From assembly GCA_030272155.1 (NCBI GenBank), contig CP126206.1, positions 1,426,001 through 1,490,000 on the forward strand: a stretch of 64,000 nucleotides of DNA, read 5' to 3'. Source of the DNA: Tetradesmus obliquus (taxonomy: Eukaryota; Chlorophyta; Chlorophyceae; Sphaeropleales; Scenedesmaceae). A model generated the notes under the pieces. That model saw nothing but the letters and a program-made list of their open reading frames with translations, did not search any database and had not been told where the DNA came from. Within the stretch, counting starts at the first letter, position 1, and each line of letters begins with the position of its first letter. This document shows, one piece after another, positions 1 to 64,000 of the stretch. The translations under genes and the position numbers were made by a program.

Positions 1-1640
1 ACAGCATGTTTGAGCACCAGCAGTCCTATCAACAACCAGCTGAGGCCGGGTTGTGCTTTTGATGCTTGAACTTTTGGCAAAGAATCAAAAGATTCAAGAT
101 GGTTGCCCAACATGCTCTGAGTTTTCTTTTAGACCTGGCTTGAATAATTGAATCTTTGAATCATGGCCAGGACAGAGCTGACACGTGAGGTCACAGAAGA
201 AGAAAAAGAGTTTTCAATCCATACAAACAAAGTTGAAATATTAAGTTTCAAAGATTCAAGAATTCTAAGAGTCATTTAAGACCGGTCTCCCCTTCGTTTG
301 CAGCTATCTGCAGGAAAATGGCTAAGAGTCAAGAAGATTCAAAGATTCAAGAGGGTTGACCAACATGCTCTGAGTTTGCTTTCAGATCCAGGACAGGGGT
401 ATCAGCCTGTTGAACCAGAGCCGGGTGAAACCTATTCACAAATGTATATCAGCATGCTGACACAAAATGCCCCTGTTGCATGTGCTGCTGCTACTGTCCG
501 CCTTGCAGCGACATCATGCTGGCCAATAGGGGAGCTGGCAAAGCCACCTGGTATCACCCCGCCAGCCTGACATCTCGGGGCTGCTACGCCAACGGGCGGC
601 ACCCATGCGCTGCATGCAGGCCGCCTCTGGCATGTTGGCTAGCTCCTGGCACATGAACACCAGCCGCCGCCAGGTGGAAGCCCTTTGCTGGCACTGGTCA
701 CTCACGGGCGTTGAGGGTGTCTCTGAGGAGAGCATCCCTCCCGTATCGGGTGTGGGCATGCCCGGAATGCTGCAGCAGTATCAGGACGCACAGGGCACAT
801 GCTTCTATATGGTGAATTGGGGCTGCAAGGTGAGATGCCATGCCACGTGTGTACTGACAGCAATCAGCTATCTGCAGGGCTGCATGAACATTGCCTACCA
901 GGAAGGGTGACAGTGGATTGCATAAGTCGACATCAACAACAGTCAAATCGCATGCTTGCTCAGATGGCATCCACCCAATGATGGGACTGGGTGCTGGGAC
1001 TGCTCCCTGGTCCCTTGTCCTGGTGGGCCAGCAGCAGAAGCAGCAGCAGACGTCTCATGTCAGCCAGCACGCAAGCAGCAGCATACGCTGCTGGCGGGCG
1101 CTCTGGCAGCTGTCACTGACCTTGCCATATGCTCACTATCTGTCGTCATGCCGGCCGACCCACCACTACCACCCCACTCAGCTGACACTTTTGTGCTGCA
1201 GGCCCCTGAGATCAAGAAGAGGAAGAAGTCTGGAGCCAGCAAGGGCAAGGTGAGTAACGTCAGCAAGTTAAATTTGCTGCTTCTTTCCTTCACACAGGCA
1301 TACATTTATGCAGCAAGTAGCCTGCCATATGCCACTGCTGACATACATATTGTATGCTTGTCCAGGCCATCGAGCTCACGCTCAGAACATTAGGCGGTGT
1401 TCCCAAGGGCGCATTGACTGGCTCAACTGAGGTAAGGCCCTGGTAGCATAGAACCCCACTCTGCTGTGTAGCTTTGCTCAGTCACAGACTGCGTTCGTTC
1501 ACTCATACCCCAACCACACCTCTCATCACAACCAACAAGGCATCACCTTGACCACATGCGTGTAGTGGCACCTACACCTTCATGCTGGGCTGCCACGTCA
1601 CCGCCTGCCGCTGCTGGCTGTGCAGCTGATGAGACAGTTG
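1..1640 (+). other. Unassigned stretch with exon-like segments
   Basis: No gene is recognised here. Plus-strand exon-like pieces are visible. One at about 486-656 has Cys pairs and an HPCAAC motif. Another, ending near 829, is followed by a GTGAGA donor and reads a Trp-rich peptide ending in NWGCK. A Lys-rich one lies at about 1203-1249 (PEIKKRKKSGASKGK) before GTGAGT. The last, at about 1364-1431 (AIELTLRTLGG), precedes GTAAGG. They could be exons of one gene running rightwards, but I cannot join them in phase or name a family. The first 300 bases are AT-richer and show nothing. Confidence 0.25.
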
Positions 1641-1647
1641 TGCCCAA

Positions 1648-2991
1648 CTACTGCCTGTGCTTCTGCTGCTGCAGAAGATCAGGCAGGTAATAATCATCGC
1701 TGGTGTCACTCAGGGTCCTGGCCTGCCTCCCTGGCCTGACAGCCACTTCAACTTCCTCCTGCTGAACAAACCTTGCTGGCAGGCAAGGCTGGCCCAATCG
1801 CTGCTTCTTGGTGCTGCTGTACTGAGCTGATGGAGAGACCGGGGGCTGCATGTTGACACCTGGCGCAGCTAAGGTTGGGGCCGGGGCTGTAACAGCACCG
1901 CCTACCCCTAGTGCTGCAGGCAGTCCCAGCCCAGCCACAGGCAGTGCTGCTGGCTGCCCAGCAATGCAATGAAGCAAACCCTGGATCTGTGCCAGTTGCT
2001 GCAAAGGCAAAGCCTGAACCGGCTGCCCTAGCAGCTGCTGCAGCAGTGAAGGTGGGTGTGATGCTGCAGGCTGCAGTAACTGAAGCAACATAGGAAGCTG
2101 CACTCCCAGCGGCTGTTGTGAGGGTTGCAGTAGCTGATGCATTGTCTGCAGCTGCCCCAGCGTACCACCCAGAGGTGTTGGCTGGCCCAGCAGTTGTTGC
2201 AACAGAGCTGGTTGACCTAAGGCAGCACCTGCAGGTGCCACTGCACTGCCCTGCAACTGCAGCAACTGATCCAGCAACGTCATGGGCTGCTGTTGTGCTG
2301 TTGCTGGCTGCAGGGACACAGCAGCTTCAGGAGCAGCTCTTAGGCCCTGCTGCTGCAGCTGTGTGGGTGCAGCATCCTCGCCCAGGTCATCGCTGTCAGC
2401 TGACTCATCAAGGCATAGCTGTTGAGCTGGTGCTGGCCTCCTTGGCCGCAGGCGTGTGCTGGTGGTGCCTGAGAACGTAACAGCCAGGTTTCACCCCTTA
2501 GGGCGGAGCATGCACAGACTCTTGCGTGTTTTTAGCATGGATGTTCAAACGTCACAAAACTCGACCTCCCCTCCCACTGATCCCTGGTTTTGCCCCGAAA
2601 TAGATACGCGAATCCTGCTTAGCCCACGGGTACTGCTGCTACGGCACACCCACCTGTTGTATGACGTGGCATCATAACAGTCATCCTGCCGCTTGCAGCA
2701 AGCGTCCAGCGCATCAATTGGTGTGCCACTGCCATAGCGAGGCCCACACCAGTTGCCGTACACAGGCATGCGCCCGACCGTGCTTTGAGCTCGTTGCCGC
2801 AGCAGCCTAGAATGGTGCGGCTGCAGCCCTTGATGGTGGTCCCAGCCAGGTGCTGCTGCTGCTGCTGCTGTTTGTGCTGCTGCTATCGGTGCTGCTGCTG
2901 CTGCTGCTGCTATCGGTGCTGCTGCTGCTGCTGCTGCTGCCATGCAGCAGAGCTGCACAAGCGCCTGTAGCTTAAGAGGTGCGATACGCAT
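1648..2991 (-). CDS. Secreted phospholipase A2-like protein, catalytic His replaced, Q/L-rich tail
   Basis: Two exons join in phase: 2991-2654 (ATG start, donor GTGGGT) and 2458-1648 (acceptor CACCAG), giving 382 residues. Exon 1 carries an Ala-rich N-terminal segment, then a PLA2 core. The calcium-loop-like YGNWCGPRYGSGTP is followed by DALDACCKRQDDCYD. The PLA2 active-site signature is CCxxHDxC; here the His codon position is CAG (Gln), although the following Asp and the Cys residues remain. Exon 2 encodes an acidic stretch and a long Leu/Gln/Pro-rich low-complexity tail ending PDLLQQQKHRQ. PLA2 enzymes hydrolyse the sn-2 ester of phospholipids, but without His this protein is probably not a normal esterase. 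The joining of the tail to the PLA2 exon is inferred from splice sites and phase only. Confidence 0.7.
2830..2940. repeat. Interrupted (CTG)n tract inside PLA2-like exon 1
   Basis: Two or three CTG runs separated by CTATCGGTG. On the coding (minus) strand they encode poly-Ala with API and AQT interruptions. Confidence 0.9.
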
Positions 2992-3484
2992 TGGACTTAA
3001 TATTCTGCGAGAGGCGTCGTCTCCGATCTAGGTGCTATCCTAGCTATCGCTGTCAACAGTTGACGCGGACCATGCTGGCACCGCCGTTTGATACTGCGAT
3101 TGCAGTTAATTGATGCAAACGCTGAGCCTACTGATTTAATATCATTTCAAGTGCTTTAACCTGTCATCAAAGCACCCCAGACACGCGTATGGCAGAAGCA
3201 TCACTTTTGCGCGGGAGTATTCACGCGCACCGCAGCAGGAGCAGCAACGAAAGGCAAGTTACACGTCAGCCGGTTCAGTCGTATTTTGGATTTTTTAATG
3301 AATGGCAGAGAAGGCCCGCATGTGCACAAGCTGATGTTGTCATTTGAGCCCCGTGTAGCTATGGCACCTGCTATCACCACCATCTCATCCACACCAGCAC
3401 ACCATCATCCAGCCCAAAGACCCAGGTCATCATCATCAACATCAGTTTACCGATTAAGCCATAGCAATAACGCCACCTGCGACC
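2992..3484. other. Intergenic, no gene seen
   Basis: Spacer between the PLA2-like gene and the dioxygenase gene. No ORF with protein-like composition was found. It probably holds the promoter or 5' region of the PLA2-like gene and the 3' UTR of the dioxygenase. Confidence 0.5.
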
Positions 3485-3551
3485 CAGGTTGACTGCTGCA
3501 GCTCAGGTTGACTGCTGCAGTTCAGGTTGACTGCTGCAGCTCAGGTTGACT
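3485..3551. repeat. 19-bp tandem repeat, about 3.5 copies
   Basis: The unit CAGGTTGACTGCTGCAGCT is repeated with one C/T change. It overlaps the stop of the dioxygenase gene, so the last codons and the 3' UTR start within it. Confidence 0.95.
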
Positions 3552-3648
3552 TCCCCTCATCCGCAAGGCGCCCAAACCCTACCGCAGACACAGCAGCCCC
3601 CATGCACTCTCCATCCCACACGACATGCCCCACAGCATCCTCACCCCC

Positions 3649-3680
<32 letters not shown>

Positions 3681-3846
3681 CTGCGCCTGCAACCACCATC
3701 AGGGGTATAAGGTGCTCCTCTCTTGGGTGCGCTGCCCTGGCCCCTGGTGCTGCTGCCCACTTGGAAAGCAGCTGCCGGCGCTGAGCTGGCGGCTGCACAA
3801 CTGCATCCAGCAGCCAGGTGTTGAAGTCCTGCATAGGTACAGGCGG

Positions 3847-3882
<36 letters not shown>

Positions 3883-5011
3883 TAGCGACAGTCAGTGTCA
3901 GTGGTGATGGCAGACTAGCCAGCACAACAGCACAACTGCATCCAGCAGCCAGGTGTTGAAGTCCTGTAAAGGAAAATGGGCAGCAGCAGCAGCACCAGCG
4001 CCATGCAGTGTCAGTGGAAATGGTGTCACGGCCAGCACAACAACAGCTGCAGCGGCTGAGCTGGCCGCTGTGTGCGTGCATCCAGCAGCCAAATGTTGCT
4101 TTCCTGCAAGGTGGGCAGTGGTGCCCGCAGCAGCAGCAGCAGCAGCAGCAGGAGCGGCAGATTGAGTTAGACAGCAGCTGCCGAAGCTGCGCTGGCGGCT
4201 GCACAATTGTTGCAACCGCATCCAGCAGCCAGGTGTTGAAGTCCTGCAAGAAGAATGCAGTAACAGCAGCAGCAGCAGTGCCAGCAGAAGGAGGGTCAGT
4301 GTATGGTGTACGGGGCAGTGCGACAGCAGCTGCCGGCGCTACGCTGGCCGCTGCGTGCATGCGTCCAGCAGCCAGGTGTTGATGTCCTGCAAGGAAAGAG
4401 CCGGCAGCAGTGGCAGCAGCAGCAGTAACAGCGGCAGCAGATTCAATGTAAGTGGCACAAGGCATGGGGCAACTGTGACCTGTCCTGACTGGGCTTTGTG
4501 GCCAGCCCTATGCCCCTCCCTAGTATCGACATGCTGTGGAAGGACATGCATGAGCATGGCCTTGTAATAACATATGTAACAACATTCAAACCTCACCTGT
4601 CCAGGCAACTTTGACCTGTCTTGACCAGGCTTTGGGGCCTGCCCCTGCCCCTGCCAAGCGTGACATACTGTGGAAGGACATGCTGCAGCCAGGCAATGTA
4701 ACAACTTTTGTAACAGCATTCAAACCTCACCTGTCCGGGCAACTTTGACCGATCTTGACCGGGAATTGGAGCTTGCCCCATGCCCCTGCCCAGTGTTGAC
4801 ATGCTGTGGAAGGTCATGCCTGAGCCCAGCAGCAGCACGCCTTGGGAGCGCAGCGGCGCCAGCGCCTCACCCATTGCGTAGTGCTCCTGTCATTCAAAGA
4901 AGTTTGCAAAAGCAACAGCAGCAGCATCAGCAGCAGTGGGACAAGGAGTAAGAGGGTCCAGCGCCGCATCACATAGTGCTGCTGCGACTTCAATGTGAAA
5001 GAAGTTTGCAG

Positions 5012-5052
<41 letters not shown>

Positions 5053-6994
5053 CCAGCAGCAGTGGGAAAGGAGTAAGAGGGGCCAGCGCCTCACCCATTA
5101 CAAGTGCGCTTGCGTGCAAAGAACCATTTGCGGAAGCAGCAACAGCGGCAGCAGCAGCAGTAGCAGCAGCAGCAGCACGCCTTGGGAGCACAGAGGCGCC
5201 AGCGACTCAACCATCGCATAGTGCTCCTGCCAAACAACACTTGCAGCAGCTGCTGTTAGAACACCAGACTTGAGATAAGTTCAGAGGTGCCAGCGCCTCA
5301 CCCATTGCGTAGTGCTCCTGCAAGATGCAAGTTGCAGTTGCAGCAGCAGCAGGAGCAGCAGGAGCCGCAGCAACAAATCAGGCCAGTGCTTCCAGGTGCT
5401 GCGACTGCTTCTCATGCGACTGCTGCTGTGCATGTCGCCATGGCCGGACACACAAGCAGCGACGCAACATCACTTAAACCATCAGCATCCGATATGCAGT
5501 ATGGTTGTGACGCTGTTACAAAACAAAGCCCTCACGCACCTCAGGGTCCAGGCTGCGTTTCAGTGACAGCTGAACCACGGGGATGTCGGCATCTGGGTAC
5601 ATGCTTCAGCAGCAGCAGCAGCAAGCCAGGCCAGTGCTGCTGCTTCAGCAACTGCTGCTGCCCAAGTCATACCCACCCAGGAATGCACACTGCAAGCCGA
5701 CGGTGCTACATGAAACAGCACAACATATTCAACACATTCAACACATTCAGCAGTGCGTAATCAGCAAGACATTAACACACCTCAGGGTCCAGGCTGTGCT
5801 TCAGTGACAGCTGAACCCCAGGGATGTCGGCCCCAGGGTACATCAGCTTCAGCCGCAGCAGCAGACAAGCCAGTGCTGCTGCAACTGCTGGTGCACAACA
5901 AAACAAAGCATGCCAGGGCTGTACGCAGCCAGTCAATGCTGCCGGAACAACAACAAACAATGAATATCACCACGCTTAAAGTGACTCATCAAACGCTGGC
6001 TTACCTCAGGGTCCAGGTTGTGTTTCAGTGACAGCTGCACCACGGGGATGTCTCATCAGGGTACATCAGCTTCAGCGCAGCAGCAGCACGACAAGCCAGT
6101 GCTGCTGCAACTGCTGCTGCACAACAAAGCATGCCCAGGGCTGTCCGCAGCCAGTCAATGCTGCCAGAACAGCAACAAACAAAAAATATCACCACGTACA
6201 ATTGACACATCAAACGCTGGCTTACCTCAGGGTCCAGGCTGTGTTTCAGTGACAGCTGAACCACAGGGATGTCTCATCAGGGTACATCAGCTTCAGCGCA
6301 GCAGCAGCACGACAAGCCAGTGCTGCTGCAACTGCTGCTGCACAACAAAGCATGCCCAGGGCTGTGCGCAGCCAGTCAATGCTGCCAGAACAGCAATAAA
6401 CAAAGAACATCACCACGTAGAATTGACACATCAAACGCTGGCTTACCTCAGGGTCCAGGCTGTGTTTTAATGACAGTTGAACCACAGGGATGTCAGCATC
6501 AGGGTACATCAGCTTCAGGGGGATGAAGGCGCCGTGGTCTAGCGCCCTGTCAGGGTTGAGGGAGGCCTTGAACCCCGCACCCCTGCAAGGTTTAGCGGGG
6601 AATATGGCTCGCATACAGAGATACAGAGAGCGCCACACCAATCTGGTCACGCGCCCTGTCAAGCTTCAGCAAGGCCTTGAACCCAACACACACAGTGCTT
6701 CACAGGGCAGTGCTTAGAGGCAGTCATCCAGGTTGCGCTGGTGCTGCTGCTGCTGCTCTGAAAGCAGCGAAAGCGCCCCACTCACTTCAGCAGCTCTGCC
6801 GCCTGCTGTGCCAGCTGGGGGTCACCCGGGGCTGGGTACTGCAGGCTGGCTGGTACACCGGTGTGCTGCTGCCGCATCTGCTGTGAAAGAATTACAGTGC
6901 CTGCGCCACTCACCTGAGTAGTTCTGCCGCCTGCTGCGCCAGCTGGGGGTCACCCGGGGCTGGGTACTGCAGGCTGTACGTCTCAGGCGGGAAG

Positions 6995-7041
<47 letters not shown>

Positions 7042-7458
7042 CAAGGTTGTTTTCAATGCTAAATGTTGGCTGTGTCTCTGTACAAGCTGTAAACGCTTCG
7101 AATAGATGCCTTCCAAACTTAGCTCTCCATAACTCAAGTGGGAAAATCTGACGACACACTTTACGCCCCGTACTGCATAGGCTGCACTGCGCAGTGCCCT
7201 TGCCATGCTGGCAGTTCAATGAGGATATGGCTGTCGCTGCTCACCGTAATAATCGTACAGCAGGCCTGGGTTGGTGGATGACGTCAGCTGAGGGTGCTCC
7301 TCCTGGCAGCAGCAGCAGCAGCGGCAGCGGAGGCAGCAGCTGAGACTGTAGAAAAGCATTATAGGGTGTGGTTGCAGCACGCGATGGCAGCTGGCACCTA
7401 ACCAGGCGAGTGTCAAGACATAGCATCAAAACATGCATACACACAAGCTGCTGCTGGC

Positions 7459-7518
<60 letters not shown>

Positions 7519-7706
7519 GCTGCCGCTGCCGCTGCTGCTGCAACAGCACGCACCTCCCAATGTGCCGACACCAGCAGGATGCCTTTCGGCTTCTGCGGTA
7601 CATGCCTTGCTGCTTTTGACAGGAAGCCCACCATTGAGGTGTGGCAGGGGTAGTTTAGAATTGGCAGGGGGCCGCCGCCATGAGGGATGAACAGCGTGGG
7701 CAGCAT
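3541..7706 (-). CDS. LigB-family 4,5-DOPA extradiol dioxygenase-like protein
   Basis: Six exons join in phase on the minus strand: 7706-7554, 7302-7245, 6995-6914, 6582-6447, 4886-4731 and 3828-3541, giving 290 residues, the usual size of this family. Conserved motifs appear in order: [92 protein letters not shown] and [14 protein letters not shown]. The His residues of HGGG, SAHW, DHG and HPREEH are the expected metal and catalytic positions. The family uses a non-haem metal ion and cleaves catechol rings; plant and fungal members act on DOPA, but the substrate here is unknown. The start at 7706 is the Met directly before the first motif; an N-terminal extension with a poly-Ser run is open upstream to about 7859. 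A poly-Ser insert lies near the C-terminus (GAA-Ser10-GGEDAVGHV). Most introns are packed with partial copies of these exons. Confidence 0.9.
3919..4390 (-). repeat. Four partial copies of dioxygenase exon 6 5' end
   Basis: Copies near 3919-3967, 4045-4112, 4174-4250 and 4320-4392 repeat the acceptor and the segment reading DFNTWLLDA plus PPAQxRQLL. Spacing is about 130-145 bp, each followed by CAG/CTG-rich sequence. The copy near 4070-4110 is the most diverged (FGCWMHA). They lie inside the intron before exon 6. Confidence 0.9.
4470..4690 (-). repeat. Two extra copies of dioxygenase exon 5 3' end with donor
   Basis: Segments at about 4612-4690 and 4475-4550 repeat the exon 5 end ([11 protein letters not shown] then GTGAGG) with the beginning of its intron (TTTGAATG, ATAACA). 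The copy near 4612 retains the donor. Confidence 0.85.
4951..5325 (-). repeat. Four extra copies of dioxygenase exon 5 5' end
   Basis: Copies near 4953-4990, 5078-5115, 5178-5235 and 5283-5325 repeat the exon 5 start (acceptor, [11 protein letters not shown]). They are separated by (CAG)n or (CTG)n. Reading frames vary between copies. Confidence 0.85.
5530..6330 (-). repeat. Four extra copies of dioxygenase exon 4 3' end
   Basis: Copies near 5532-5610, 5772-5850, 5996-6090 and 6212-6310 repeat [20 protein letters not shown] and LDPE up to the donor, about 205-240 bp apart. The copy at about 5772-5850 stays in frame ([20 protein letters not shown]). The two nearest exon 4 have lost bases and shift frame after LKLMYPDE. 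Confidence 0.9.
6775..6850 (-). repeat. Partial copy of dioxygenase exon 3 3' end
   Basis: Repeats the exon 3 part encoding [18 protein letters not shown] and the downstream junction. It lies between exons 3 and 4, about 135 bp downstream of the original. Confidence 0.85.
7447..7547. repeat. Long (CTG)n tract in dioxygenase intron 1
   Basis: Around 25 CTG/CCG triplets, the longest in the window. On the coding strand it is (CAG)n starting just after the exon 1 donor, while the same intron ends in CTG repeats at its acceptor (about 7303-7320). Confidence 0.95.
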
Positions 7707-7859
7707 GCTGCTGCTGCTGCTGCTGCTTTCAAGCTTGCTGCTGCTGTCTATATTGCTGCTGCAGGTCTCCTGAGAGGTCTCTGCTGCACCGTGGGTTGAT
7801 GCTGGTATTGATAGAGGTTTGTTTGATGCGTGATTCACGCAGGAAAGCGAGGCAGGCAA

Positions 7860-8866
7860 TGTATTGGAGAGGCAGTTGAGGTGTCACAGCCGTTTCAAGT
7901 ATGCAAAGGGAGCAGTACTATTGTACTGAGAGTTCGGCTGCGTTGTCTAACACGAGCATATGCAGGATGTAATGATCAACTGTTGCTTTGCACACTATGT
8001 TTACTGCAGCCTGGCATGCGCGCTGTGATAAAGCATCATTATGCTAAGCAGTGGCATGCCGTGACCAGCACCGGCATAATCCCGCTCGTCCGACACTCCT
8101 TGGAACGCACCTGCAGAGGAGGACGACAACGTAGCTAGGACAATACATAAAGTGATCGTATGTGCGTTTGTTTTGATGGCCCTAGGACGGCGATACCCGG
8201 GTAGCTGTGAGGAGACGATCATTGTCTGCTATTAGCACTGCCTGGGCGCTTGGCAGCAGACATATGCACTAGACGTCGAGGAAAAACGCAGCCAAGCGCA
8301 GGAAAAGCAGGCAGGCTGATGGTTGGTGCTACAGACTGCTTGTGCTTGTGACAGGTGTGTTACCTCTGGACTGCCGCTGTTCAAGCAGTTGCCAGCTCTC
8401 GCGCAGTCTTTGCTATCACAGACAGCTTGTACATATGTTGAGTCAGACAAAAACCAAACTGACAGCAATTAGCGACTTGATTCATAGTTCACAAGAAATG
8501 CTGAAGCTGCCACTGGGTTCACCATTCAGAATCCTCCAGTGAACCGTTGGGTGATGCGCCTTTGCATATGCTTTTCACCCTGCTGCAGATGCAGTCTCAA
8601 CAGCAAGACAGGCACATTCGAACCCAATGGCTTCTAATTATTACTGCTCAAAGCAAGGCAAGGCGTGACAGCTTCGATGAAAGCAGCACGTCATCACTCT
8701 TCCATGTCACTCTGACAGGTTGACACGCCCCTGCCCGATCCTTCCTGGCACCACCTGCCCACAGCCAGCAGCTGCCAGCGGCCACGGCTACTGCCTACAT
8801 ATGTATGTGTAATCCATTTACTTTTGTTTCTGTCACGATCGAAGGCCACTGCCAGCTGCTCCAAGG
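7860..8866. other. Intergenic, no gene seen
   Basis: Spacer between two divergently oriented genes, the dioxygenase on the minus strand and the YjbQ-like gene on the plus strand. Reading frames here are short and have no recognisable motif. It probably contains both promoters. Confidence 0.4.
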
Positions 8867-8969
8867 ATGCAGTCGCTTGCGCGTGCCAGGACAACCCCAG
8901 CTGCTGCTGCCTTGCGGCATAGAGGCACGCAACGCTGCCAACGTAATCTGCTACACGTTTTGACGCAAG
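8867..8969 (+). CDS. Possible first exon with organelle-targeting sequence (YjbQ-like gene)
   Basis: An ATG opens a 34-codon reading frame rich in Arg, Ala, Thr and Gln with few acidic residues (MQSLARARTTPAAAALRHRG), followed at once by a GTAAGA donor. Such a composition fits a chloroplast or mitochondrial transit peptide. Linking it to the YjbQ-like exons at 10171 is an inference: the phases differ (1 here, 2 expected there), so at least one more exon would be needed in 9.0-10.1 kb. Confidence 0.35.
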
Positions 8970-10170
8970 GTAAGATTTCACAGCAACGAAACGTACGTAG
9001 GCATGTGCACTGCCAGCAGCGCCCTGCTTCGTGCTGCTGCTGCTGCTGCTGCTGCTTGCTGCTGCACCTGGTAACCACTCTGATTTGTGTCAAGCCCCCG
9101 ATGCTGCTGTTGCAGCTGTGTTGCTGTTGTGTTGTGTCACAGCAGTGCACTCAAGCGGCACCTGTACTGCCCAAGGCAGCACGGCAGGTGCTGCTCTGTG
9201 TTGCCTAGTTGTGCATGCAGCTTGGTATGTGCTGCTTCACAACAGCAGCAGCAGCAGCAGCCGCAGGCTTGTGCTGTGAACAGAACAGAGCAGCAGAGGA
9301 TGCCAAACGTTCTCAAGCCAGCAGCAGCAGTAGTTGCCAGTGCAGCAGCATTGAACCCTACACTTCCAAGCGTAGCTTACGCACTGCTGCACTGCTGTAT
9401 GCTGCTGCTTTTACATTGCTGCTGCTGCTACTGCTGCATCTTGGCCACTGCTGGATCCGTGCTGCCAGCAGCAGCATCGCAGCAAGCAGCAGCGACTGAA
9501 GCCCCTGCACAGACACACTGGTGAGGCGCGCCACACAACATAATGAAAACAGCAGCAAGCAGCAGCAACACACACAGAACATAGCATCGCACCAGCAGCA
9601 GCAGCAGCAACAGCAGCAGCACGCAGCAGCAGCATTGCACAGCGTGCCTCCTTCCTCCAGCAGCGGCAGTGTGCAGCTACCTCCTTGTGCTGCTGGCGCT
9701 TTGCTGGACCTGCTGCAGAACATCATCACAATATATCATCGACGCGCGGGTTGGCTGCCCACCTGTCTCACTTTGTAATGTAACACATGACAGAGCGTGA
9801 ACTCGGCATGGCATGCTTTTCAAAGCAATTGCTTGGCTTGAAACTATACCTCTGCATCAGTAGAGGCCTTATGCGGCGAGATGGTCTCTTAAACAGCCGC
9901 AACAGGCAGCAACTAAGCATTGGTAACGAATCTACGAAGTCTTGATCACTCCGGGCACAGGCAAATAAGCCTGCGTAGCTGACCTTGGTCGCCCCTTTGC
10001 AGCCTTGTTCAAGGCTTAGTTGGCGGGAGGGCCTTGGTAGGCACCCTGGCGGGGGTTCGTAACTAAGAGCGAAGTGTGTTACTAAGCCTACGAAGCCTAC
10101 TAAGCATCTGTCAACTAAGCCCGGCTCGGCCTAGTGAATCCTGCTGCTGCTGCTGCTGCTGCTGCCGCAG
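8970..10170. other. CAG/CTG-rich interval, probable intron
   Basis: Holds many short CAG, CTG and CA-rich runs (for example 9031-9066, 9242-9262 and 9590-9635) and no recognisable domain. It ends in a (CTG)n tract leading into the acceptor at 10170. Confidence 0.4.
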
Positions 10171-10530
10171 GTTCCAGAATACCATCACGCTCCCGATCCA
10201 CAAGCGCGGTTGCCATGTGGTGACGCGCAAGCTGCTGGCAGAACTGCCGGAGCTAGGAGAATACGAAGTGGGGCTCGCAAACCTGTTCAGTGAGTAGAAG
10301 TGTTTTGTGTGATTGTTGAAGCAGCAACAGCAGCAGCAGCAGCAGCAATAGAGCTAGAAGTGTTCAAAGTTGGCACGGTCATCCCGTTCAGCAAGGTTGA
10401 ATGTAGCAGCAGCAGTGGTGACAGTGCGTCCACGTGGTCACTCGCAAGCTGCTGGCAGAGCTGCCGGAGCTAGGCGAATTTGAAGTGGGGCTGGCGAACC
10501 TGTTCAGTGAGTCCATATCTGTTCAAAGCT

Positions 10531-10562
<32 letters not shown>

Positions 10563-10615
10563 GACAGGGCGGGAGTTGCCAACCTGTTCAGCAAGTCTGT
10601 CATTTAACATGTAAC

Positions 10616-10653
<38 letters not shown>

Positions 10654-11911
10654 TGTTGCGGCGGCAGTCGTTGCGGATATGTCGCTGCAGTGAACCTTGA
10701 CACCTGTCCCTGCCACATGTGCATGAAATGCCTCATGGGTCACAAAGCCGGGGTGAATGCCATGCGCTGTTGTCTGCTGCGAAAGTCTGACCGTGCCTGC
10801 CGCTGAACCCTGCAGTCCTGCACACCAGCGCCAGCCTCACCATCAACGAAAACGCCAGCCCCGATGTGCCCCTAGACCTCAACGTGAGCCGCCGATGTTT
10901 TGATGCATATGTATCTTCATGTTTTGCCAATATATCTTCATGTTTTGTTTGTTATATTGGAATCAAATAGGCGTCACTAGAACTACTTGGATGATTGCAC
11001 TTAGCGCCAGCCCTGACGTGCCCCTGGACCTCAACGTGATTGCTTGAGGCGGTGACAACTCGATGCGTTCCATAACAAGGTTAAGCGTCCAGGTGCTTCG
11101 CATTTGCTGTGAAAGGGACTTGTGGCGATCTCACTAGTGATGGAGGCAGTGCCTTCGACTCCAGGGGCTTGGGTTCACCTGATTGTTGCTGTGTTGTCAG
11201 CTAGTGGGATTACGCCCCACCCCTGGTCGCCGAGCCATCAAACTGTGTGCAGGCTAATTGAAGTGTGGCCGTTGTCACTGACATGTTGCTAACACACTGC
11301 TGCCTGCAGGACGCCCTGGACAAGCTGGCACCTGAGGGCAACCACTATCGGCACCTAGACGAGGGGCTCGATGACATGCCAGCACACGTCAAGGTATGTA
11401 ACTTGTTCATAAACTGTCACTTTGGTGTTACTAGCACGCTGCATCTGGTCAGGGGCTGCTGCTGCTGCTGTTGTTTGTCGCTGCTGGTGCTTCAGCTGTT
11501 GTTCTTTGGTGCTTCTCTCCTCAGTACGGGTTTGCATTGGTCGTCAGCACCGTATCTGCAAAAGCCGTTGCTGTCTCCACTAAATAATGACTGCTGCTGC
11601 TGCTGCTGGTGCTGCTGTTGCCACTTGCAGAGCTCCCTGATGGGCCCCTCCCTGACCATCCCTATCGCCAAGGGCCGCTTTGCGCTGGGCACATGGCAGG
11701 GTATCTACCTGAATGAACACAGGTGCGGTCGACAACAGGGGTTGACCAAGTTTGACCAGGTTTGACTCTGATCGTGCAAATTTGAACTACTGTTTGTGCT
11801 CTGTCGCGAGGCTCCTGCATGGGGGAGCATCCACCTGAAGCAGCACCGTTGCACAGCTGTTTGGCCAGGTGTTTGCATGCGTTCTGTCAACACTGCTGCC
11901 TTGTCAGCTGC

Positions 11912-11965
<54 letters not shown>

Positions 11966-12052
11966 AGGAACTACGGCGGCTCACGCAGCATCATCGTCAC
12001 CATCCAAGGCCAGAAGCGGCCAGATGGCAGGCGATACGGGCAATTCAGCTGA
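10171..12052 (+). CDS. YjbQ/UPF0047 family protein (secondary thiamine-phosphate synthase type)
   Basis: Five exons join in phase: 10171-10289, 10816-10883, 11310-11393, 11631-11722 and 11968-12052. The deduced core reads FQNTITLPIHKRGCHVVTRK, GLANLFILHTSASLTINENA, SPDVPLDL, the HLDEGLDDMPAHVKSSLMGP region, SLTIPIAKGRFALGTWQGIY and GGSRSIIVTIQG, which covers the UPF0047 domain almost end to end (about 149 residues). Bacterial YjbQ can substitute weakly for thiamine-phosphate synthase; the cellular role is not settled. Conserved His residues in RGCHV, LHTSAS and PAHVKSS are present. The 5' end is incomplete: exon 1 needs an upstream exon ending in phase 2. Three acceptors sit directly after (CTG)n tracts. 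Partial copies of exons lie in the introns and downstream. Confidence 0.9.
10430..10605 (+). repeat. Partial copies of YjbQ-like first core exon
   Basis: About 10432-10507 repeats TRKLLAELPELGEFEVGLAN plus LFS and the GTGAGT donor, with a Y to F change. A shorter copy at about 10568-10600 repeats only the final VANLFS part. Both lie in the intron after exon 10171-10289 and are separated by (CAG)n. Confidence 0.9.
11003..11038 (+). repeat. Partial copy of YjbQ-like exon 10816-10883 3' end
   Basis: Repeats SASPDVPLDLN and the GT of the donor (GTGATT instead of GTGAGC), about 155 bp downstream of the original. Confidence 0.85.
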
Positions 12053-12117
12053 TGGCAGCAAGTTTGCACACACTTATAATTGTACATTAGACATGCTGCG
12101 GTGTTAGAGACGTACTG

Positions 12118-12122
12118 CATGT
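12118..12122 (+). terminator. TGTAA polyadenylation-type signal
   Basis: TGTAA lies 66 bases after the stop codon of the YjbQ-like gene. This pentamer is the usual poly(A) signal of chlorophycean algae. Confidence 0.5.
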
Positions 12123-12289
12123 AATGTGGTAACACTTGGTGCGTCTTGTCGGGACTTTAGGCGCTTTGGTTTTTCAAGTCGCTAGGCATCCCCTTCTTCT
12201 GGTGGTGGCCTTGCACTGCACTTTGCAGATGTCTATGCTTGAGACCTGATGTAACAAGCATCCTTATGCTTACTCCCTATAACACTTGC

Positions 12290-12400
12290 ATCAATACACT
12301 GTCGCTGGTGATGCGCGGCTCGTCATGCAGCACGAGGTGCCGCAATGTGTGGTGGCAGTACTTTTGGTTACCAGGGGGCCACCATGCAGGGTCAGAAGCA
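12290..12400 (+). repeat. Degenerate copy of YjbQ-like last exon
   Basis: CGCGGCTCGTCATGCAGC and the CACCATGCAGGGTCAGAAGC segment resemble the last exon of the YjbQ-like gene but with frame-breaking changes. It lies in the 3' flank. Confidence 0.5.
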
Positions 12401-12695
12401 TGGGCTAGGCTGGTGTTCCCTCTGTAGGCAAATTTGCCTCGAACACTACTGTGTGCCGGGCAGTACTGTAATGTACAGCGAGGTCGCTGCCCTAGCCACC
12501 CTGTTTGACGTGTGTCAATGCTGGTGACACTGTAGGTACATGGGACCCTTCGCCGCACTGAGGAAACATTGCGAGGCCCGCGGGGCACAGAGCCCCATGC
12601 AAACACACACCAAAGGTTGCAGCAGGCTCATTTACAATACCATATACAGGACTGAACCAGCCTCGGCCTGCTTTTCAGCCCCTGGCTGCGGCAGC

Positions 12696-12832
12696 AACGG
12701 GGCGTAGTGTGCCCCGGACCACAGCAGGTGCACGTGCATTGGTGCTTCCCCCTCGTTGGTGCTTTTTGCCATACGTCAGGATGTACTGCGGGCCGCCCCA
12801 GGCTGCCTCATACACCGATGGTAAACAACACA
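12696..12832 (-). repeat. Decayed copy of OTU gene last exon
   Basis: Minus-strand reading starts VYEAAWGGPQYILTYG and then loses frame before the MHLLWSGAHY region. It is the most distant of three copies of the last exon and looks dead. Confidence 0.8.
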
Positions 12833-13504
12833 TGGGCACCCCCACTCAGTGCAGCAGCCGGTGACGGTCTCAATGGGCAGAGCCATCCTGATGCACACCA
12901 CATCATAAAGTACTACTAGTACGTAGTACGTCGCCAACCTCAGGACTGCGCTGCTCCACAAGCAAAGCATGCAGCAACATACTGGCCATCAAGTACGTCG
13001 GCACAACACCACCCTCATGACTGCGCTGCTGCCGCAGCAGCGAGCCGCTAGGCAGGTGCTGTGCCAACCTACTTGATGAATAGTGTGATGACCTGCATGG
13101 CTTGCGCAGCGGCTGTTAACAAAGAGTTTACATACACGTAAGCAATGGGCTGAAGCTGCAGCTGCCATCTGCCGGCAAAAAGATGCATCCTGTGCATGCA
13201 GTTGCTGTTAGCGCCACCACACCTCAGGCTGGGTTGCGGATGCCACAACTCGAGTGTTGCATGACGGCAACTCAACTTGTGAGCTGGCTCTCGTGCTCAG
13301 TTCAAGAACCATCGATAGGCGCCGAGCCTATCTTGGGGCCAAAACAGCCAATAGCAACCACTCAAGCAAGCCTCACAACTTGCCAACTGCAACAGTTGCA
13401 CAGATCACGGCACACCGAGCGCAACACAAACAGCGCTACAACACACCAACTGTTGCAGCAGGCCTCGCAGCTTGCTGGCTGGCTGGCTGGCTGGCTGCAG
13501 CAGG

Positions 13505-13645
13505 CTTTACAACTTGCTGGCCGGCTGCGGCAGCAGGTCATAATGCGCGCCGCTCCACAGCAGGTGCATGGGTGCTGCTGACTTTTCGAAATCTTCGCCA
13601 TATGTCAGGATGTACTGCGGGCTGCCCCAGCCAGGCTGGTACACC
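13505..13645 (-). repeat. Intact copy of OTU gene C-terminal exon
   Basis: Reads VYQPGWGSPQYILTYGEDFE, then KSAAPMHLLWSGAHYDLLPQ, PASKL and stop, with a possible acceptor just upstream. It is an in-frame alternative to the C-terminal half of exon 13782-13972 and still carries the catalytic His. Confidence 0.85.
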
Positions 13646-13781
13646 GCTGGTAAAGGTCACATGGGCACCCCCACTCACTTGAGCAGCCAGTTTGAAGTCA
13701 CTGCCAGAGACAAAAGAGATGGTGCCAGGACCCACATGTAACTTCCCTCTCTCACAATTCCCGGGCACACCACAGCATGCC

Positions 13782-16072
13782 TCACAGCTTGCTGGCTGGC
13801 TGTGGCAACAGCAGGTCGTAGTGTGCCCCGCTCCAAAGAAGATGCATGGGTGCTGCAGCTATTTCAAATTCTTCGCCATACGTCAGGATGTACTGCGGGC
13901 CTCCCCAGGCTGCCTGGTACACCGCAATGGGCCGCTGCAGCACACGGGATGCCATCAGAAGCTCCGGCTCGCCTGATGGCAGCAGCAGCAGCAGCACAGC
14001 AGCAGTGTTGAACATATACCTAAACGACAATGGGCCGCTGCAGCACACAGGATGCCATCAACAGCTCAGGCTCCCCTGCATAGTGGCAGCAGCAACAGCA
14101 GCAGCAGCAGCAGCGGTGGTAGTTTTTGTGAGGCTAGTACACCGCGATGGGCCGCTGCAGCACACAGAATGCCATCAGCAGCTCCAACTCGCCTGCAATA
14201 TGGCAGCAGCAGCAGCAGCAGCACCAGCGGCAGCAGCAGTAGCAGTGTTGGTTTCTGTCGGGCTGGTGCCATCATAGCCACGACGTCGTAATACATTTTG
14301 AAGTTGACATAATCTTTTTACCTGTCTGACATTACAGGGCAGCCATGCAGGGCTCACCTCCCCACACCCCTGGCTGCGCCATCTGTCAATGGCTCCTGCT
14401 TGGGGCTATGCTCTCATGCTCTTGTCCTACGCTGGGTACCCTACAGAACCGCCCGACCTCACCTCCCCACACCCCCGGCTGCGCCATCTTTGCCAAGTAG
14501 TCGTCAAAGTCGTCAGCAATGCCCGGCAAGAAAGGCTCCATGTCCCTGCAGCGGCAGCAGCGGCAGCAGCAGCAGCAGCAGTGTTGTGGCATACAGCAAA
14601 GCGCAGCGCAGCGCAGCACAGCACAGCACATGGCAGACACGCAAAGCACAGCACATGGCAGACACGCAAAGCACAGCACGGCACACAACATAGCCCTGCA
14701 GCGCATACAGCAGGTTGAACCCAGGCTGACAGCACAGCACAGGACAGTAAGAGATGGTGCCACATTTCCTTAAATCATGGATTTGTACAACCTTTTCTGT
14801 TGCAAGCATGCAAGCAACTGCTGCGCTTGCCGCACTGCAGCCTACCTCTGTGTTCTACCACCCTGCACACCAGCTTCGTGTGAACACCAAAAGCTCAATC
14901 CGCAACGTCACTGATGAACCAGCAAACAATAATCAATGGTGCGTTGTAAAGGGAGAGTTTTCATTTTACCGTTGTGCTGACTACCGTCAAATGAATAATG
15001 CAACAGGGACACCTCACTCTGTGCTCTTGCGCAGCTCCTCCACTGCTGCCTGCCGCAGCGCCGAGTCTCAGCTGTATGTCTGGTGGTGACCTTGCACACA
15101 TGCCCTGAACATGCAGCTGCATCCAATAAACCAACTTTAGCCTAAACCACGACATACAGGCACCACCCACTCCCTGTTCTTGCGCAGTTTATCCACCACC
15201 GCCTGCCGCAGCGCCAGCGCCTGGGCTGTATGTTTGAGCAGAAAAGCCATTTATCTACATGTCTGCCCCCACGCGCACACAAGCAATCAATAAAACCACA
15301 CAAATGAGAATGCTTAATGCATTGTGTTTAGAAACAGGTCACCAGGCCGCACAGTCACCCTGCTGTTCTTGCGCAGCTACTTCACTACTGCCTACGCACA
15401 GAAGTATGCAGAGCGCACCCACGGGCATGAAGATGCTTGGTACACTGTGTTTATGCACATGTCACCCGGCACCACTCACTCTCTGTTCTTCCGCAGCTCC
15501 TCCACCACTGCCTGCCGCAGCGCCAGCGCTTTGCTGTACTCCGCAGCAGCAGGCAGCTGCTGCCCGCCGTGCTGCAGCTGGTGGTGGCCCTGCACGCACG
15601 CCCTGAACATGCAGCTGCCGTCTCCGGTAATGCCACACTTGGCAAAGCGAGTGGGCCGCTGCTGCTGCAAAGGAAGCGCGCTGCTGCTGCTAGTGCTGTC
15701 TGTGGGGGAGCTGCGTGTTATAACGTCTGCTCGCTCGGCTTGGGGACGTGGCAGGGAGCTTAGTGTTGGCTGCCTGCTGCGTTTGGGCTGAGCATTGCTG
15801 TGCATGCTGCAAGGGCGGGATGAGATGGCAGGGTGCAGCAGTAGCTGCACAGCGAACTGCTGCGGGCTCGCACGGACTGCGGAGCTGCTGGAAAATTGTT
15901 TAACAGGTAAGTGAAGCATCGTTGCAGAGTGATCGCGATCAGCAGGTGGAAGGACCGAGCAGGACAACAGCGCAAGGAACACACAGCTCAGCACAGCAGA
16001 TTCAGGCCGTTTCCAACATGAGCTTTGCCTCATACAGCTTAGATTACAGACTTGAAGTTGTTTACTGTGCAT
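13782..16072 (-). CDS. OTU-domain cysteine protease (deubiquitinase)
   Basis: Three exons join in phase: 16072-15480, 14545-14463 and 13972-13782, giving 288 residues. Motifs in order are GITGDGSCMFRACVQGHH (Asp and nucleophile Cys of the OTU core), LRQAVVEELRKNREDMEPFL, AKMAQPGVWGGEPELLMASR, VLQRPIAVYQ, YILTYGEEFE and MHLLWSGAHYDLLLP (catalytic His). OTU proteases cleave ubiquitin from substrates; linkage preference cannot be read from sequence. The N-terminal 120 residues are Ser/Arg/Gln-rich and could be a targeting or disordered region. The start at 16072 is the first ATG of the open frame, but a further 5' exon is possible. (CTG)n tracts precede both internal acceptors. Confidence 0.85.
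14031..14200 (-). repeat. Two copies of OTU exon 3 5' end
   Basis: Segments near 14031-14085 and 14146-14200 repeat the exon start (GELELLMAFCVLQRPIAVY in the distal one) with upstream CTG repeats. The period is about 115 bp. Confidence 0.9.
14347..14392 (-). repeat. Copy of OTU exon 2 3' end with donor
   Basis: Repeats MAQPGVWGG and the following GTGAGC donor about 115 bp beyond the real donor. Confidence 0.85.
15010..15410 (-). repeat. Three copies of OTU exon 1 3' end with donor
   Basis: Copies near 15018-15075, 15166-15235 and 15355-15400 repeat the ALALRQAVVEELRKNRE segment and its GTGAGTG donor in different states of decay. They lie in the intron after exon 1. Confidence 0.85.
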
Positions 16073-16074
16073 GC

Positions 16075-17730
16075 AACGATCATGCGTGCGTACTTTTGTG
16101 GTCTAGGGCTTGACGGTCACTGGCACAAGCCCTGCCCTGCTGTGCAAAGGCCCGCTTGTGAATGACCGTGTTGGAGTTCGGCAGTTGTGTTGTAAAAGCC
16201 CCTATATTGGTTTAGGGATTATATGCGTTTGGGGGCGAGCTTGCGCCCAGGCAGCCCAAGGACCTGATAGCTGGGAACACTGGACATGCCTATCTGCATG
16301 CTGGCGGCAGTCTGCCGCTGCGTCACATGGACAAGAGATGTACGCATGAAATTTTTCATACGAGTGCAGATGCAGTTGCTGAGCCATGCATTTGCTGCAG
16401 CGTGTCAGTCAATGCGCAGCAACACAGACTCAGTAGGTGTTCCTGCAAGAGGCCTGGCCAACTTGCGGGCGCCATGTTACCATAGCAGGCAAAGCGTCGA
16501 TGCTGCCAAACAAAAACGTTCTAGCTGCTGCAGCATCCATCCAGAACCGAGTCACCGCTGGTGTGCAACCACACCCACCTAATAAATCCCAGGACTGAAA
16601 CCTGCTCCGGCACTAGCCTAGCGAGCTGCAATCTCACAACAGCTGCACTGGACGTGGTGTGGGCCCATTGATGCTACAGCAGCAAGCATGCACGGCCCCA
16701 GCAGCTGCAGCCGGCGGCAGCACCTGCTGCATATACGCCTGATGAAACAAGAGAGTGCTGGTCTTCAGCGTGTTGTGCTGAGCCAGCACAGCAACCCTAC
16801 TGATGGCACGCCAGAAAGGCATGCGGACATGACGCTGCATCGTGTACACGATGATACATCATCGGGTGCGGCATTGTGCAGGCTGCAGCTTGATGATGCA
16901 AAGCCGCCACGCGCCACACTCGCTCACACCAGCTAAACGCCTCCATTGCTGCTGCTGCACAAGGCATATGCCTGCACTCGCAAGCAAAGGACAGACCCTC
17001 TTTGCGGCACTTGATCATAAAGGTGCAGCCCACCGCACAGCTCCGGGTGAGCCACTCATTCACAACCATTCGCCTGTCAAAAGGCATCTGCCTGCACTCC
17101 CATACAATAAACAAACCCAGCTGATGACACCAGCGGCTGCGCTGCCCAACTGCCGCCACATGCACAACCAACAGCAGCGCCCGCTGCTGCTGCTGCGTGT
17201 TGAGGCGCCTCAGCAGCAACATTGATGGAGTATGTGACTTCAGGATCAGTCCTTCACAGCTGGGCTGCTTACAAACACACACCCACACACACACAGCCAG
17301 TGCGATGTGTCCAACTCTGCAGGCACACACAAATGCTGCACTTGCAGCCAGCTGCGCTGCTCGCACGCATGCTGCAGCAACATCAGTGGTGGTCCTTGGC
17401 TGAGGTGTCCTTGCACGACACCCATGGTGTTGCGCCGGGACAACTCGCCGAGTGGCTCCACTAATGGCGCTGCGGCACGTGTATGAGCAGCGGAACTGGC
17501 TGTAAGAACAAGCGCCGCCACTCGCAATGCCGAAGACACACACTCGACCATTGCACTGCATGCTGGTGCTGCACACGTGGCACTGAGCAGTACCAAGCTT
17601 CACTAGCGGTACTTCGGCGACACCGTTAGACACCTTGTGCACACCCTGGCATTCCGCCGCCAGCACTGCACACTGGTACTAGCAGGTGCAATGCAGCACT
17701 TGGTGCTGCACAGTTGGTCAGACTGATGAG
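16075..17730. other. Unassigned interval
   Basis: No recognised gene. A 289-codon open frame on the minus strand (17666-16797) is Cys-rich and lacks any motif I know. Within it, two similar segments (ECRQMPFDRRM and ECRHMPCAAAAM, about 120 bp apart) hint at the same kind of partial-exon copying seen in neighbouring genes. Confidence 0.3.
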
Positions 17731-17754
17731 CAGTACTCAGTACAAGGTGAGCAG

Positions 17755-18005
17755 TCTACCGGTAACACCACCAAACCCCTGCCCTGCGCGCGCCTCTGTA
17801 TACTGTCTCCACAATGTCCACAAACTCTCCTCGCTCTGCTGCATTTGTGACACCATCACTGCTGCACTGAAATGATGACTGTACTGCAGGCCACACAGCT
17901 GCAAAGACGATGCAGCAATTGGAGCTGCAGCTGCTGCAGCGGCGGTACCCTGCTGACTCAGTAGCGGCACATGGTAGAGTAGTCCTTGGGTGACACCACC
18001 AACCT
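17755..18005 (-). repeat. Two copies of DIM1 last-exon 3' part
   Basis: About 17955-18002 repeats VVSPKDYST plus a stop region. About 17757-17835 repeats the segment encoding FVDIVETVYRGARKGRGLVV in degenerate form. Both are downstream of the real stop. Confidence 0.9.
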
Positions 18006-18039
18006 GCTGCTGCTGCTGCATATGCATGCAGCTGACGCC

Positions 18040-18178
18040 TCAGTAGCGGTACTTGGTGGAGTAGTCTTTCGGTGACACCACCAGACCCCGTCCCTTGCGC
18101 GCGCCCCTGTACACCGTCTCCACGATGTCAACAAACTCCTGCTTGTCATTCATGGCCCAGTTGATCTTGTTGTTGTTA

Positions 18179-18218
<40 letters not shown>

Positions 18219-19117
18219 GCAGCAGCAGCAAGCAGCAGAAGACTTAGGTCAGCAGCTGTGTACAAACAGAAGGGCCGCCTGAGTTGCTTGCCGCTGCAGC
18301 AAATTGCGAGTAAAAGGAGTACAGACACCACAGTAATACAGCACGCGTCTGTTACAGATGACAGAACATATGTGACGATGATGAATTGTTACTAACAGCC
18401 ACATGGACATGTGACACACTGTGCCCAGGTCAACCATGATGTGCTTGTTTCTGATAAAGAACATGGTGGTGCAGGGCTCGAGAGAAGAAGATGACCAAAA
18501 CACACATATAACCCGTTACATATGTTGCTAACAGTCACATGACAAAGGTACGCACCTATGCCCAGGTCCACCATGTTGTGCTTGTAACTAAAGAAGAACA
18601 TTGTGGTGCACAGGTGAGAACATGACCAGAACACAAACAAGCCCCATAACACATGTTACTGACAGTCACATCAGAAAGGTGACACACCTGTGCCCAGGTC
18701 CACCATGATGTGCTTGTTCCTGAAGAAGAACATGGTGGTGCAGGGATCGTATAGCTCGTACATGGTGTTGAAGTCGGGAACTTCACTGATGTCCACTAGG
18801 AAGATGACCGCAAAGTTCTTCATCTGGTCGGCAACAGAGGCCAGGATCTCATCCTGCTGCATGCACTGCGGGTCCCAGTCGTGCCCGAAGCGGATGACCA
18901 CCACTCGCTCTTCCTCGCCCAGGATGGCCTGTTGTGGGTTGCAAGAGCCAGCGGCAAACAGAAGTGCGACAATGGCGAGGCAAAGAGCTTGTAACAAGGA
19001 GGCCTGTTCAGTGCACGACGTCCGTGACACAGCTGTTGCCGCAGCGACAAAAGCACAAACCCCACCCACCTGGTCCACGGCGTAGCCGCTGTGCAAGTGG
19101 GGCAGCAGGTAACTCAT
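18040..19117 (-). CDS. DIM1: DIM1/DIB1 thioredoxin-like U5 snRNP protein (TXNL4A orthologue)
   Basis: Three exons join in phase: 19117-19070, 18928-18688 and 18179-18040, giving exactly 142 residues, the length of the human and plant proteins. The sequence is close to the eukaryotic consensus: MSYLLPHLHSGYAVDQ, EEERVVVIRFGHDWDPQCMQ, VPDFNTMYELYDPCTTMFFF, RNKHIMVDLGTGNNNKINWA and VVSPKDYSTKYRY. The protein is a core component of the U5 snRNP and U4/U6.U5 tri-snRNP and acts in nuclear pre-mRNA splicing before B-complex activation. A (CTG)n tract precedes the last acceptor. Copies of the ends of exons 2 and 3 lie in intron 2 and downstream. Confidence 0.97.
18181..18232. repeat. (CTG)n tract at DIM1 intron 2 acceptor
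   Basis: Plus-strand CAG run; on the coding strand it is (CTG)n ending GCTGCCAG at the splice acceptor. Confidence 0.9.
18405..18625 (-). repeat. Two copies of DIM1 exon 2 3' end with donor
   Basis: About 18557-18618 reads CTTMFFFSYKHNMVDLGIG and about 18414-18478 reads CTTMFFIRNKHIMVDLGT. Each is followed by a GT near the original donor and by the same intron-start sequence (CATGTGACTGTTAG type). The period is about 135-140 bp. Confidence 0.95.
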
Positions 19118-20334
19118 GCTGCCCTGCTGCTGCCGCTGCTGCTGCTGCTACCGCTGCTGCCCTGCTTGCTAGCTGAGAGGTGGCAGCTGTACGCTGCTGC
19201 TTTGCAGCTGATGGCCTGGTGTCAGCGCCGCAAATCTTATGCAGTGGCGCCGAGTCCTGCAGTCTCTGTGCGATCGGCTTGCAGGAAACTGCCCGTGTCC
19301 TGCAAGCATGACAACGGCACAGCAGGAGCGTCATTTTAAGCATCACATGCAAGAAACCAAACATCTCAACAAACATCAAACCAACAGCTGTTAGTTTACG
19401 GTCCATTTGGTGCAAATGGGGGCAGCATTGCCCTTGCCACGTGCCACCAGAGGCAGCAGCACCGCTGCTGCTGCTGTCTGCGAGAGCGCATAGCGCTAGC
19501 GGCATCTGCAGTTAATAGCTGAAGCATCTGTGGGTGTTGGTCTTTCAGGGGATGCCGCACATGATGCACCCCCAAGAAGCAGAATTGCTGCTGCATCAAA
19601 CAAGCTTCTGGAAGCAAACACTCATCAGCCGCAGTGCCATCGCACGCACTGGCACCTGCTGCTTAGATGACGGCAAAAGCTGCTGCCAACCAAGATAATC
19701 AGGCAAGGTCACACCCTGAAGCTACGAGATGCTGCTGAAGCGCGCAACAGAAGTCACCTGCAAACCCACTGCAGCAGCAGCAGCTGCTGCCTTGCCCCTC
19801 AAGTTCTAGCCAACCGCGCTGTGCCAGACGAACACTGATAACCTCTAATTTCAAATCACTTCAATACGCAAGTTTCAGCAATTTTTAGTGTGGTTGAGAA
19901 GCCGAGGGGTCTCGCGCGATCAGAGCTCAAGCTCAGCCAATGCAGGAAGCAGAACAAGCCACGGACTTTCGATGCAAAGCTTCGTCAAAGCTAAAGAATC
20001 ATGTCGACGAACCTTTGCAGGGCCAAGGTACAAAGTACTACTAAGCTCCTGTAGGCCTTGCGCTCAGCTCTGTACCCTGGGTGCAGGTGTTTGCTGTGCC
20101 TACTGTGTCTCAGACTTCAGTGAAGCGATGGTAGGGAGCAGCCTGCTCACAATGCAGTTGTTCTTTTCACGCAACTGTTTTGTTGAGTTCTCTCTAATCG
20201 TATCGATAGTATCCTGTCAGTGTGCTGCAACGGTGTCCACCTGTACCACACCTCCTCACTAGCCTGCCTAGACGTCCCTACAGGCCCTCACCAGCCAGCA
20301 ACGGCAACGCTTCTCCTTTTAGCTACCAATTACC
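19118..20334. other. Intergenic between divergent DIM1 and VIR3-like genes
   Basis: No gene recognised. It contains CTG/GCT-rich sequence near 19127-19170 and shared 5' regulatory space of the two divergently transcribed genes. Confidence 0.4.
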
Positions 20335-20927
20335 ATGGCTCTATTTGCCGTCCTTCACGCCACCAGCAACCCCTGGATCAGCAGCAGGCAGGGCAGGCCC
20401 CACCACACGCATGCAGTACAGCAGCAGCGCTGCTGCCACTACAGCCACACGGCAGGGCAGCTCGGTTTGGCAACAACAGTCTGCAGGTCTGCCAGCGTGC
20501 AAAGCCCCAGCATAAGCCTTGACAAGGTAAGCGTGTGATATCTTTGAGGTTGCATGAGCATCTGTTGGTGCATACCTTTGGAAGTGTGTGTTCTGTTGAT
20601 CCTGCAGGAGGCATTTGTGTAAGAGTGCATTGTTCTGGCGTGCATAGCTGCTGCAGGTGCAGTTTATATAAGGTGTGCTCTGTTGATTCATGGGTTGTCT
20701 CATAGAGGTTGGGCCTCAGCAGGTGCATTGCTGGGTTACCTTTGCGCCTGTGCCTGCCCTGCTGCCCCCCTGCTTGCTTGCAGGACAGCAGCCTCCTACC
20801 TGTGCACCATGCAAATACTTTCGTTTTTCAATATTCCTGCACACGCCGTGCTGCTTGCCTGCCTGCCTGCTTGCAGGACAGCACCCTCACCTCATTCTGT
20901 CAGCAGCTGGACAGCATCCTGGTGAGT

Positions 20928-20985
<58 letters not shown>

Positions 20986-21283
20986 GCAGCAGCTGCAAAA
21001 TCACTGTCAGCAACTGTTCAGCAGCAGTAGCAGCAGCAGCAGCCTGCAGTCATTTCGCCAGCAGCTGGGCAGCTTCCTGGCGTGTTCTTGGATTAGCTGC
21101 AGCAGCAACAGCAGCAGTTGCTTCATTTTCGGTCACCACCGCCAGCAGCAGCACCAGCACCAGCAGCAGCAGCAGCAGGGCAGCATATGCACTGAGGGAC
21201 TGTGTAACTTCTGCAGGCTGCGGCGATGCCTGTCCTCACCAGGCTGGGTGCCTGAGCCACATCAATGCATTGAAACCTGTCGC

Positions 21284-21314
<31 letters not shown>

Positions 21315-23428
21315 ACTGCTGCTTTTTCTGCCGCCAGGCTGATGCATCGGGCGACGGTAGCAATGCGGGCAGCAATGCGGGCAGCAATGCTGAGAAGCTG
21401 GCGGTGCAGCTGGCGGAAGCGGCCCGGGCGCAAGGCCTGGTCAAGGTGTGTAGGGGCCCTGCTCGGCTTTGTCTGTTGTTGAAGTGCCGCGCTTGTTAGT
21501 TAATTTGTGGAACTGATGTACGTGCATCTGTGTGTGTAGAAGCCTGTGTAAAAGCCTGTGTAAAAGCCTGTGCCCAGCAGGGCGGTGTTTGCTGCTGGGC
21601 AGCAATGCTGGGCAGCTGGCGTTGCAGCTGGCGGAAGCGGCCCGGGCGCAAGGCCTGGTCAAGGTGTGTGGCGGTGACGTGTCTTGCGTCGGGTGGTGAT
21701 GTGCCCCCTGGCGAATGCACTGCATTTGTGTATTGCGAAGGTGACTGCCGTGCCAAAAGCTGCATGTTTGAGTGCCGATCCATGTGTGCTACTGGGCGGC
21801 TGTCGCTGTCGCTATTGCTGGTGCCGCACAAGGTGTGTCGCACAGCCACACTCAATGTCTGCAGGCATTTGTCACAAAGCTGTTGACACAACACTGCTGT
21901 GTTTTGCTGTATCTGCAGGCGTTTGGCAGGGGCCTGCAGGTGCCTAAGCGCACCTACACAATTGATGAGCTGCGGCTCAAACCCTGCAGCACTGTCACGC
22001 CCTGCCCAAACCCTGCGCTGCTGCTGTGCAATTATCCCTGCAGGCGTTTGGCAGGGGCCTGCAGGTGCCCAAGCGCATCTACACGATAGATGAGCTGCGG
22101 CTGACCCGTTGCACCACTGTGGCTAAGCCCTGCACTTGTGCTCTTTGCCTTCAACCTGCTCTAATTGCAGGCGTTTGGCAGGGGCCTCCAAGTGCCCAAG
22201 CGCATCTATACAATCGATGAGCTGCGGCTGAACAAAGTTGAGCCGGAGAAGCTGCTGTCTCCCACAGGTGGGTTGTTACATTGTTATTTATGTTGTTAGT
22301 GACAGCCTTTGAGTTTTGAGGGCGCTGAGAAGCTGCAGTCACGCTGTTGCAGTGACTGCATTGGCTGTGTATCGTCACAGTGGCGTGGAAAGGCGCCTGG
22401 TGCTGTCGACTATGGCAGCACAGCTTTCTTTGTTTGAATGCTGTTACTGTCCAGTGGTTGGAAGCACCCCACTCACCAGCTCACTGCTGCTGTTACAATT
22501 GTGTTACATCGTGTGCAGATGACAGCCTCAACTACGTGCGCAACGTGGCGCAGGGGGCAGCAGCAGCAGGGCTGGCAGCAGTCGCATACTTCTCAGGTGC
22601 GCAGGCAGGGCCTTTTGTCACTACGCTTGCTGAAGTCCTGGCGTGCGTGTTCGGCAGCAGGAGCAGCAGCAGCAGCAGCACAAGGAGCAGCAGCAGCAGC
22701 GCTAGCAGCGTACTGGCAGTGGCCATATGTGGCGTGCAGCAGCGGTGGCAGCTGCAGCGAGGGCATCATTTGCGCCCTTGTTGGGATACGGCTGAGTTGT
22801 GCAAGCCTCGACTCAGGCAGCAGCAGCGGTGGCAGCAGTAGACATCAGCCCCCATCAGCAGCTCTGCCGAGTGGCACATCGCCTCTCCCAGGTCTCAGGT
22901 ATAACGCCAGTCAGTGTATACACCGTTGCTGCCGCTGCTGCTGCTGCTGCTGCCGCAGGCTTTGATGGCGGCAAGGTGTTTGGCACGCTGCTGGGCGCTA
23001 GCTTCCTGCTTGCAGCAGACCAGGTGAGCAGCAGCAGCGGCAGCAGCAGCAGCAGCAGCGGCAGCGACAGCGGCAGCAGCACCATCTGCAACAGCAGCGA
23101 CGGCAGCTAACAGGTGAGGACGGCGGCAGCAGCAGCGGCAGCAGCAGCAGCAGCAGCAGCATCTTGTGCCGGCTTCGTGCGGGCAGCAGACCAGGTGAAG
23201 GAGGGCGGCAGCAGGAACGATAGCAACAGCAGCAGCAGCAGCAGCAGCATCTTGTGCCAGCTTCCTGCTAGCAGCAGACCAGGTGAGGAGGACGGCAGCA
23301 GCAGCAACAGCAGTAGCAGCAGCAGCAGCAAAAGCAGCATGCGGCAGCAGATCAGGTGACTAACGCAGAGGCAGCAGCACTAAAGGCAGGGGATGGGAGC
23401 AGCAGTTACAGATGGGAGCAGCAGTAGC

Positions 23429-23465
<37 letters not shown>

Positions 23466-24864
23466 TCATGCATGCTGCTGCCGCTGATCTGCCTGTGTTA
23501 CCTCGTTTGCTGCTGCTGCTGCTGCTGTTACTGCTGCTGCTGCCAGGTGGCCAACATGGGTGGCGGCGAGGCACTCATTGTCGACACGCTTGGGCGCGTA
23601 ATCAGGCCTGCCTACCAGCAGAGGGTTACTCTGCACGAGGCAGGTCACTTCATGATAGCATACCTGGTGGGGCTGCTGCCACGGGGTTACACCCTATCAT
23701 CGCTGGACGCGTTTTTGAGGTGCGGCTTGTTGTGCATGTATTTTCGTGGCTGTTGCTTCCGCTGTTACATTGTTACATCGCCGCGTCACCTGGTTGGGCT
23801 GCTGCCACTGGTGCGATAGCGGCTTTGAGGGGGGGGGTGGCAGCGGCTGCTCTGCACACCTCATCTTCCAGCGCCTGCACATTGTTTTGCAAATGCGGTC
23901 CTACTGAAGCTGCCAAACAAACGAACACTGACCAATGCACGCCTTTCTTGTGCTGCCAAACCATGTCTGTGATTATGTATGCAGGTACAGCGCTGTCAAC
24001 GTGCAGGCCGGCTGCCATTTCTGGACGGCGGCTTTATAATGGAGGTGGCAGCTCCGCTCTCCACACACCCCGCCGCCTGCACAATGTGTGCAAAATTAAA
24101 TCACTCTCCGCCAATCGGATGACTTTACACTGACCAATGCCTGCATTTTTTCTTCATATGCAGGTACCGCGCGCTTAATGTGCAGGCCGGCTGCCACTTC
24201 TGTGACGGTGGATTTGAAGGGGAGGTGGCAGCGGGGCGCCTCAGCAGCAGCAGCCTGGACAGGTTCAGCTGCGTGGCCCTAGCTGGCGTAGTAACGGAGT
24301 ATCTGCGGTTTGGCCAGGCAGAAGGAGGCGTTGGAGATGTGGCACAGCTTGACCAGCTGCTGCGGGCGCTACAGGTGAGTTTGAAGGGTTTTACAGGGTT
24401 GGGCTGTGTGGTCAGGTTTTCAGGATTGTTCAGGGGCTGAAAGCACGACTCGAGATGGCTTAGCAGCAGCAGCCTGGACAGGTTCAGCTGCGTGGCAACC
24501 CGCAACGCTGCTGTTGGCAACCCCCGCTCCAGGCTTAGCGCGTCGCGCTGCACCCTGCATGTGTGCTGACCAAGTGCTGCTGCCGCTGCTGCTGCTGCTG
24601 CTGCCTTCTCTACTGCCGTAGTTCACCCAGAAGAAAGCAGACGGCCAAGTGCGCTGGGCGGTGCTCAACGTGGCTGCGCTGCTGCGGCGGCATGCAGACT
24701 TGCACGACAAGCTTGCTGCTGCCATGGCTGCTGGTGCGTCTGTGGGCAGCTGTGTGGCGCTGATAGAGAAGGATCTGGCAGGCAAGGCTGAGCTGCTGGC
24801 GGCAGAGGCTGGCAGTGTGTCAATGGAGAGCCCATTAACCAGCACAGCTACTAGCAGTGAGTGA
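20335..24864 (+). CDS. Plastid FtsH-related (M41-like) metalloprotease, VIR3-like
   Basis: Nine exons join in phase: 20335-20526, 20877-20921, 21338-21445, 22171-22267, 22519-22596, 22959-23023, 23547-23719, 24164-24374 and 24622-24864, giving 403 residues. Exon 1 (MALFAVLHATSNPWISSRQG, then Ser/His/Gln-rich) fits a chloroplast transit peptide. After GLQVPKRIYTIDELRLNKVE there is a probable membrane stretch around the AAAAGLAAVAYFSG and VFGTLLGASFLLAAD segments. The protease part has RVTLHEAGHFMIAYL with the HEAGH zinc site, then LPRGYTLSSLDAFLRYRALN, SSSSLDRFSCVALAGVVTEY and KKADGQVRWAVLN. No AAA+ ATPase module is present. This matches the plant family that includes Arabidopsis VIR3, linked to chloroplast development through suppression of FtsH2 loss. 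Proteolytic activity of the family is presumed. Tandem partial exon copies lie in at least six introns or flanks. Confidence 0.9.
20771..21082 (+). repeat. Copies around VIR3-like exon 2
   Basis: About 20771-20800 repeats the acceptor and DSSL start of exon 2 upstream of the real one. About 21047-21080 repeats its 3' part (SFRQQLGSFL against SFCQQLDSIL) downstream, after the (CAG)n run. Confidence 0.8.
20929..20990. repeat. (CAG)n tract directly after VIR3-like exon 2 donor
   Basis: About 20 CAG/AGC triplets starting 7 bases into intron 2. The same intron ends in (CTG)n at about 21281-21323 before its acceptor. Confidence 0.95.
21590..21665 (+). repeat. Copy of VIR3-like exon 3 3' end with donor
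   Basis: Repeats LQLAEAARAQGLVK and the GTGTGTG donor, 218 bp downstream of the original, nearly identical over about 60 bases. Confidence 0.95.
21900..22110 (+). repeat. Two tandem copies of VIR3-like exon 4 5' part with acceptor
   Basis: Copies start at 21919 and 22044, 125 and 127 bp before the next copy; the real exon starts at 22171. Each has its own TGCAG acceptor followed by AFGRGLQVPKR(T/I)YTIDELRL, then diverges. Neither has the exon's donor. Confidence 0.95.
23160..23362 (+). repeat. Three copies of VIR3-like exon 6 3' end with donor
   Basis: Near 23168-23200, 23252-23288 and 23338-23360 the segment GCTTCCTGC..GCAGCAGACCAG plus GTGA recurs, separated by (CAG)n, in intron 6. Confidence 0.9.
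23980..24062 (+). repeat. Decayed copy of VIR3-like exon 8 5' part
   Basis: Preceded by a TATGCAG acceptor. It starts YSAVNVQAGCHFWTAAL against YRALNVQAGCHFCDGGF and loses the frame. Confidence 0.9.
24447..24515 (+). repeat. Copy of an internal segment of VIR3-like exon 8
   Basis: Repeats LSSSSLDRFSCVA in intron 8; no splice site is visible at its ends. Confidence 0.85.
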
Positions 24865-24904
24865 CGGCATGTCGTCACATCGTACACATTGTGCACAGAG
24901 TGAG

Positions 24905-25265
24905 TTTTAGTTTGCTGAACAAGCTTGCTGCTGGCTGTCCACGGGCAGAGCCGCCCATCAAAGGCAGACTGTTGCTCATACTGATATTGGATGTTGGGTG
25001 CCTTTCAAAGGGCTGGTGTGGTCAGGTTGCTTTTTTTACTGCCCAACGAGCCTGTCATTGGCTCCTCAACGGCGAGGTTACTTGTGTAACTTCCAAAATG
25101 TGATAAATGTGCATGTTGGGTGCCTGTGTGGGGCTGTGAGAGGGGCTGCTTGAGAGAGAACAGGCAAGCCTGCAGCAGGGCTGAGCTGCGGGCAGCAGAG
25201 GCTGGCAGTGCGTTGATGGAGAGTCCACTGCGCACAGCCACCAGTAGTGAGCGACGACAGTGTGC
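24905..25265 (+). repeat. Copies of VIR3-like last exon in the 3' flank
   Basis: About 25180-25255 repeats AELRAAEAGSALMESPLRTA up to the TSSE end region. A shorter NKLAAG segment occurs near 24917. Confidence 0.85.
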
Positions 25266-25820
25266 TAAACTTGTAGTGTGCTGATTGAGCTTGTTGCTGG
25301 ACCTCAGAGGCCAGTGTTGTCTTTGCAACAGGCAGACTGACCTCCTGCAGATGGCTGTACAGCACACACATGCTGGTGCCTCTGTGGCGTCGTGCGGCGG
25401 CGAATGAGCGGGAGCTGGCAGGCAGGGCTGAGGCTGGCGAGTTGGTACGCAACCAGCAACTTACTGGTTTTATTTGCAATTTTCATGTTGCTGAATGCGT
25501 CGGCTAGGACGCAGGGTAGCCCCGCTGTCAGTGTTTGTGTGTTTGGGGGGCACTCGGAAGGCACATCTGCCATCGCGAAAGTGACTTTCATCGCTGGAAT
25601 ATCGCAATGAATTGTTTCCAGCTATAGGATTTTATCAGTTGGCTACTTTATCTTAGACTGCAAGAGACTAGAGCCACATAGGGTCCTCGGAGGGAAGCGG
25701 GAGCGCGGCGTGAGTGAGCAGTATGAGACCTTCATGCAGCCAAACAAACTTTAAAATATTTCTGTCTGCACTCAAATCGTCGTTGTATGCTCTCATGCTT
25801 GCGTGTGACCGGCTACGGTT
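25266..25820. other. Intergenic, no gene seen
   Basis: Spacer after the VIR3-like gene. It begins with diverged copies of last-exon sequence (AGGCAGACTGACC, CAGGGCTGAG), then AT-richer unique DNA. Confidence 0.4.
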
Positions 25821-26825
25821 TTGCGCGCCCAGCCACTACAGCAGCTGCGTCTAGCGAGCCACCTACGCACGTGCGTGCAACGTGATATAATACAAGACAT
25901 CATATCATCTGAATACCACACATCAATAACACTTTCTGGTGCAGAGTGTCCTATGCTTCGATGCATCCAGAGCATCGCAGCAGCTGGCTGTGGTGCGCCC
26001 AGCTACTCAGACACGGAGTCTGATAGCATGACAGACGATGCCTCAACTGATTCGCTGCATAACGATGAGCAGCAGCAGCAGCAGCTGCGGCACAAGCAGC
26101 AGCTCAGCACAAGTGTGTACGGCAGCCAGGCGCGCGTCGCTGCAGCAGCGGCAGCAGCAGCAGGCAGCATGATACAGCAGCTGCAGCGCGGCAGCTCAAA
26201 GCAGTCCCCCGACTCAAAAAGCAGCAAAAGCAGCAACATAAAAGTGGTCCGAATCATGGAGGCAACCGGAGCTGTGGACACCAACAACAGCAGGCACGGC
26301 AGCAGCAGGAGTCGCGCCAACGCCAGCAGCGGCGGCGGCAGCAGCAGCAGCACCCGCCGTCGCAGGCCTGGCAGCAGCAGTAGCAGCAGCCGAAGCTCAG
26401 AGAAGCTGAAGAAGACCAGCAGGGCCGCTGCTGCTGTTGCAACTGCAGCCGGAAAGCAGCAAGCTGATACAGGAGAGCCTGTTCCAGCACCCATCCTAGC
26501 TGCACTAGCAGCGACAGCAGCAGCAACTGAGAGAGCGCTGATCTCAGCTGCAACAGCACGTCGAGTGCAGCAGCCAGTGCTAGCAGCAGAGCCATTTGTG
26601 GTGGCGTTGCAGCTGGCTGCTTGGCCAGAAGTGCCAGAGGTGCTCAGGACGTATCAGGCAGAGCTGCAGCAGTCGCAGCGCCAGAGGGGTGTGCAGGTGC
26701 TGAGGACGGATATGGTGGCCGCGCCAGCTGCCAAGCAACAGAAGCAACAGCAACACAACAGCAACAGCAGCAACCCAAAAGTCACCGCCGCTGCCGCAGC
26801 GGCAGGAACAGCAGTGAAGAGGTAG
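25821..26825 (+). CDS. Hypothetical Ser/Ala/Gln-rich protein
   Basis: A 334-codon open frame without a recognised domain. The N-terminal 60 residues look complex (DIIQDIISSEYHTSITLSGA), followed by SDTESDSMTDDASTDS and long Ser, Ala and Gln runs with a basic RRRRP patch. The C-terminal segment, from PVLAAEPFVVALQLAAW to VQVLRTDMVAAPAAKQQ, is more protein-like. It recurs three times downstream, which suggests it is the end of a real exon that has been copied. The first codon may not be an ATG-start exon of the mature mRNA. Function unknown. Confidence 0.4.
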   Translation: MRAQPLQQLRLASHLRTCVQRDIIQDIISSEYHTSITLSGAECPMLRCIQSIAAAGCGAPSYSDTESDSMTDDASTDSLHNDEQQQQQLRHKQQLSTSVYGSQARVAAAAAAAAGSMIQQLQRGSSKQSPDSKSSKSSNIKVVRIMEATGAVDTNNSRHGSSRSRANASSGGGSSSSTRRRRPGSSSSSSRSSEKLKKTSRAAAAVATAAGKQQADTGEPVPAPILAALAATAAATERALISAATARRVQQPVLAAEPFVVALQLAAWPEVPEVLRTYQAELQQSQRQRGVQVLRTDMVAAPAAKQQKQQQHNSNSSNPKVTAAAAAAGTAVKR

Positions 26826-27520
26826 CAAATGCAGCTGGTGCTGGCAGACGTGCTGTTTGTAGTGGTGCTGCAGCTGGCAGGCTGGGAGGCGGTGTCTGGC
26901 GTGCTGAGGGTGCTCCAGGCAGAGCTGCAGCAGTCGCAGCGCCAGCGGTGCGCGCAGGTGCTGAGGACCGTTATGGTGGCCGCGCCAGCTGCTAAGCAGT
27001 GATGAAAGAGCACCAACACAGCAACAGCAACAACAATAAAAGCCGCAGTCACCGCAGCAGCAGCAGCAGCAGCAGCAGCAGTGGAGGCAGCGGTTGCAGC
27101 CAGTGCTAGCAGCAGAGCCATTTGTGGTGGAGCTGCAGCTGGCAGGCTTGCAGGAGGTGCCGCAAGTGTTGAGGCTGTATCAGCAGGAGCTGCAGCAGTC
27201 GCAGCGCCAGCGGGGCGTGCAGGTGCTGCGCACAGCAATGGTGGCCGCGCCGGCTGCTGATCACAAATGAAGACAGGGCTAACAGCAGCAGCAGCAGCAG
27301 CATTTGCGGTACTGCTGCTTGGGGATAAGCTGCTGCTCAGTAATGTTTCGTATCCATAATAAGTGCCGGTGAAATGACGCTGCAGCTGGCAGGCTGGCAG
27401 GAGGTGCCTGGGGTGCTGTGGGTGTATCAGCAAGACAGTAAATGCAGTGTCAGAGGAGCGTGCAAGTGCTAAGGACTGCTAAGGTGGCGGTGCCAGCTGC
27501 AAAGAACACCTGAAGTCACA
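26571..27520 (+). repeat. About 270-bp tandem repeat, four copies
   Basis: Copies near 26575-26745, 26835-26998, 27098-27268 and 27365-27515 repeat the AELQQSQRQRGVQVLR and MVAAPAA coding segment, separated by (CAG)n. Later copies carry in-frame stops or gaps. Confidence 0.9.
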
Positions 27521-27567
27521 CTCAGCAGCAGCAGCAGCAGCAGCACCTGAACACCTGAAGTCAAACT

Positions 27568-27604
<37 letters not shown>

Positions 27605-29008
27605 GCGCTGCTGTTGCTGGTTGATGCTGCGCACCTGGCACCTGGCACCGCCTGCAGACATGTTTGAACGGCTTGACGGCATGCGTTGTACACGCATCAT
27701 AGCAACAGCATCAGCAGCAAAATGTGTGGCCAATGCTTGATGGAATGGCAGATGCCAAAGGTCAGTACTGTATCAGCAGTCACTCGATCGGTGGGCAGCT
27801 GCTTTTTTGTCTGTGGGTCAGCGGGGGAGGGTTGGACTGATGAAATGTTCGTTGGTCAGCGAATTGGTGGTGAACTGATCAGATTTCAGTGAATCAGCGG
27901 GCAGCTAATTATTTATCAGGGGGGTGATGCGCAATAAGTTGATGGGGCAGGCACAGCACCAGCAGTGGGTGCGCCAGCAATGACAGGGTTTGGGGCAGGC
28001 ACAGCACCAGCAGTGGGTGCGCCAGCTGTGACATGTTACGTGCAATGATATGTGCACACCAGCAATGACGGGACGGGGGGCAGGCAACGCAGCAGCAGAG
28101 GGTGCCATCAGTGACATGTTACGTACGATGATATGTGCAAAATGTGCAGATGCCGATTCAATGAAGATGGGTTGATCAGCAGCACTTGCAGCACAGGTGT
28201 CGCGTATAGTCTGCGTATGCACATGTCATCTGCCTTGAATGTGATGATGCGTATGCACATGTCAGCTGCCTTGAATGTGATGCACGTTTCAGGATCCTCT
28301 GTTACTTCCTGTTGCCTTGTCCTCCTCGTGTTGCTGGCGGAGACTGCCTTGAATGCGGCGTGTGCTTTCACTACACACATGGGTTGGCACGCATTTGGGA
28401 TGTCTTTGCAAATGGCACCTGCACTGCTGCTGGTGATGTGCACACTATCTGTGTGTGTGCGCAGTGTGCATGCGTGTTGCACGCATCTGCAGCAGGGCAC
28501 ATAATAAGCACAGCTTTAACAGGATTGTCGTGTAGAGTTTGAATGCACTGCATGCTGGATGGGTTGTAGAGTGGAGGTTGCATGCACTGCATGCTGAAAA
28601 GATTGGTGTGTGGAGGTTGCATGCACTCCACAGGTCTCTGTTCTGACTGCAGAACACAGCAGGGGAATCAGGCCTTGCACTGCTCATGGTAACCTGCACA
28701 CCACATGTGTGTGCACGATGCAAGCATCTGCAGCAGGGCGCATCAACTACACAGCTCTGAATGGATTGTAGTGTGGAGGTTGCATGCACTGCACTGCATT
28801 GGACTGTACTGCACTGCATGGAGTGCAGAGGTTGCATACACTGCATGCACACCACATGTCTCTGATCTGACTGAAGAACTCAGCAGCTCGAATCGCTGCG
28901 GTGCTGTATGTTACATGATTTGAGTGGCAGACGGCAGTGGGTGGCTGATCGCAGCCTGAATTGGTTGACATGGTGTGTGGACTGCAACACATATTACTAC
29001 CAGCAACA
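27521..29008. other. Repeat-rich interval without recognisable gene
   Basis: It contains a tandem duplication of about 53 bp near 27945-28035 (GGGGCAGGCACAGCACCAGC) and repeats of GACATGTTACGT near 28030 and 28112. TGCCTTGAATGTGATG is repeated at 28220-28282. Several TTGCATGCACTGCATG blocks lie between 28540 and 28860. No domain is visible in any frame. Confidence 0.5.
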
Positions 29009-29052
29009 GCACTGCACTGCACTGCACTGCACTGCACTGCAATGCACTGCAC
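29009..29052. repeat. (CACTG)n pentanucleotide microsatellite
   Basis: Around eight units of ACTGC with one interruption (AATGC). Confidence 0.95.
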
Positions 29053-29339
29053 CAGCAACAGCATTGCAGTGCAGTGCGACCTGGCATCCTGCCTAGCTCC
29101 AAGGGCAGTGGCAACTTGTGTTGGACCTATGGGGCCTGGCGTTGATGCACAATAAGGTCATGTTGAGACACGACAACATGTTCTGGCGACATGGCTAGCT
29201 AGCACAGCAGCGCTGGTGCAGCTGATCAGTGAGCTCAGTGCACTTTGTTGATGAGGTAACAATACAACCTCATCAGCAGTGCTCTGAACCCTTCGTGCAT
29301 GGCGTTGTGATGCTTTATGTTTTGTTTCCCATCTCACAA

Positions 29340-29386
29340 CACTATGGTCACCGAGATGTCCAGCTGCATGTCCAGGCATGTCCAGT
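29340..29386 (+). repeat. CACTA element left TIR
   Basis: Begins CACTATGG; identical over 47 bp to the reverse complement of 32012-32058. Confidence 0.93.
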
Positions 29387-32011
29387 TGCATGGTGTGCAA
29401 CTGGACATGCCATGTGGCATGTCCAGTGTGAGACTGGACATGGCCATGTCCAGCATGCTGCTGGACATCGAGTAGGTGACTGGACACGATACTGGACACG
29501 GCAATTGGACTTTCATAAACTGCCTACTACCGTTATATCAAACGTATTTGATGCAGTAAACAAGTGTTCGCGGCAGGACAGCAATGTCGAGGTGCTTGGG
29601 TTGGCGCCCTCGACCCCCTGGTACCAAGTCACTGCAACTGCAACTGCCAAGTGGGCAAGTGACCCATGGGCTGTAACACAATCAGCATGTAGCTGCTGCA
29701 ATACAAACAGAATCTGGCAGCTGCTGCAATCACAACAACATTAACAGCACGCAGCTGCTGCATGACAGCAAAGGCACCCAGCTGCTGCAATCACAACATA
29801 AGCAGTGAGGACACCACGCGGAACAGCTGCCGAGAACTGCATTGACAAGATTGCGTCTCTACCACTTGTACAGATGATGCCTATGCCAACTGCATTCACT
29901 GTGCATCCTGTTGCAGGCAGCGCCAGCACAACAATGCACCAGCTGCCACTACCGCTGCATGCCACCATCTGCCAACGAAAACATACAAGTTCCAGCAGCT
30001 GCTGATCGCGCACTGGTGTCTCCATAGCCGGCATCAACTGCGAGTTGGCAGGCTGCCACTGCCTGCATTGATCACAAGTGTAGCGGTTGTTTCAAAGAAC
30101 ACCCCTGCAGCAGTGCAGCAGAAACAGAGCAGATGCACTTAGATTTGCATGCTGCAGCGTAGGATGTGGCACTTGTTGAGGTTGGCGTTATCTCAAGCAA
30201 GGTCTGGGCCAACCGGCGTTTGCGCGTTGATTGGCGCCCGCCACGCACCACTACATGCAACACTACAGAGCAGCAGCATCTGCGCCAACATAATCGCTGC
30301 CACTGAATCGCACATATGAGGCAGACTGCTTGCAATGCCACACCGCTCAAGCTCACCAGGAAGTGCATCAGCCATGCCACGCTGCCGGAAAGTCGGCCCC
30401 TGTGTCTCTATAGGGAAGGTCTGCGCACCAACAGAGGTCTCATGTCAATATATCATCAAGGTGGTCTCCAAGCAGGCTGTCTGCTGCTGCATTAGATACA
30501 GTGGCGCCATGCTGACTGCAATCAAGTAGGACCCATGCACGCAGGAAGTAAAAGCTGGATGGGTGGCGCGCACACCACATGGAGGGCATTGCGAGCAAGT
30601 ATGGTGTGTGTGAAGTGCGTTGCAAGCACGTTCCACATTATGCAACTGCTGGCCTGCTGGGCATGCTGTCTGCTGCGTGCGTATGTTCATGCACGCGTTG
30701 CCAAGAATGATCACGACAAGCCCTGCAGCAAGCGGCATGCTCTTGATTGGGAGAGCTGTCACTTCACAGCAGCAGCAGCAGTAGCAGCAGCTGTAACCTG
30801 CTACCTGTTAGGTTTCGTTATTCCGACCTACCTGTGATGCTGGGAGACGGGCAGCTGACAGGAGCCTGCACACAGCAGCAGCAGCAACGCAGGTGACACA
30901 CAACTGCACCTGTGGACAACCTGCATGCACCCAGCCTCTACAGCTGACATAGCACGGCTGATGCTGCTATACCTGAAACTGATCTTGATCTGGTGATGGT
31001 GTGATCATTCCTGCGACAGTACTGCTGCACTGCTGCAACTGTAGCTGCTGCTGCTGCTGCTGCTGTGAGCTGGGCGCCCTAGCAGCTGCAGGGCTGGGTG
31101 CTGTCGTTTCAGCCGCTGCTGATCTGGGTAAGAGTCGCTCACCATGTCATCAAAGTATCAAGATAAGCAGTAGCAGCTCCATGCGCTTTCTACAGCATTG
31201 AATTCCTGCAGGATCAACCTTGCAGCTGCATAGTGCTTCAAGGACTGCTGCTGCTCAATGAGCAGGCGTCTGCAGCCTCACAAACGCCCAATAACCGCAT
31301 TGATCTGTTGTCATTCATTAACGCTTTCAGCGATGGTCTCTGCCAGTGGACACGAGCTTGCAGTCTGTTTCAGCCCCGTGCACCATATGCAACGCAGCAG
31401 CAGTGCGCGACACAGGTGCGATCGCTGTAATGCTTCAGCAGTAATCATATTGATCCTTGTTTGCAGCTGTTTGCTTACCAGTAGACGAACAGTTCACGAG
31501 CGTATGCCATCTGGCCATTTTGTAATTTAACAAGTGACACACCTTGCAGCAGCGCGCAATGGGGCTATACGGGCCACTAAACGTACTGTACCAGAACTAA
31601 ACGATGTGTTTGAAAAGGCTGCTGCTTCGGCAGCGGGGAAAAGTGGTGCAATGCTGTAGTGACATGCTGATCTTCGCCTTGAGGCGCTGTCGTGCCATAA
31701 GACACCATAAATGCTGCTTTATATGATGCTTCTTTACTCTATCGCACGCTTTTGCGTGAATATCAAGCCGGTGTTGACGTGATATCGACAAACCCTACAG
31801 CAAGCCCATGGGCTGGCCAGCTGACGTGCTGGCTGTTCAGCGACACAGTATAAGCGGCATACATGCAACAACACCTACATGCGGCGTTTCAGCCGGGTAT
31901 CGTGCCGTACAACGCATCAGCAGCAGCACATGTCCAGTTGCAGGCAGACTGCCAGTCCAGTGGACCTGCAACTGGACATGCAAACCCACCAACTGGACAC
32001 GATTTGGTGCC

Positions 32012-32058
32012 ACTGGACATGCCTGGACATGCAGCTGGACATCTCGGTGACCATAGTG
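32012..32058 (-). repeat. CACTA element right TIR
   Basis: Ends CCATAGTG followed by CAA; inverted match to the left terminus. Confidence 0.93.
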
Positions 32059-33711
32059 CAAGGGTGGCATCCCTTTCAACAGTGCTGTTGCCACTAGTGG
32101 CAGCTGTGGTACAGCAGTGGAGTTCACGTGCTGCTGCAGTTGGTCACAGGCACTTGACAATGCACACAGCACTTATGCACAGATCTGTTGACGTTAGAGA
32201 TGGGGAAGGAGGGAGGTGGGTGGCTTGGTGTTTGGAGTTTCAGCCATGCTTTGCAATCAGCACAACACTTGCAGTACACACTGGTTGGGCCTACAGCAAC
32301 AGCTGTTTTGGGAACCCTGTTACAGGGTTCTGCATTGGGGTTTTACATTAGTAAAAAATACTAATCCTCTATTGCATTAGTCATGCATCTATTGCATTGC
32401 ATCTATTGCAGCCCACTGTGCCTCTATTGCAGAGAAAGTGCATCTGTTGCAGTGGAAGAACCCTTCTCTGCATCTGTTGCAGCTGTTGTGCATCTTTTGC
32501 AGCAACAGTTGCATCTTTTGCATCTCAATTTCATGTGTATTTTCTGGATTTCATAGTGAAATTGGCTCTGAACTTTGAGTTAACAACCCTCTTGTCATGT
32601 AAGCCGTGTCCCTCATGCCTATAGGCCTTAGCTAAGGCCTGGCCTGCGGGCAGTCTCAGTGACGTGAACAGCCCCCAAACTGCAAAAGCAGTTCGACAAG
32701 TATGAACATAAGGTATGTTGCATTGTGTTCTGTTGAAAATGCTCTACATACAGCTGTAAGTAGCAGATGAGTGTCCCTGCTGGCACTGTTGTGTCGATAT
32801 CTGGGCCAGACGAAACTCTGGTTGCCCTCTAAAAGGCCGGACCTTCTTGTTTTGATTTAACTAAATGTTTGAATGCATCGACAAGGGCTGAAACGCAGTG
32901 GATTGCAGCCTCGTGTTTACAAGACGGGGGGTTCTACCGTACAGTTAGACCCTCGCTCCGGTAGGCGTAGCAGCCTTTACAAGCTGGCGGGTTCATGCTT
33001 TAGGCGTTCCCAAGGTCACGTGACGGTACGCAGAGTACTCAAAAGCCTCCAAAGGCATGTTATGATCTCTACATATCCGTGATCGGCTCTGCTCAGGCAC
33101 TGCAAGGATTCACGAGAAGTGTGAGGAAGGAACCGCTGAACCTCAAGCCCGAAGCAGACGATGCGTCGTAAACTCACCGAATGGGTTAACTGCACACCAA
33201 TTCACAAGGAATTGTGGCTTGTCGAGTGGCGTTGGAACTTTCAGCAACACACTCCTTGGTGCTGCTGTTGCTGCTTTGCATTGGCTCCTGCCAACCTCCT
33301 TGCAGTCTCGTTGACTCTTGCGGCCCTGTAGAAGCGTAAATCACATTTGCCAGGTTGTTTTGTGCTGATACAACGCTGTGCGGTGGCAGCATGCTTGCCA
33401 GAGACAGCAACAAGAGGTAGTGCACAGATATGTCGCCGCTGCGCAGCGAAGTAACGTTGCCTGGGCACACAGGTGCGCGCAGATCAAAGTGTAATCGACA
33501 CAGCACACGTTCAGCAGCATTAGCCGAGCGTGGCAGCCCATGTCTGGCTTCAGGGGAAGCACAGCATGGCTGCTGTCACACAGCATTGCAGACCAGTCCT
33601 TATTAAGCCTCAGCACCTGTACCTGCTGCTTCACACAGCCATCTGCTGACACAAAGTACGTGCTGCGTTTGCCGCTGTGTAGTTTGGGGGACACAAGCAG
33701 CAGACGCAACA
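32059..33711. other. Unassigned interval with a degenerate tandem repeat
   Basis: A GCATCT(A/G/T)TTGCA-type repeat occupies about 32367-32525. The rest has no recognisable domain or RNA gene. Confidence 0.5.
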
Positions 33712-34469
33712 AGTCGCTTGGATGTGGCAGCAGCAGCAGCACGCACAGCCAAGGCAATACCAGTTGTTGCCAATCTGCTCGGGAAGCAGATCATTGTTGT
33801 GGATAACCCCACAGTGGTAGTAGTAGCTGGTTTCTTTGACCCTGCCGCTCTTGGGGCATTCCAGCGCCTGTGGCAGCGATGCAAGCTGCTCGGCATTGAC
33901 TTCTGGCAGCTGCTGTGGCGTGGCACTGCCACTGATTGGGAGCTGTGCATAACCAAGTCCTTTGCAGCAGGAGCCAGCATGCACCTGGAGGAGTCCACTA
34001 TCATCCAGCAGGTGAACCAAGCAGCATTTGCATGCATGCATGCATGCAGGGTTGAACAAACTGCTTCACAGCGTGTCAGCTGGGTGGGGGGGGGGGGAGG
34101 CCCTTCGGGAGGATGTGCGTTGGCTGTCCGCAAGGCAATCACAACACCCAGCAACACAGGGACTTTTGTGTGCTTGGCTTGGTACTGACACTGCTGCTGC
34201 CCACCACTGGATGCTGCGCTGCAGTTACCCCCTTTCTGAACATGTGTTCTCTATATATGAAGGGTGGGCAACCGCAACACGCAGCAACACATCAGTTGTG
34301 CGCTTTGGCTCGGTGCTGCTGATGCTGCTGCTGCTGCTGCTGCTGCGCGCAGCTGGTGCAGGAGTTTAGGGTGGCCCTGTGCGTTGGCAGGAAGCTGATG
34401 TTCCGCACCGGCAGCCCCGATGTGGAGGTCAGCATCAGGCGCACCTTCCAGTGCCGCGACACAGCACCA
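33712..34469 (+). CDS. Unassigned exons, cut by KDZ transposon copy 1
   Basis: An open segment reads KQIIVVDNPTVVVVAGFFDP, then AALGAFQRLWQRCKLLGIDF and ASMHLEESTIIQQ, and ends at a donor near 34010. A second exon-like segment from about 34351 (LVQEFRVALCVGRKLMFRTG) follows a (CTG)n-GCGCAG acceptor and runs to about 34469, where the KDZ-homologous sequence begins. Composition is protein-like but I do not recognise the family. The abrupt junction suggests a host or older element gene interrupted by the transposon. No continuation was found on the far side. Confidence 0.4.
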
Positions 34470-34541
34470 GCCAAAGCCCGCTGCACACCCAGCAAAACCA
34501 CATGCATCCATGCCTTGGCAGGTGGCCACTGCTGTCTGCGC

Positions 34542-35679
34542 CTACTTCTTGCCCCTGGCTTTGAGGTACTTGGTGAAGTAGCTAGTGAGCGCGATCTGCT
34601 CGTCCTGGCACTGGCTGTCCAGCTGCTGCGCTGCCCCAGCAGTTGTCACCAACTGCCCTCGCTCAGCTGTCAGCTGCACAGCCTTGCCGCTCACCGCAGC
34701 AATCAGCTGTCTGATGTCACTCACCGCTTGTCAATGGCAGCAGTCGTCCTGCTCCAGCTCCTGCTGCTGCTTCTGATTTTGCTGCTGCTGCAGCACCAGC
34801 ACCAGCACCAGCAGCAGCTGCCTGCAAACTTTGCTGCTTAAACTGCAGCATCATCTGCTGCATCGTCTGCTGCATTGTTTGCTGCGTCGCTTGCTGCATC
34901 ATCTGCTGCATCAATGGCACGAGCTGTGGCCGGCCTTAGGCTATGCTCGCCAGCCTGGGGTTCAAGCGGCGCATCATCCGGGCCGCAGCCAAAACGCATG
35001 GCACTGCAGTGTTCACGTATGATTTGCAAACCAGGCTATGGGCCTGCAAAGCAGGGGCACATACACAGACAGCTGTACGCAATCACAGGGATGTGAAGGA
35101 CACTGGAGAACGTATCCAACACAACCTTATGTTGCATGCTCGTTGCAGCAAACCATATGCATGACAGTCAGCTGGCTATTCTGCTACTGCAGCTACTTGA
35201 ACTGCATTCTGGCTGTGGCTCCAGTCAGATGCAGTTCACTCCAAACACGCTCACCTTGAAGATCCGAGCTGCTTGCTGGTACTGACCGTCTGTGTTGTTT
35301 GCTGCCAAGGGAGCATTGTCGACCAGGTCCCACGCATCAGCGTCGGTGAAGGCAGCATTCCTGCATGGAAAATACATACACGTGTGTAAAAAAAGAGACC
35401 AGAAGTGAGTGTGCCATAGCCGCTGCCAGCAGCTGCAAGCAGCATAGGCTTACCTTAGTGCGGCGGCAGCATCCGGGTCATCACTCCCCCTGTCAACAGG
35501 CACGCGCTTGGCACGATTGCATGCCGGCTTAGCAGCAGGCTGCGCAGCTGTAGCTTTGACAGCTGCAGCTTTGCGTGTGCGGGGCGCTGCACCTTTGGCA
35601 GCGGCAGTTGAGCAGTGGCAAGACACTGCTGCTGCTGCTGCTCCTGCCACTCTGTGCCGCAGACGATGTAAGCCAGCAC

Positions 35680-35738
<59 letters not shown>

Positions 35739-36172
35739 AAATAATCTGCATCCTCCTCCTCATCACCACTGCTGGCAACAGCTGCTCCATCACGCTGCCG
35801 ATTGCGGAGACAAATCACCAGGGAGCTGGCAGGGCTGCAGCACTCTGCCTCCTGCAGCTGGCTCAGCAGCATGTTTGCCTCGCTGTCATCTGCACAATCG
35901 CTGTCCAGCGCGTCAGACAGCAGTTCTGAGCTGTCATCTAAGGCGTCATCATCGCAATCATCCATATCATCGTCATCATCGCTCCCCGCTGCTGCTGCTG
36001 CCGCCTGCCCTGCAGCTACAGCAGCAGCTTCAGCAGCTGCTGCTGCTGCCTTTGCTGCTGCTGCCTTTGCTGCTGCTCCTGCTGACACTTGATGGTTCTT
36101 AGGCTTATGCGCTACTGTCTTGACCGATTTGGCGAGTCGCTGCACACCGCTTGCCCTGTTCTTGGTACACAC
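34542..36172 (-). CDS. KDZ-borne second gene, acidic/Gln-rich protein
   Basis: Exon 1 (36172-35454) starts MCTKNRASGVQRLAKSVKTV. It continues with Ala runs, an acidic block (DDDDDMDDCDDDALDDSSEL), a poly-Gln run and a basic Arg/Lys-rich part. Exon 2 (35360-35255) reads NAAFTDADAWDLVDNAPLAA up to AARIFK. Gln/Met-rich segments follow near 34910-34730, and the last exon reads DIRQLIAAVSGKAVQLTAER up to YLKARGKK and stop. The phase between exon 2 and the 3' exons could not be resolved. The mix of acidic, poly-Gln and basic tracts suggests a nuclear, DNA-associated protein; I do not recognise a domain. It lies downstream of the transposase and is preserved in both copies, so it probably belongs to the transposon. 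Confidence 0.55.
35682..35741. repeat. (CTG)n tract coding poly-Gln in KDZ gene 2, copy 1
   Basis: About 19-20 triplets. The homologous tract in copy 2 (near 57352-57393) has about 14. Confidence 0.9.
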
Positions 36173-37384
36173 ACTGCTGGGGTTTGCCCCACACGTGGTG
36201 CAACGGCGACCAGGTCGGTTGCGTGAGCTGTGTTCTAACTTTCTCTTCTTTCAAGACGTTAAGGTGATGTCACTAGTGCCTTACGCTCCGCATCACATCA
36301 TTTGTTCAGCAACGGACGTTCGCGAGACATGGATATTGCTCTGCACTGCGCACCGCAACACAAAAATCACAAAACACGCAGCCTTAAACCAAACTGTTTA
36401 TTGCGCTTGCCTCTCGGATGTTGAAAGAGGGTAGTAATTCTCGAACGAATGACGGTCACTGTCACATGTGCTTCAGGTTTGAACGCAGTTGGATGAGCAT
36501 GCATCCGTCAACGTAAACGGGAATTCGAAAAGTCAAAACTTTAAGCTAGTAGGTTTTTGAATCAACTTCAAGCGGAAAGACTGGCTGTGCCCAGCACATT
36601 CGCAGGCCAAACAGTGTGGAAGCTACGTACATCGCACACAGTGGATAGCTACGCTTATATTTCCGTCAAAGTGTGGACGTCGATTGGAAATATGTTTTTT
36701 GTTTTGCGCACGGCGTGTAGTCGAGAAAAAAAGGCCAGTAACCGGCAAGTAACCATCTTTCTAACTGGCCGGTCCGCAGCCAGGTCCGCACGGGTCCGCA
36801 CGCCCAGTACCCAGGGTCCGCCGCCACATGTTAAGTACTAGTCAAGGGAACTTCACGGACTTTCAGCGGACCTGGCGGCTGCCAGTGGCGCGGACCATTG
36901 CGGATCACTGCAACATGCAGCAACAATCCACACCATTGTACATACAGCCTTCTGGCTTAGCAGCATGGGACTTGGATGCACACACCTGGCATATCTTAGG
37001 CTTTGCCTAGGCACCAAGCAGCAGTCACGCGCACAGCAGTACAGCACAGAAATGGCAACCACACGACACTGCCTCACCTGCCAGGCTAGCTGCAAAAGCC
37101 AACTAAAACTATGTAAGATAGTCTGTACTACTTTAGACTTTATCTTCACGGGGAGATGTGTATGTGCTAGGCTCCGAGGTGCAGCCAAGCACAACCCCGC
37201 GCAGCAACGCATCATGCCCTGAAGCTGCAGGCCCAGGGTGTGCTTGGCACGTTGTTGTTTGCATGAGCAATTGATCACACCGTTGATATTTCAAGACTTT
37301 GTTTTGGTTGTCACAAAGTCTGCCACAACATACAACGCCGTAGTTGTGACCTGGAATGCTCACAGCCTGACACCTGCTGCATGC
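36173..37384. other. Internal spacer of KDZ copy 1
   Basis: Lies between the two transposon genes, upstream of gene 2 and downstream of the transposase. It contains GGTCCGCA repeats near 36770-36825 and about 234 bp (36496-36729) that copy 2 lacks. No further gene was seen. Confidence 0.5.
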
Positions 37385-39258
37385 TTACACCTGCTGCGCA
37401 CATAGCACATAGCTGAGGGCCCCGCTGACTGCTCTGCTGCTCTCGAGCAGCTGCACAGCTGATGCCTGGTAGCGCCCCGTGCCGCCCAACTGAACATAGC
37501 CGGCTGCGACAACACCGCCAGCCGCCGCCTCCAGCTGAGCAGCAGGCACCTGCTCAGCAGCAGGCACCTGCTCAGCAGCAGGCACCTGCTCAGCAGCAGG
37601 CACCTGCTCAGCAGCAGGCACCTGCTGAGCAGCAAGCAACGCTGCCTCAATGTTGCTCTGCGTCGCCAGTAACTGCTGCAAGTACCTGAGATGAGCGCGC
37701 ATTTCCTGCGGCAGCAGCTCCAGCTCCTCCTTGATGCGCCGCACCTCGTTATCTGCTTCACACAGGGCAATGGAGCGCGCCACTCCATAAAGCCGCAACT
37801 TGCTGCCTTGCTCAGCTGTAAGAGAGCAGTAGCGCAGGGCGCCTTGCGTTAGTGCGGTGGGACAACAGCTGCGCAAGGAGCAAGTGCTGTTCGACATTGC
37901 AAAAAAAAAACGCATGTGGATAAACCATTACAAACAGCAATCGGTTCACAAGCACTAGTGTTTGCCGCGTCCTAGCTGAGACATGCCAGAGCCAGACTTG
38001 GCACATGAAGCACTACATTGCTGTCATGCCTGGCCCCATACGCTGTCATAGCCCTGAGCATCGTAGTTGCTGGCTCACCTTGGTGCTCATTAGCCCAACA
38101 GACTCCTGCTTCTTGAGAGCATCCAGTGATGTGGGCTGCAGCTGCTGCTGCTGCTGCGGGATGGCATTGTACTGCTGAACCAGCAGGTTGTACTGCTCCA
38201 CCAGCTTGGTGAGGTTCTTCGTGATTTCAGCGCACTTCTTGTTGCAACGCTTGCGCTCCTTGGGTTGCGCTGCAAAGACAATGGCACACGCAAGAAACAC
38301 AGGCACGGAGCAGACATCACGAATCTAAGATGCCTGCACAACTGTACCGACCTTGTCCAAGCAGCACCAGAAGCCACAGGCACTGCAAGAGGATGCAGTA
38401 GTGGCGTGCTGCTGCCAGTGCTTCAGACTACGTCACACCACCACACTCACCAGCAACTGCAGCACGCTTGACCTCCTGCTTCTTCAGGTTGTAGCATGTG
38501 CTTTCAATCGTGTTCTGCATGCGGGCGAGGCTTGCCTGCACAGCTGGCGCAAAGTTCTGCTCAATCAGCTGATTGGCCGCCTCAGCTTGCATCCTGCAGC
38601 ATCAATGGAATGTCACAGCACTACATTGCTGCCACCACCACCCGCAGCAGCAGCATATGCAACGGCAACAGCAGCATAAGCAGCAGCAACAACAGCAACC
38701 AGCTCCTGATCACAGCTGCCACACTTTGGAAATGACTGCGTTGCTGCCCACGCCTGCTTTTGCCCAAGAGAGTGGCTCAGTCCGATGACATACAACAGTC
38801 CGGAAGGCAGGTCGCGCAGCATGCTGCTCACCTGCTGGTCTGTGCACTGGCGACCAATTTTGTGGCCATGTCGTACAGCAGGAACGTGTTGGCATCCCAG
38901 ACACCAGCAATGACACGGGAGGCCAGCACCTGCTGCACGCCAGAGCCCAGTGTTGCAGCGCTCATGTAGGCTGACAGCGCATTCGCGTCTCGCGCACACA
39001 CAGCATCTGCAAACTGCTGCAGGAGCCTCTGCTGCTGGGAACGATCACCTTTCACCTCGTCTGTGCATGCAGCAAACAGTTGTGGCATTCAGTATACAAA
39101 CAGGGTCACTGCAAGGCATATGAAGTTGCCTGTCTCAACGGTTGCATGGCTGACCCCGCACGTTTACTGTTAGCTAAGGAGTTGCAAGTACAACCAAGAA
39201 GCGCCATATTCAGCATGCTGCTGCCGCTGCTGCAGGCAGCGCGGCCAATTTGATCGGT

Positions 39259-39311
<53 letters not shown>

Positions 39312-42300
39312 CAGTGCAGGCATGCAAAATGCGGCTGCAGGCACCTGCAGTTCTGGTGCTGTTGCAAGCTGCAAGTACGGAACCACCAAGAAGCAGAACA
39401 ATAGCGATTGTTGCCGCACCTCGCGCCATGGCCCGTAGCTCATCGGGCAGGTCCCGCACAAGCTGCTCCCTTTCCTGTGGCGGTGTCTGCTCAAGGCTGG
39501 CCAGCTGCCGCTCAGCCTCTGCCCTGGTCTCCTGCTCCTTGAACTTCTTGTAGCGCTGGACAAGCAGCAGAGACTGCTTTGCTCGCTTCTGCCGGCCAAA
39601 GTGCAGTGCCGCCTCAGTCAGTGCATCTGAGGAGCCTGCAGCAATATCAGACGTGATGCAGCAACAGTCCCATCGGGCAGCACTTGTAAACTGCCAACCC
39701 AGGGCAGCTAGCGCCAAGCAAAAACCTGATTATGTGGCAACCAGACCGCGGAATGCTGCACAGATGCGCAGCCCACCCACCTGCTGAGCTCTGGTTCCGC
39801 GCTGTACCAGAAAACCTGGACAGGTAGGAAAACAGCTGCTCGCACTCCTCGCCCAGGGTTTTGGCGCAGCCGCTGGTCCACCCAGGCTGCCACAACATCT
39901 GACAAGCCTGCGAGTGCAGCGTGCCATGCGCGTGTGACAAGGCCTTGCGCACAGCACCCCAGCTGCCGGTGCACACCAGATCACGCAGCTCTTGTATGCG
40001 CTGCTGCAACTGCTGCAGCTCCTCCTGCTGATGCAGAGGTTGCTGCTGCTGCGTGCTGGTGGGAGGTTGGTATCGCTGCAGCGCTTCAACGACGCGCTCG
40101 CTCCAAGCCGCCCACTGACACATGATGTCAATGTGCAGCTGTTGCAGACCACTGGTCATGAGGTTATGGGCAGCGATGTGGAAGGCATAGCCATAGTGCT
40201 CGCCACTGCCAATCAGGTTGGCGGCTGCTATTGGCCCGCCATGTCGTGCATCGGTTGCTGCAGTGCAGTCGCAACACGAAGTAAGTCATCACGTGAGGGC
40301 AAATGCACTGTCCAAAGGGAAGGCCGCAATGACGACAAGGGCAGCATATTAGAGTCATGCCAGCCCGTGCGCTGCATGTCCAGAGCAGAAGAAAAGGGCC
40401 ATTCCAGCCCGTGCGCTGCATGTTCATGCAGGAAAAACAGGGCCATGCCATACTCACCCACACAGCGCCCTGTGATCTTCTGCTGAGCCTGCCGCCGTTG
40501 CTGGCCATCAGATGCCGCAGCCCACAAGCCATTGCAGATGTTGTCTGGGACGCGGCGCTGCGCATGCTCAAGTAAAGGTTGCAGGCAGCACAGCCCAGTA
40601 GGCAGCTCAGACGTTGCAAGGCTATGGCGCTGCTGATCTGTACACTGCACACTGTCACAACAGCAGCCAACAAGCCAATCATTGCAACGCACATGTTGTT
40701 CACTAAACGTACCAGCTACAGGCGCATGTTATGTTGCGACAGTTCACGTGGGGCAGCCTCTATCTATTGATGCAAGGCAGCATGTGGCACAGCAGCAAAA
40801 TCCTCACCGTGCTGCCCGTTGCCAAGTCCAGGGCTTGCAGACTCAGCTGCACGCTTGCATTGTCTGCAAAGAACTCGCTGTAGTGCTGCTGCCGCCACAG
40901 CTCCCTGTGCCGCAGCCAGGTGAACAGCTTCATGTTGGCGTCGATATGCACGCCAGCCATGCCGTCACTGCATGCTGGGCACTCCAGGTCGTTCAGCAGC
41001 TGCAGACCAAGCCGCAGGTCCGTCTGGCAGAACTTGTACTCGCAATGTGCGCTGCGGAAGGTGCGCATGTTGATCTCTCGACGCGGCTGCACAGCAGCAA
41101 GGTGCATGCAAGGGCGATCAGAATGGTCAGCCGGGCGCACACAGCAAGCAAAACAAGCATGCAGGGTGATGCGCGTGCCAGAGACGCACTTGCGTGGGGT
41201 GCAGAACGGCCACGGCGTCCACGATGCCCTTCAGGAAGCCACTCAATGAGATGGTAGGGTTGCACAGCCGCATGGAGTCCCACAGCTGAAGCAGTGCCAC
41301 ATCCACCACAGTCCTGTGTTGCAACAGCAGAAACAGCAACCCTGATAAAGATGTGCCCACTGTGGTGAGAGGTAGGCTGATGATGCAGCAAGTACAAAAG
41401 ATGTCAGGCTTACAGCACATGCTACATACCATTACATACAGTTGAATATCATTACTACACACTTCCAACAGGGGTTGCTGGCTGGTTGCTGGCAGTGTAG
41501 CCGCAGTTTGACGTCACCGCACACGCACCGCACGTGACTTGAGCTCAGTGATGCAGGCCATGCCAGGACGCGCAGGAAGTCCTCCGCCTGCTGCCACACA
41601 ACTGTGCTGCAGCTTGTGCACTTGAAGCCTGCGCGCTTTGCTTCAATGATGCCATCTGCAGAGCATAGAAGCAAAAGCTTGTGTTGTGGTGCCTACGATA
41701 AGCTATCAGCACAGCAATCGCCCGAAACACAACACGGTCACATGACAAGGCCGACCTTGTTATCCACAAATACGTGCTACATGCGACTCGAGCATGCTGA
41801 CAAAACTAGTGCTGTGCAGTACTGCATTACCGGTGCCTCACCAGGTGTGATGTAATCTAGCGGCTGCAGCGCGCACGGCTCAGCCTCAAAACAGCCAGAC
41901 TGTCCACAGCCGGTGCATGAGGTGGGCTTGAAGGGGAAGTACCCTGCGGGAGCGCGAACTAAGAAGTTGCTCATGTCCGCCTTGTTACAGATTACAAAGC
42001 AAGGAGAGAGCTTGCTGCGCACGAACACTCACCAGCAGCGGTGTCGGCGCTGGGGAGGTCTTGCCAGTGCCCAGCAGCAACATACTGCTGCCTGTCATGC
42101 AGGTGGGCTGCTGCATGACGCTGCGTGTCACAGCTGTCACACAGCAGCACATGGCATTCGGCTGCAGGGTGGCAGGTGAAGCACCTGCAAAAGCAACAGT
42201 TCGCACCGCGTCAGGCATGACTCATGCATTATGCCGCCCGTGTTGGTTCTGGTTTGTGCAGCACTGCGCATCGTACCGTACGGTGCAACCAGTCTGCTGG

Positions 42301-42992
42301 CAAACACTGCAGCTGCTGTGGGCAGGTGGCGCCGCCTGCTGCTCAAGCACACGGCATGCCAGCGCAGGAGCGGCTGCACGGTACTGCTTATAGCTCTCTT
42401 CTGTGCGCCGCTGATGGTCTGATCGTCGGCCCTGCCCTGCCTGAGCAGCGTGCACGGCTGCATATTCCTGCTGTGCTGTTAGCTGTTGCTGGTGCAGGGC
42501 TTGCAGCTGCTGCTGCAGCATGTCCCAGGCAGGGATTGAGTGCTGGCTGTCCTCCTGATCATCCTGCTGCTGGTATGCTGCTGCATATGCAGCCTGATTC
42601 AGCATCCATCCTCCACGATTGCTGCTGAGCGTCTTGTGCATTAGGCTTTGCACGTGGGCCCCTGGGAACACCAGCATCTGAGCGTTGGCGCCTGCTCCCT
42701 GACACCGGGGCTTTTTTGTGCTGCTGCGGTCGTGCGTGCTGCTGGGTGTATGCAGACACCTGCTGTTGAAAGTCCTGATACATGTACTGCTGCTGCTGCA
42801 TATACAGACCATCAGGCAGCTGCGTAGAATGCTGCTGGCGCTGCTGCTGTGGCTGTGCAGCACGCTGCTGACGCCTCTGCTGCTGTTCATTTGGCTGCTG
42901 TGGTGTTTGCATTGGAGCTGCTCTGTATAAGACTGCTGGATCGTCAGCTCATCTAAAGGGAACATAGCATTCAACAGTTGTGACGGCAACAA
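37385..42992 (-). CDS. KDZ transposase with N-terminal zinc-cluster region
   Basis: A multi-exon minus-strand gene. The 5' part (about 42.9-42.2 kb) is Gln-rich and ends in a CSVCQQTGCTVRYDAQCC zinc cluster. Further exons read SCTGCGQSGCFEAEPCALQP (about 42.0-41.85), GIIEAKRAGFKCTSC through RVLAWPA (41.66-41.46), DVALLQLWDSMRLCNPTISL (41.3-41.19) and CPACSDGMAGVHIDANMKLF (41.09-40.81). The next carry NICNGLWAAASDG (about 40.55-40.47), GGPIAAANLIGSGEHYGYAF and LHIDIMCQWAAW (40.26-40.0), then GEECEQLFSYLSRFSG (39.8). The 3' exons (39.6-37.4) are helical (RRIKEELELLPQEMRAHLRY). The Asp of HIDANMK, the Asp of DIMCQW and the Glu of GEECEQL correspond to the DDE triad of KDZ enzymes. The frame changes near 42.6 kb, so that junction is unresolved. 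The stop codon lies inside a TGTAA. Confidence 0.8.
37538..37637. repeat. 18-bp minisatellite in KDZ transposase, five units
   Basis: Codes VPAAEQ repeats on the minus strand. Copy 2 has only three units at about 58946-59011. Confidence 0.95.
39258..39310. repeat. (CAG)n tract in KDZ transposase intron, copy 1
   Basis: About 17 CAG units; the equivalent run in copy 2 (about 60632-60665) has about 11. Confidence 0.9.
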
Positions 42993-42999
42993 GCTTCAT

Positions 43000-43687
43000 T
43001 CAGACGCATTTACGCAGTCGCAGTGGCCGTGTCATTTGTGGGTGTGCTGCTGCATATTTGTCAGCGCAGGGGCCTGCGAAAATATGATGACAACTCCTTC
43101 TTTGCGGACGAATAATCGAAGAACTTCCATTATTCGTATTCTGAATATTGGTTGAAATTACCATTGTTCGACTGAGCCAGTAGTGCACATAATCGTCTTG
43201 TCTTGAAATATGACACTGCACTTGCAGAGATCAGAAACCAACGATGATTAATGCGTTACTTCGAGCAATTTGAGAGGGCATTGACCAATTTTTCAATTGC
43301 AGGCAGGTCTCTGGCCACATTAGTGCCTTGGGTCCGAAAAACCCCGAACTCCATGCAACCCACAGCCTCACTTTCTTGCCATTATCTGTACCAATTGCAC
43401 AAACAAACATTGACACTGCCTGCAAACGCACTGCCACGGCACAGAAGCACATTGAGCATTCTTGCGTCGAACGATCCGAAACGCTCGCAGGCGCTTGCAA
43501 GCATTGTTGAAAGAATCATTGAGGCCGAAGAGCTGCGCACTGTCTTTGGAGGCGACGCTCGCAAGGTCTGAGAAAGCTGAGCTTATCCATAGACAAGCTG
43601 AGCTTATCCACATCGCAGGAGCCGTGAATCACTTGTTGGATTTGAGGAAGATGCACCCCATATGCTGCTGCTTGCTGCAGGGAGAAC
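43000..43687 (+). other. Exon-like region upstream of coiled-coil/HNH gene
   Basis: An open plus-strand segment near 43430-43566 reads SILASNDPKRSQALASIVER through EELRTVFGGDARK. It is followed by a 21-bp tandem pair (AAGCTGAGCTTATCCA..) at 43573-43614 that codes AELIHRQAELIH in another frame. It may be the 5' part of the next gene. AT-rich DNA at 43080-43210 shows nothing. Confidence 0.35.
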
Positions 43688-46607
43688 ATGTCTACAACAC
43701 CAGAGACAGTAGAGCAGAAGATTGTCGCCAAGGAGGCCGAGGTTGAGCTTGTGAAGCGGCAGCTGCAGGATGCTTCTGGAGACCGGGAGTTGCTGCTGCA
43801 GCAGCAGCTGACAGCACTGCGGCAGGAGCTGGCACCGCTGCGGCAGGAGAAGGTGCTGCTCATGCAGCAGCAGGCAGGTGCGGCTGGGTCGCAGCTTTCC
43901 TGGCAACCTACATCAGCTGCTTATCAAGCAAGCTTGCAGCAACCATGGAGAGCAGCATTCCCCAGCTGTCAGCAGTGCTACTGCATGCACCCGGTGTTGC
44001 TATGTTTTTCCTATGGTGCTGTAGCAAGTGCTTTGCTGCATGCATGCAAGCCCTTCAATGCACACGATGCCTGCTTGTGTCCATGTTGATGATGCATGCT
44101 GCGGTGTGGAATGTATGCCCCCTCCACGCTTTGCTTTCCCACCCCACCCTTTCTTGACCGACATTGCACATCTTGTGTTGTTGTCCACCTCTGCAACACC
44201 CTCCTGCATGCTCCTGTGCGCTGCTAGCCACTGTGTTGTCATGCTGCAAGCTTCTTTGTTTGACCATTTGCTGATCTCCTGCCCACGTGTCCTTGCATGT
44301 GCTGTTCATGGCTACCACCTGGCTTCTTCTCTCGTCCCGCAGCAGCAGCAGCAGCAGCAGCAGGAGGAGGAGGAGGTGAGTCATGCATGTACTTGCAAGG
44401 CTGCCAAACCAGCGTTGCTTGCAGTTGCTTGTAAAGCAGCTGCTAAAGCCCATGCCCCAGCAGTCCTGTTTATTAAGAGCACTACATGCAGCACCACCTG
44501 GCGCATGGTAGCTACCCTCATGCTATCTGTAACCATTAGAATCAGCGAGGCAACTGCATTTCAGATCCATGTGAAGGCTTTTGCTGCAGCCAGCTATGTT
44601 GCAGCAACATAAAACCACAACACTCTGCACTCCCAATCATAGCATGCACCAGTGCCACACACACTCTGCACAGGTCAATCTTTGTGTGCACTCTGCGCTG
44701 TCAAAAGACAACACAAGAGTGCCACATTACAGTCATGCACTCCTGAATGCTGCATGCGTAATGCTGATTGCATACGCCACTGATGTTGACCTGTGCTGCC
44801 CTGCTCTGCCCTGCCTTGCTCCTGTGCATGCGCCATCAACTGCCATTCCTTGGCGGCCCTGCTTCACCACAACAGCACCAGGTGAGTGTTGGAGTTGAGC
44901 ATTGGTGGTATGTCAGCATGCAGCGGCCGCCTGTGGCGCATGCCAGCAGTTGCTGCCAACTCTTCTGCAAGACTATGTGCTGGTCCCATGGGGAGGTTTT
45001 CTGCAGCCCGAGCTGCCACAGCAGCATGGAGCGTGTTCATGTGTGCTGCACGCCCCTGTGCTTTCATGTTGCAAGCTTCTTTGTTTGACCCTTTGCTCAA
45101 CATCGCCCTGCCCGTGTGTCCCTTGCATGTGCTCTTCACGGCTCCCACCTGGTTTCTTCTCTCGTCCCCACAGCAGCAGCAGGTGAGTTGTGCATGTGGC
45201 TGCGGTGGTGCTTATGGCAAGGCTGCCAAACCAGCATTGCTTGCCGCTGTGTGCGGAGCAGCCGTGAAACCCCATGCAACAGCATGGCTCATTGTCAGGA
45301 GTACAACCTGCACCTCATTATGCAGCATGCTAGCTGTCATGCATGTCTGCTAATCTGCCCACCCCCCTGTGCCCTTGCATGTGCCTTCACGACTCCTGCC
45401 TTGGTTTCTTCCCTTGTTCCACAGGAGCAGCAGGTGAGATACTGCCTGGTGCTGGTATCACTTGTTGTCAGTGCAGGGACACCCTTTTCGGGTACTAAGT
45501 CAGCAATGCAGTCGATGGGTCCAGTTTCTGACAGTTTGCAGCAACTGCTGCTGCTTGTGAAGCAAGCCTGCAGCAACCAGTCAGCAGTACTCCTCAGGCA
45601 TCAGGAGTGCATGCAACAGTCTGCTGCCTAGGTGTCCATGCAGCAAGAACTCCTGCGCAATGTCTTGCCACCATGTGCACATACGCTTGAGGCCTTGTTC
45701 AGAGCAGCAGGCAGCCTGCAGGACGACGGTGCACTTTTGTGTGCCGAGTGATATGTGCTTTGTCCTGCAACCTTGTTTGACCGTTGCTGCACGCCCTGCC
45801 CCCTGTACGCTTGCACGTGCCCTTCATACCTGCCTGGGCTTCTGCACCACACCACAGCAACAGGTGAGACATTGCATGGGTGGTTACAGGATGGGCTGCA
45901 TTGCACTTTCGCACTTGTTGTCATGCCTTTTTCAAACCTTGTTCTGACTGACAACGTGGCCATCAACATCTATGCAGCAGTCCTTGTGCATGTGCTGAGC
46001 AGCCTTGCAGTGTGCACTGCTCTTCACATTTCATATTGATACATACATACATGTGTCTTACACACAATGCTGTGTGCATGGTTGCAACCCAGTGCACAAG
46101 ATTGCACTGAACAATGCACAGTCCAGAGAAGTGGTGTGCCTCACTTGCGTTGGGTTTGGTCATTGCCTGTGTGCTGCAGCAGGCTTGATTGACGACATTG
46201 CCAGGCTTCTGCGTCCCATCCAGCAGCTGGTGGTGGCAGTCTATGACAATCAGCACCTGCCTACACAGACTCAGGCCAGCAGCGCAAATCAGCGGCTGCG
46301 ACATCAGGTCTTTGCGGCCTACAGCGCCAACAGTGACAGTGGGCAGGAAAGCTGGTGTGTTGTCACTGGCCTGTGGTGGCCCTCGCTGGCCAGAGCGGGC
46401 TGCCCATATGTACGTGCTGCTCACATCATGGGCCGGGCAACTCCTGCTATTGATTGGGTGAGTTCCTCCTTGTATTGATTCAAGTATGTATGTAATTGGC
46501 CTCTTTTTAAATCCTTGCTGGTATAATTCCTAGTACTACAGAAGCCCATAAGCCACAATGCTCTTGGGTTCCATGCAGCTGGCACCTGGCTCTTCTGGTC
46601 ACTGATG

Positions 46608-46643
<36 letters not shown>

Positions 46644-47928
46644 CGTCACACTGTTCTTTTGCACACACTGCGGGATAATAGCGCTGCATGTACCCGGCCA
46701 ACACCAGTTGCATGCATGCTGACTGGACACACGTGGACCTGGCCTTACTGAGTGTACCTGTGCCTCCTTAGCCTGGCACTGCATGTGTTGCTGTTGTTAA
46801 GACTTGTTATTCTCCGTTTATACTGGGTGGCCCTGACAGAGGGGTCTGGCCCCGTCGGATCCGTTGTCGACGTCATACAGACTCATGCTGTGTCATGACC
46901 GTTGCTTGCACCTGCATGCACTCTCGGTTGCATGCATGTGCGTGCATTGCTATTTACTGTCCTGCGTGCTACATGCTGATATATCCTTCTTTGTGAAACA
47001 ATCTGTCTCTGAACTGTCACTATGCCAGGCTGCCATGGATCTGGGACCCTCGCCAGATGTGCTGCCAAACGTGGTGCCCATGATGGCTGGCGTGGAGCGC
47101 GCATTTGACAGCTACCGCATGTGTGCAGTGCCCAGCAGGGATGCTTTAACAGAGGATGTGAGCTTTGAGGTAAGTGGCAGCAGCCACCATTGCGACTGTG
47201 GGTGTGTGTTTGTGTGTGTCGCAAAGACAAGGGTGTTTGGCGATCAGCATCACCTGCTTCCTACCTACTGGGCTTATGCACGTCATGGGTGGGGTATTGA
47301 AGTGTTCACCTGACTCGTGACCTTTGTCTGGCCTGTCTGGTGTGACATGTTGAGCACTGTATAATGGCTACATTCACTCACCTCAGGTGTTGCATGCAGT
47401 TGTGGTCGAGGCTCAGCTGGTGTGCAAACCTTGCCCGGTGTTGCAACGGGTTTGCTCTCCTGCAACGGGTTTGCACTTGTGCAGATCCACATTCTGGACC
47501 CAGCGTTGATGACCCAGCCTGTGTATCAGGAGTTTGCTGGCAGATTCAAGCAGGACCATGAGCAGTGGACCCACCCGTCCTCGAGGAAGCAGCAGCGGCT
47601 GGGGTTGGGCGACCTGCAGGCAACTGAGCTGACTTTTGGCCAACTGCACAAGCAGCCCCTGGTTTTCCTGGGGGGCCAGCGGCCTGCAAGGAGGTGCTTC
47701 ACCTACCACGCCTTCTGGGCTCTCCGGCACGCCGGAATCAGGGGTTGGGATGCAGGCGGGCTTGTGATCGATGAAAACCACCTTGGCTGGCTGTCCCCAA
47801 CACTTGAGTCGCGGCTGCATGCCACAGCTTTGTGGGCACGCATGCAGTCTGTGCAGGCGCTGGGTGCAGGCAGCGATAGCGTGAGCAGCGCTGCTGCTGA
47901 GGAAGCTGCAGCTGCAGGCCACCACTAG
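43688..47928 (+). CDS. Coiled-coil protein with HNH_2-like nuclease domain
   Basis: Exon 43688 to about 43880 starts at ATG (MSTTPETVEQKIVAKEAEVE) and forms a heptad-like coiled coil (LTALRQELAPLRQEKVLLMQ). Very short exons coding Gln/Glu may follow at 44343-45863. A large exon ending at 46459 reads LIDDIARLLRPIQQLVVAVY, then ESWCVVTGLWW and VRAAHIMGRATPAIDW. Next come 47029-47169 (PNVVPMMAGVERAFDSYRMC) and 47485-47928 (IHILDPALMTQPV through FLGGQRPARRCFTYH to stop). The order CVVTG, AAHI, then PNV..FDSY resembles the HNH_2 endonuclease domain found in fungal and algal proteins. The third His normally before FD is replaced (GVERAFD), so cleavage activity is doubtful. Downstream exons at 48.1-49.2 kb may be an alternative 3' end. 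Confidence 0.5.
44240..45870 (+). repeat. Tandemly copied intron-microexon-intron units
   Basis: The intron 3' end (GCAAGCTTCTTTGTTTGACC ... CTTCTCTCGTCCC..CAG) recurs near 44245, 45069 and, diverged, near 45350 and 45766. Each leads into a CAG-type microexon: 44343-44375, 45174-45182, 45425-45433 and 45858-45863. Another candidate is 44876-44881. The intron 5' part (GGCTGCCAAACCAGC(G/A)TTGC) is shared by the first and third units. Confidence 0.85.
44343..44375 (+). other. 33-nt poly-Gln/Glu microexon
   Basis: Bounded by a CCCGCAG acceptor and a GTGAGT donor; codes seven Gln and four Glu. First of a series of similar cassettes. Confidence 0.6.
46608..46643. repeat. (ATCA)n tetranucleotide microsatellite
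   Basis: About eight to nine perfect units. Confidence 0.97.
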
Positions 47929-48099
47929 CTGGGCAAGCAGCTGTGTGTGGGTCTTTCATTGCAGGGTGTGTAAATATGTGCCACTGACACATGCATGTCT
48001 GTCAGTGTTAGGTTGCGTGTGTACCCTTGGGTGCCGTTCCTTAGTCCACACCCCCAACAGCGGTCCTTACTTGACGCAGTACTAGTGACAACGACGAAG

Positions 48100-49173
48100 C
48101 GGGCTTGGGTCACCCACCCCTCTAGCAGCAGTGGGCGGAGTCCAGGCAGTGGAGGACTGAGGGCCGTGCCAAGCTTCTGCACAACCACTACAAGGCTGGC
48201 ACTCCACTGCCAGAGTGGGCCAAGGTGAGTCATGTTGTTCACTCTTGGCATGTGCATGATGTGCATTCTGCATGCTGGACTCTGCTGTACGCGCACTCAG
48301 TCAGCAACACGTTGGGGCCAGTGAGTCGCCCTTTGCCAGCCTGTATGCTGACTTTGCCACATGCAGTGACATGCGATTGTGGCATGACACATGTGTGAAT
48401 GCAGTGTGCAGTACAGCTGCAGACAAGCAACCCCTTCAATCTGTCATGGATGTCTTCCTGCTGCGTTCCTTTGCTGTTGAAGACGCTTGATGACAAGGAC
48501 TACCCGGACTACTTTGAGCTGCAGACTGCCGTGAAGAAAGCTGTCGCATCAGGCGGAGCGTCAGTGGTGCAGACCCCAAGCAACCCTGTGGTGCAGGTGT
48601 GTGTGAGCACAAAAGCCACCACTTTCAGGGGCCAGCATACATTGTTGCACATGTGTCGCCGCTTGGGCCGTTTGAGCAGCAAGTATCACCACAGCTCTGC
48701 CTACAAGTTGCTTGACATGTGCACAGTGACTTCAAGTGTTACCATGGTTGCTGGCCAGCAGCAGGCATCCGCTGCAACCAATGAAAGCACCCTTGCAAAT
48801 GCTGCCATCGCAGGAGACCACTGAGCGTTCAGACCACCAGGTACTGCTGGAGCTCCTCCTGAAAGGTCGCAGCACCCAGCTGCAGTTCTGCTTGCACCCC
48901 TACTGGTGGCGCAGCAGCCACAGCACGTGCAGCAGCAGCACCCAAACCTAAGGCAGCAGCCAAACCACGCGCAACAGCAGCTCGCAAAGCCAAGAGCACG
49001 CGCCGGCAGCAGACAGCAGCAGACAGCGATGATGACTCTGCAGACACCAGTGACTCAACACACCAGGACACAGACTGCACCCTTGCATCTGACGACACTT
49101 ATGAGGGGGCGCACGAGGAGCCCAAGCAGTACAGGAACCGCACAGACACATCCAAAGGACAGGCACGCACAGG
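48100..49173 (+). CDS. Unassigned exons downstream of the HNH-like gene
   Basis: Exon-like segments end at donors. WRTEGRAKLLHNHYKAGTPL through PEWAK ends near 48223 (GTGAGT). TLDDKDYPDYFELQTAVKKA through PSNPVVQ ends near 48595. The last reads AAAPKPKAAAKPRATAARK, then ADSDDDSADTSDSTHQD, and stops at about 49173. The final part, basic then acidic and Ser-rich, looks like a disordered nuclear tail. They may be the 3' exons of the preceding gene or a separate gene; no family is recognised. Confidence 0.4.
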
Positions 49174-49370
49174 CTGAGGATGGCCTTGGCAGGGGCATGC
49201 GCAGCAGGCAGGCCAACGTGTGTGTCTGTGTCTCTGCCTGACAACCATGAGATGGCCTAGGCTTTACTGTGTTGTGTGCTGCAACTGGTGCAGGCATCAA
49301 TGCATGCGTATCAGCATTTACTAGGCTTGATGAGTTACTGGTACACATGCATGCTGGGCCGTCTCAGCAA

Positions 49371-49408
49371 GGGTTTAGGTTTTTCCCCTAAACCCTAAAC
49401 CCTAAATC
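49371..49408. repeat. Head-to-head telomere-type repeat
   Basis: GGGTTTAGG is followed after six bases by CCCTAAA repeated about three times, ending CCCTAAATCC. The G-rich and C-rich strands face each other. The motif directly abuts the truncated retrotransposon. Confidence 0.85.
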
Positions 49409-49441
49409 CTTTACGCTTCCATACGTTCCTCAGTCGTTACA
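49409..49441 (+). repeat. 5' LTR remnant
   Basis: Matches the last 33 bp of the 3' LTR with one mismatch, ending CGTTACA. The remainder of the LTR is absent; telomere-type repeats precede it. Confidence 0.85.
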
Positions 49442-50443
49442 GTGGTAGCTGAGACGGCATAACATGTGTTGTCACAGGACGAACATTGTCCTCATTACTA
49501 ACTGGAACCTCAGCAGCAGCAGTGGCACAGAACGGTGCTCCATCCTGCTGTGCTGGCACTACATGTGGCTTATCAACATACACCACAAAGTCACACTTGG
49601 CCCTGACTGTCTGGCCTGATTTATTTTCAACAAACAACGGTGTTTTCAACAAACATAACGCCTGAGCAATGTCATGCTGCGCAACACCGGTGAACTGTAC
49701 TTGGCTGGAAGCAAAATGCAAGCGCCAAGCGCAAGGCACTGCAGCTTATGCAGCCTGTACCTGGTCAGAAACAGCTCACGTTGCTGTCTTGGAGTGTGCA
49801 ACCACAGGAAATCACCTTGTTCAAATTTTCCATCAAAGGACTTACTGCCTGCACAGCAGTAGTCTGGCAGCAACACATTGCTGCCATCTTCTGAAGCACA
49901 TGCATCAACAGTGCATGGTGTGACAAGTTCATCTTGCAGCTCAGCAAAAATTGCTGGGCTGATTTGCAGCTCATCATCTGCTGCAAAGGGGTTTATTTGC
50001 TGGGCAACAGCAGCAGTAACCTTGTTACTCTGTGCACTTGCTACGCCAACAGCAGTAACCGTGTTACTCCGTGCACTCTCAGCAGCAAGCAAGTTGCTCT
50101 GTTCACTGAAGGAACCCTCCTCGCCCGCGTAGGGGTCATAAGAGCTTCGGCCAGGGCCGAAGATTGCATCACGCCACTCAGGAGTGAGATCAGCAATCAG
50201 CGCATGGTAGCGCTCCTCTAAGTCCTGCCAGCTGTCAGGGCTGGGCTCTGACAGCATGCTTGCATCTGCTGACAGTTCTGCATCACGCACTTCAGCTAGC
50301 GCTGCAAAGCTGTTTGCATGCTCAGGCCGGCTGGCAGCAGGTGTGAACATGGCAGTCTGCGGGAAACCAGCAGGGGCAGCTGCACTGGTTCGGTTGCTGG
50401 TGCCACGGCACGTGTGTTGTTTGACAGTGGAGCAGAACAGCAC
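49442..50443 (-). CDS. Antisense ORF of the retrotransposon
   Basis: The main open frame is 50443-49646 (265 codons); similar coding-like sequence continues in another frame to about 49440 (PLFVENKSGQTVRAKCDFVV). It is rich in Asp, Glu, Ser and Ala with varied composition (SPDSWQDLEERYHALIADLT, PEWRDAIFGPGRSSYDPYAG, WLHTPRQQRELFLTRYRLHK). The opposite-strand frame there looks like random antisense. No Gag zinc knuckle is seen. The Chlamydomonas Ty3/gypsy element REM1 is known to carry an ORF opposite to its polyprotein, so an ambisense layout has precedent. The end of the ORF overlaps the start of the protease frame. Function unknown. Confidence 0.5.
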
Positions 50444-50815
50444 AACTACATATCTGTTGCTTTCTGCGCACGCACTGGTGTTACACTGCGGGATAGTAAA
50501 ACTCCACTGTCTGTTGTTGGCATTGCAGGCGCTGCTGCACAGACTGCGCAGCAGTGCACTGCTACTTTGCGCATGCAGGGTTTGGCTTCACAGTTAAACT
50601 TTGCTGTCATTGATATGCCAGCAGCTTTTGATGTTATTTTAGGTGATGCATGGCTTAAACGCATGAAACGGCTCAGCTTGATTTTGCATATGCTACATGC
50701 ACAGGGGCAGGCAAGGGTAAAACGTCAATCATTTTTTTCAGGATTTGCCTCCCAAGCAGCCTTCCCCTGCTCAGCCTACTGTACTGTCTTAAGCCCAGGC
50801 CAAGAGAATCAGTAA
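50318..50815 (+). pseudogene. Retroviral-type aspartic protease domain
   Basis: The region contains ARVLFDSGAEQHNYIS with the catalytic DSGA and FDVILGDAWLKRM with the ILG motif. The domain lies directly before RT. It is open over 165 codons, but the reading frame to RT passes a stop at 50815. Confidence 0.85.
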
Positions 50816-50837
50816 GCAAGAGTTCTGGTACTGTCTG

Positions 50838-51709
50838 ATGGTGGTGAAGCAGGTACCTGTGCCTGCTGACAGTGGTGACACTGCTGTTTGTGCAGCTTCA
50901 ATCTTTGCACCGCAGGATGCTCGTGTGGCCCAACTACAGGCTGAGTGTCCTACTGTGTTCACGGACCACCCACCACATGGAGGCTCCAAGCTACAAATCG
51001 ACTATGAAGTGATTCCACTCGAGCCAGGTGCGTCGCCTATCTTACGGCCTATGTTCCGCTATTCTCCAGCTGAAATGGAAGAGATGGAAAAGCAAATACG
51101 GCAGTTGCTTGAGCTAGGTTACATACAGCCTTCACTGTCACCGTTTGGTGCTCCGGTGCTGTTTGTGAAAAAGCCACGTTCAACAGAACTGCGTATGTGT
51201 ATAGACTATCCACTATGAATACCTAACACTCAGTTTCGGCCTGGTGAACGCCCCTTCAGCGTTCCAGAGCCTGATGAATAAGCTCTTTTCAAAACACCTG
51301 TACAAGTTCGTGATGGTGTACCTGGATGACATCATCGTCTACAGCAAAAGCGAAGCAGAACACGAGAAACACTTGAGAATAGTGCTGGACATTCTCACGC
51401 AACACAACCTGACAGCTGCTCACTGGAAGTGCTCTTTTTATCAAAAAGAAGTGTTATTCCTAGGGCATATTGTCAGCGAAGAGGGAATTCGTGTTGATCC
51501 CGCCAAAGTGAAGGCAGTCAAAGACTTCCCTGCACCTGCAGACTGTCACACCTACGTTCGTTCCTCGGCATGACGAACTACTTTAGGAAGTTCATCAAGC
51601 GGTATGCACAGGTTGTTCATCCTATGACTGACCTGCTTAAAAGTAATATCGCTTTTCGTTGGTCAACAGCTTGTCAAGAGGCTTTTGACAAGGTCAAGGA
51701 GCTGCTGAC
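50838..51709 (+). pseudogene. Reverse transcriptase, internally deleted
   Basis: The N-terminal part runs through PTVFTDHPPHGGSKLQIDYE, PILRPMFRYSPAEMEEMEKQ and FGAPVLFVKKP to RMCIDY, then stops at 51218. Sequence resumes near 51235 at FGLVNAPSAFQSLMNKLF and FVMVYLDDIIVYSKS with the YLDD box. About 60-70 residues including motif A are missing. A frameshift follows near 51570, before MTNYFRKFIKRYAQVVHPMT. Confidence 0.92.
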
Positions 51710-52140
51710 ATGTCAGCACCTGTGTTGTACAACAGCACCTGTGTTGACGTCAACACGCTACCAGATTGGCACAGCCAGGAACCGTTTGCAATGGTGTGTG
51801 ACGCATCATACTTAGGTGTATCTGGTGTTTTAATGCAAAAAGGACACCCGATTGCGTTCGAGTCACGCAAACAAACACCAGCAGAGTGTAACTATTCGCC
51901 CACAGAGCTCGAGATGCTCGCTGTAGTGTACTGCGTTAAAAAGTGGTGTTGTTACATTGAGGGCAGAGATGTAAGTGTCTTTACAGACCACAAGCCCAAT
52001 ACCTTCTTTGACACCAACACCATGCAGTCCATGCGGGCTGCTGGGTGGCTAGAAGCGCTTCAAGGTCACAGGCCTGTGACCAGCCTAGGCTGCAGTGGAA
52101 TTATAAGCCTGGAAAGCAAAACGTTGTGGCTGATGCGCTG
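51710..52140 (+). pseudogene. RNase H domain
   Basis: Reads PFAMVCDASYLGVSGVLMQK, FESRKQTPAECNYSPTELEM and VFTDHKPNTFF. The DAS, TELE and TDHK positions are the RNase H acidic residues. It is reached by a frameshift from RT and leaves frame again near 52075-52100 before QWNYKPGKQNVVADALSR. Confidence 0.92.
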
Positions 52141-53787
52141 AGTCGCCACCCTGTTGTTGATTCCGACCCTGGGTTAGTGTCATATGTTGGTGTAATGACA
52201 ACGTCCTCTGTTCAGGCCGCAGTGCTGCAGAACTCTGCCTTTGTGACGGAGCTGCGTGCAGCATATGCCGCTGATACTGCTTTTGCATGTAGTGCAAACA
52301 ATTGGACAGAAAAGGATGGTCTCTTTTACAGAGGCAGGACGCTAGTGCTGCCAGCTAATGATGAGCTGCGGCAAATGGTACTGCATGAGTGCCACGATGC
52401 GCCATATGCTGGTCATGTAGGGACCAGGCACACACTTAAAAACGTACAGCGTTACTTCTACTGGGCAGGCATGGCACGTGATGTTGCACGCTATGTCAAG
52501 GAGTGTGACTCCTGTCAGCGCAACAAGAGCAGTAACCGGACACCTGCTGGTATGCTGCGCCCTCTGCCCGTCCCTGGTGACACTTGGGAGTCTGTCAGCA
52601 TGGATCTGATTGTGTCTCTCCCAAGGACAGCTGCAGGTTACACAGCCATTGTTGTCTTTGTTGACAGGGTGTCCAAAATGGTGCGCTTGGCGCCGTGTGC
52701 TGATGATGTGAGTGCTGAGCAACTGGCTGACATCTTTGTTGCTCAGGTTGTGGCTAATCACGGTGTGCCCCGCTCCATTGTCACAGATCGAGATATTCGC
52801 TTCACAAGCAAATTCTGGAAGGCCTTTGTGGCACAGATGCGTGTTCAGCATGGCATGAGCACTGCATTCCACCCACAGAGTGATGGTAACACTGAACGTG
52901 TAAATCGTGTGTTGGAAGATATGCTGCGGCACTAGATTGACCCCACTCAAACGAATTGGGACTCTCTGCTGCCGATGGTGCAATTTTCCATCAACAATTC
53001 TTATCAGGAATCCATCAGCTCTGTGCCTTTTGAGCTGGTTTATGGCAAACGCCCCTGCCTGCCTTTGGATCTTGTTGTTCCAAGGGGGGAGGAGGGCGCT
53101 GCCCACGCCAATGCTACATGTGATTCAGCAACATCGCTAGCTGAACGTATTCAGACTTCTGTTGCACGCGCAAAGCTGTGTTTGCAAGCAGCGCAGCAGC
53201 GGCAGAAAGCGTATGCTGATATGCATAGAAGGGAGCTGCAGTTTGCAGTTGGTGATGAAGTTCTTTTAAGCACAAAGAACATCAAAGTGAAAACAGCTGG
53301 AACTCACAAGCTGTTGCCAAAATGGCTTGGCCCGTTTAAGGTGCTTCAGTGTGTAAATGAAATAACCTACAAGCTAACACTGCCTGCTAACCTCAAGATC
53401 CACCCCGTGTTTCACGTGTCACTGCTGAAGGCTTATCAGCAAGGTGGTCGAGTGCAACCCCCGCCTGTACCTGAGCTTATTGAAGATGAGCTAGAGTACG
53501 AGGTTGAGTCAGTTTTGGCTCACAGGGATGTACGTGTGAGGAGAAAAAGGAACAGAGCTACGACGCCTGTTCTGCAAAGGCAGAACCTCATCAAATGGAA
53601 GGGTTATGATGAGAGCAACAACACATGGGAGCCTGATCGCAATTGTTCTAATTGCCAGGACAAGATTGATGACTACTTTGCTCGTATTCAAGCAGGAGCC
53701 GGCACAAATAAACAGAAACGTACTGCAGATGGTGGTCTGCAGCCTGTACGCTCATCAAAGCGTGTACGTTTCGCGGCTGGTGTGTGA
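52100..53787 (+). pseudogene. Integrase with C-terminal chromodomain
   Basis: A zinc-binding HHCC segment (LHECHDAPYAGHVGTRHT ... CDSCQRNK) precedes the catalytic core: DLIVSLPRT, VTDRDIRFTSKFWKAF and HPQSDGNTERVNRVLEDML. A TAG stop at 52933-52935 breaks the frame. Afterwards IDPTQTNWDSLLPMVQFSIN and KLLPKWLGPFKV continue, and a chromodomain (YEVESVLAHRDV ... LIKWKGYDESNNTWEP) ends the protein near residues 150-230 of the downstream frame. Chromodomains direct integration to particular chromatin. Confidence 0.93.
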
Positions 53788-54143
53788 TTTGGTTTATGTT
53801 TTATGCGCGCGCTGCCCAAAGAGGCATTAAACACACACTAAAGACCCAATGAGTGTAGTGACTGGTGTCACTGAGCATACTGCTCACACTTTTAACTGGA
53901 ATCATGCATCTCGGTGCTGTACTGCAACTGGGGGAGCGAGGCCTGTTGTGTAATCTATCCTCAAGGGTGCTACGCTGAACTCCCTGCAACTTGGTTGTAG
54001 TTTGAGGAGTGATTCTGGTGACGACCCCTACTGTGCAGCTTTGAGCTGTAGCAGTACTGCTACAAAACTAGTTTTGGCCATATATGTTTATTAATACATA
54101 TGCGTTACAATCCTCTGGTGTTGACTGAGGGCAGTCAATCTAC

Positions 54144-54158
54144 CTAAGGAAGGAGGTA
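54144..54158 (+). other. Polypurine tract
   Basis: AAGGAAGGAGG immediately before the 3' LTR; the expected plus-strand primer site. Confidence 0.7.
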
Positions 54159-54501
54159 TGTAACGGCACAGTATAGAATATGCTGTAGGGTCTCTGTGAG
54201 AGCCGTGCCGTGCTAGCCTTGGTCAGACAGTTATGACCTAGGCCCGGTTGGCCAAGGACTTGGTTGGTCCAAGTCCTTGGAGCGTCCGACTAAGGATGTT
54301 GGGGACGGATCAACGTTAATCAGTAACGAGCCGTCAAGGACTAGGAGTCCTTAGCCAGGAGAACTACATATGCCCTGCAATGTAGGAGGGGATGGTATTC
54401 AGCACTCGGTACTCTGTATCGGAGAGTGATCCCCACGGGCTTGACATACAAAACAATTATATTCTTCTCTTTACGCTTCCTTACGTTCCTCAGTCGTTAC
54501 A
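54159..54501 (+). repeat. 3' LTR, 343 bp
   Basis: Starts TGTAACG and ends CGTTACA, perfect terminal inverted repeats of TG..CA type. It contains a palindromic AAGGACTTGG/CCAAGTCCTT segment near 54255-54280. The 14 bp after it (GTGGTAGCTGAGAC) also follow the 5' LTR remnant. Confidence 0.92.
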
Positions 54502-54513
54502 GTGGTAGCTGAG

Positions 54514-55249
54514 ACCAGTCTACCAATACACAGCTGGCCTTGCCTGGAGGGCAAGTTCTGGTAATCTAGTTGACGCCACAGCAGAGTTCCGCAAGCGCCT
54601 GCAAGCTGCACACTACGACCTGCCCAGCAACCCCGGTGAATACGTTGAAATATGGGGCCCACGCTTGGGTGACGACGGCGTGGTTGAGGGTTGCGCCCAC
54701 AACAGCGGGCGCCACAGGGTTTTGACAGAGCGGCAGGTAACTGCTTGCTATGTCGAGGCCCGCAACTGGTGGCTGGCCGGCAGGCAGGGCCCGTACACCT
54801 CAGCAGAGCAGCTGATTGCTGAGAGCGCCGTGGTGCACAACATCGTGACGGACGCCGGCATCTCTCCTGAGACCCTGATCAACAACCTCAAGGAGTTTGA
54901 CCCCCGCTTCAAGTATGGGGTTGTGGGCGACAGGGCCTACCTGGATGACCAGCACAGGCAGAACAGAATCGACGTCAGCGCAGAAAATAAGGCGCGGCTG
55001 CAAGCTGACAAGGCTATTGTGGTGTGGGTGGATGTGAAGGTGATCTGCTTGAGCAAGGAATCCTACATGCGCTGGTTCAGTGCTGGTGAAGAGGACTGGC
55101 ACTGGCGCACACCTGTGCCCCGCTACAACAATAGCGCGGCAAAGCTGAAGTACATCATCGGCGTCAACTACGTGCTGGGTCATGTGTGTATCAAATTCTT
55201 CACTGGCACAAGCGGCATAGTAGCAGACAGAGACGGCCACGCTTACCGG
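54514..55249 (+). pseudogene. DDE transposase fragment (Tc1/mariner-like, algal type)
   Basis: The open frame runs from just after the LTR to a GTGAGT donor at 55250. It reads FRKRLQAAHYDLPSNPGEYV, RHRVLTERQVTACYVEARNW, AGISPETLINNLKEFDPRFK, DKAIVVWVDVKVICLSKESY and KLKYIIGVNYVLGHVCIKFF. The pattern (helix-turn-helix region, VWVD with first catalytic Asp, then KLKYIIGVN and TGTSG) fits the DDE endonucleases of green-algal transposons. No later exon with the second Asp and the Glu follows; sequence switches to an unrelated minus-strand gene. Upstream it is bounded by the retrotransposon, so both ends are cut. Confidence 0.65.
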
Positions 55250-55255
55250 GTGAGT

Positions 55256-55841
55256 TCAGGCCTTGAACAACTTGGGGCGCTGCTTGGCCGCAACATGCTC
55301 CAGCGCCACCTGCAGAGCTGCTGCCCAGCGCGTGGCGCGGCCCTGCACATCATCTGCAGCACCTGGGGGCAGCCACAACACACTGAAACCGTCGGCCAGC
55401 GCTGCATCTGCCAGTGCCTGATCCTTGGCCTGCCTGTCTGGTAGTGTGTCACCCCTGTTGTTGCGCCTGCCGTCCTCCTTGTCTATGTGCTGCTGTCCTT
55501 GCACCTCAATCAGCAAGTTGTCCGGCTCCAGCAGCACTGCATCCCATCTGTGCCTGTTCAGCCACAGCCCCTGCTTGCTGTAATGGTATCTGCAGCTTTA
55601 TCTTCCTGCGCATAGCTACTGCCTCCACATCGTATGCGATGACAGCTGCGTTGCTGTTCAGCAAAGCATACAGCTGCTTCTCGTACTTGCTGCCCTTCTT
55701 GCTGCACACATGGCACCTGAAACAAGCATCCCTGCGAGACACGGTTTGCAGTGCCAGCAGTCTGACATGCTTGCTGTTGCTGCACCTGCATGTAAAGCAC
55801 TGCTTGCTGCTGCTGTACGCTGCATGGCTCTCAAGCAGCAT
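55256..55841 (-). pseudogene. PD-(D/E)XK-type nuclease-like gene, frameshifted
   Basis: The minus-strand 5' part reads CHVCSKKGSKYEKQLYALLN, VEAVAMRRKIK, with upstream Cys pairs (QCFTCRC) of a zinc cluster. After one frame change near 55585 it continues LWLNRHRWDAVLLEPDNLLI then EVQGQQHIDKEDGRRNNRGD and ALADGFSVLWLPP, ending KLFKA and stop. WDAVLL followed by LIEVQGQQH gives the D...ExQ arrangement of restriction-endonuclease-like folds. An upstream segment (55858-56125) contains two related copies about 150 bp apart. It is probably a broken element-borne gene. Confidence 0.5.
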
Positions 55842-55857
55842 GTTGCTGCACAGTCAG

Positions 55858-56126
55858 TGCTTGCCATCAATGCACAGCATGGATGCAGTCTGCAGCAGCC
55901 CAGGGCTGCTGCACATGCCAGCCGCATTTGATGCCGCTGCGCCTGGCCCGTCCGCACACGCAGCCACACAGAGAGCCACCACATGCTATCACACAGCTCT
56001 GCTGTGCTGCAGCACAGTCAGTGCTTTCATCAGTTCACAACAAAGGTGCAGCTGGCAACAGCCAGGTCTGCGGCACATGCCAGCTACCTTAAAGGCCTGC
56101 TGCACCCGGCACCTCGCACACGCAGC
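55858..56126 (-). repeat. Duplicated segment upstream of the nuclease-like gene
   Basis: Two related stretches, each ending CGCACACGCAGCCACACAG, near 55858-55982 and 56018-56131. The second abuts KDZ copy 2. Confidence 0.7.
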
Positions 56127-56210
56127 CACACAGCACCAGCCAAAGCCCGCCGCACACCCAGCAAAACCACATGCATCCATGCCTTGGCAGGTGGCTCCTG
56201 CTGTCTGCGC

Positions 56211-57349
56211 CTACTTCTTGCCCCTGGCTTTGAGGTACTTGGTGAAGCAGCCAGTGAGCGCGATCTGCTCGTCCTGGCACTGGCTGTCCAGCTGCTGCGC
56301 TGCCCCAGCAGTTGTCACCAACTGCCCTCGCTCAGCTGTCAGCTGCACAGCCTTGCCGCTCACCGCAGCAATCAGCTGTCTGATGTCACTCACCGCTTGT
56401 CAATGGCAGCAGTCGTCCTGCTCCAGCTCCTGCTGCTGCTGCTGATTTTGCTGCTGCTGCAGCACCAGCACCAGCACCAGCAGCAGCTGCGCCTGCAAAC
56501 TTTGCTGCTTAAACTGCAGCATCATCTGCTGCATCGTCTGCTGCACTGTTTGCTGCGTCGCTTGCTGCATCATCTGCTGCATCAATGGCACGAGCTGTGG
56601 CCGGCCTTAGGCTATGCTCGCCAGCCTGGGGTTCCAGCGGCGCATCATCCGGGCCGCAGCCGAAACGCATGGCACTGCAGTGTCACGTATGATTTGCAAA
56701 CCAGGCTATGGGCCTGCAAAGCAGGGGCACATACACAGACAGCTGTACGCAATCACAGGGATGTGAAGGACACTGGAGAACGTATCCAACACAACCTTAT
56801 GTTGCATGCTCGTTGCAGCAAACCATATGCATGACAGTCAGCTGGCTATTCTGCTACTGCAGCTACTTGAACTGCATTCTGGCTGTGGCTCCAGTCAGAT
56901 GCAGTTCACTCCAAACACGCTCACCTTGAAGATCCGAGCTGCTTGCTGGTACTGACCGTCTGTGTTGTTTGCTGCAAAGGGAGCTTTGTCGACCAGGTCC
57001 CACGCATCAGCGTCGGTGAAGGCAGCAATCCTGCATGGGAAATACATACACGTGTGTAAAAAAAGAGACCAGAAGTGAGTGTGCCATAGCCGCTGCCAGC
57101 AGCTGCAAGCAGCATAGGCTTACCTTAGTGCGGCGGCAGCATCCGGGTCATCACTCCCCCTGTCAACAGGCACGCGCTTGGCACGATTGCATGCCGGCTT
57201 AGCAGCAGGCTGCGCAGCTGTAGCTTTGACAGCGGCAGCTTTGCGTGTGCGGGGCGCTGCACCTTTGGCAGCGGCAGTTGAGCAGTGGCAAGACACTGCT
57301 GCTGCTGCTGCTCCTGCCACTCTGAGCCGCAGACGATGTAAGCCAGCAC

Positions 57350-57393
<44 letters not shown>

Positions 57394-57815
57394 AAATAAT
57401 CTGCATCCTCCTCATCATCACCACTGCTGGCAACAGCTGCTCCATCACGCTGCCGATTGCGGAGACAAATCACCAGGGAGCTGGCAGGGCTGCAGCACTC
57501 TGCCTCCTGCAGCTGGCTCAGCAGCATGTTTGCCTCGCTGTCATCTGCACAATCGCTGTCCAGCGCGTCAGACAGCAGTTCTGAGCTGTCATCTAAGGCG
57601 TCATCATCGCAATCATCCATATCATCGTCATCATCGCTCCCCGCTGCTGCTGCTGCCGCCTGCCCTGCAGCTACAGCAGCAGCTGCTGCTGCCTTTGCTG
57701 CTGCTGCCTTTGCTGCTGCTCCTGCTGACACTTGATGGTTCTTAGGCTTATGCGCTACTGTCTTGACCGATTTGGCGAGTCGCTGCACACCGCTTGCCCT
57801 GTTCTTGGTACACAC
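56211..57815 (-). CDS. KDZ second gene, copy 2
   Basis: Same exon plan as 34542-36172: exon 1 from 57815 (MCTKNRASGVQRLAKSVKTV), an acidic block, a shorter poly-Gln run, then the 105-base exon near 57030-56925 and a final exon ending YLKARGKK. Near 56490 it has two extra bases relative to copy 1, giving a continuous Gln-rich frame (QNQQQQQELEQDD). Copy 1 reads Ala/Gly there, so copy 2 may keep the ancestral frame. Confidence 0.5.
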
Positions 57816-58793
57816 ACTGCTGGGGTTTGCCCCACACGTGGTGCAACGGCGACCAGGTCGGTTGCGTGAGCTGTGTTCTAACTTTCTCTTCTTTGAAGAC
57901 GTTAAGGTGATGTCACTAGTGCCTTACGCTCCGCATCACATCATTTGTTCAGCAACGGACGTTCGCGAGACATGGATATTGCTCTGCACTGCGCACCGCA
58001 ACACAAAAATCACAGAACACGCAGCTTTAAACCAAACTGTTTATTGCGCTTGCCTCTCGGATGTTGAAAGAGGGTAGTAATTCTCCAACGAATGACGGTC
58101 ACTGTCACATGCGCTTCAGGTTTGAACGCAGTTGGATGGAAAGGCCAGTAACCGGCAAGTAACCATCTTTCTAACTGGCCGGTCCGCAGCCAGGTCCGCA
58201 CGGGTCCGCACGCCCAGTACCCCGGGTCCGCCGCCACATGTTAAGTACTAGTCAAGGGAACTTCACGGACTTTCAGCGGACCTGGCGGCTGCCAATGGCG
58301 CGGACCATTGCGGATCACTGCAACATGCAGCAACATTCCACACCATTGTACATACAGCCTTCTGGCTTAGCAGCATGGGACTTGGATGCACACACCTGGC
58401 ATATCTTAGGCTTTGCCTAGGCACCAAGCAGCAGTCACGCGCACAGCAGTACAGCACAGAAATGGCAACCACACGACACTGCCTCACCTGCCAGGCTAGC
58501 TGCAAAAGCCAACTAAAACTATGTAAGATATTCTGTACTACTTTAGACTTTATCTTCACGGGGAGATGTGTATGTGCTAGGCTCCGAGGTGCAGCCAAGC
58601 ACAACCCCGCGCAGCAACGCATCATGCCCTGAAGCTGCAGGCAAGGGTGTGCTTGGCACGTTGTTGTTTGCATGAGCAATTGATCACACCGTTGATATTT
58701 CAAGACTTTGTTTTGGTTGTCACAAAGTCTGCCACAACATACAACGCCGTAGTTGTGACCTGGAATGCTCACAGCCTGACACCTGCTGCATGC

Positions 58794-60632
58794 TTACACC
58801 TGCTGCGCACATAGCACATAGCTGAGGGCCCCGCTGACTGCTCTGCTGCTCTCGAGCAGCTGCACAGCTGATGCCTGGTAGCGCCCCGTGCCGCCCAACT
58901 GAACATAGCCGGCTGCGACAACACCGCCAGCCGCCGCCTCCAGCTGAGCAGCAGGCACATGCTCAGCAGCAGGCACCTGCTCAGCAGCAGGCACCTGCTG
59001 AGCAGCAAGCAACGCTGCCTCAATGTTGCTCTGCGTCGCCAGCAACTGCTGCAAGTACCTGAGATGAGCGCGCATTTCCTGCGGCAGCAGCTCCAGCTCC
59101 TCCTTGATGCGCCGCACCTCGTTATCTGCTTCACACAGGGCAATGGAGCGCGCCACTCCATAAAGCCGCAACTTGCTGCCTTGCTCAGCTGTAAGAGAGC
59201 AGTAGCGCAGGGCGCCTTGTGTTAGTGCGGTGGGACAACAGCTGCGCAAGGAGCAAGTGCTGTTCGACATTGCAAAAAAAAAAACGCATGTGGATAAACC
59301 ATTACAAACAGCAATCGGTTCACAAGCACTAGTGTTTGCCGCGTCCTAGCTGAGACATGCCAGAGCCAGACTTGGCACATGAAGCACTACATTGCTGTCA
59401 TGCCTGGCCCCATACGCTGTCATAGCCCTGAGCATCGTAGTTGCTGGCTCACCTTGGTGCTCATTAGCCCAACAGACTCCTGCTTCTTGAGAGCATCCAG
59501 TGATGTGGGCTGCAGCTGCTGCTGCTGCTGCGGGATGGCATTGTACTGCTGAACCAGCAGGTTGTACTGCTCCACCAGCTTGGTGAGGTTCGTCGTGATC
59601 TCAGCGCACTTCTTGTTGCAACGCTTGCGCTCCTTGGGTTGCGCTGCAAAGACAATGGCACACGCGAGAAACACAGGCACGGAGCAGACATCACGAATCT
59701 AAGATGCCTGCACAACTGTACCGACCTTGTCCAAGCAGCACCAGAAGCCACAGGCACTGCAAGAGGATGCAGTAGTGGCGTGCTGCTGCCAGTGCTTCAG
59801 ACTACGTCACACCACCACACTCATCAGCAACTGCAGCACGCTTGACCTCCTGCTTCTTCAGGTTGTAGCATGTGCTTTCAAATCGTGTTCTGCATGCGGG
59901 CGAGGCTTGCCTGCACAGCTGGCGCAAAGTCTGCTCAATCAGCTGATTGGCCGCCTCAGCTTGCATCCTGCAGCATCAATGGAATGTCACAGCACTACAT
60001 TGCTGCCACCACCACCCGCGGCAGCAGCATATGCAACGGCAACAGCAGCATAAGCAGCAGCAACAACAGCAACCAGCTCCTGATCACAGCTGCCACACTT
60101 TGCAAATGACTGCGTTGCTGCCCACGCCTGCATTTGCCCAAGAGAGTGGCTCAGTCCGATGACATACAACAGTCCGGAAGGCAGGTCGCGCAGCATGCTG
60201 CTCACCTGCTGGTCTGTGCACTGGCGACCAATTTTGTGGCCATGTCGTACAGCAGGAACGTGTTGGCATCCCAGACACCAGCAATGACACGGGAGGCCAG
60301 CACCTGCTGCACGCCAGAGCCCAGTGTTGCAGCGCTCATGTAGGCTGACAGCGCATTCGCGTCTCGCGCACACACAGCATCTGCAAACTGCTGCAGGAGC
60401 CTCTGCTGCTGGGAACGATCACCTTTCACCTCGTCTGTGCATGCAGCAAACAGTTGTGGCATTCAGTATACAAACAGGGTCACTGCAAGGCATATGAAGT
60501 TGCCTGTCTCAACGGTTGCATGGCTGACCCCGCATGTTTACTGTTAGCTAAGGAGTTGCAAGTACAACCAAGAAGCGCCATATTCAGCATGCTGCTGCCG
60601 CTGCTGCAGGCAGCGCGGCCAATTTGATCAGT

Positions 60633-60667
<35 letters not shown>

Positions 60668-62440
60668 CAGTGCAGGCATGCAAAATGCGGCTGCAGGCAC
60701 CTGCAGTTCTGGTGCTGTTGCAAGCTGCAAGTACGGAACCACCAAGAAGCAGAACAATAGCGATTGTTGTCGCACCTCGCGCCATGGCCCGTAGCTCATC
60801 GTGCAGGTCCCGCACAAGCTGCTCCCTTTCCTGTGGCGGTGTCTGCTCAAGGCTGGCCAGCTGCCGCTCAGCCTCTGCCCTGGTCTCCTGCTCCTTGAAC
60901 TTCTTGTAGCGCTGGACAAGCAGCAGAGACTGCTTTGCTCGCTTCTGCCGGCCAAAGTGCAGTGCCGCCTCAGTCAGTGCATCTGAGGAGCCTGCAGCAA
61001 CATCAGATGTGATGCAGCAACAGTCCCATCGGGCAGCACTTGTAAACTGCCAACCCAGGGCAGCTAGCGCCAAGCAAAAACCTGATTATGTGGCAACCAG
61101 ACCGCGGAATGCTGCACAGATGCGCAGCCCACCCACCTGCTAAGCTTTGGTTCCGCGTTGTACCAGAAAACCTGGACAGGTAGGAAAACAGCTGCTCGCA
61201 CTCCTCGCCCAGGGTTTTGGCGCAGCCGCTGGTCCACCCAGGCTGCCACAACATCTGACAAGCCTGCGAGTGCAGCGTGCCATGCGCGTGTGACAAGGCC
61301 TTGCGCACAGCACCCCAGCTGCCGGTGCACACCAGATCACGCAGCTCTTGTATGCGCTGCTGCAACTGCTGCAGCTCCTCCTGCTGATGCAGAGGTTGCT
61401 GCTGCTGCGTGCTGGTGGGAGGTTGGTATCGCTGCAGCGCTTCAACGACGCGCTCGCTCCAAGCCGCCCACTGACACATGATGTCAATGTGCAGCTGTTG
61501 CAGACCACTGGTCATGAGGTTATGGGCAGCGATGTGGAAGGCATAGCCATATCGCTCGCCACTGCCAATCAGGTTGGCGGCTGCTATTGGCCCGCCATGT
61601 CGTGCATCGGTTGCTGCAGTGCAGTCGCAACACGAAGTCATCACGTGAGGGCAAATGCACTGTCCAAAGGGAAGGCCGCAATGACGACAAGGGCAGCATA
61701 TAAGAGTCATGCCAGCCCGTGCGCTGCATGTCCAGAGCAGAAGAAAAGGGCCATTCCAGCCCGTGCGCTGCATGTTCATGCAGGAAAAACAGGGCCATGC
61801 CATACTCACCCACACAGCGCCCTGTGATCTTCTGCTGAGCCTGCCGCCGTTGCTGGCCATCAGATGCCGCAGCCCACAAGCCATTGCAGATGTTGTCTGG
61901 GACGCGGCGCTGCGCATGCTCAAGTAAAGGTTGCAGGCAGCACAGCCCAGTAGGCAGCTCAGACGTTGCAAGGCTATGGCGCTGCTGATCTGTACACTGC
62001 ACACTGTCACAACAGCAGCCAACAAGCCAATCATTGCAACGCACATGTTGTTCACTAAACGTACCAGCTACAGGCGCATGTTATGTTGCGACAGTTCACG
62101 TGGGGCAGCCTCTATCTATTGATGCAAGGCAGCATGTGGCACAGCAGCACAATCCTCACCGTGCTGCCCGTTGCCAAGTCCAGGGCTTGCAGACTCAGCT
62201 GCACGCTTGCATCGTCTGCAAAGAACTCGCTGTAGTGCTGCTGCCGCCACAGCTCCCTGTGCCGCAGCCAGGTGAACAGCTTCATGTTGGCGTCGATATG
62301 CACGCCAGCCATGCCGTCACTGCATGCTGGGCACTCCAGGTCGTTCAGCAGCTGCAGACCAAGCCGCAGGTCCGTCTGGCAGAACTTGTACTCGCGATGT
62401 GCGCTGCGGAAGGTGCGCATGTTGATCTCTCGACGCAGCT
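58794..62440 (-). pseudogene. KDZ transposase, copy 2, lacking 5' exons
   Basis: Exons from RREINMRTFRSAHREYKFCQ (about 62440) through HIDANMKLF, DIMCQW and GEECEQLFSYLSRF to the stop at 58794 are kept with open frames and matching splice sites. The zinc-cluster start is missing. All three DDE residues remain, so transcripts from a new start could encode a core enzyme, but the gene is formally truncated. Confidence 0.7.
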
Positions 62441-62509
62441 GCACAGCAGCAAGGTGCATGCAAGGGCGATCAGAATGGTCAGCCGGGCGCACACAGCAAG
62501 CAAAACAAT

Positions 62510-63089
62510 ACTTACTGCTGTGCATGGCAGGGGCTGAAAGTGGATGTGACAGCTGGCAGCTGCTCCCGCCCTGGATGGCACAGTCAAGTTTTGCATTTGA
62601 GAGACTTGTGAGTGGATTATACCGATGGTTAACCAATCGATAACCTTTTGATTGACCTCTTGGTCTGGTTTTTTTTTTTTGGTTACCAGGTGGTCTTGGT
62701 CTGTTTTGGTGACTGACAGGGGCAGGTATGTGAAGTACTTGGCTAGACCTTGCTCCAGCAGTGCCAAATCTGCCTGTGAGTGCTAGGCAGATCGGCCTGG
62801 CACTGCTACTCTCCATTGGAAAAGATAGATAGTACCTAAAAACGTTTATTGACGCTTGAGTGAAGCCCTGTACTCCTCCACAGCTGAACTACTGCCCAGC
62901 AGTTGTATGAGTGCAGTTCTGGCCGCCAAGTGCGACAGGCAGCAGCTGACACTGCTGACTTTGGTTACCAACCGGTCCAGCCTCCAGGCAGCAAGCACGC
63001 TATCAGTAAAGACCTAGCCGTGGTATTTGCCAAACGCACAACGCTGCGACAGTTGGCTTGTGCCCTCAGATGTGTGGCCTGGACCTTAG
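62510..63089. other. Intergenic, no gene seen
   Basis: Unique DNA after KDZ copy 2, with a T13-like run near 62669-62681. No recognisable coding sequence. Confidence 0.4.
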
Positions 63090-63130
63090 AACTCACTGAC
63101 TCACTGACTGAGTCAGTCACTCAGTGAGTT
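63090..63130. repeat. 41-bp near-perfect palindrome
   Basis: Arms AACTCACTGACTCACTGACT and its inverted partner match at 18 of 20 positions around a single G. It lies about 40 bases beyond the stop of the SET-like gene, so it would form a hairpin in that gene's 3' UTR. Confidence 0.9.
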
Positions 63131-63171
63131 GTATGGCAATGGCATATGCTGATGCACCACACGCTCCTGCA

Positions 63172-64000
63172 TCAGACCAAGAACACACCAGACATCCTGA
63201 TCGGGTACCCTGCAGCCAGCTGCCGCGCCAGCGCTGCTTTGCTGGCGCAGTAGGCCTGGATGAGCTGCAGGTGCTCTGCTAATGGCTGGTACCTGCTGCT
63301 GTTGCTGCTGCTGCTGTTGCTGGTGTTGCTGCTGCTGCTGCTGCTTTTGCCGTTTCTGCTGCTGACACCGGCTTGCTGCTGCTGCGCCTGCGAACGCTCT
63401 ATTGTTGCTGCACATGCATTGGCAGATTGCTGTAGGTTGTCAGCCAGCTCACCCAGCCTGTACACCAGAAGCTCAGCAAGCCTCAACTGCTGCACCTGTC
63501 GAACCAATGATGCCAGACAGGCATGCTGCGATTGGCCTATTGCATCTGCTTGCGGCTCTGTGTGCTGCTGCTGCTGCTGTTGTTGTTGGCTTGCCGCTGC
63601 AGCATGCCTGCTGCTGCAGATGCAGCGGCGTCATGCAGCACATTCAGGGCCACTTTCAGCCGCCCATCAACACCAGCAGCATCAACGGACATGTTTGCAA
63701 ACCCATTGCTACTACTACTACTACTGCTACCTGCTGCAATCAGCTGCTGCTGCACTGCCTCACCCAGCTGCTGGCACTGCAGCAGCTGCTGCCCATTGCC
63801 CCCAGCTGTCAGCTTGCTTCTTAAATAGTCAAAGTAACACGCCGCCATGTCCTGCAAGCTGCTGAAGACAACCACTGCATCAGCAGGGTTTGGGGAAGGG
63901 GTAAAACCCCACAGCAGCAGGAAAGGCTCTGCTGGCCAGCTGCCATAGCTGATGCAGACCTGCTCCCCAGCAGAAACTCCTTCAGGCCCTGAGGCAGCAC
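63172..64000 (-). CDS. SET-domain lysine methyltransferase-like protein, 3' part
   Basis: Minus strand, running off the right edge. It reads GVSAGEQVCISYGSWPAEPF, LLLWGFTPSPNPADAVVVFS and MAACYFDYLRSKL, matching the end of a SET domain of the Rubisco-LSMT/SETD type (GEQV.ISYG..N..LL..YGF...NP.D). The usual Asn after ISYG is Ala here. A helical, Ser/Gln-interrupted C-terminal part follows (GRLKVALNVLHDAAASAAAG), as in the substrate-binding domain. A stop at 63537 means a splice is needed to reach the next open part from about 63495 (VQQLRLAELLVYRLGELADN), which ends at 63172. The catalytic N-terminal part is outside the window. Confidence 0.6.

Follow-up and report, generated by a model that had tools for sequence, protein, structure and literature searches.

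The closest known system to the one described here is exon stuttering, reported from the dot chromosomes of chicken and other birds (Hron et al. 2026, Genome Biol Evol evag038, PMC12954441). According to the accessible text of that article, partial copies of the lateral part of an exon, together with the adjacent splice site, are found in the adjacent intron as imperfect tandem clusters, and the source lies at the exon border in more than 90% of cases. The copies occupy adjacent and not distal introns, the coding exons are intact and alternative splicing is raised as possible; the 236 introns in 115 genes lie mostly on GC-rich dot chromosomes. A related process is intron gain by tandem genomic duplication, where the duplication creates a new intron, as exemplified by the potato RdRp (PMC4974935).

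Here we describe copies of exon edges in Tetradesmus obliquus; with them, the range of exon stuttering would grow beyond bird dot chromosomes to include a green alga. The window analysed is a stretch of 64,000 nt (GCA_030272155.1, CP126206.1, positions 1,426,001-1,490,000, forward strand).

Copies of exon ends in the window

Gene identities were obtained by reading exon translations by eye, joining them and searching them against Pfam. We confirmed the dioxygenase, YjbQ-like, OTU and DIM1 genes of the original prediction as LigB-type dioxygenase (PF02900), UPF0047/YjbQ (PF01894), OTU (PF02338) and DIM1 (PF02966). The gene named VIR3-like matches T. obliquus OEZ85_000105, 'Peptidase M41 domain-containing', a protein for which no Pfam family is listed. 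The exons of this M41-like gene (20877-20921, 21338-21445, 22171-22267, 22519-22596, 22959-23023, 23547-23719, 24164-24374 and 24622-24861, stop codon 24862-24864; + strand, span 20877..24864) were mapped from OEZ85_000105 by spliced mapping of P0241, covering 339/403 residues and excluding the 5' end of the gene. The YjbQ exons (10171-10289, 10816-10883, 11310-11393, 11631-11722 and 11968-12052 with the stop; + strand, span 10171..12052) and DIM1 exons (exon 2, 18688-18928; last exon, 18042-18179, with the stop adjoining; - strand) were read and translated, while the bounds for the dioxygenase and OTU genes are approximate.

In a masked self-comparison of the window, 60 local direct-repeat pairs reached E<=1e-4, mainly in the regions 3.7-25.4 kb and 26.5-28.9 kb. 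Between 3 and 29 kb we found 58 direct and 0 inverted pairs, and 0 in shuffled sequence. This bears out the core of the original prediction, that exon edges are copied in five window genes; the number suggested, at least 30, was also reached, as more than 30 copies were counted by eye over these genes.

In the LigB-dioxygenase gene (- strand) about five copies of one exon edge lie in 3761..4397 (pairs 3761-3833/4167-4248, 3764-3833/4322-4391, 3769-3838/4044-4112 and 3795-3837/3930-3972), the exon being placed approximately. The same gene holds a 134-bp tandem array of candidate exon origin (4467..4825), exon-piece copies at spacings of 340, 431 and 91 (4842..5321), and an exon 3' end (about 6445-6518) followed by four downstream copies with the donor at spacings of about 221-241 bp (5534..6518; tandem period 221, donor read by eye). 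An exon edge with one copy of 74 bp (92%) at a spacing of 128 bp is found in 6775..6976. The YjbQ gene (+ strand) has 3'-end copies at 10430-10512 and 11005-11039, and zero copies were found for its last two exons, for both of which the search bounds were set one base early.

On the - strand, the OTU gene has a 3'-terminal exon (about 13776-13925) with copies at 13501-13647 and 12682-12862 (12682..13925 in all), the 5' part of an exon with two upstream copies at spacings of 103 and 117 (13914..14197), an exon edge with one copy at a spacing of 105 (14353..14489), and an exon 3' edge (about 15468-15538) with downstream copies (15003..15538). In DIM1, also on the - strand, the 3' end of the last exon is copied past the stop codon at 17957-17999 and 17740-17827 (17740..18138), and the 3' end of exon 2 is followed, with its donor, by two downstream copies at a period of about 132 (18387..18749).

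The M41-like gene (+ strand) shows copies on both exon sides. The 3' end of exon 21338-21445 is copied with its donor at 21614..21669 (56 bp, 98%), and upstream of exon 22171-22267 its acceptor and 5' end are copied twice (21905..22104), with 5 synonymous and 0 nonsynonymous differences from the exon in one copy and 6 and 1 in the other. Further along, a CAG-rich array of period 88 repeats the 3' end of exon 22959-23023 (23000..23330), exon 24164-24374 has its 5' end copied upstream (23978..24052, 83%), and a small copy with no splice site comes from the interior of that exon (24474..24496). Terminal exon 24622-24861 has its 3' part copied twice (25119..25439), the nearer copy including the stop codon.

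That the real exon always keeps one intact outer edge follows from the geometry of any tandem duplication over one edge: the one unit that remains attached to the body of the exon is the functional one, which places the intact exon outermost.

Exon edges, splice sites and occurrence in the genome

Among the three mapped window genes, 11/16 exons had at least one match at E<=1e-3, 6/13 introns held a copy at >=42 bits and 9/32 exon ends lay under duplicate segments. Five genes with mapped exons gave 39 duplicate families, of which 36 contacted an exon (expected 20.5) and 3 did not; the exon enrichment was not significant for DIM1 alone (p 0.71) or YjbQ alone (p 0.27). A copy of the adjacent exon was present in 23/33 introns of five chosen genes (64 matches >=42 bits), and non-adjacent exons within the same genes gave 0 matches at this threshold. 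It should be noted that enrichment at edges need not imply that duplication is targeted to them, because duplicates lying wholly within introns become unrecognisable sooner.

The copies span one exon edge and break off within the exon; of the 64 matches in adjacent introns, 54 extend to the edge itself. Retention of the donor or acceptor, as originally proposed, was seen as an AG or GT kept in 52 of 54 edge-spanning copies of five genes, and the splice dinucleotide was intact in 75/81 copies of a wider, overlapping CCT set. A junction is on the other hand not required, as shown by the exon-internal copy at 24474-24496 and by terminal exons copied beyond the stop codon (DIM1 and M41-like; OTU by eye). 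On inspection by eye of 82 rows, the ends of the copies that fall inside the exon carried neither GT nor AG consistently, and these breakpoints were often common to the copies of one array (by eye).

The original prediction proposed CAG/CTG slippage or microhomology repair at intron boundaries as the generator of the copies. Window introns are indeed rich in CAG/CTG tracts and some units adjoin such tracts, but at least two CAG/CTG-type units stood beside the internal breakpoint in just 8/82 CCT copies against 19.9% of random 24-mers, the window arrays being more CAG-rich than the CCT copies used for this count. We regard a mechanism of this kind, targeting intron boundaries, as very improbable.

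The duplicates also occur well outside the window, which supports the wide occurrence first suggested. Local direct duplicates were present in 16 of 20 fixed 10-kb samples, which carry no gene models (174 direct pairs, 0 inverted and 0 in shuffles; GC of duplicate-bearing samples 0.49-0.65), and direct to inverted pairs numbered 220:2 at CCT loci and 35:0 at proteasome loci. Chaperonin and proteasome genes with exon-edge copies lie on nine of 17 contigs (C3, C6, C9, C10, C12, C14, C15, C16 and C17). Arrays reach up to 7 copies per exon side, with a mode of neighbour spacing at 100-140 bp (81/213), and at the CCT1 locus exon-derived copies make up 23.7% against 14% for exons. No copy was detected for 25/52 chaperonin exons, 3/10 chaperonin loci and 4/8 proteasome loci.

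An assembly artefact would be an extremely improbable source of this pattern. Short repeated units assemble poorly and the copies are known here from the assembly alone; against this, they are direct, exon-adjacent and synonymously biased with intact splice sites, mapping of the annotated CCT1 protein across the arrays is exact, and the same pattern recurs in many genes.

The suggestion that copies could supply alternative splice sites gains support from the retained AG or GT and from an annotated CCT1 isoform, T. obliquus P0003, whose 27-nt exon (L023:9191-9217) is contained in a copied 3' end of exon 8520-8667. Short duplicated peptides were also seen in P0121 and in Scenedesmus P0243.

Divergence of the copies from the real exons

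The main signal is a synonymous bias, which was absent from the original prediction. Differences between copies and the real exon are mainly synonymous, with pN/pS 0.20 over 95 alignments. Bootstrapping over 43 CCT exon sides gave a median of 0.19 (0.13-0.26), and simulated dead copies, with the mutation spectrum taken from the same data, gave 0.48+-0.05. Exon sides with one detected copy still gave 0.27, and copy-copy comparisons gave 0.30 against 0.83 if all change were neutral. The ratio was 0.28 in the window genes (290 codons) and 0.29 in proteasome genes (373 codons); these two values sit nearer the dead-copy expectation than does 0.20.

The nonsynonymous changes themselves look neutral, with a mean BLOSUM62 of -0.36 against -0.37+-0.12 simulated (CCT1 orthologue differences, 0.04 to 0.80), and 4 stops were found in copies against 7.2+-2.8 simulated. 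At third positions the lineages of exon and copy had changed equally (141 real-odd against 284 copy-odd, the latter summed over two copies), and at first and second positions unequally (20 real-odd, 212 copy-odd). The copies have accumulated chiefly silent changes, much as if they had a long history as genuine coding sequence.

A decay of the copies with distance, as first proposed, was not recovered: the nearer copy was more similar in 54/99 comparisons of the CCT set and for 2/5 two-copy exon sides of the mapped window genes. Synonymous divergence was independent of distance (pS 0.250, 0.251 and 0.256) and of whether the intron flank aligned (0.298 and 0.282; Spearman p=0.69), and stayed below the saturation value of 0.65. 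Counted per aligned base in CCT1 and CCT5, gap columns amounted to 0.004 for copy-exon, 0.009 for copy-copy and 0.193 for linker-linker alignments, a contrast that is partly an alignment effect since short local alignments stop at gaps. Incompatible pairs of informative sites amounted to 19/26, from few sites and where random homoplasy alone would give about two thirds.

These values bear on the possibility that the copies are plain relics, arising from duplications anywhere, of which the exon-breaking ones are purged by purifying selection and the rest decay neutrally, with exon-edge copies merely easier to recognise. Easier recognition of exon parts must add to the enrichment, geometry explains the directionality and the three families lacking exon contact fit as well. 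Such relics should however show the simulated pN/pS of 0.48+-0.05 and not the observed 0.13-0.26, and a pN of only 0.05 predicts alignable intron flanks, which fail to align in 34/54 copies. This reading is already disfavoured and we hold it to be quite unlikely.

It is also unlikely that copy donors and acceptors are spliced often enough for the copies to be selected directly as coding sequence and splice sites. The AG or GT in 52/54 copies, the pN/pS of 0.20, the 27-nt exon of P0003 and the duplicated peptides of P0121 and Scenedesmus P0243 would agree with such use. The neutral-like nonsynonymous changes, the presence of stops, the stop codons reached shortly downstream of several upstream copies and the exon-internal ends with no consistent GT or AG speak against it, and copy-containing isoforms may be gene-model choices.

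Proposed origin and comparison with known systems

We consider it about an even bet that tandem duplication across exon edges is followed by continuing exchange between copy and exon, so that each copy captures, as a recent snapshot, functional sequence that diverged long ago. A unit spanning the exon edge and made up of about 30-100 bp of exon together with linker would be directly duplicated in tandem and amplified into arrays, whose structure is seen directly, presumably by a replication or repair step. The exon-derived part and its splice dinucleotide would then be exchanged with the functional exon edge instead of simply decaying, possibly through gene conversion or through unequal exchange, both within a haplotype and between haplotypes that have diverged; selection would act on the functional edge alone. 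As recent snapshots the copies would therefore show many synonymous differences, few and neutral-looking amino acid changes, few indels and intact splice sites, while the linker, unanchored by function, would drift beyond recognition. The exchange is inferred and is not visible as conversion tracts, and the ratio of 0.27 at sides with a single detected copy would require exchange between haplotypes and high diversity. T. obliquus has two annotated assemblies (prefixes OEZ85 and OEZ86), presumably representing haplotypes or strains. As a by-product, splice-competent exon ends would be supplied, and the annotation records at least one of them as an exon.

Further, we tentatively speculate that exon edges form small families, in which one functional copy exchanges sequence with splice-competent partial copies. 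These might serve as a store of coding variants already tested and of alternative splice sites, kept near the functional sequence by exchange or by real use in transcripts.

Essential housekeeping genes (CCT chaperonins, proteasome, DIM1) sit amid arrays of their own exon ends. Their synonymous-biased divergence gives a handle on array evolution and makes co-evolution of exon pieces by exchange testable. Annotation is affected, as copies get into annotated proteins, and the alga offers a microbe for studying intron growth from exon sequence and how the spliceosome deals with numerous near-identical decoy sites, whether by passing over them or by using them.

Introner elements are intron-associated repeats in algae that belong to one dispersed family. 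The T. obliquus copies are likewise intron-associated in an alga, but within five genes they match the adjacent exon only (64 adjacent and 0 distal matches). Mutually exclusive duplicated exons are tandem duplicates of whole exons with both splice sites; the present copies, though also tandem, are partial and have one splice site. Intron gain by tandem duplication shares with our case a local tandem duplication taking in exon and splice signals, whereas in T. obliquus existing introns receive the copies and the exon-internal ends have no consistent GT or AG (by eye).

A search of the accessible text of PMC12954441 gave no occurrence of 'synonymous', 'selection' or 'alga', hence synonymous-biased divergence appears untreated there. 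What is new here is that copies diverge from the real exon mainly at synonymous sites, with neutral-looking amino acid changes. The bias of stuttering towards small, very GC-rich chromosomes is not seen in T. obliquus, with exon copies on nine contigs and a GC of 0.49-0.65 in the samples that hold duplicates. To the extent that the avian system is covered by that text, both share partial edge copies with a splice site, local and in imperfect tandem clusters; T. obliquus differs in being a green alga, with copies on nine of 17 contigs and in 23/33 introns of five chosen genes.

Local duplicates in the window and in the genome

Masked self-comparison of the window, which is C16:1426001-1490000 in a genome of 104.66 Mb in 17 contigs, gave 60 local direct-repeat pairs. 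The majority lie within the five genes of the original prediction (3541..25265), and 5 lie in 29-64 kb, a region that by eye is mostly transposon-like. Pfam agreed with the predicted names of four genes (LigB dioxygenase, UPF0047/YjbQ, OTU and DIM1); the fifth, taken for VIR3-like, matched an M41-domain-like protein. Successive ORFs on the plus strand at 50300-53787 have by eye the appearance of a Ty3/gypsy-type retrotransposon, with what we take to be reverse transcriptase and integrase motifs. The stretches ~34300-41400 and 56000-62900 carry near-identical ORFs and tandem repeats in shared order, and are a segmental or transposon duplication. At 26570-27518 there are ~4 tandem units of ~265 bp (identity 73-83%), and this array starts inside an extended open stretch on the plus strand (gene-finder exon 26164-26696).

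We sampled the genome at fixed positions on ten contigs, taking 20 stretches of 10 kb each, with shuffling in 3-base blocks as control. Local direct pairs were present in 16 of these stretches, with 174 direct pairs, none inverted and none in the shuffles. The ten chaperonin (CCT) loci gave 220 direct against 2 inverted pairs, and eight proteasome loci 35 against 0. Local direct duplicates exceed chance. Across the window and the chosen loci, nearest spacing between copies peaked at 100-140 bp (81/213) and was below 80 bp in 2/213; the median was 224 within window 3-29 kb. As the 20 stretches are without gene models, owe part of their direct pairs to other types of long array and give a weak mod-3 signal, the link to exons depends on the chosen genes.

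Association with exon edges

The CCT genes were picked as conserved genes. CCT1, on the same contig as the window, was mapped with its own annotated protein (Tetradesmus obliquus OEZ86_010546; 463 of 547 residues placed in the locus), and CCT5 with a T. obliquus protein, its last two exons being placed by hand. The M41-like gene was mapped as well, and the exons of DIM1 and YjbQ were read from the sequence. The last two of YjbQ (exons 4 and 5), for which no copies were found, went in one base too early.

In these five genes 36 of 39 duplicate families touched an exon, where shifting the layout round the gene would give 20.5+-2.5, and three had no contact with a real exon. Enrichment was singly significant for CCT1 (p 0.011), CCT5 (p 0.005) and M41 (p 0.024), and not for DIM1 (p 0.71) or YjbQ (p 0.27). 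Since old intronic duplicates would escape detection, the enrichment is no proof of duplication aimed at edges. Duplicates covered 35 of 76 exon ends, exon copies occurred in 23 of 33 introns, and all 64 copy matches adjoined their source exon, with 0 elsewhere. At the CCT1 locus exon-derived copies make up 23.7% and exons 14%. Copies accompanied 27 of the 52 chaperonin exons examined, three of ten chaperonin loci being without any, and were found in 4/8 proteasome loci. One proteasome gene (L033:976-1197) has seven downstream copies of an exon 3' end, 115-156 bp apart.

The predicted arrangement, with the intact exon outermost, is a matter of geometry, because tandem duplication across one edge leaves only one unit joined to the exon remainder. 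In DIM1 and M41-like the terminal exons are also copied, past the stop codon. The proposed decay of similarity with distance did not hold, as the nearer copy was more alike in 54 of 99 CCT comparisons and synonymous difference (pS) across three distance bins of CCT copies was 0.250, 0.251 and 0.256. In the CCT copies CAG/CTG slippage found no support: such units were not enriched at the inner breakpoints, with 8/82 copies against 19.9% of random 24-mers.

Divergence of the copies

Differences between copy and real exon fall mainly in the third codon position (99/102/376 by position, 1930 codons), and pN/pS was 0.20 (0.13-0.26 by bootstrap over 43 exon sides). Simulated dead copies, combining a conserved exon with a mutation spectrum taken from first and second codon positions of the observed copies, gave 0.48+-0.05. 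Copy versus copy the ratio was 0.30; elsewhere it was 0.28 in window genes (290 codons) and 0.29 in proteasome genes (373 codons). Gap columns per aligned base in CCT1 and CCT5 were 0.004 for copy-exon, 0.009 for copy-copy and 0.193 for linkers, partly an alignment effect. AG or GT was intact in 52/54 edge-spanning copies, while the flanking 50 bp was unalignable in 34/54; in a wider, overlapping CCT set 75/81 copies kept the splice dinucleotide.

The copies themselves are probably not directly under selection. Their amino-acid changes match random mutation in how radical they are: BLOSUM62 averages -0.36, against -0.37+-0.12 for neutral change and 0.04 to 0.80 between orthologues, with -0.58 in window genes and -0.19 in proteasome genes. 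The copies hold 4 stops per 1930 codons, 7.2+-2.8 being expected. By eye no consistent splice site was seen at their inner ends, and on reading several upstream copies soon run into stop codons. The pattern fits copies that were functional for most of the time since the split from the present exon and non-functional recently. Synonymous divergence does not differ between near and far copies, nor between those with alignable and unalignable flanks, as in an equilibrium and not a duplication history. We infer that continuing exchange is the simplest process found that gives this pattern: functional exon edges would continually exchange sequence with copies, within arrays and between diverged haplotypes. 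No exchange tracts were seen. Such exchange would need diversity, of which the M41-like protein of the OEZ85 annotation gives a hint, with ~5 differing residues per 339 from the window version (by eye).

Copies in annotated proteins and comparison with exon stuttering

The CCT1 gene model P0003 includes a 27-nt exon (L023:9191-9217). This exon lies inside a copy, further downstream, of the 3' end of the exon before it, and its AG arises at the one base where it departs from the real exon. The annotated protein P0121 has a short duplicated peptide, which could be placed only in part on our locus. In Scenedesmus sp. NREL 46B-D3 the annotated M41-like protein P0243 carries a peptide twice where an exon begins, and P0242 from that strain does not; copies of this type may occur in a related alga too.

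We regard the synonymous-biased divergence of the copies as the main novelty of the T. obliquus case. 'Exon stuttering' as a term was found in the literature searched only in Hron et al. 2026 (PMC12954441). That paper describes chicken dot-chromosome genes in which lateral exon parts with splice sites are copied through the adjacent intron. The T. obliquus copies are alike in anatomy, but unlike in their chromosome distribution.
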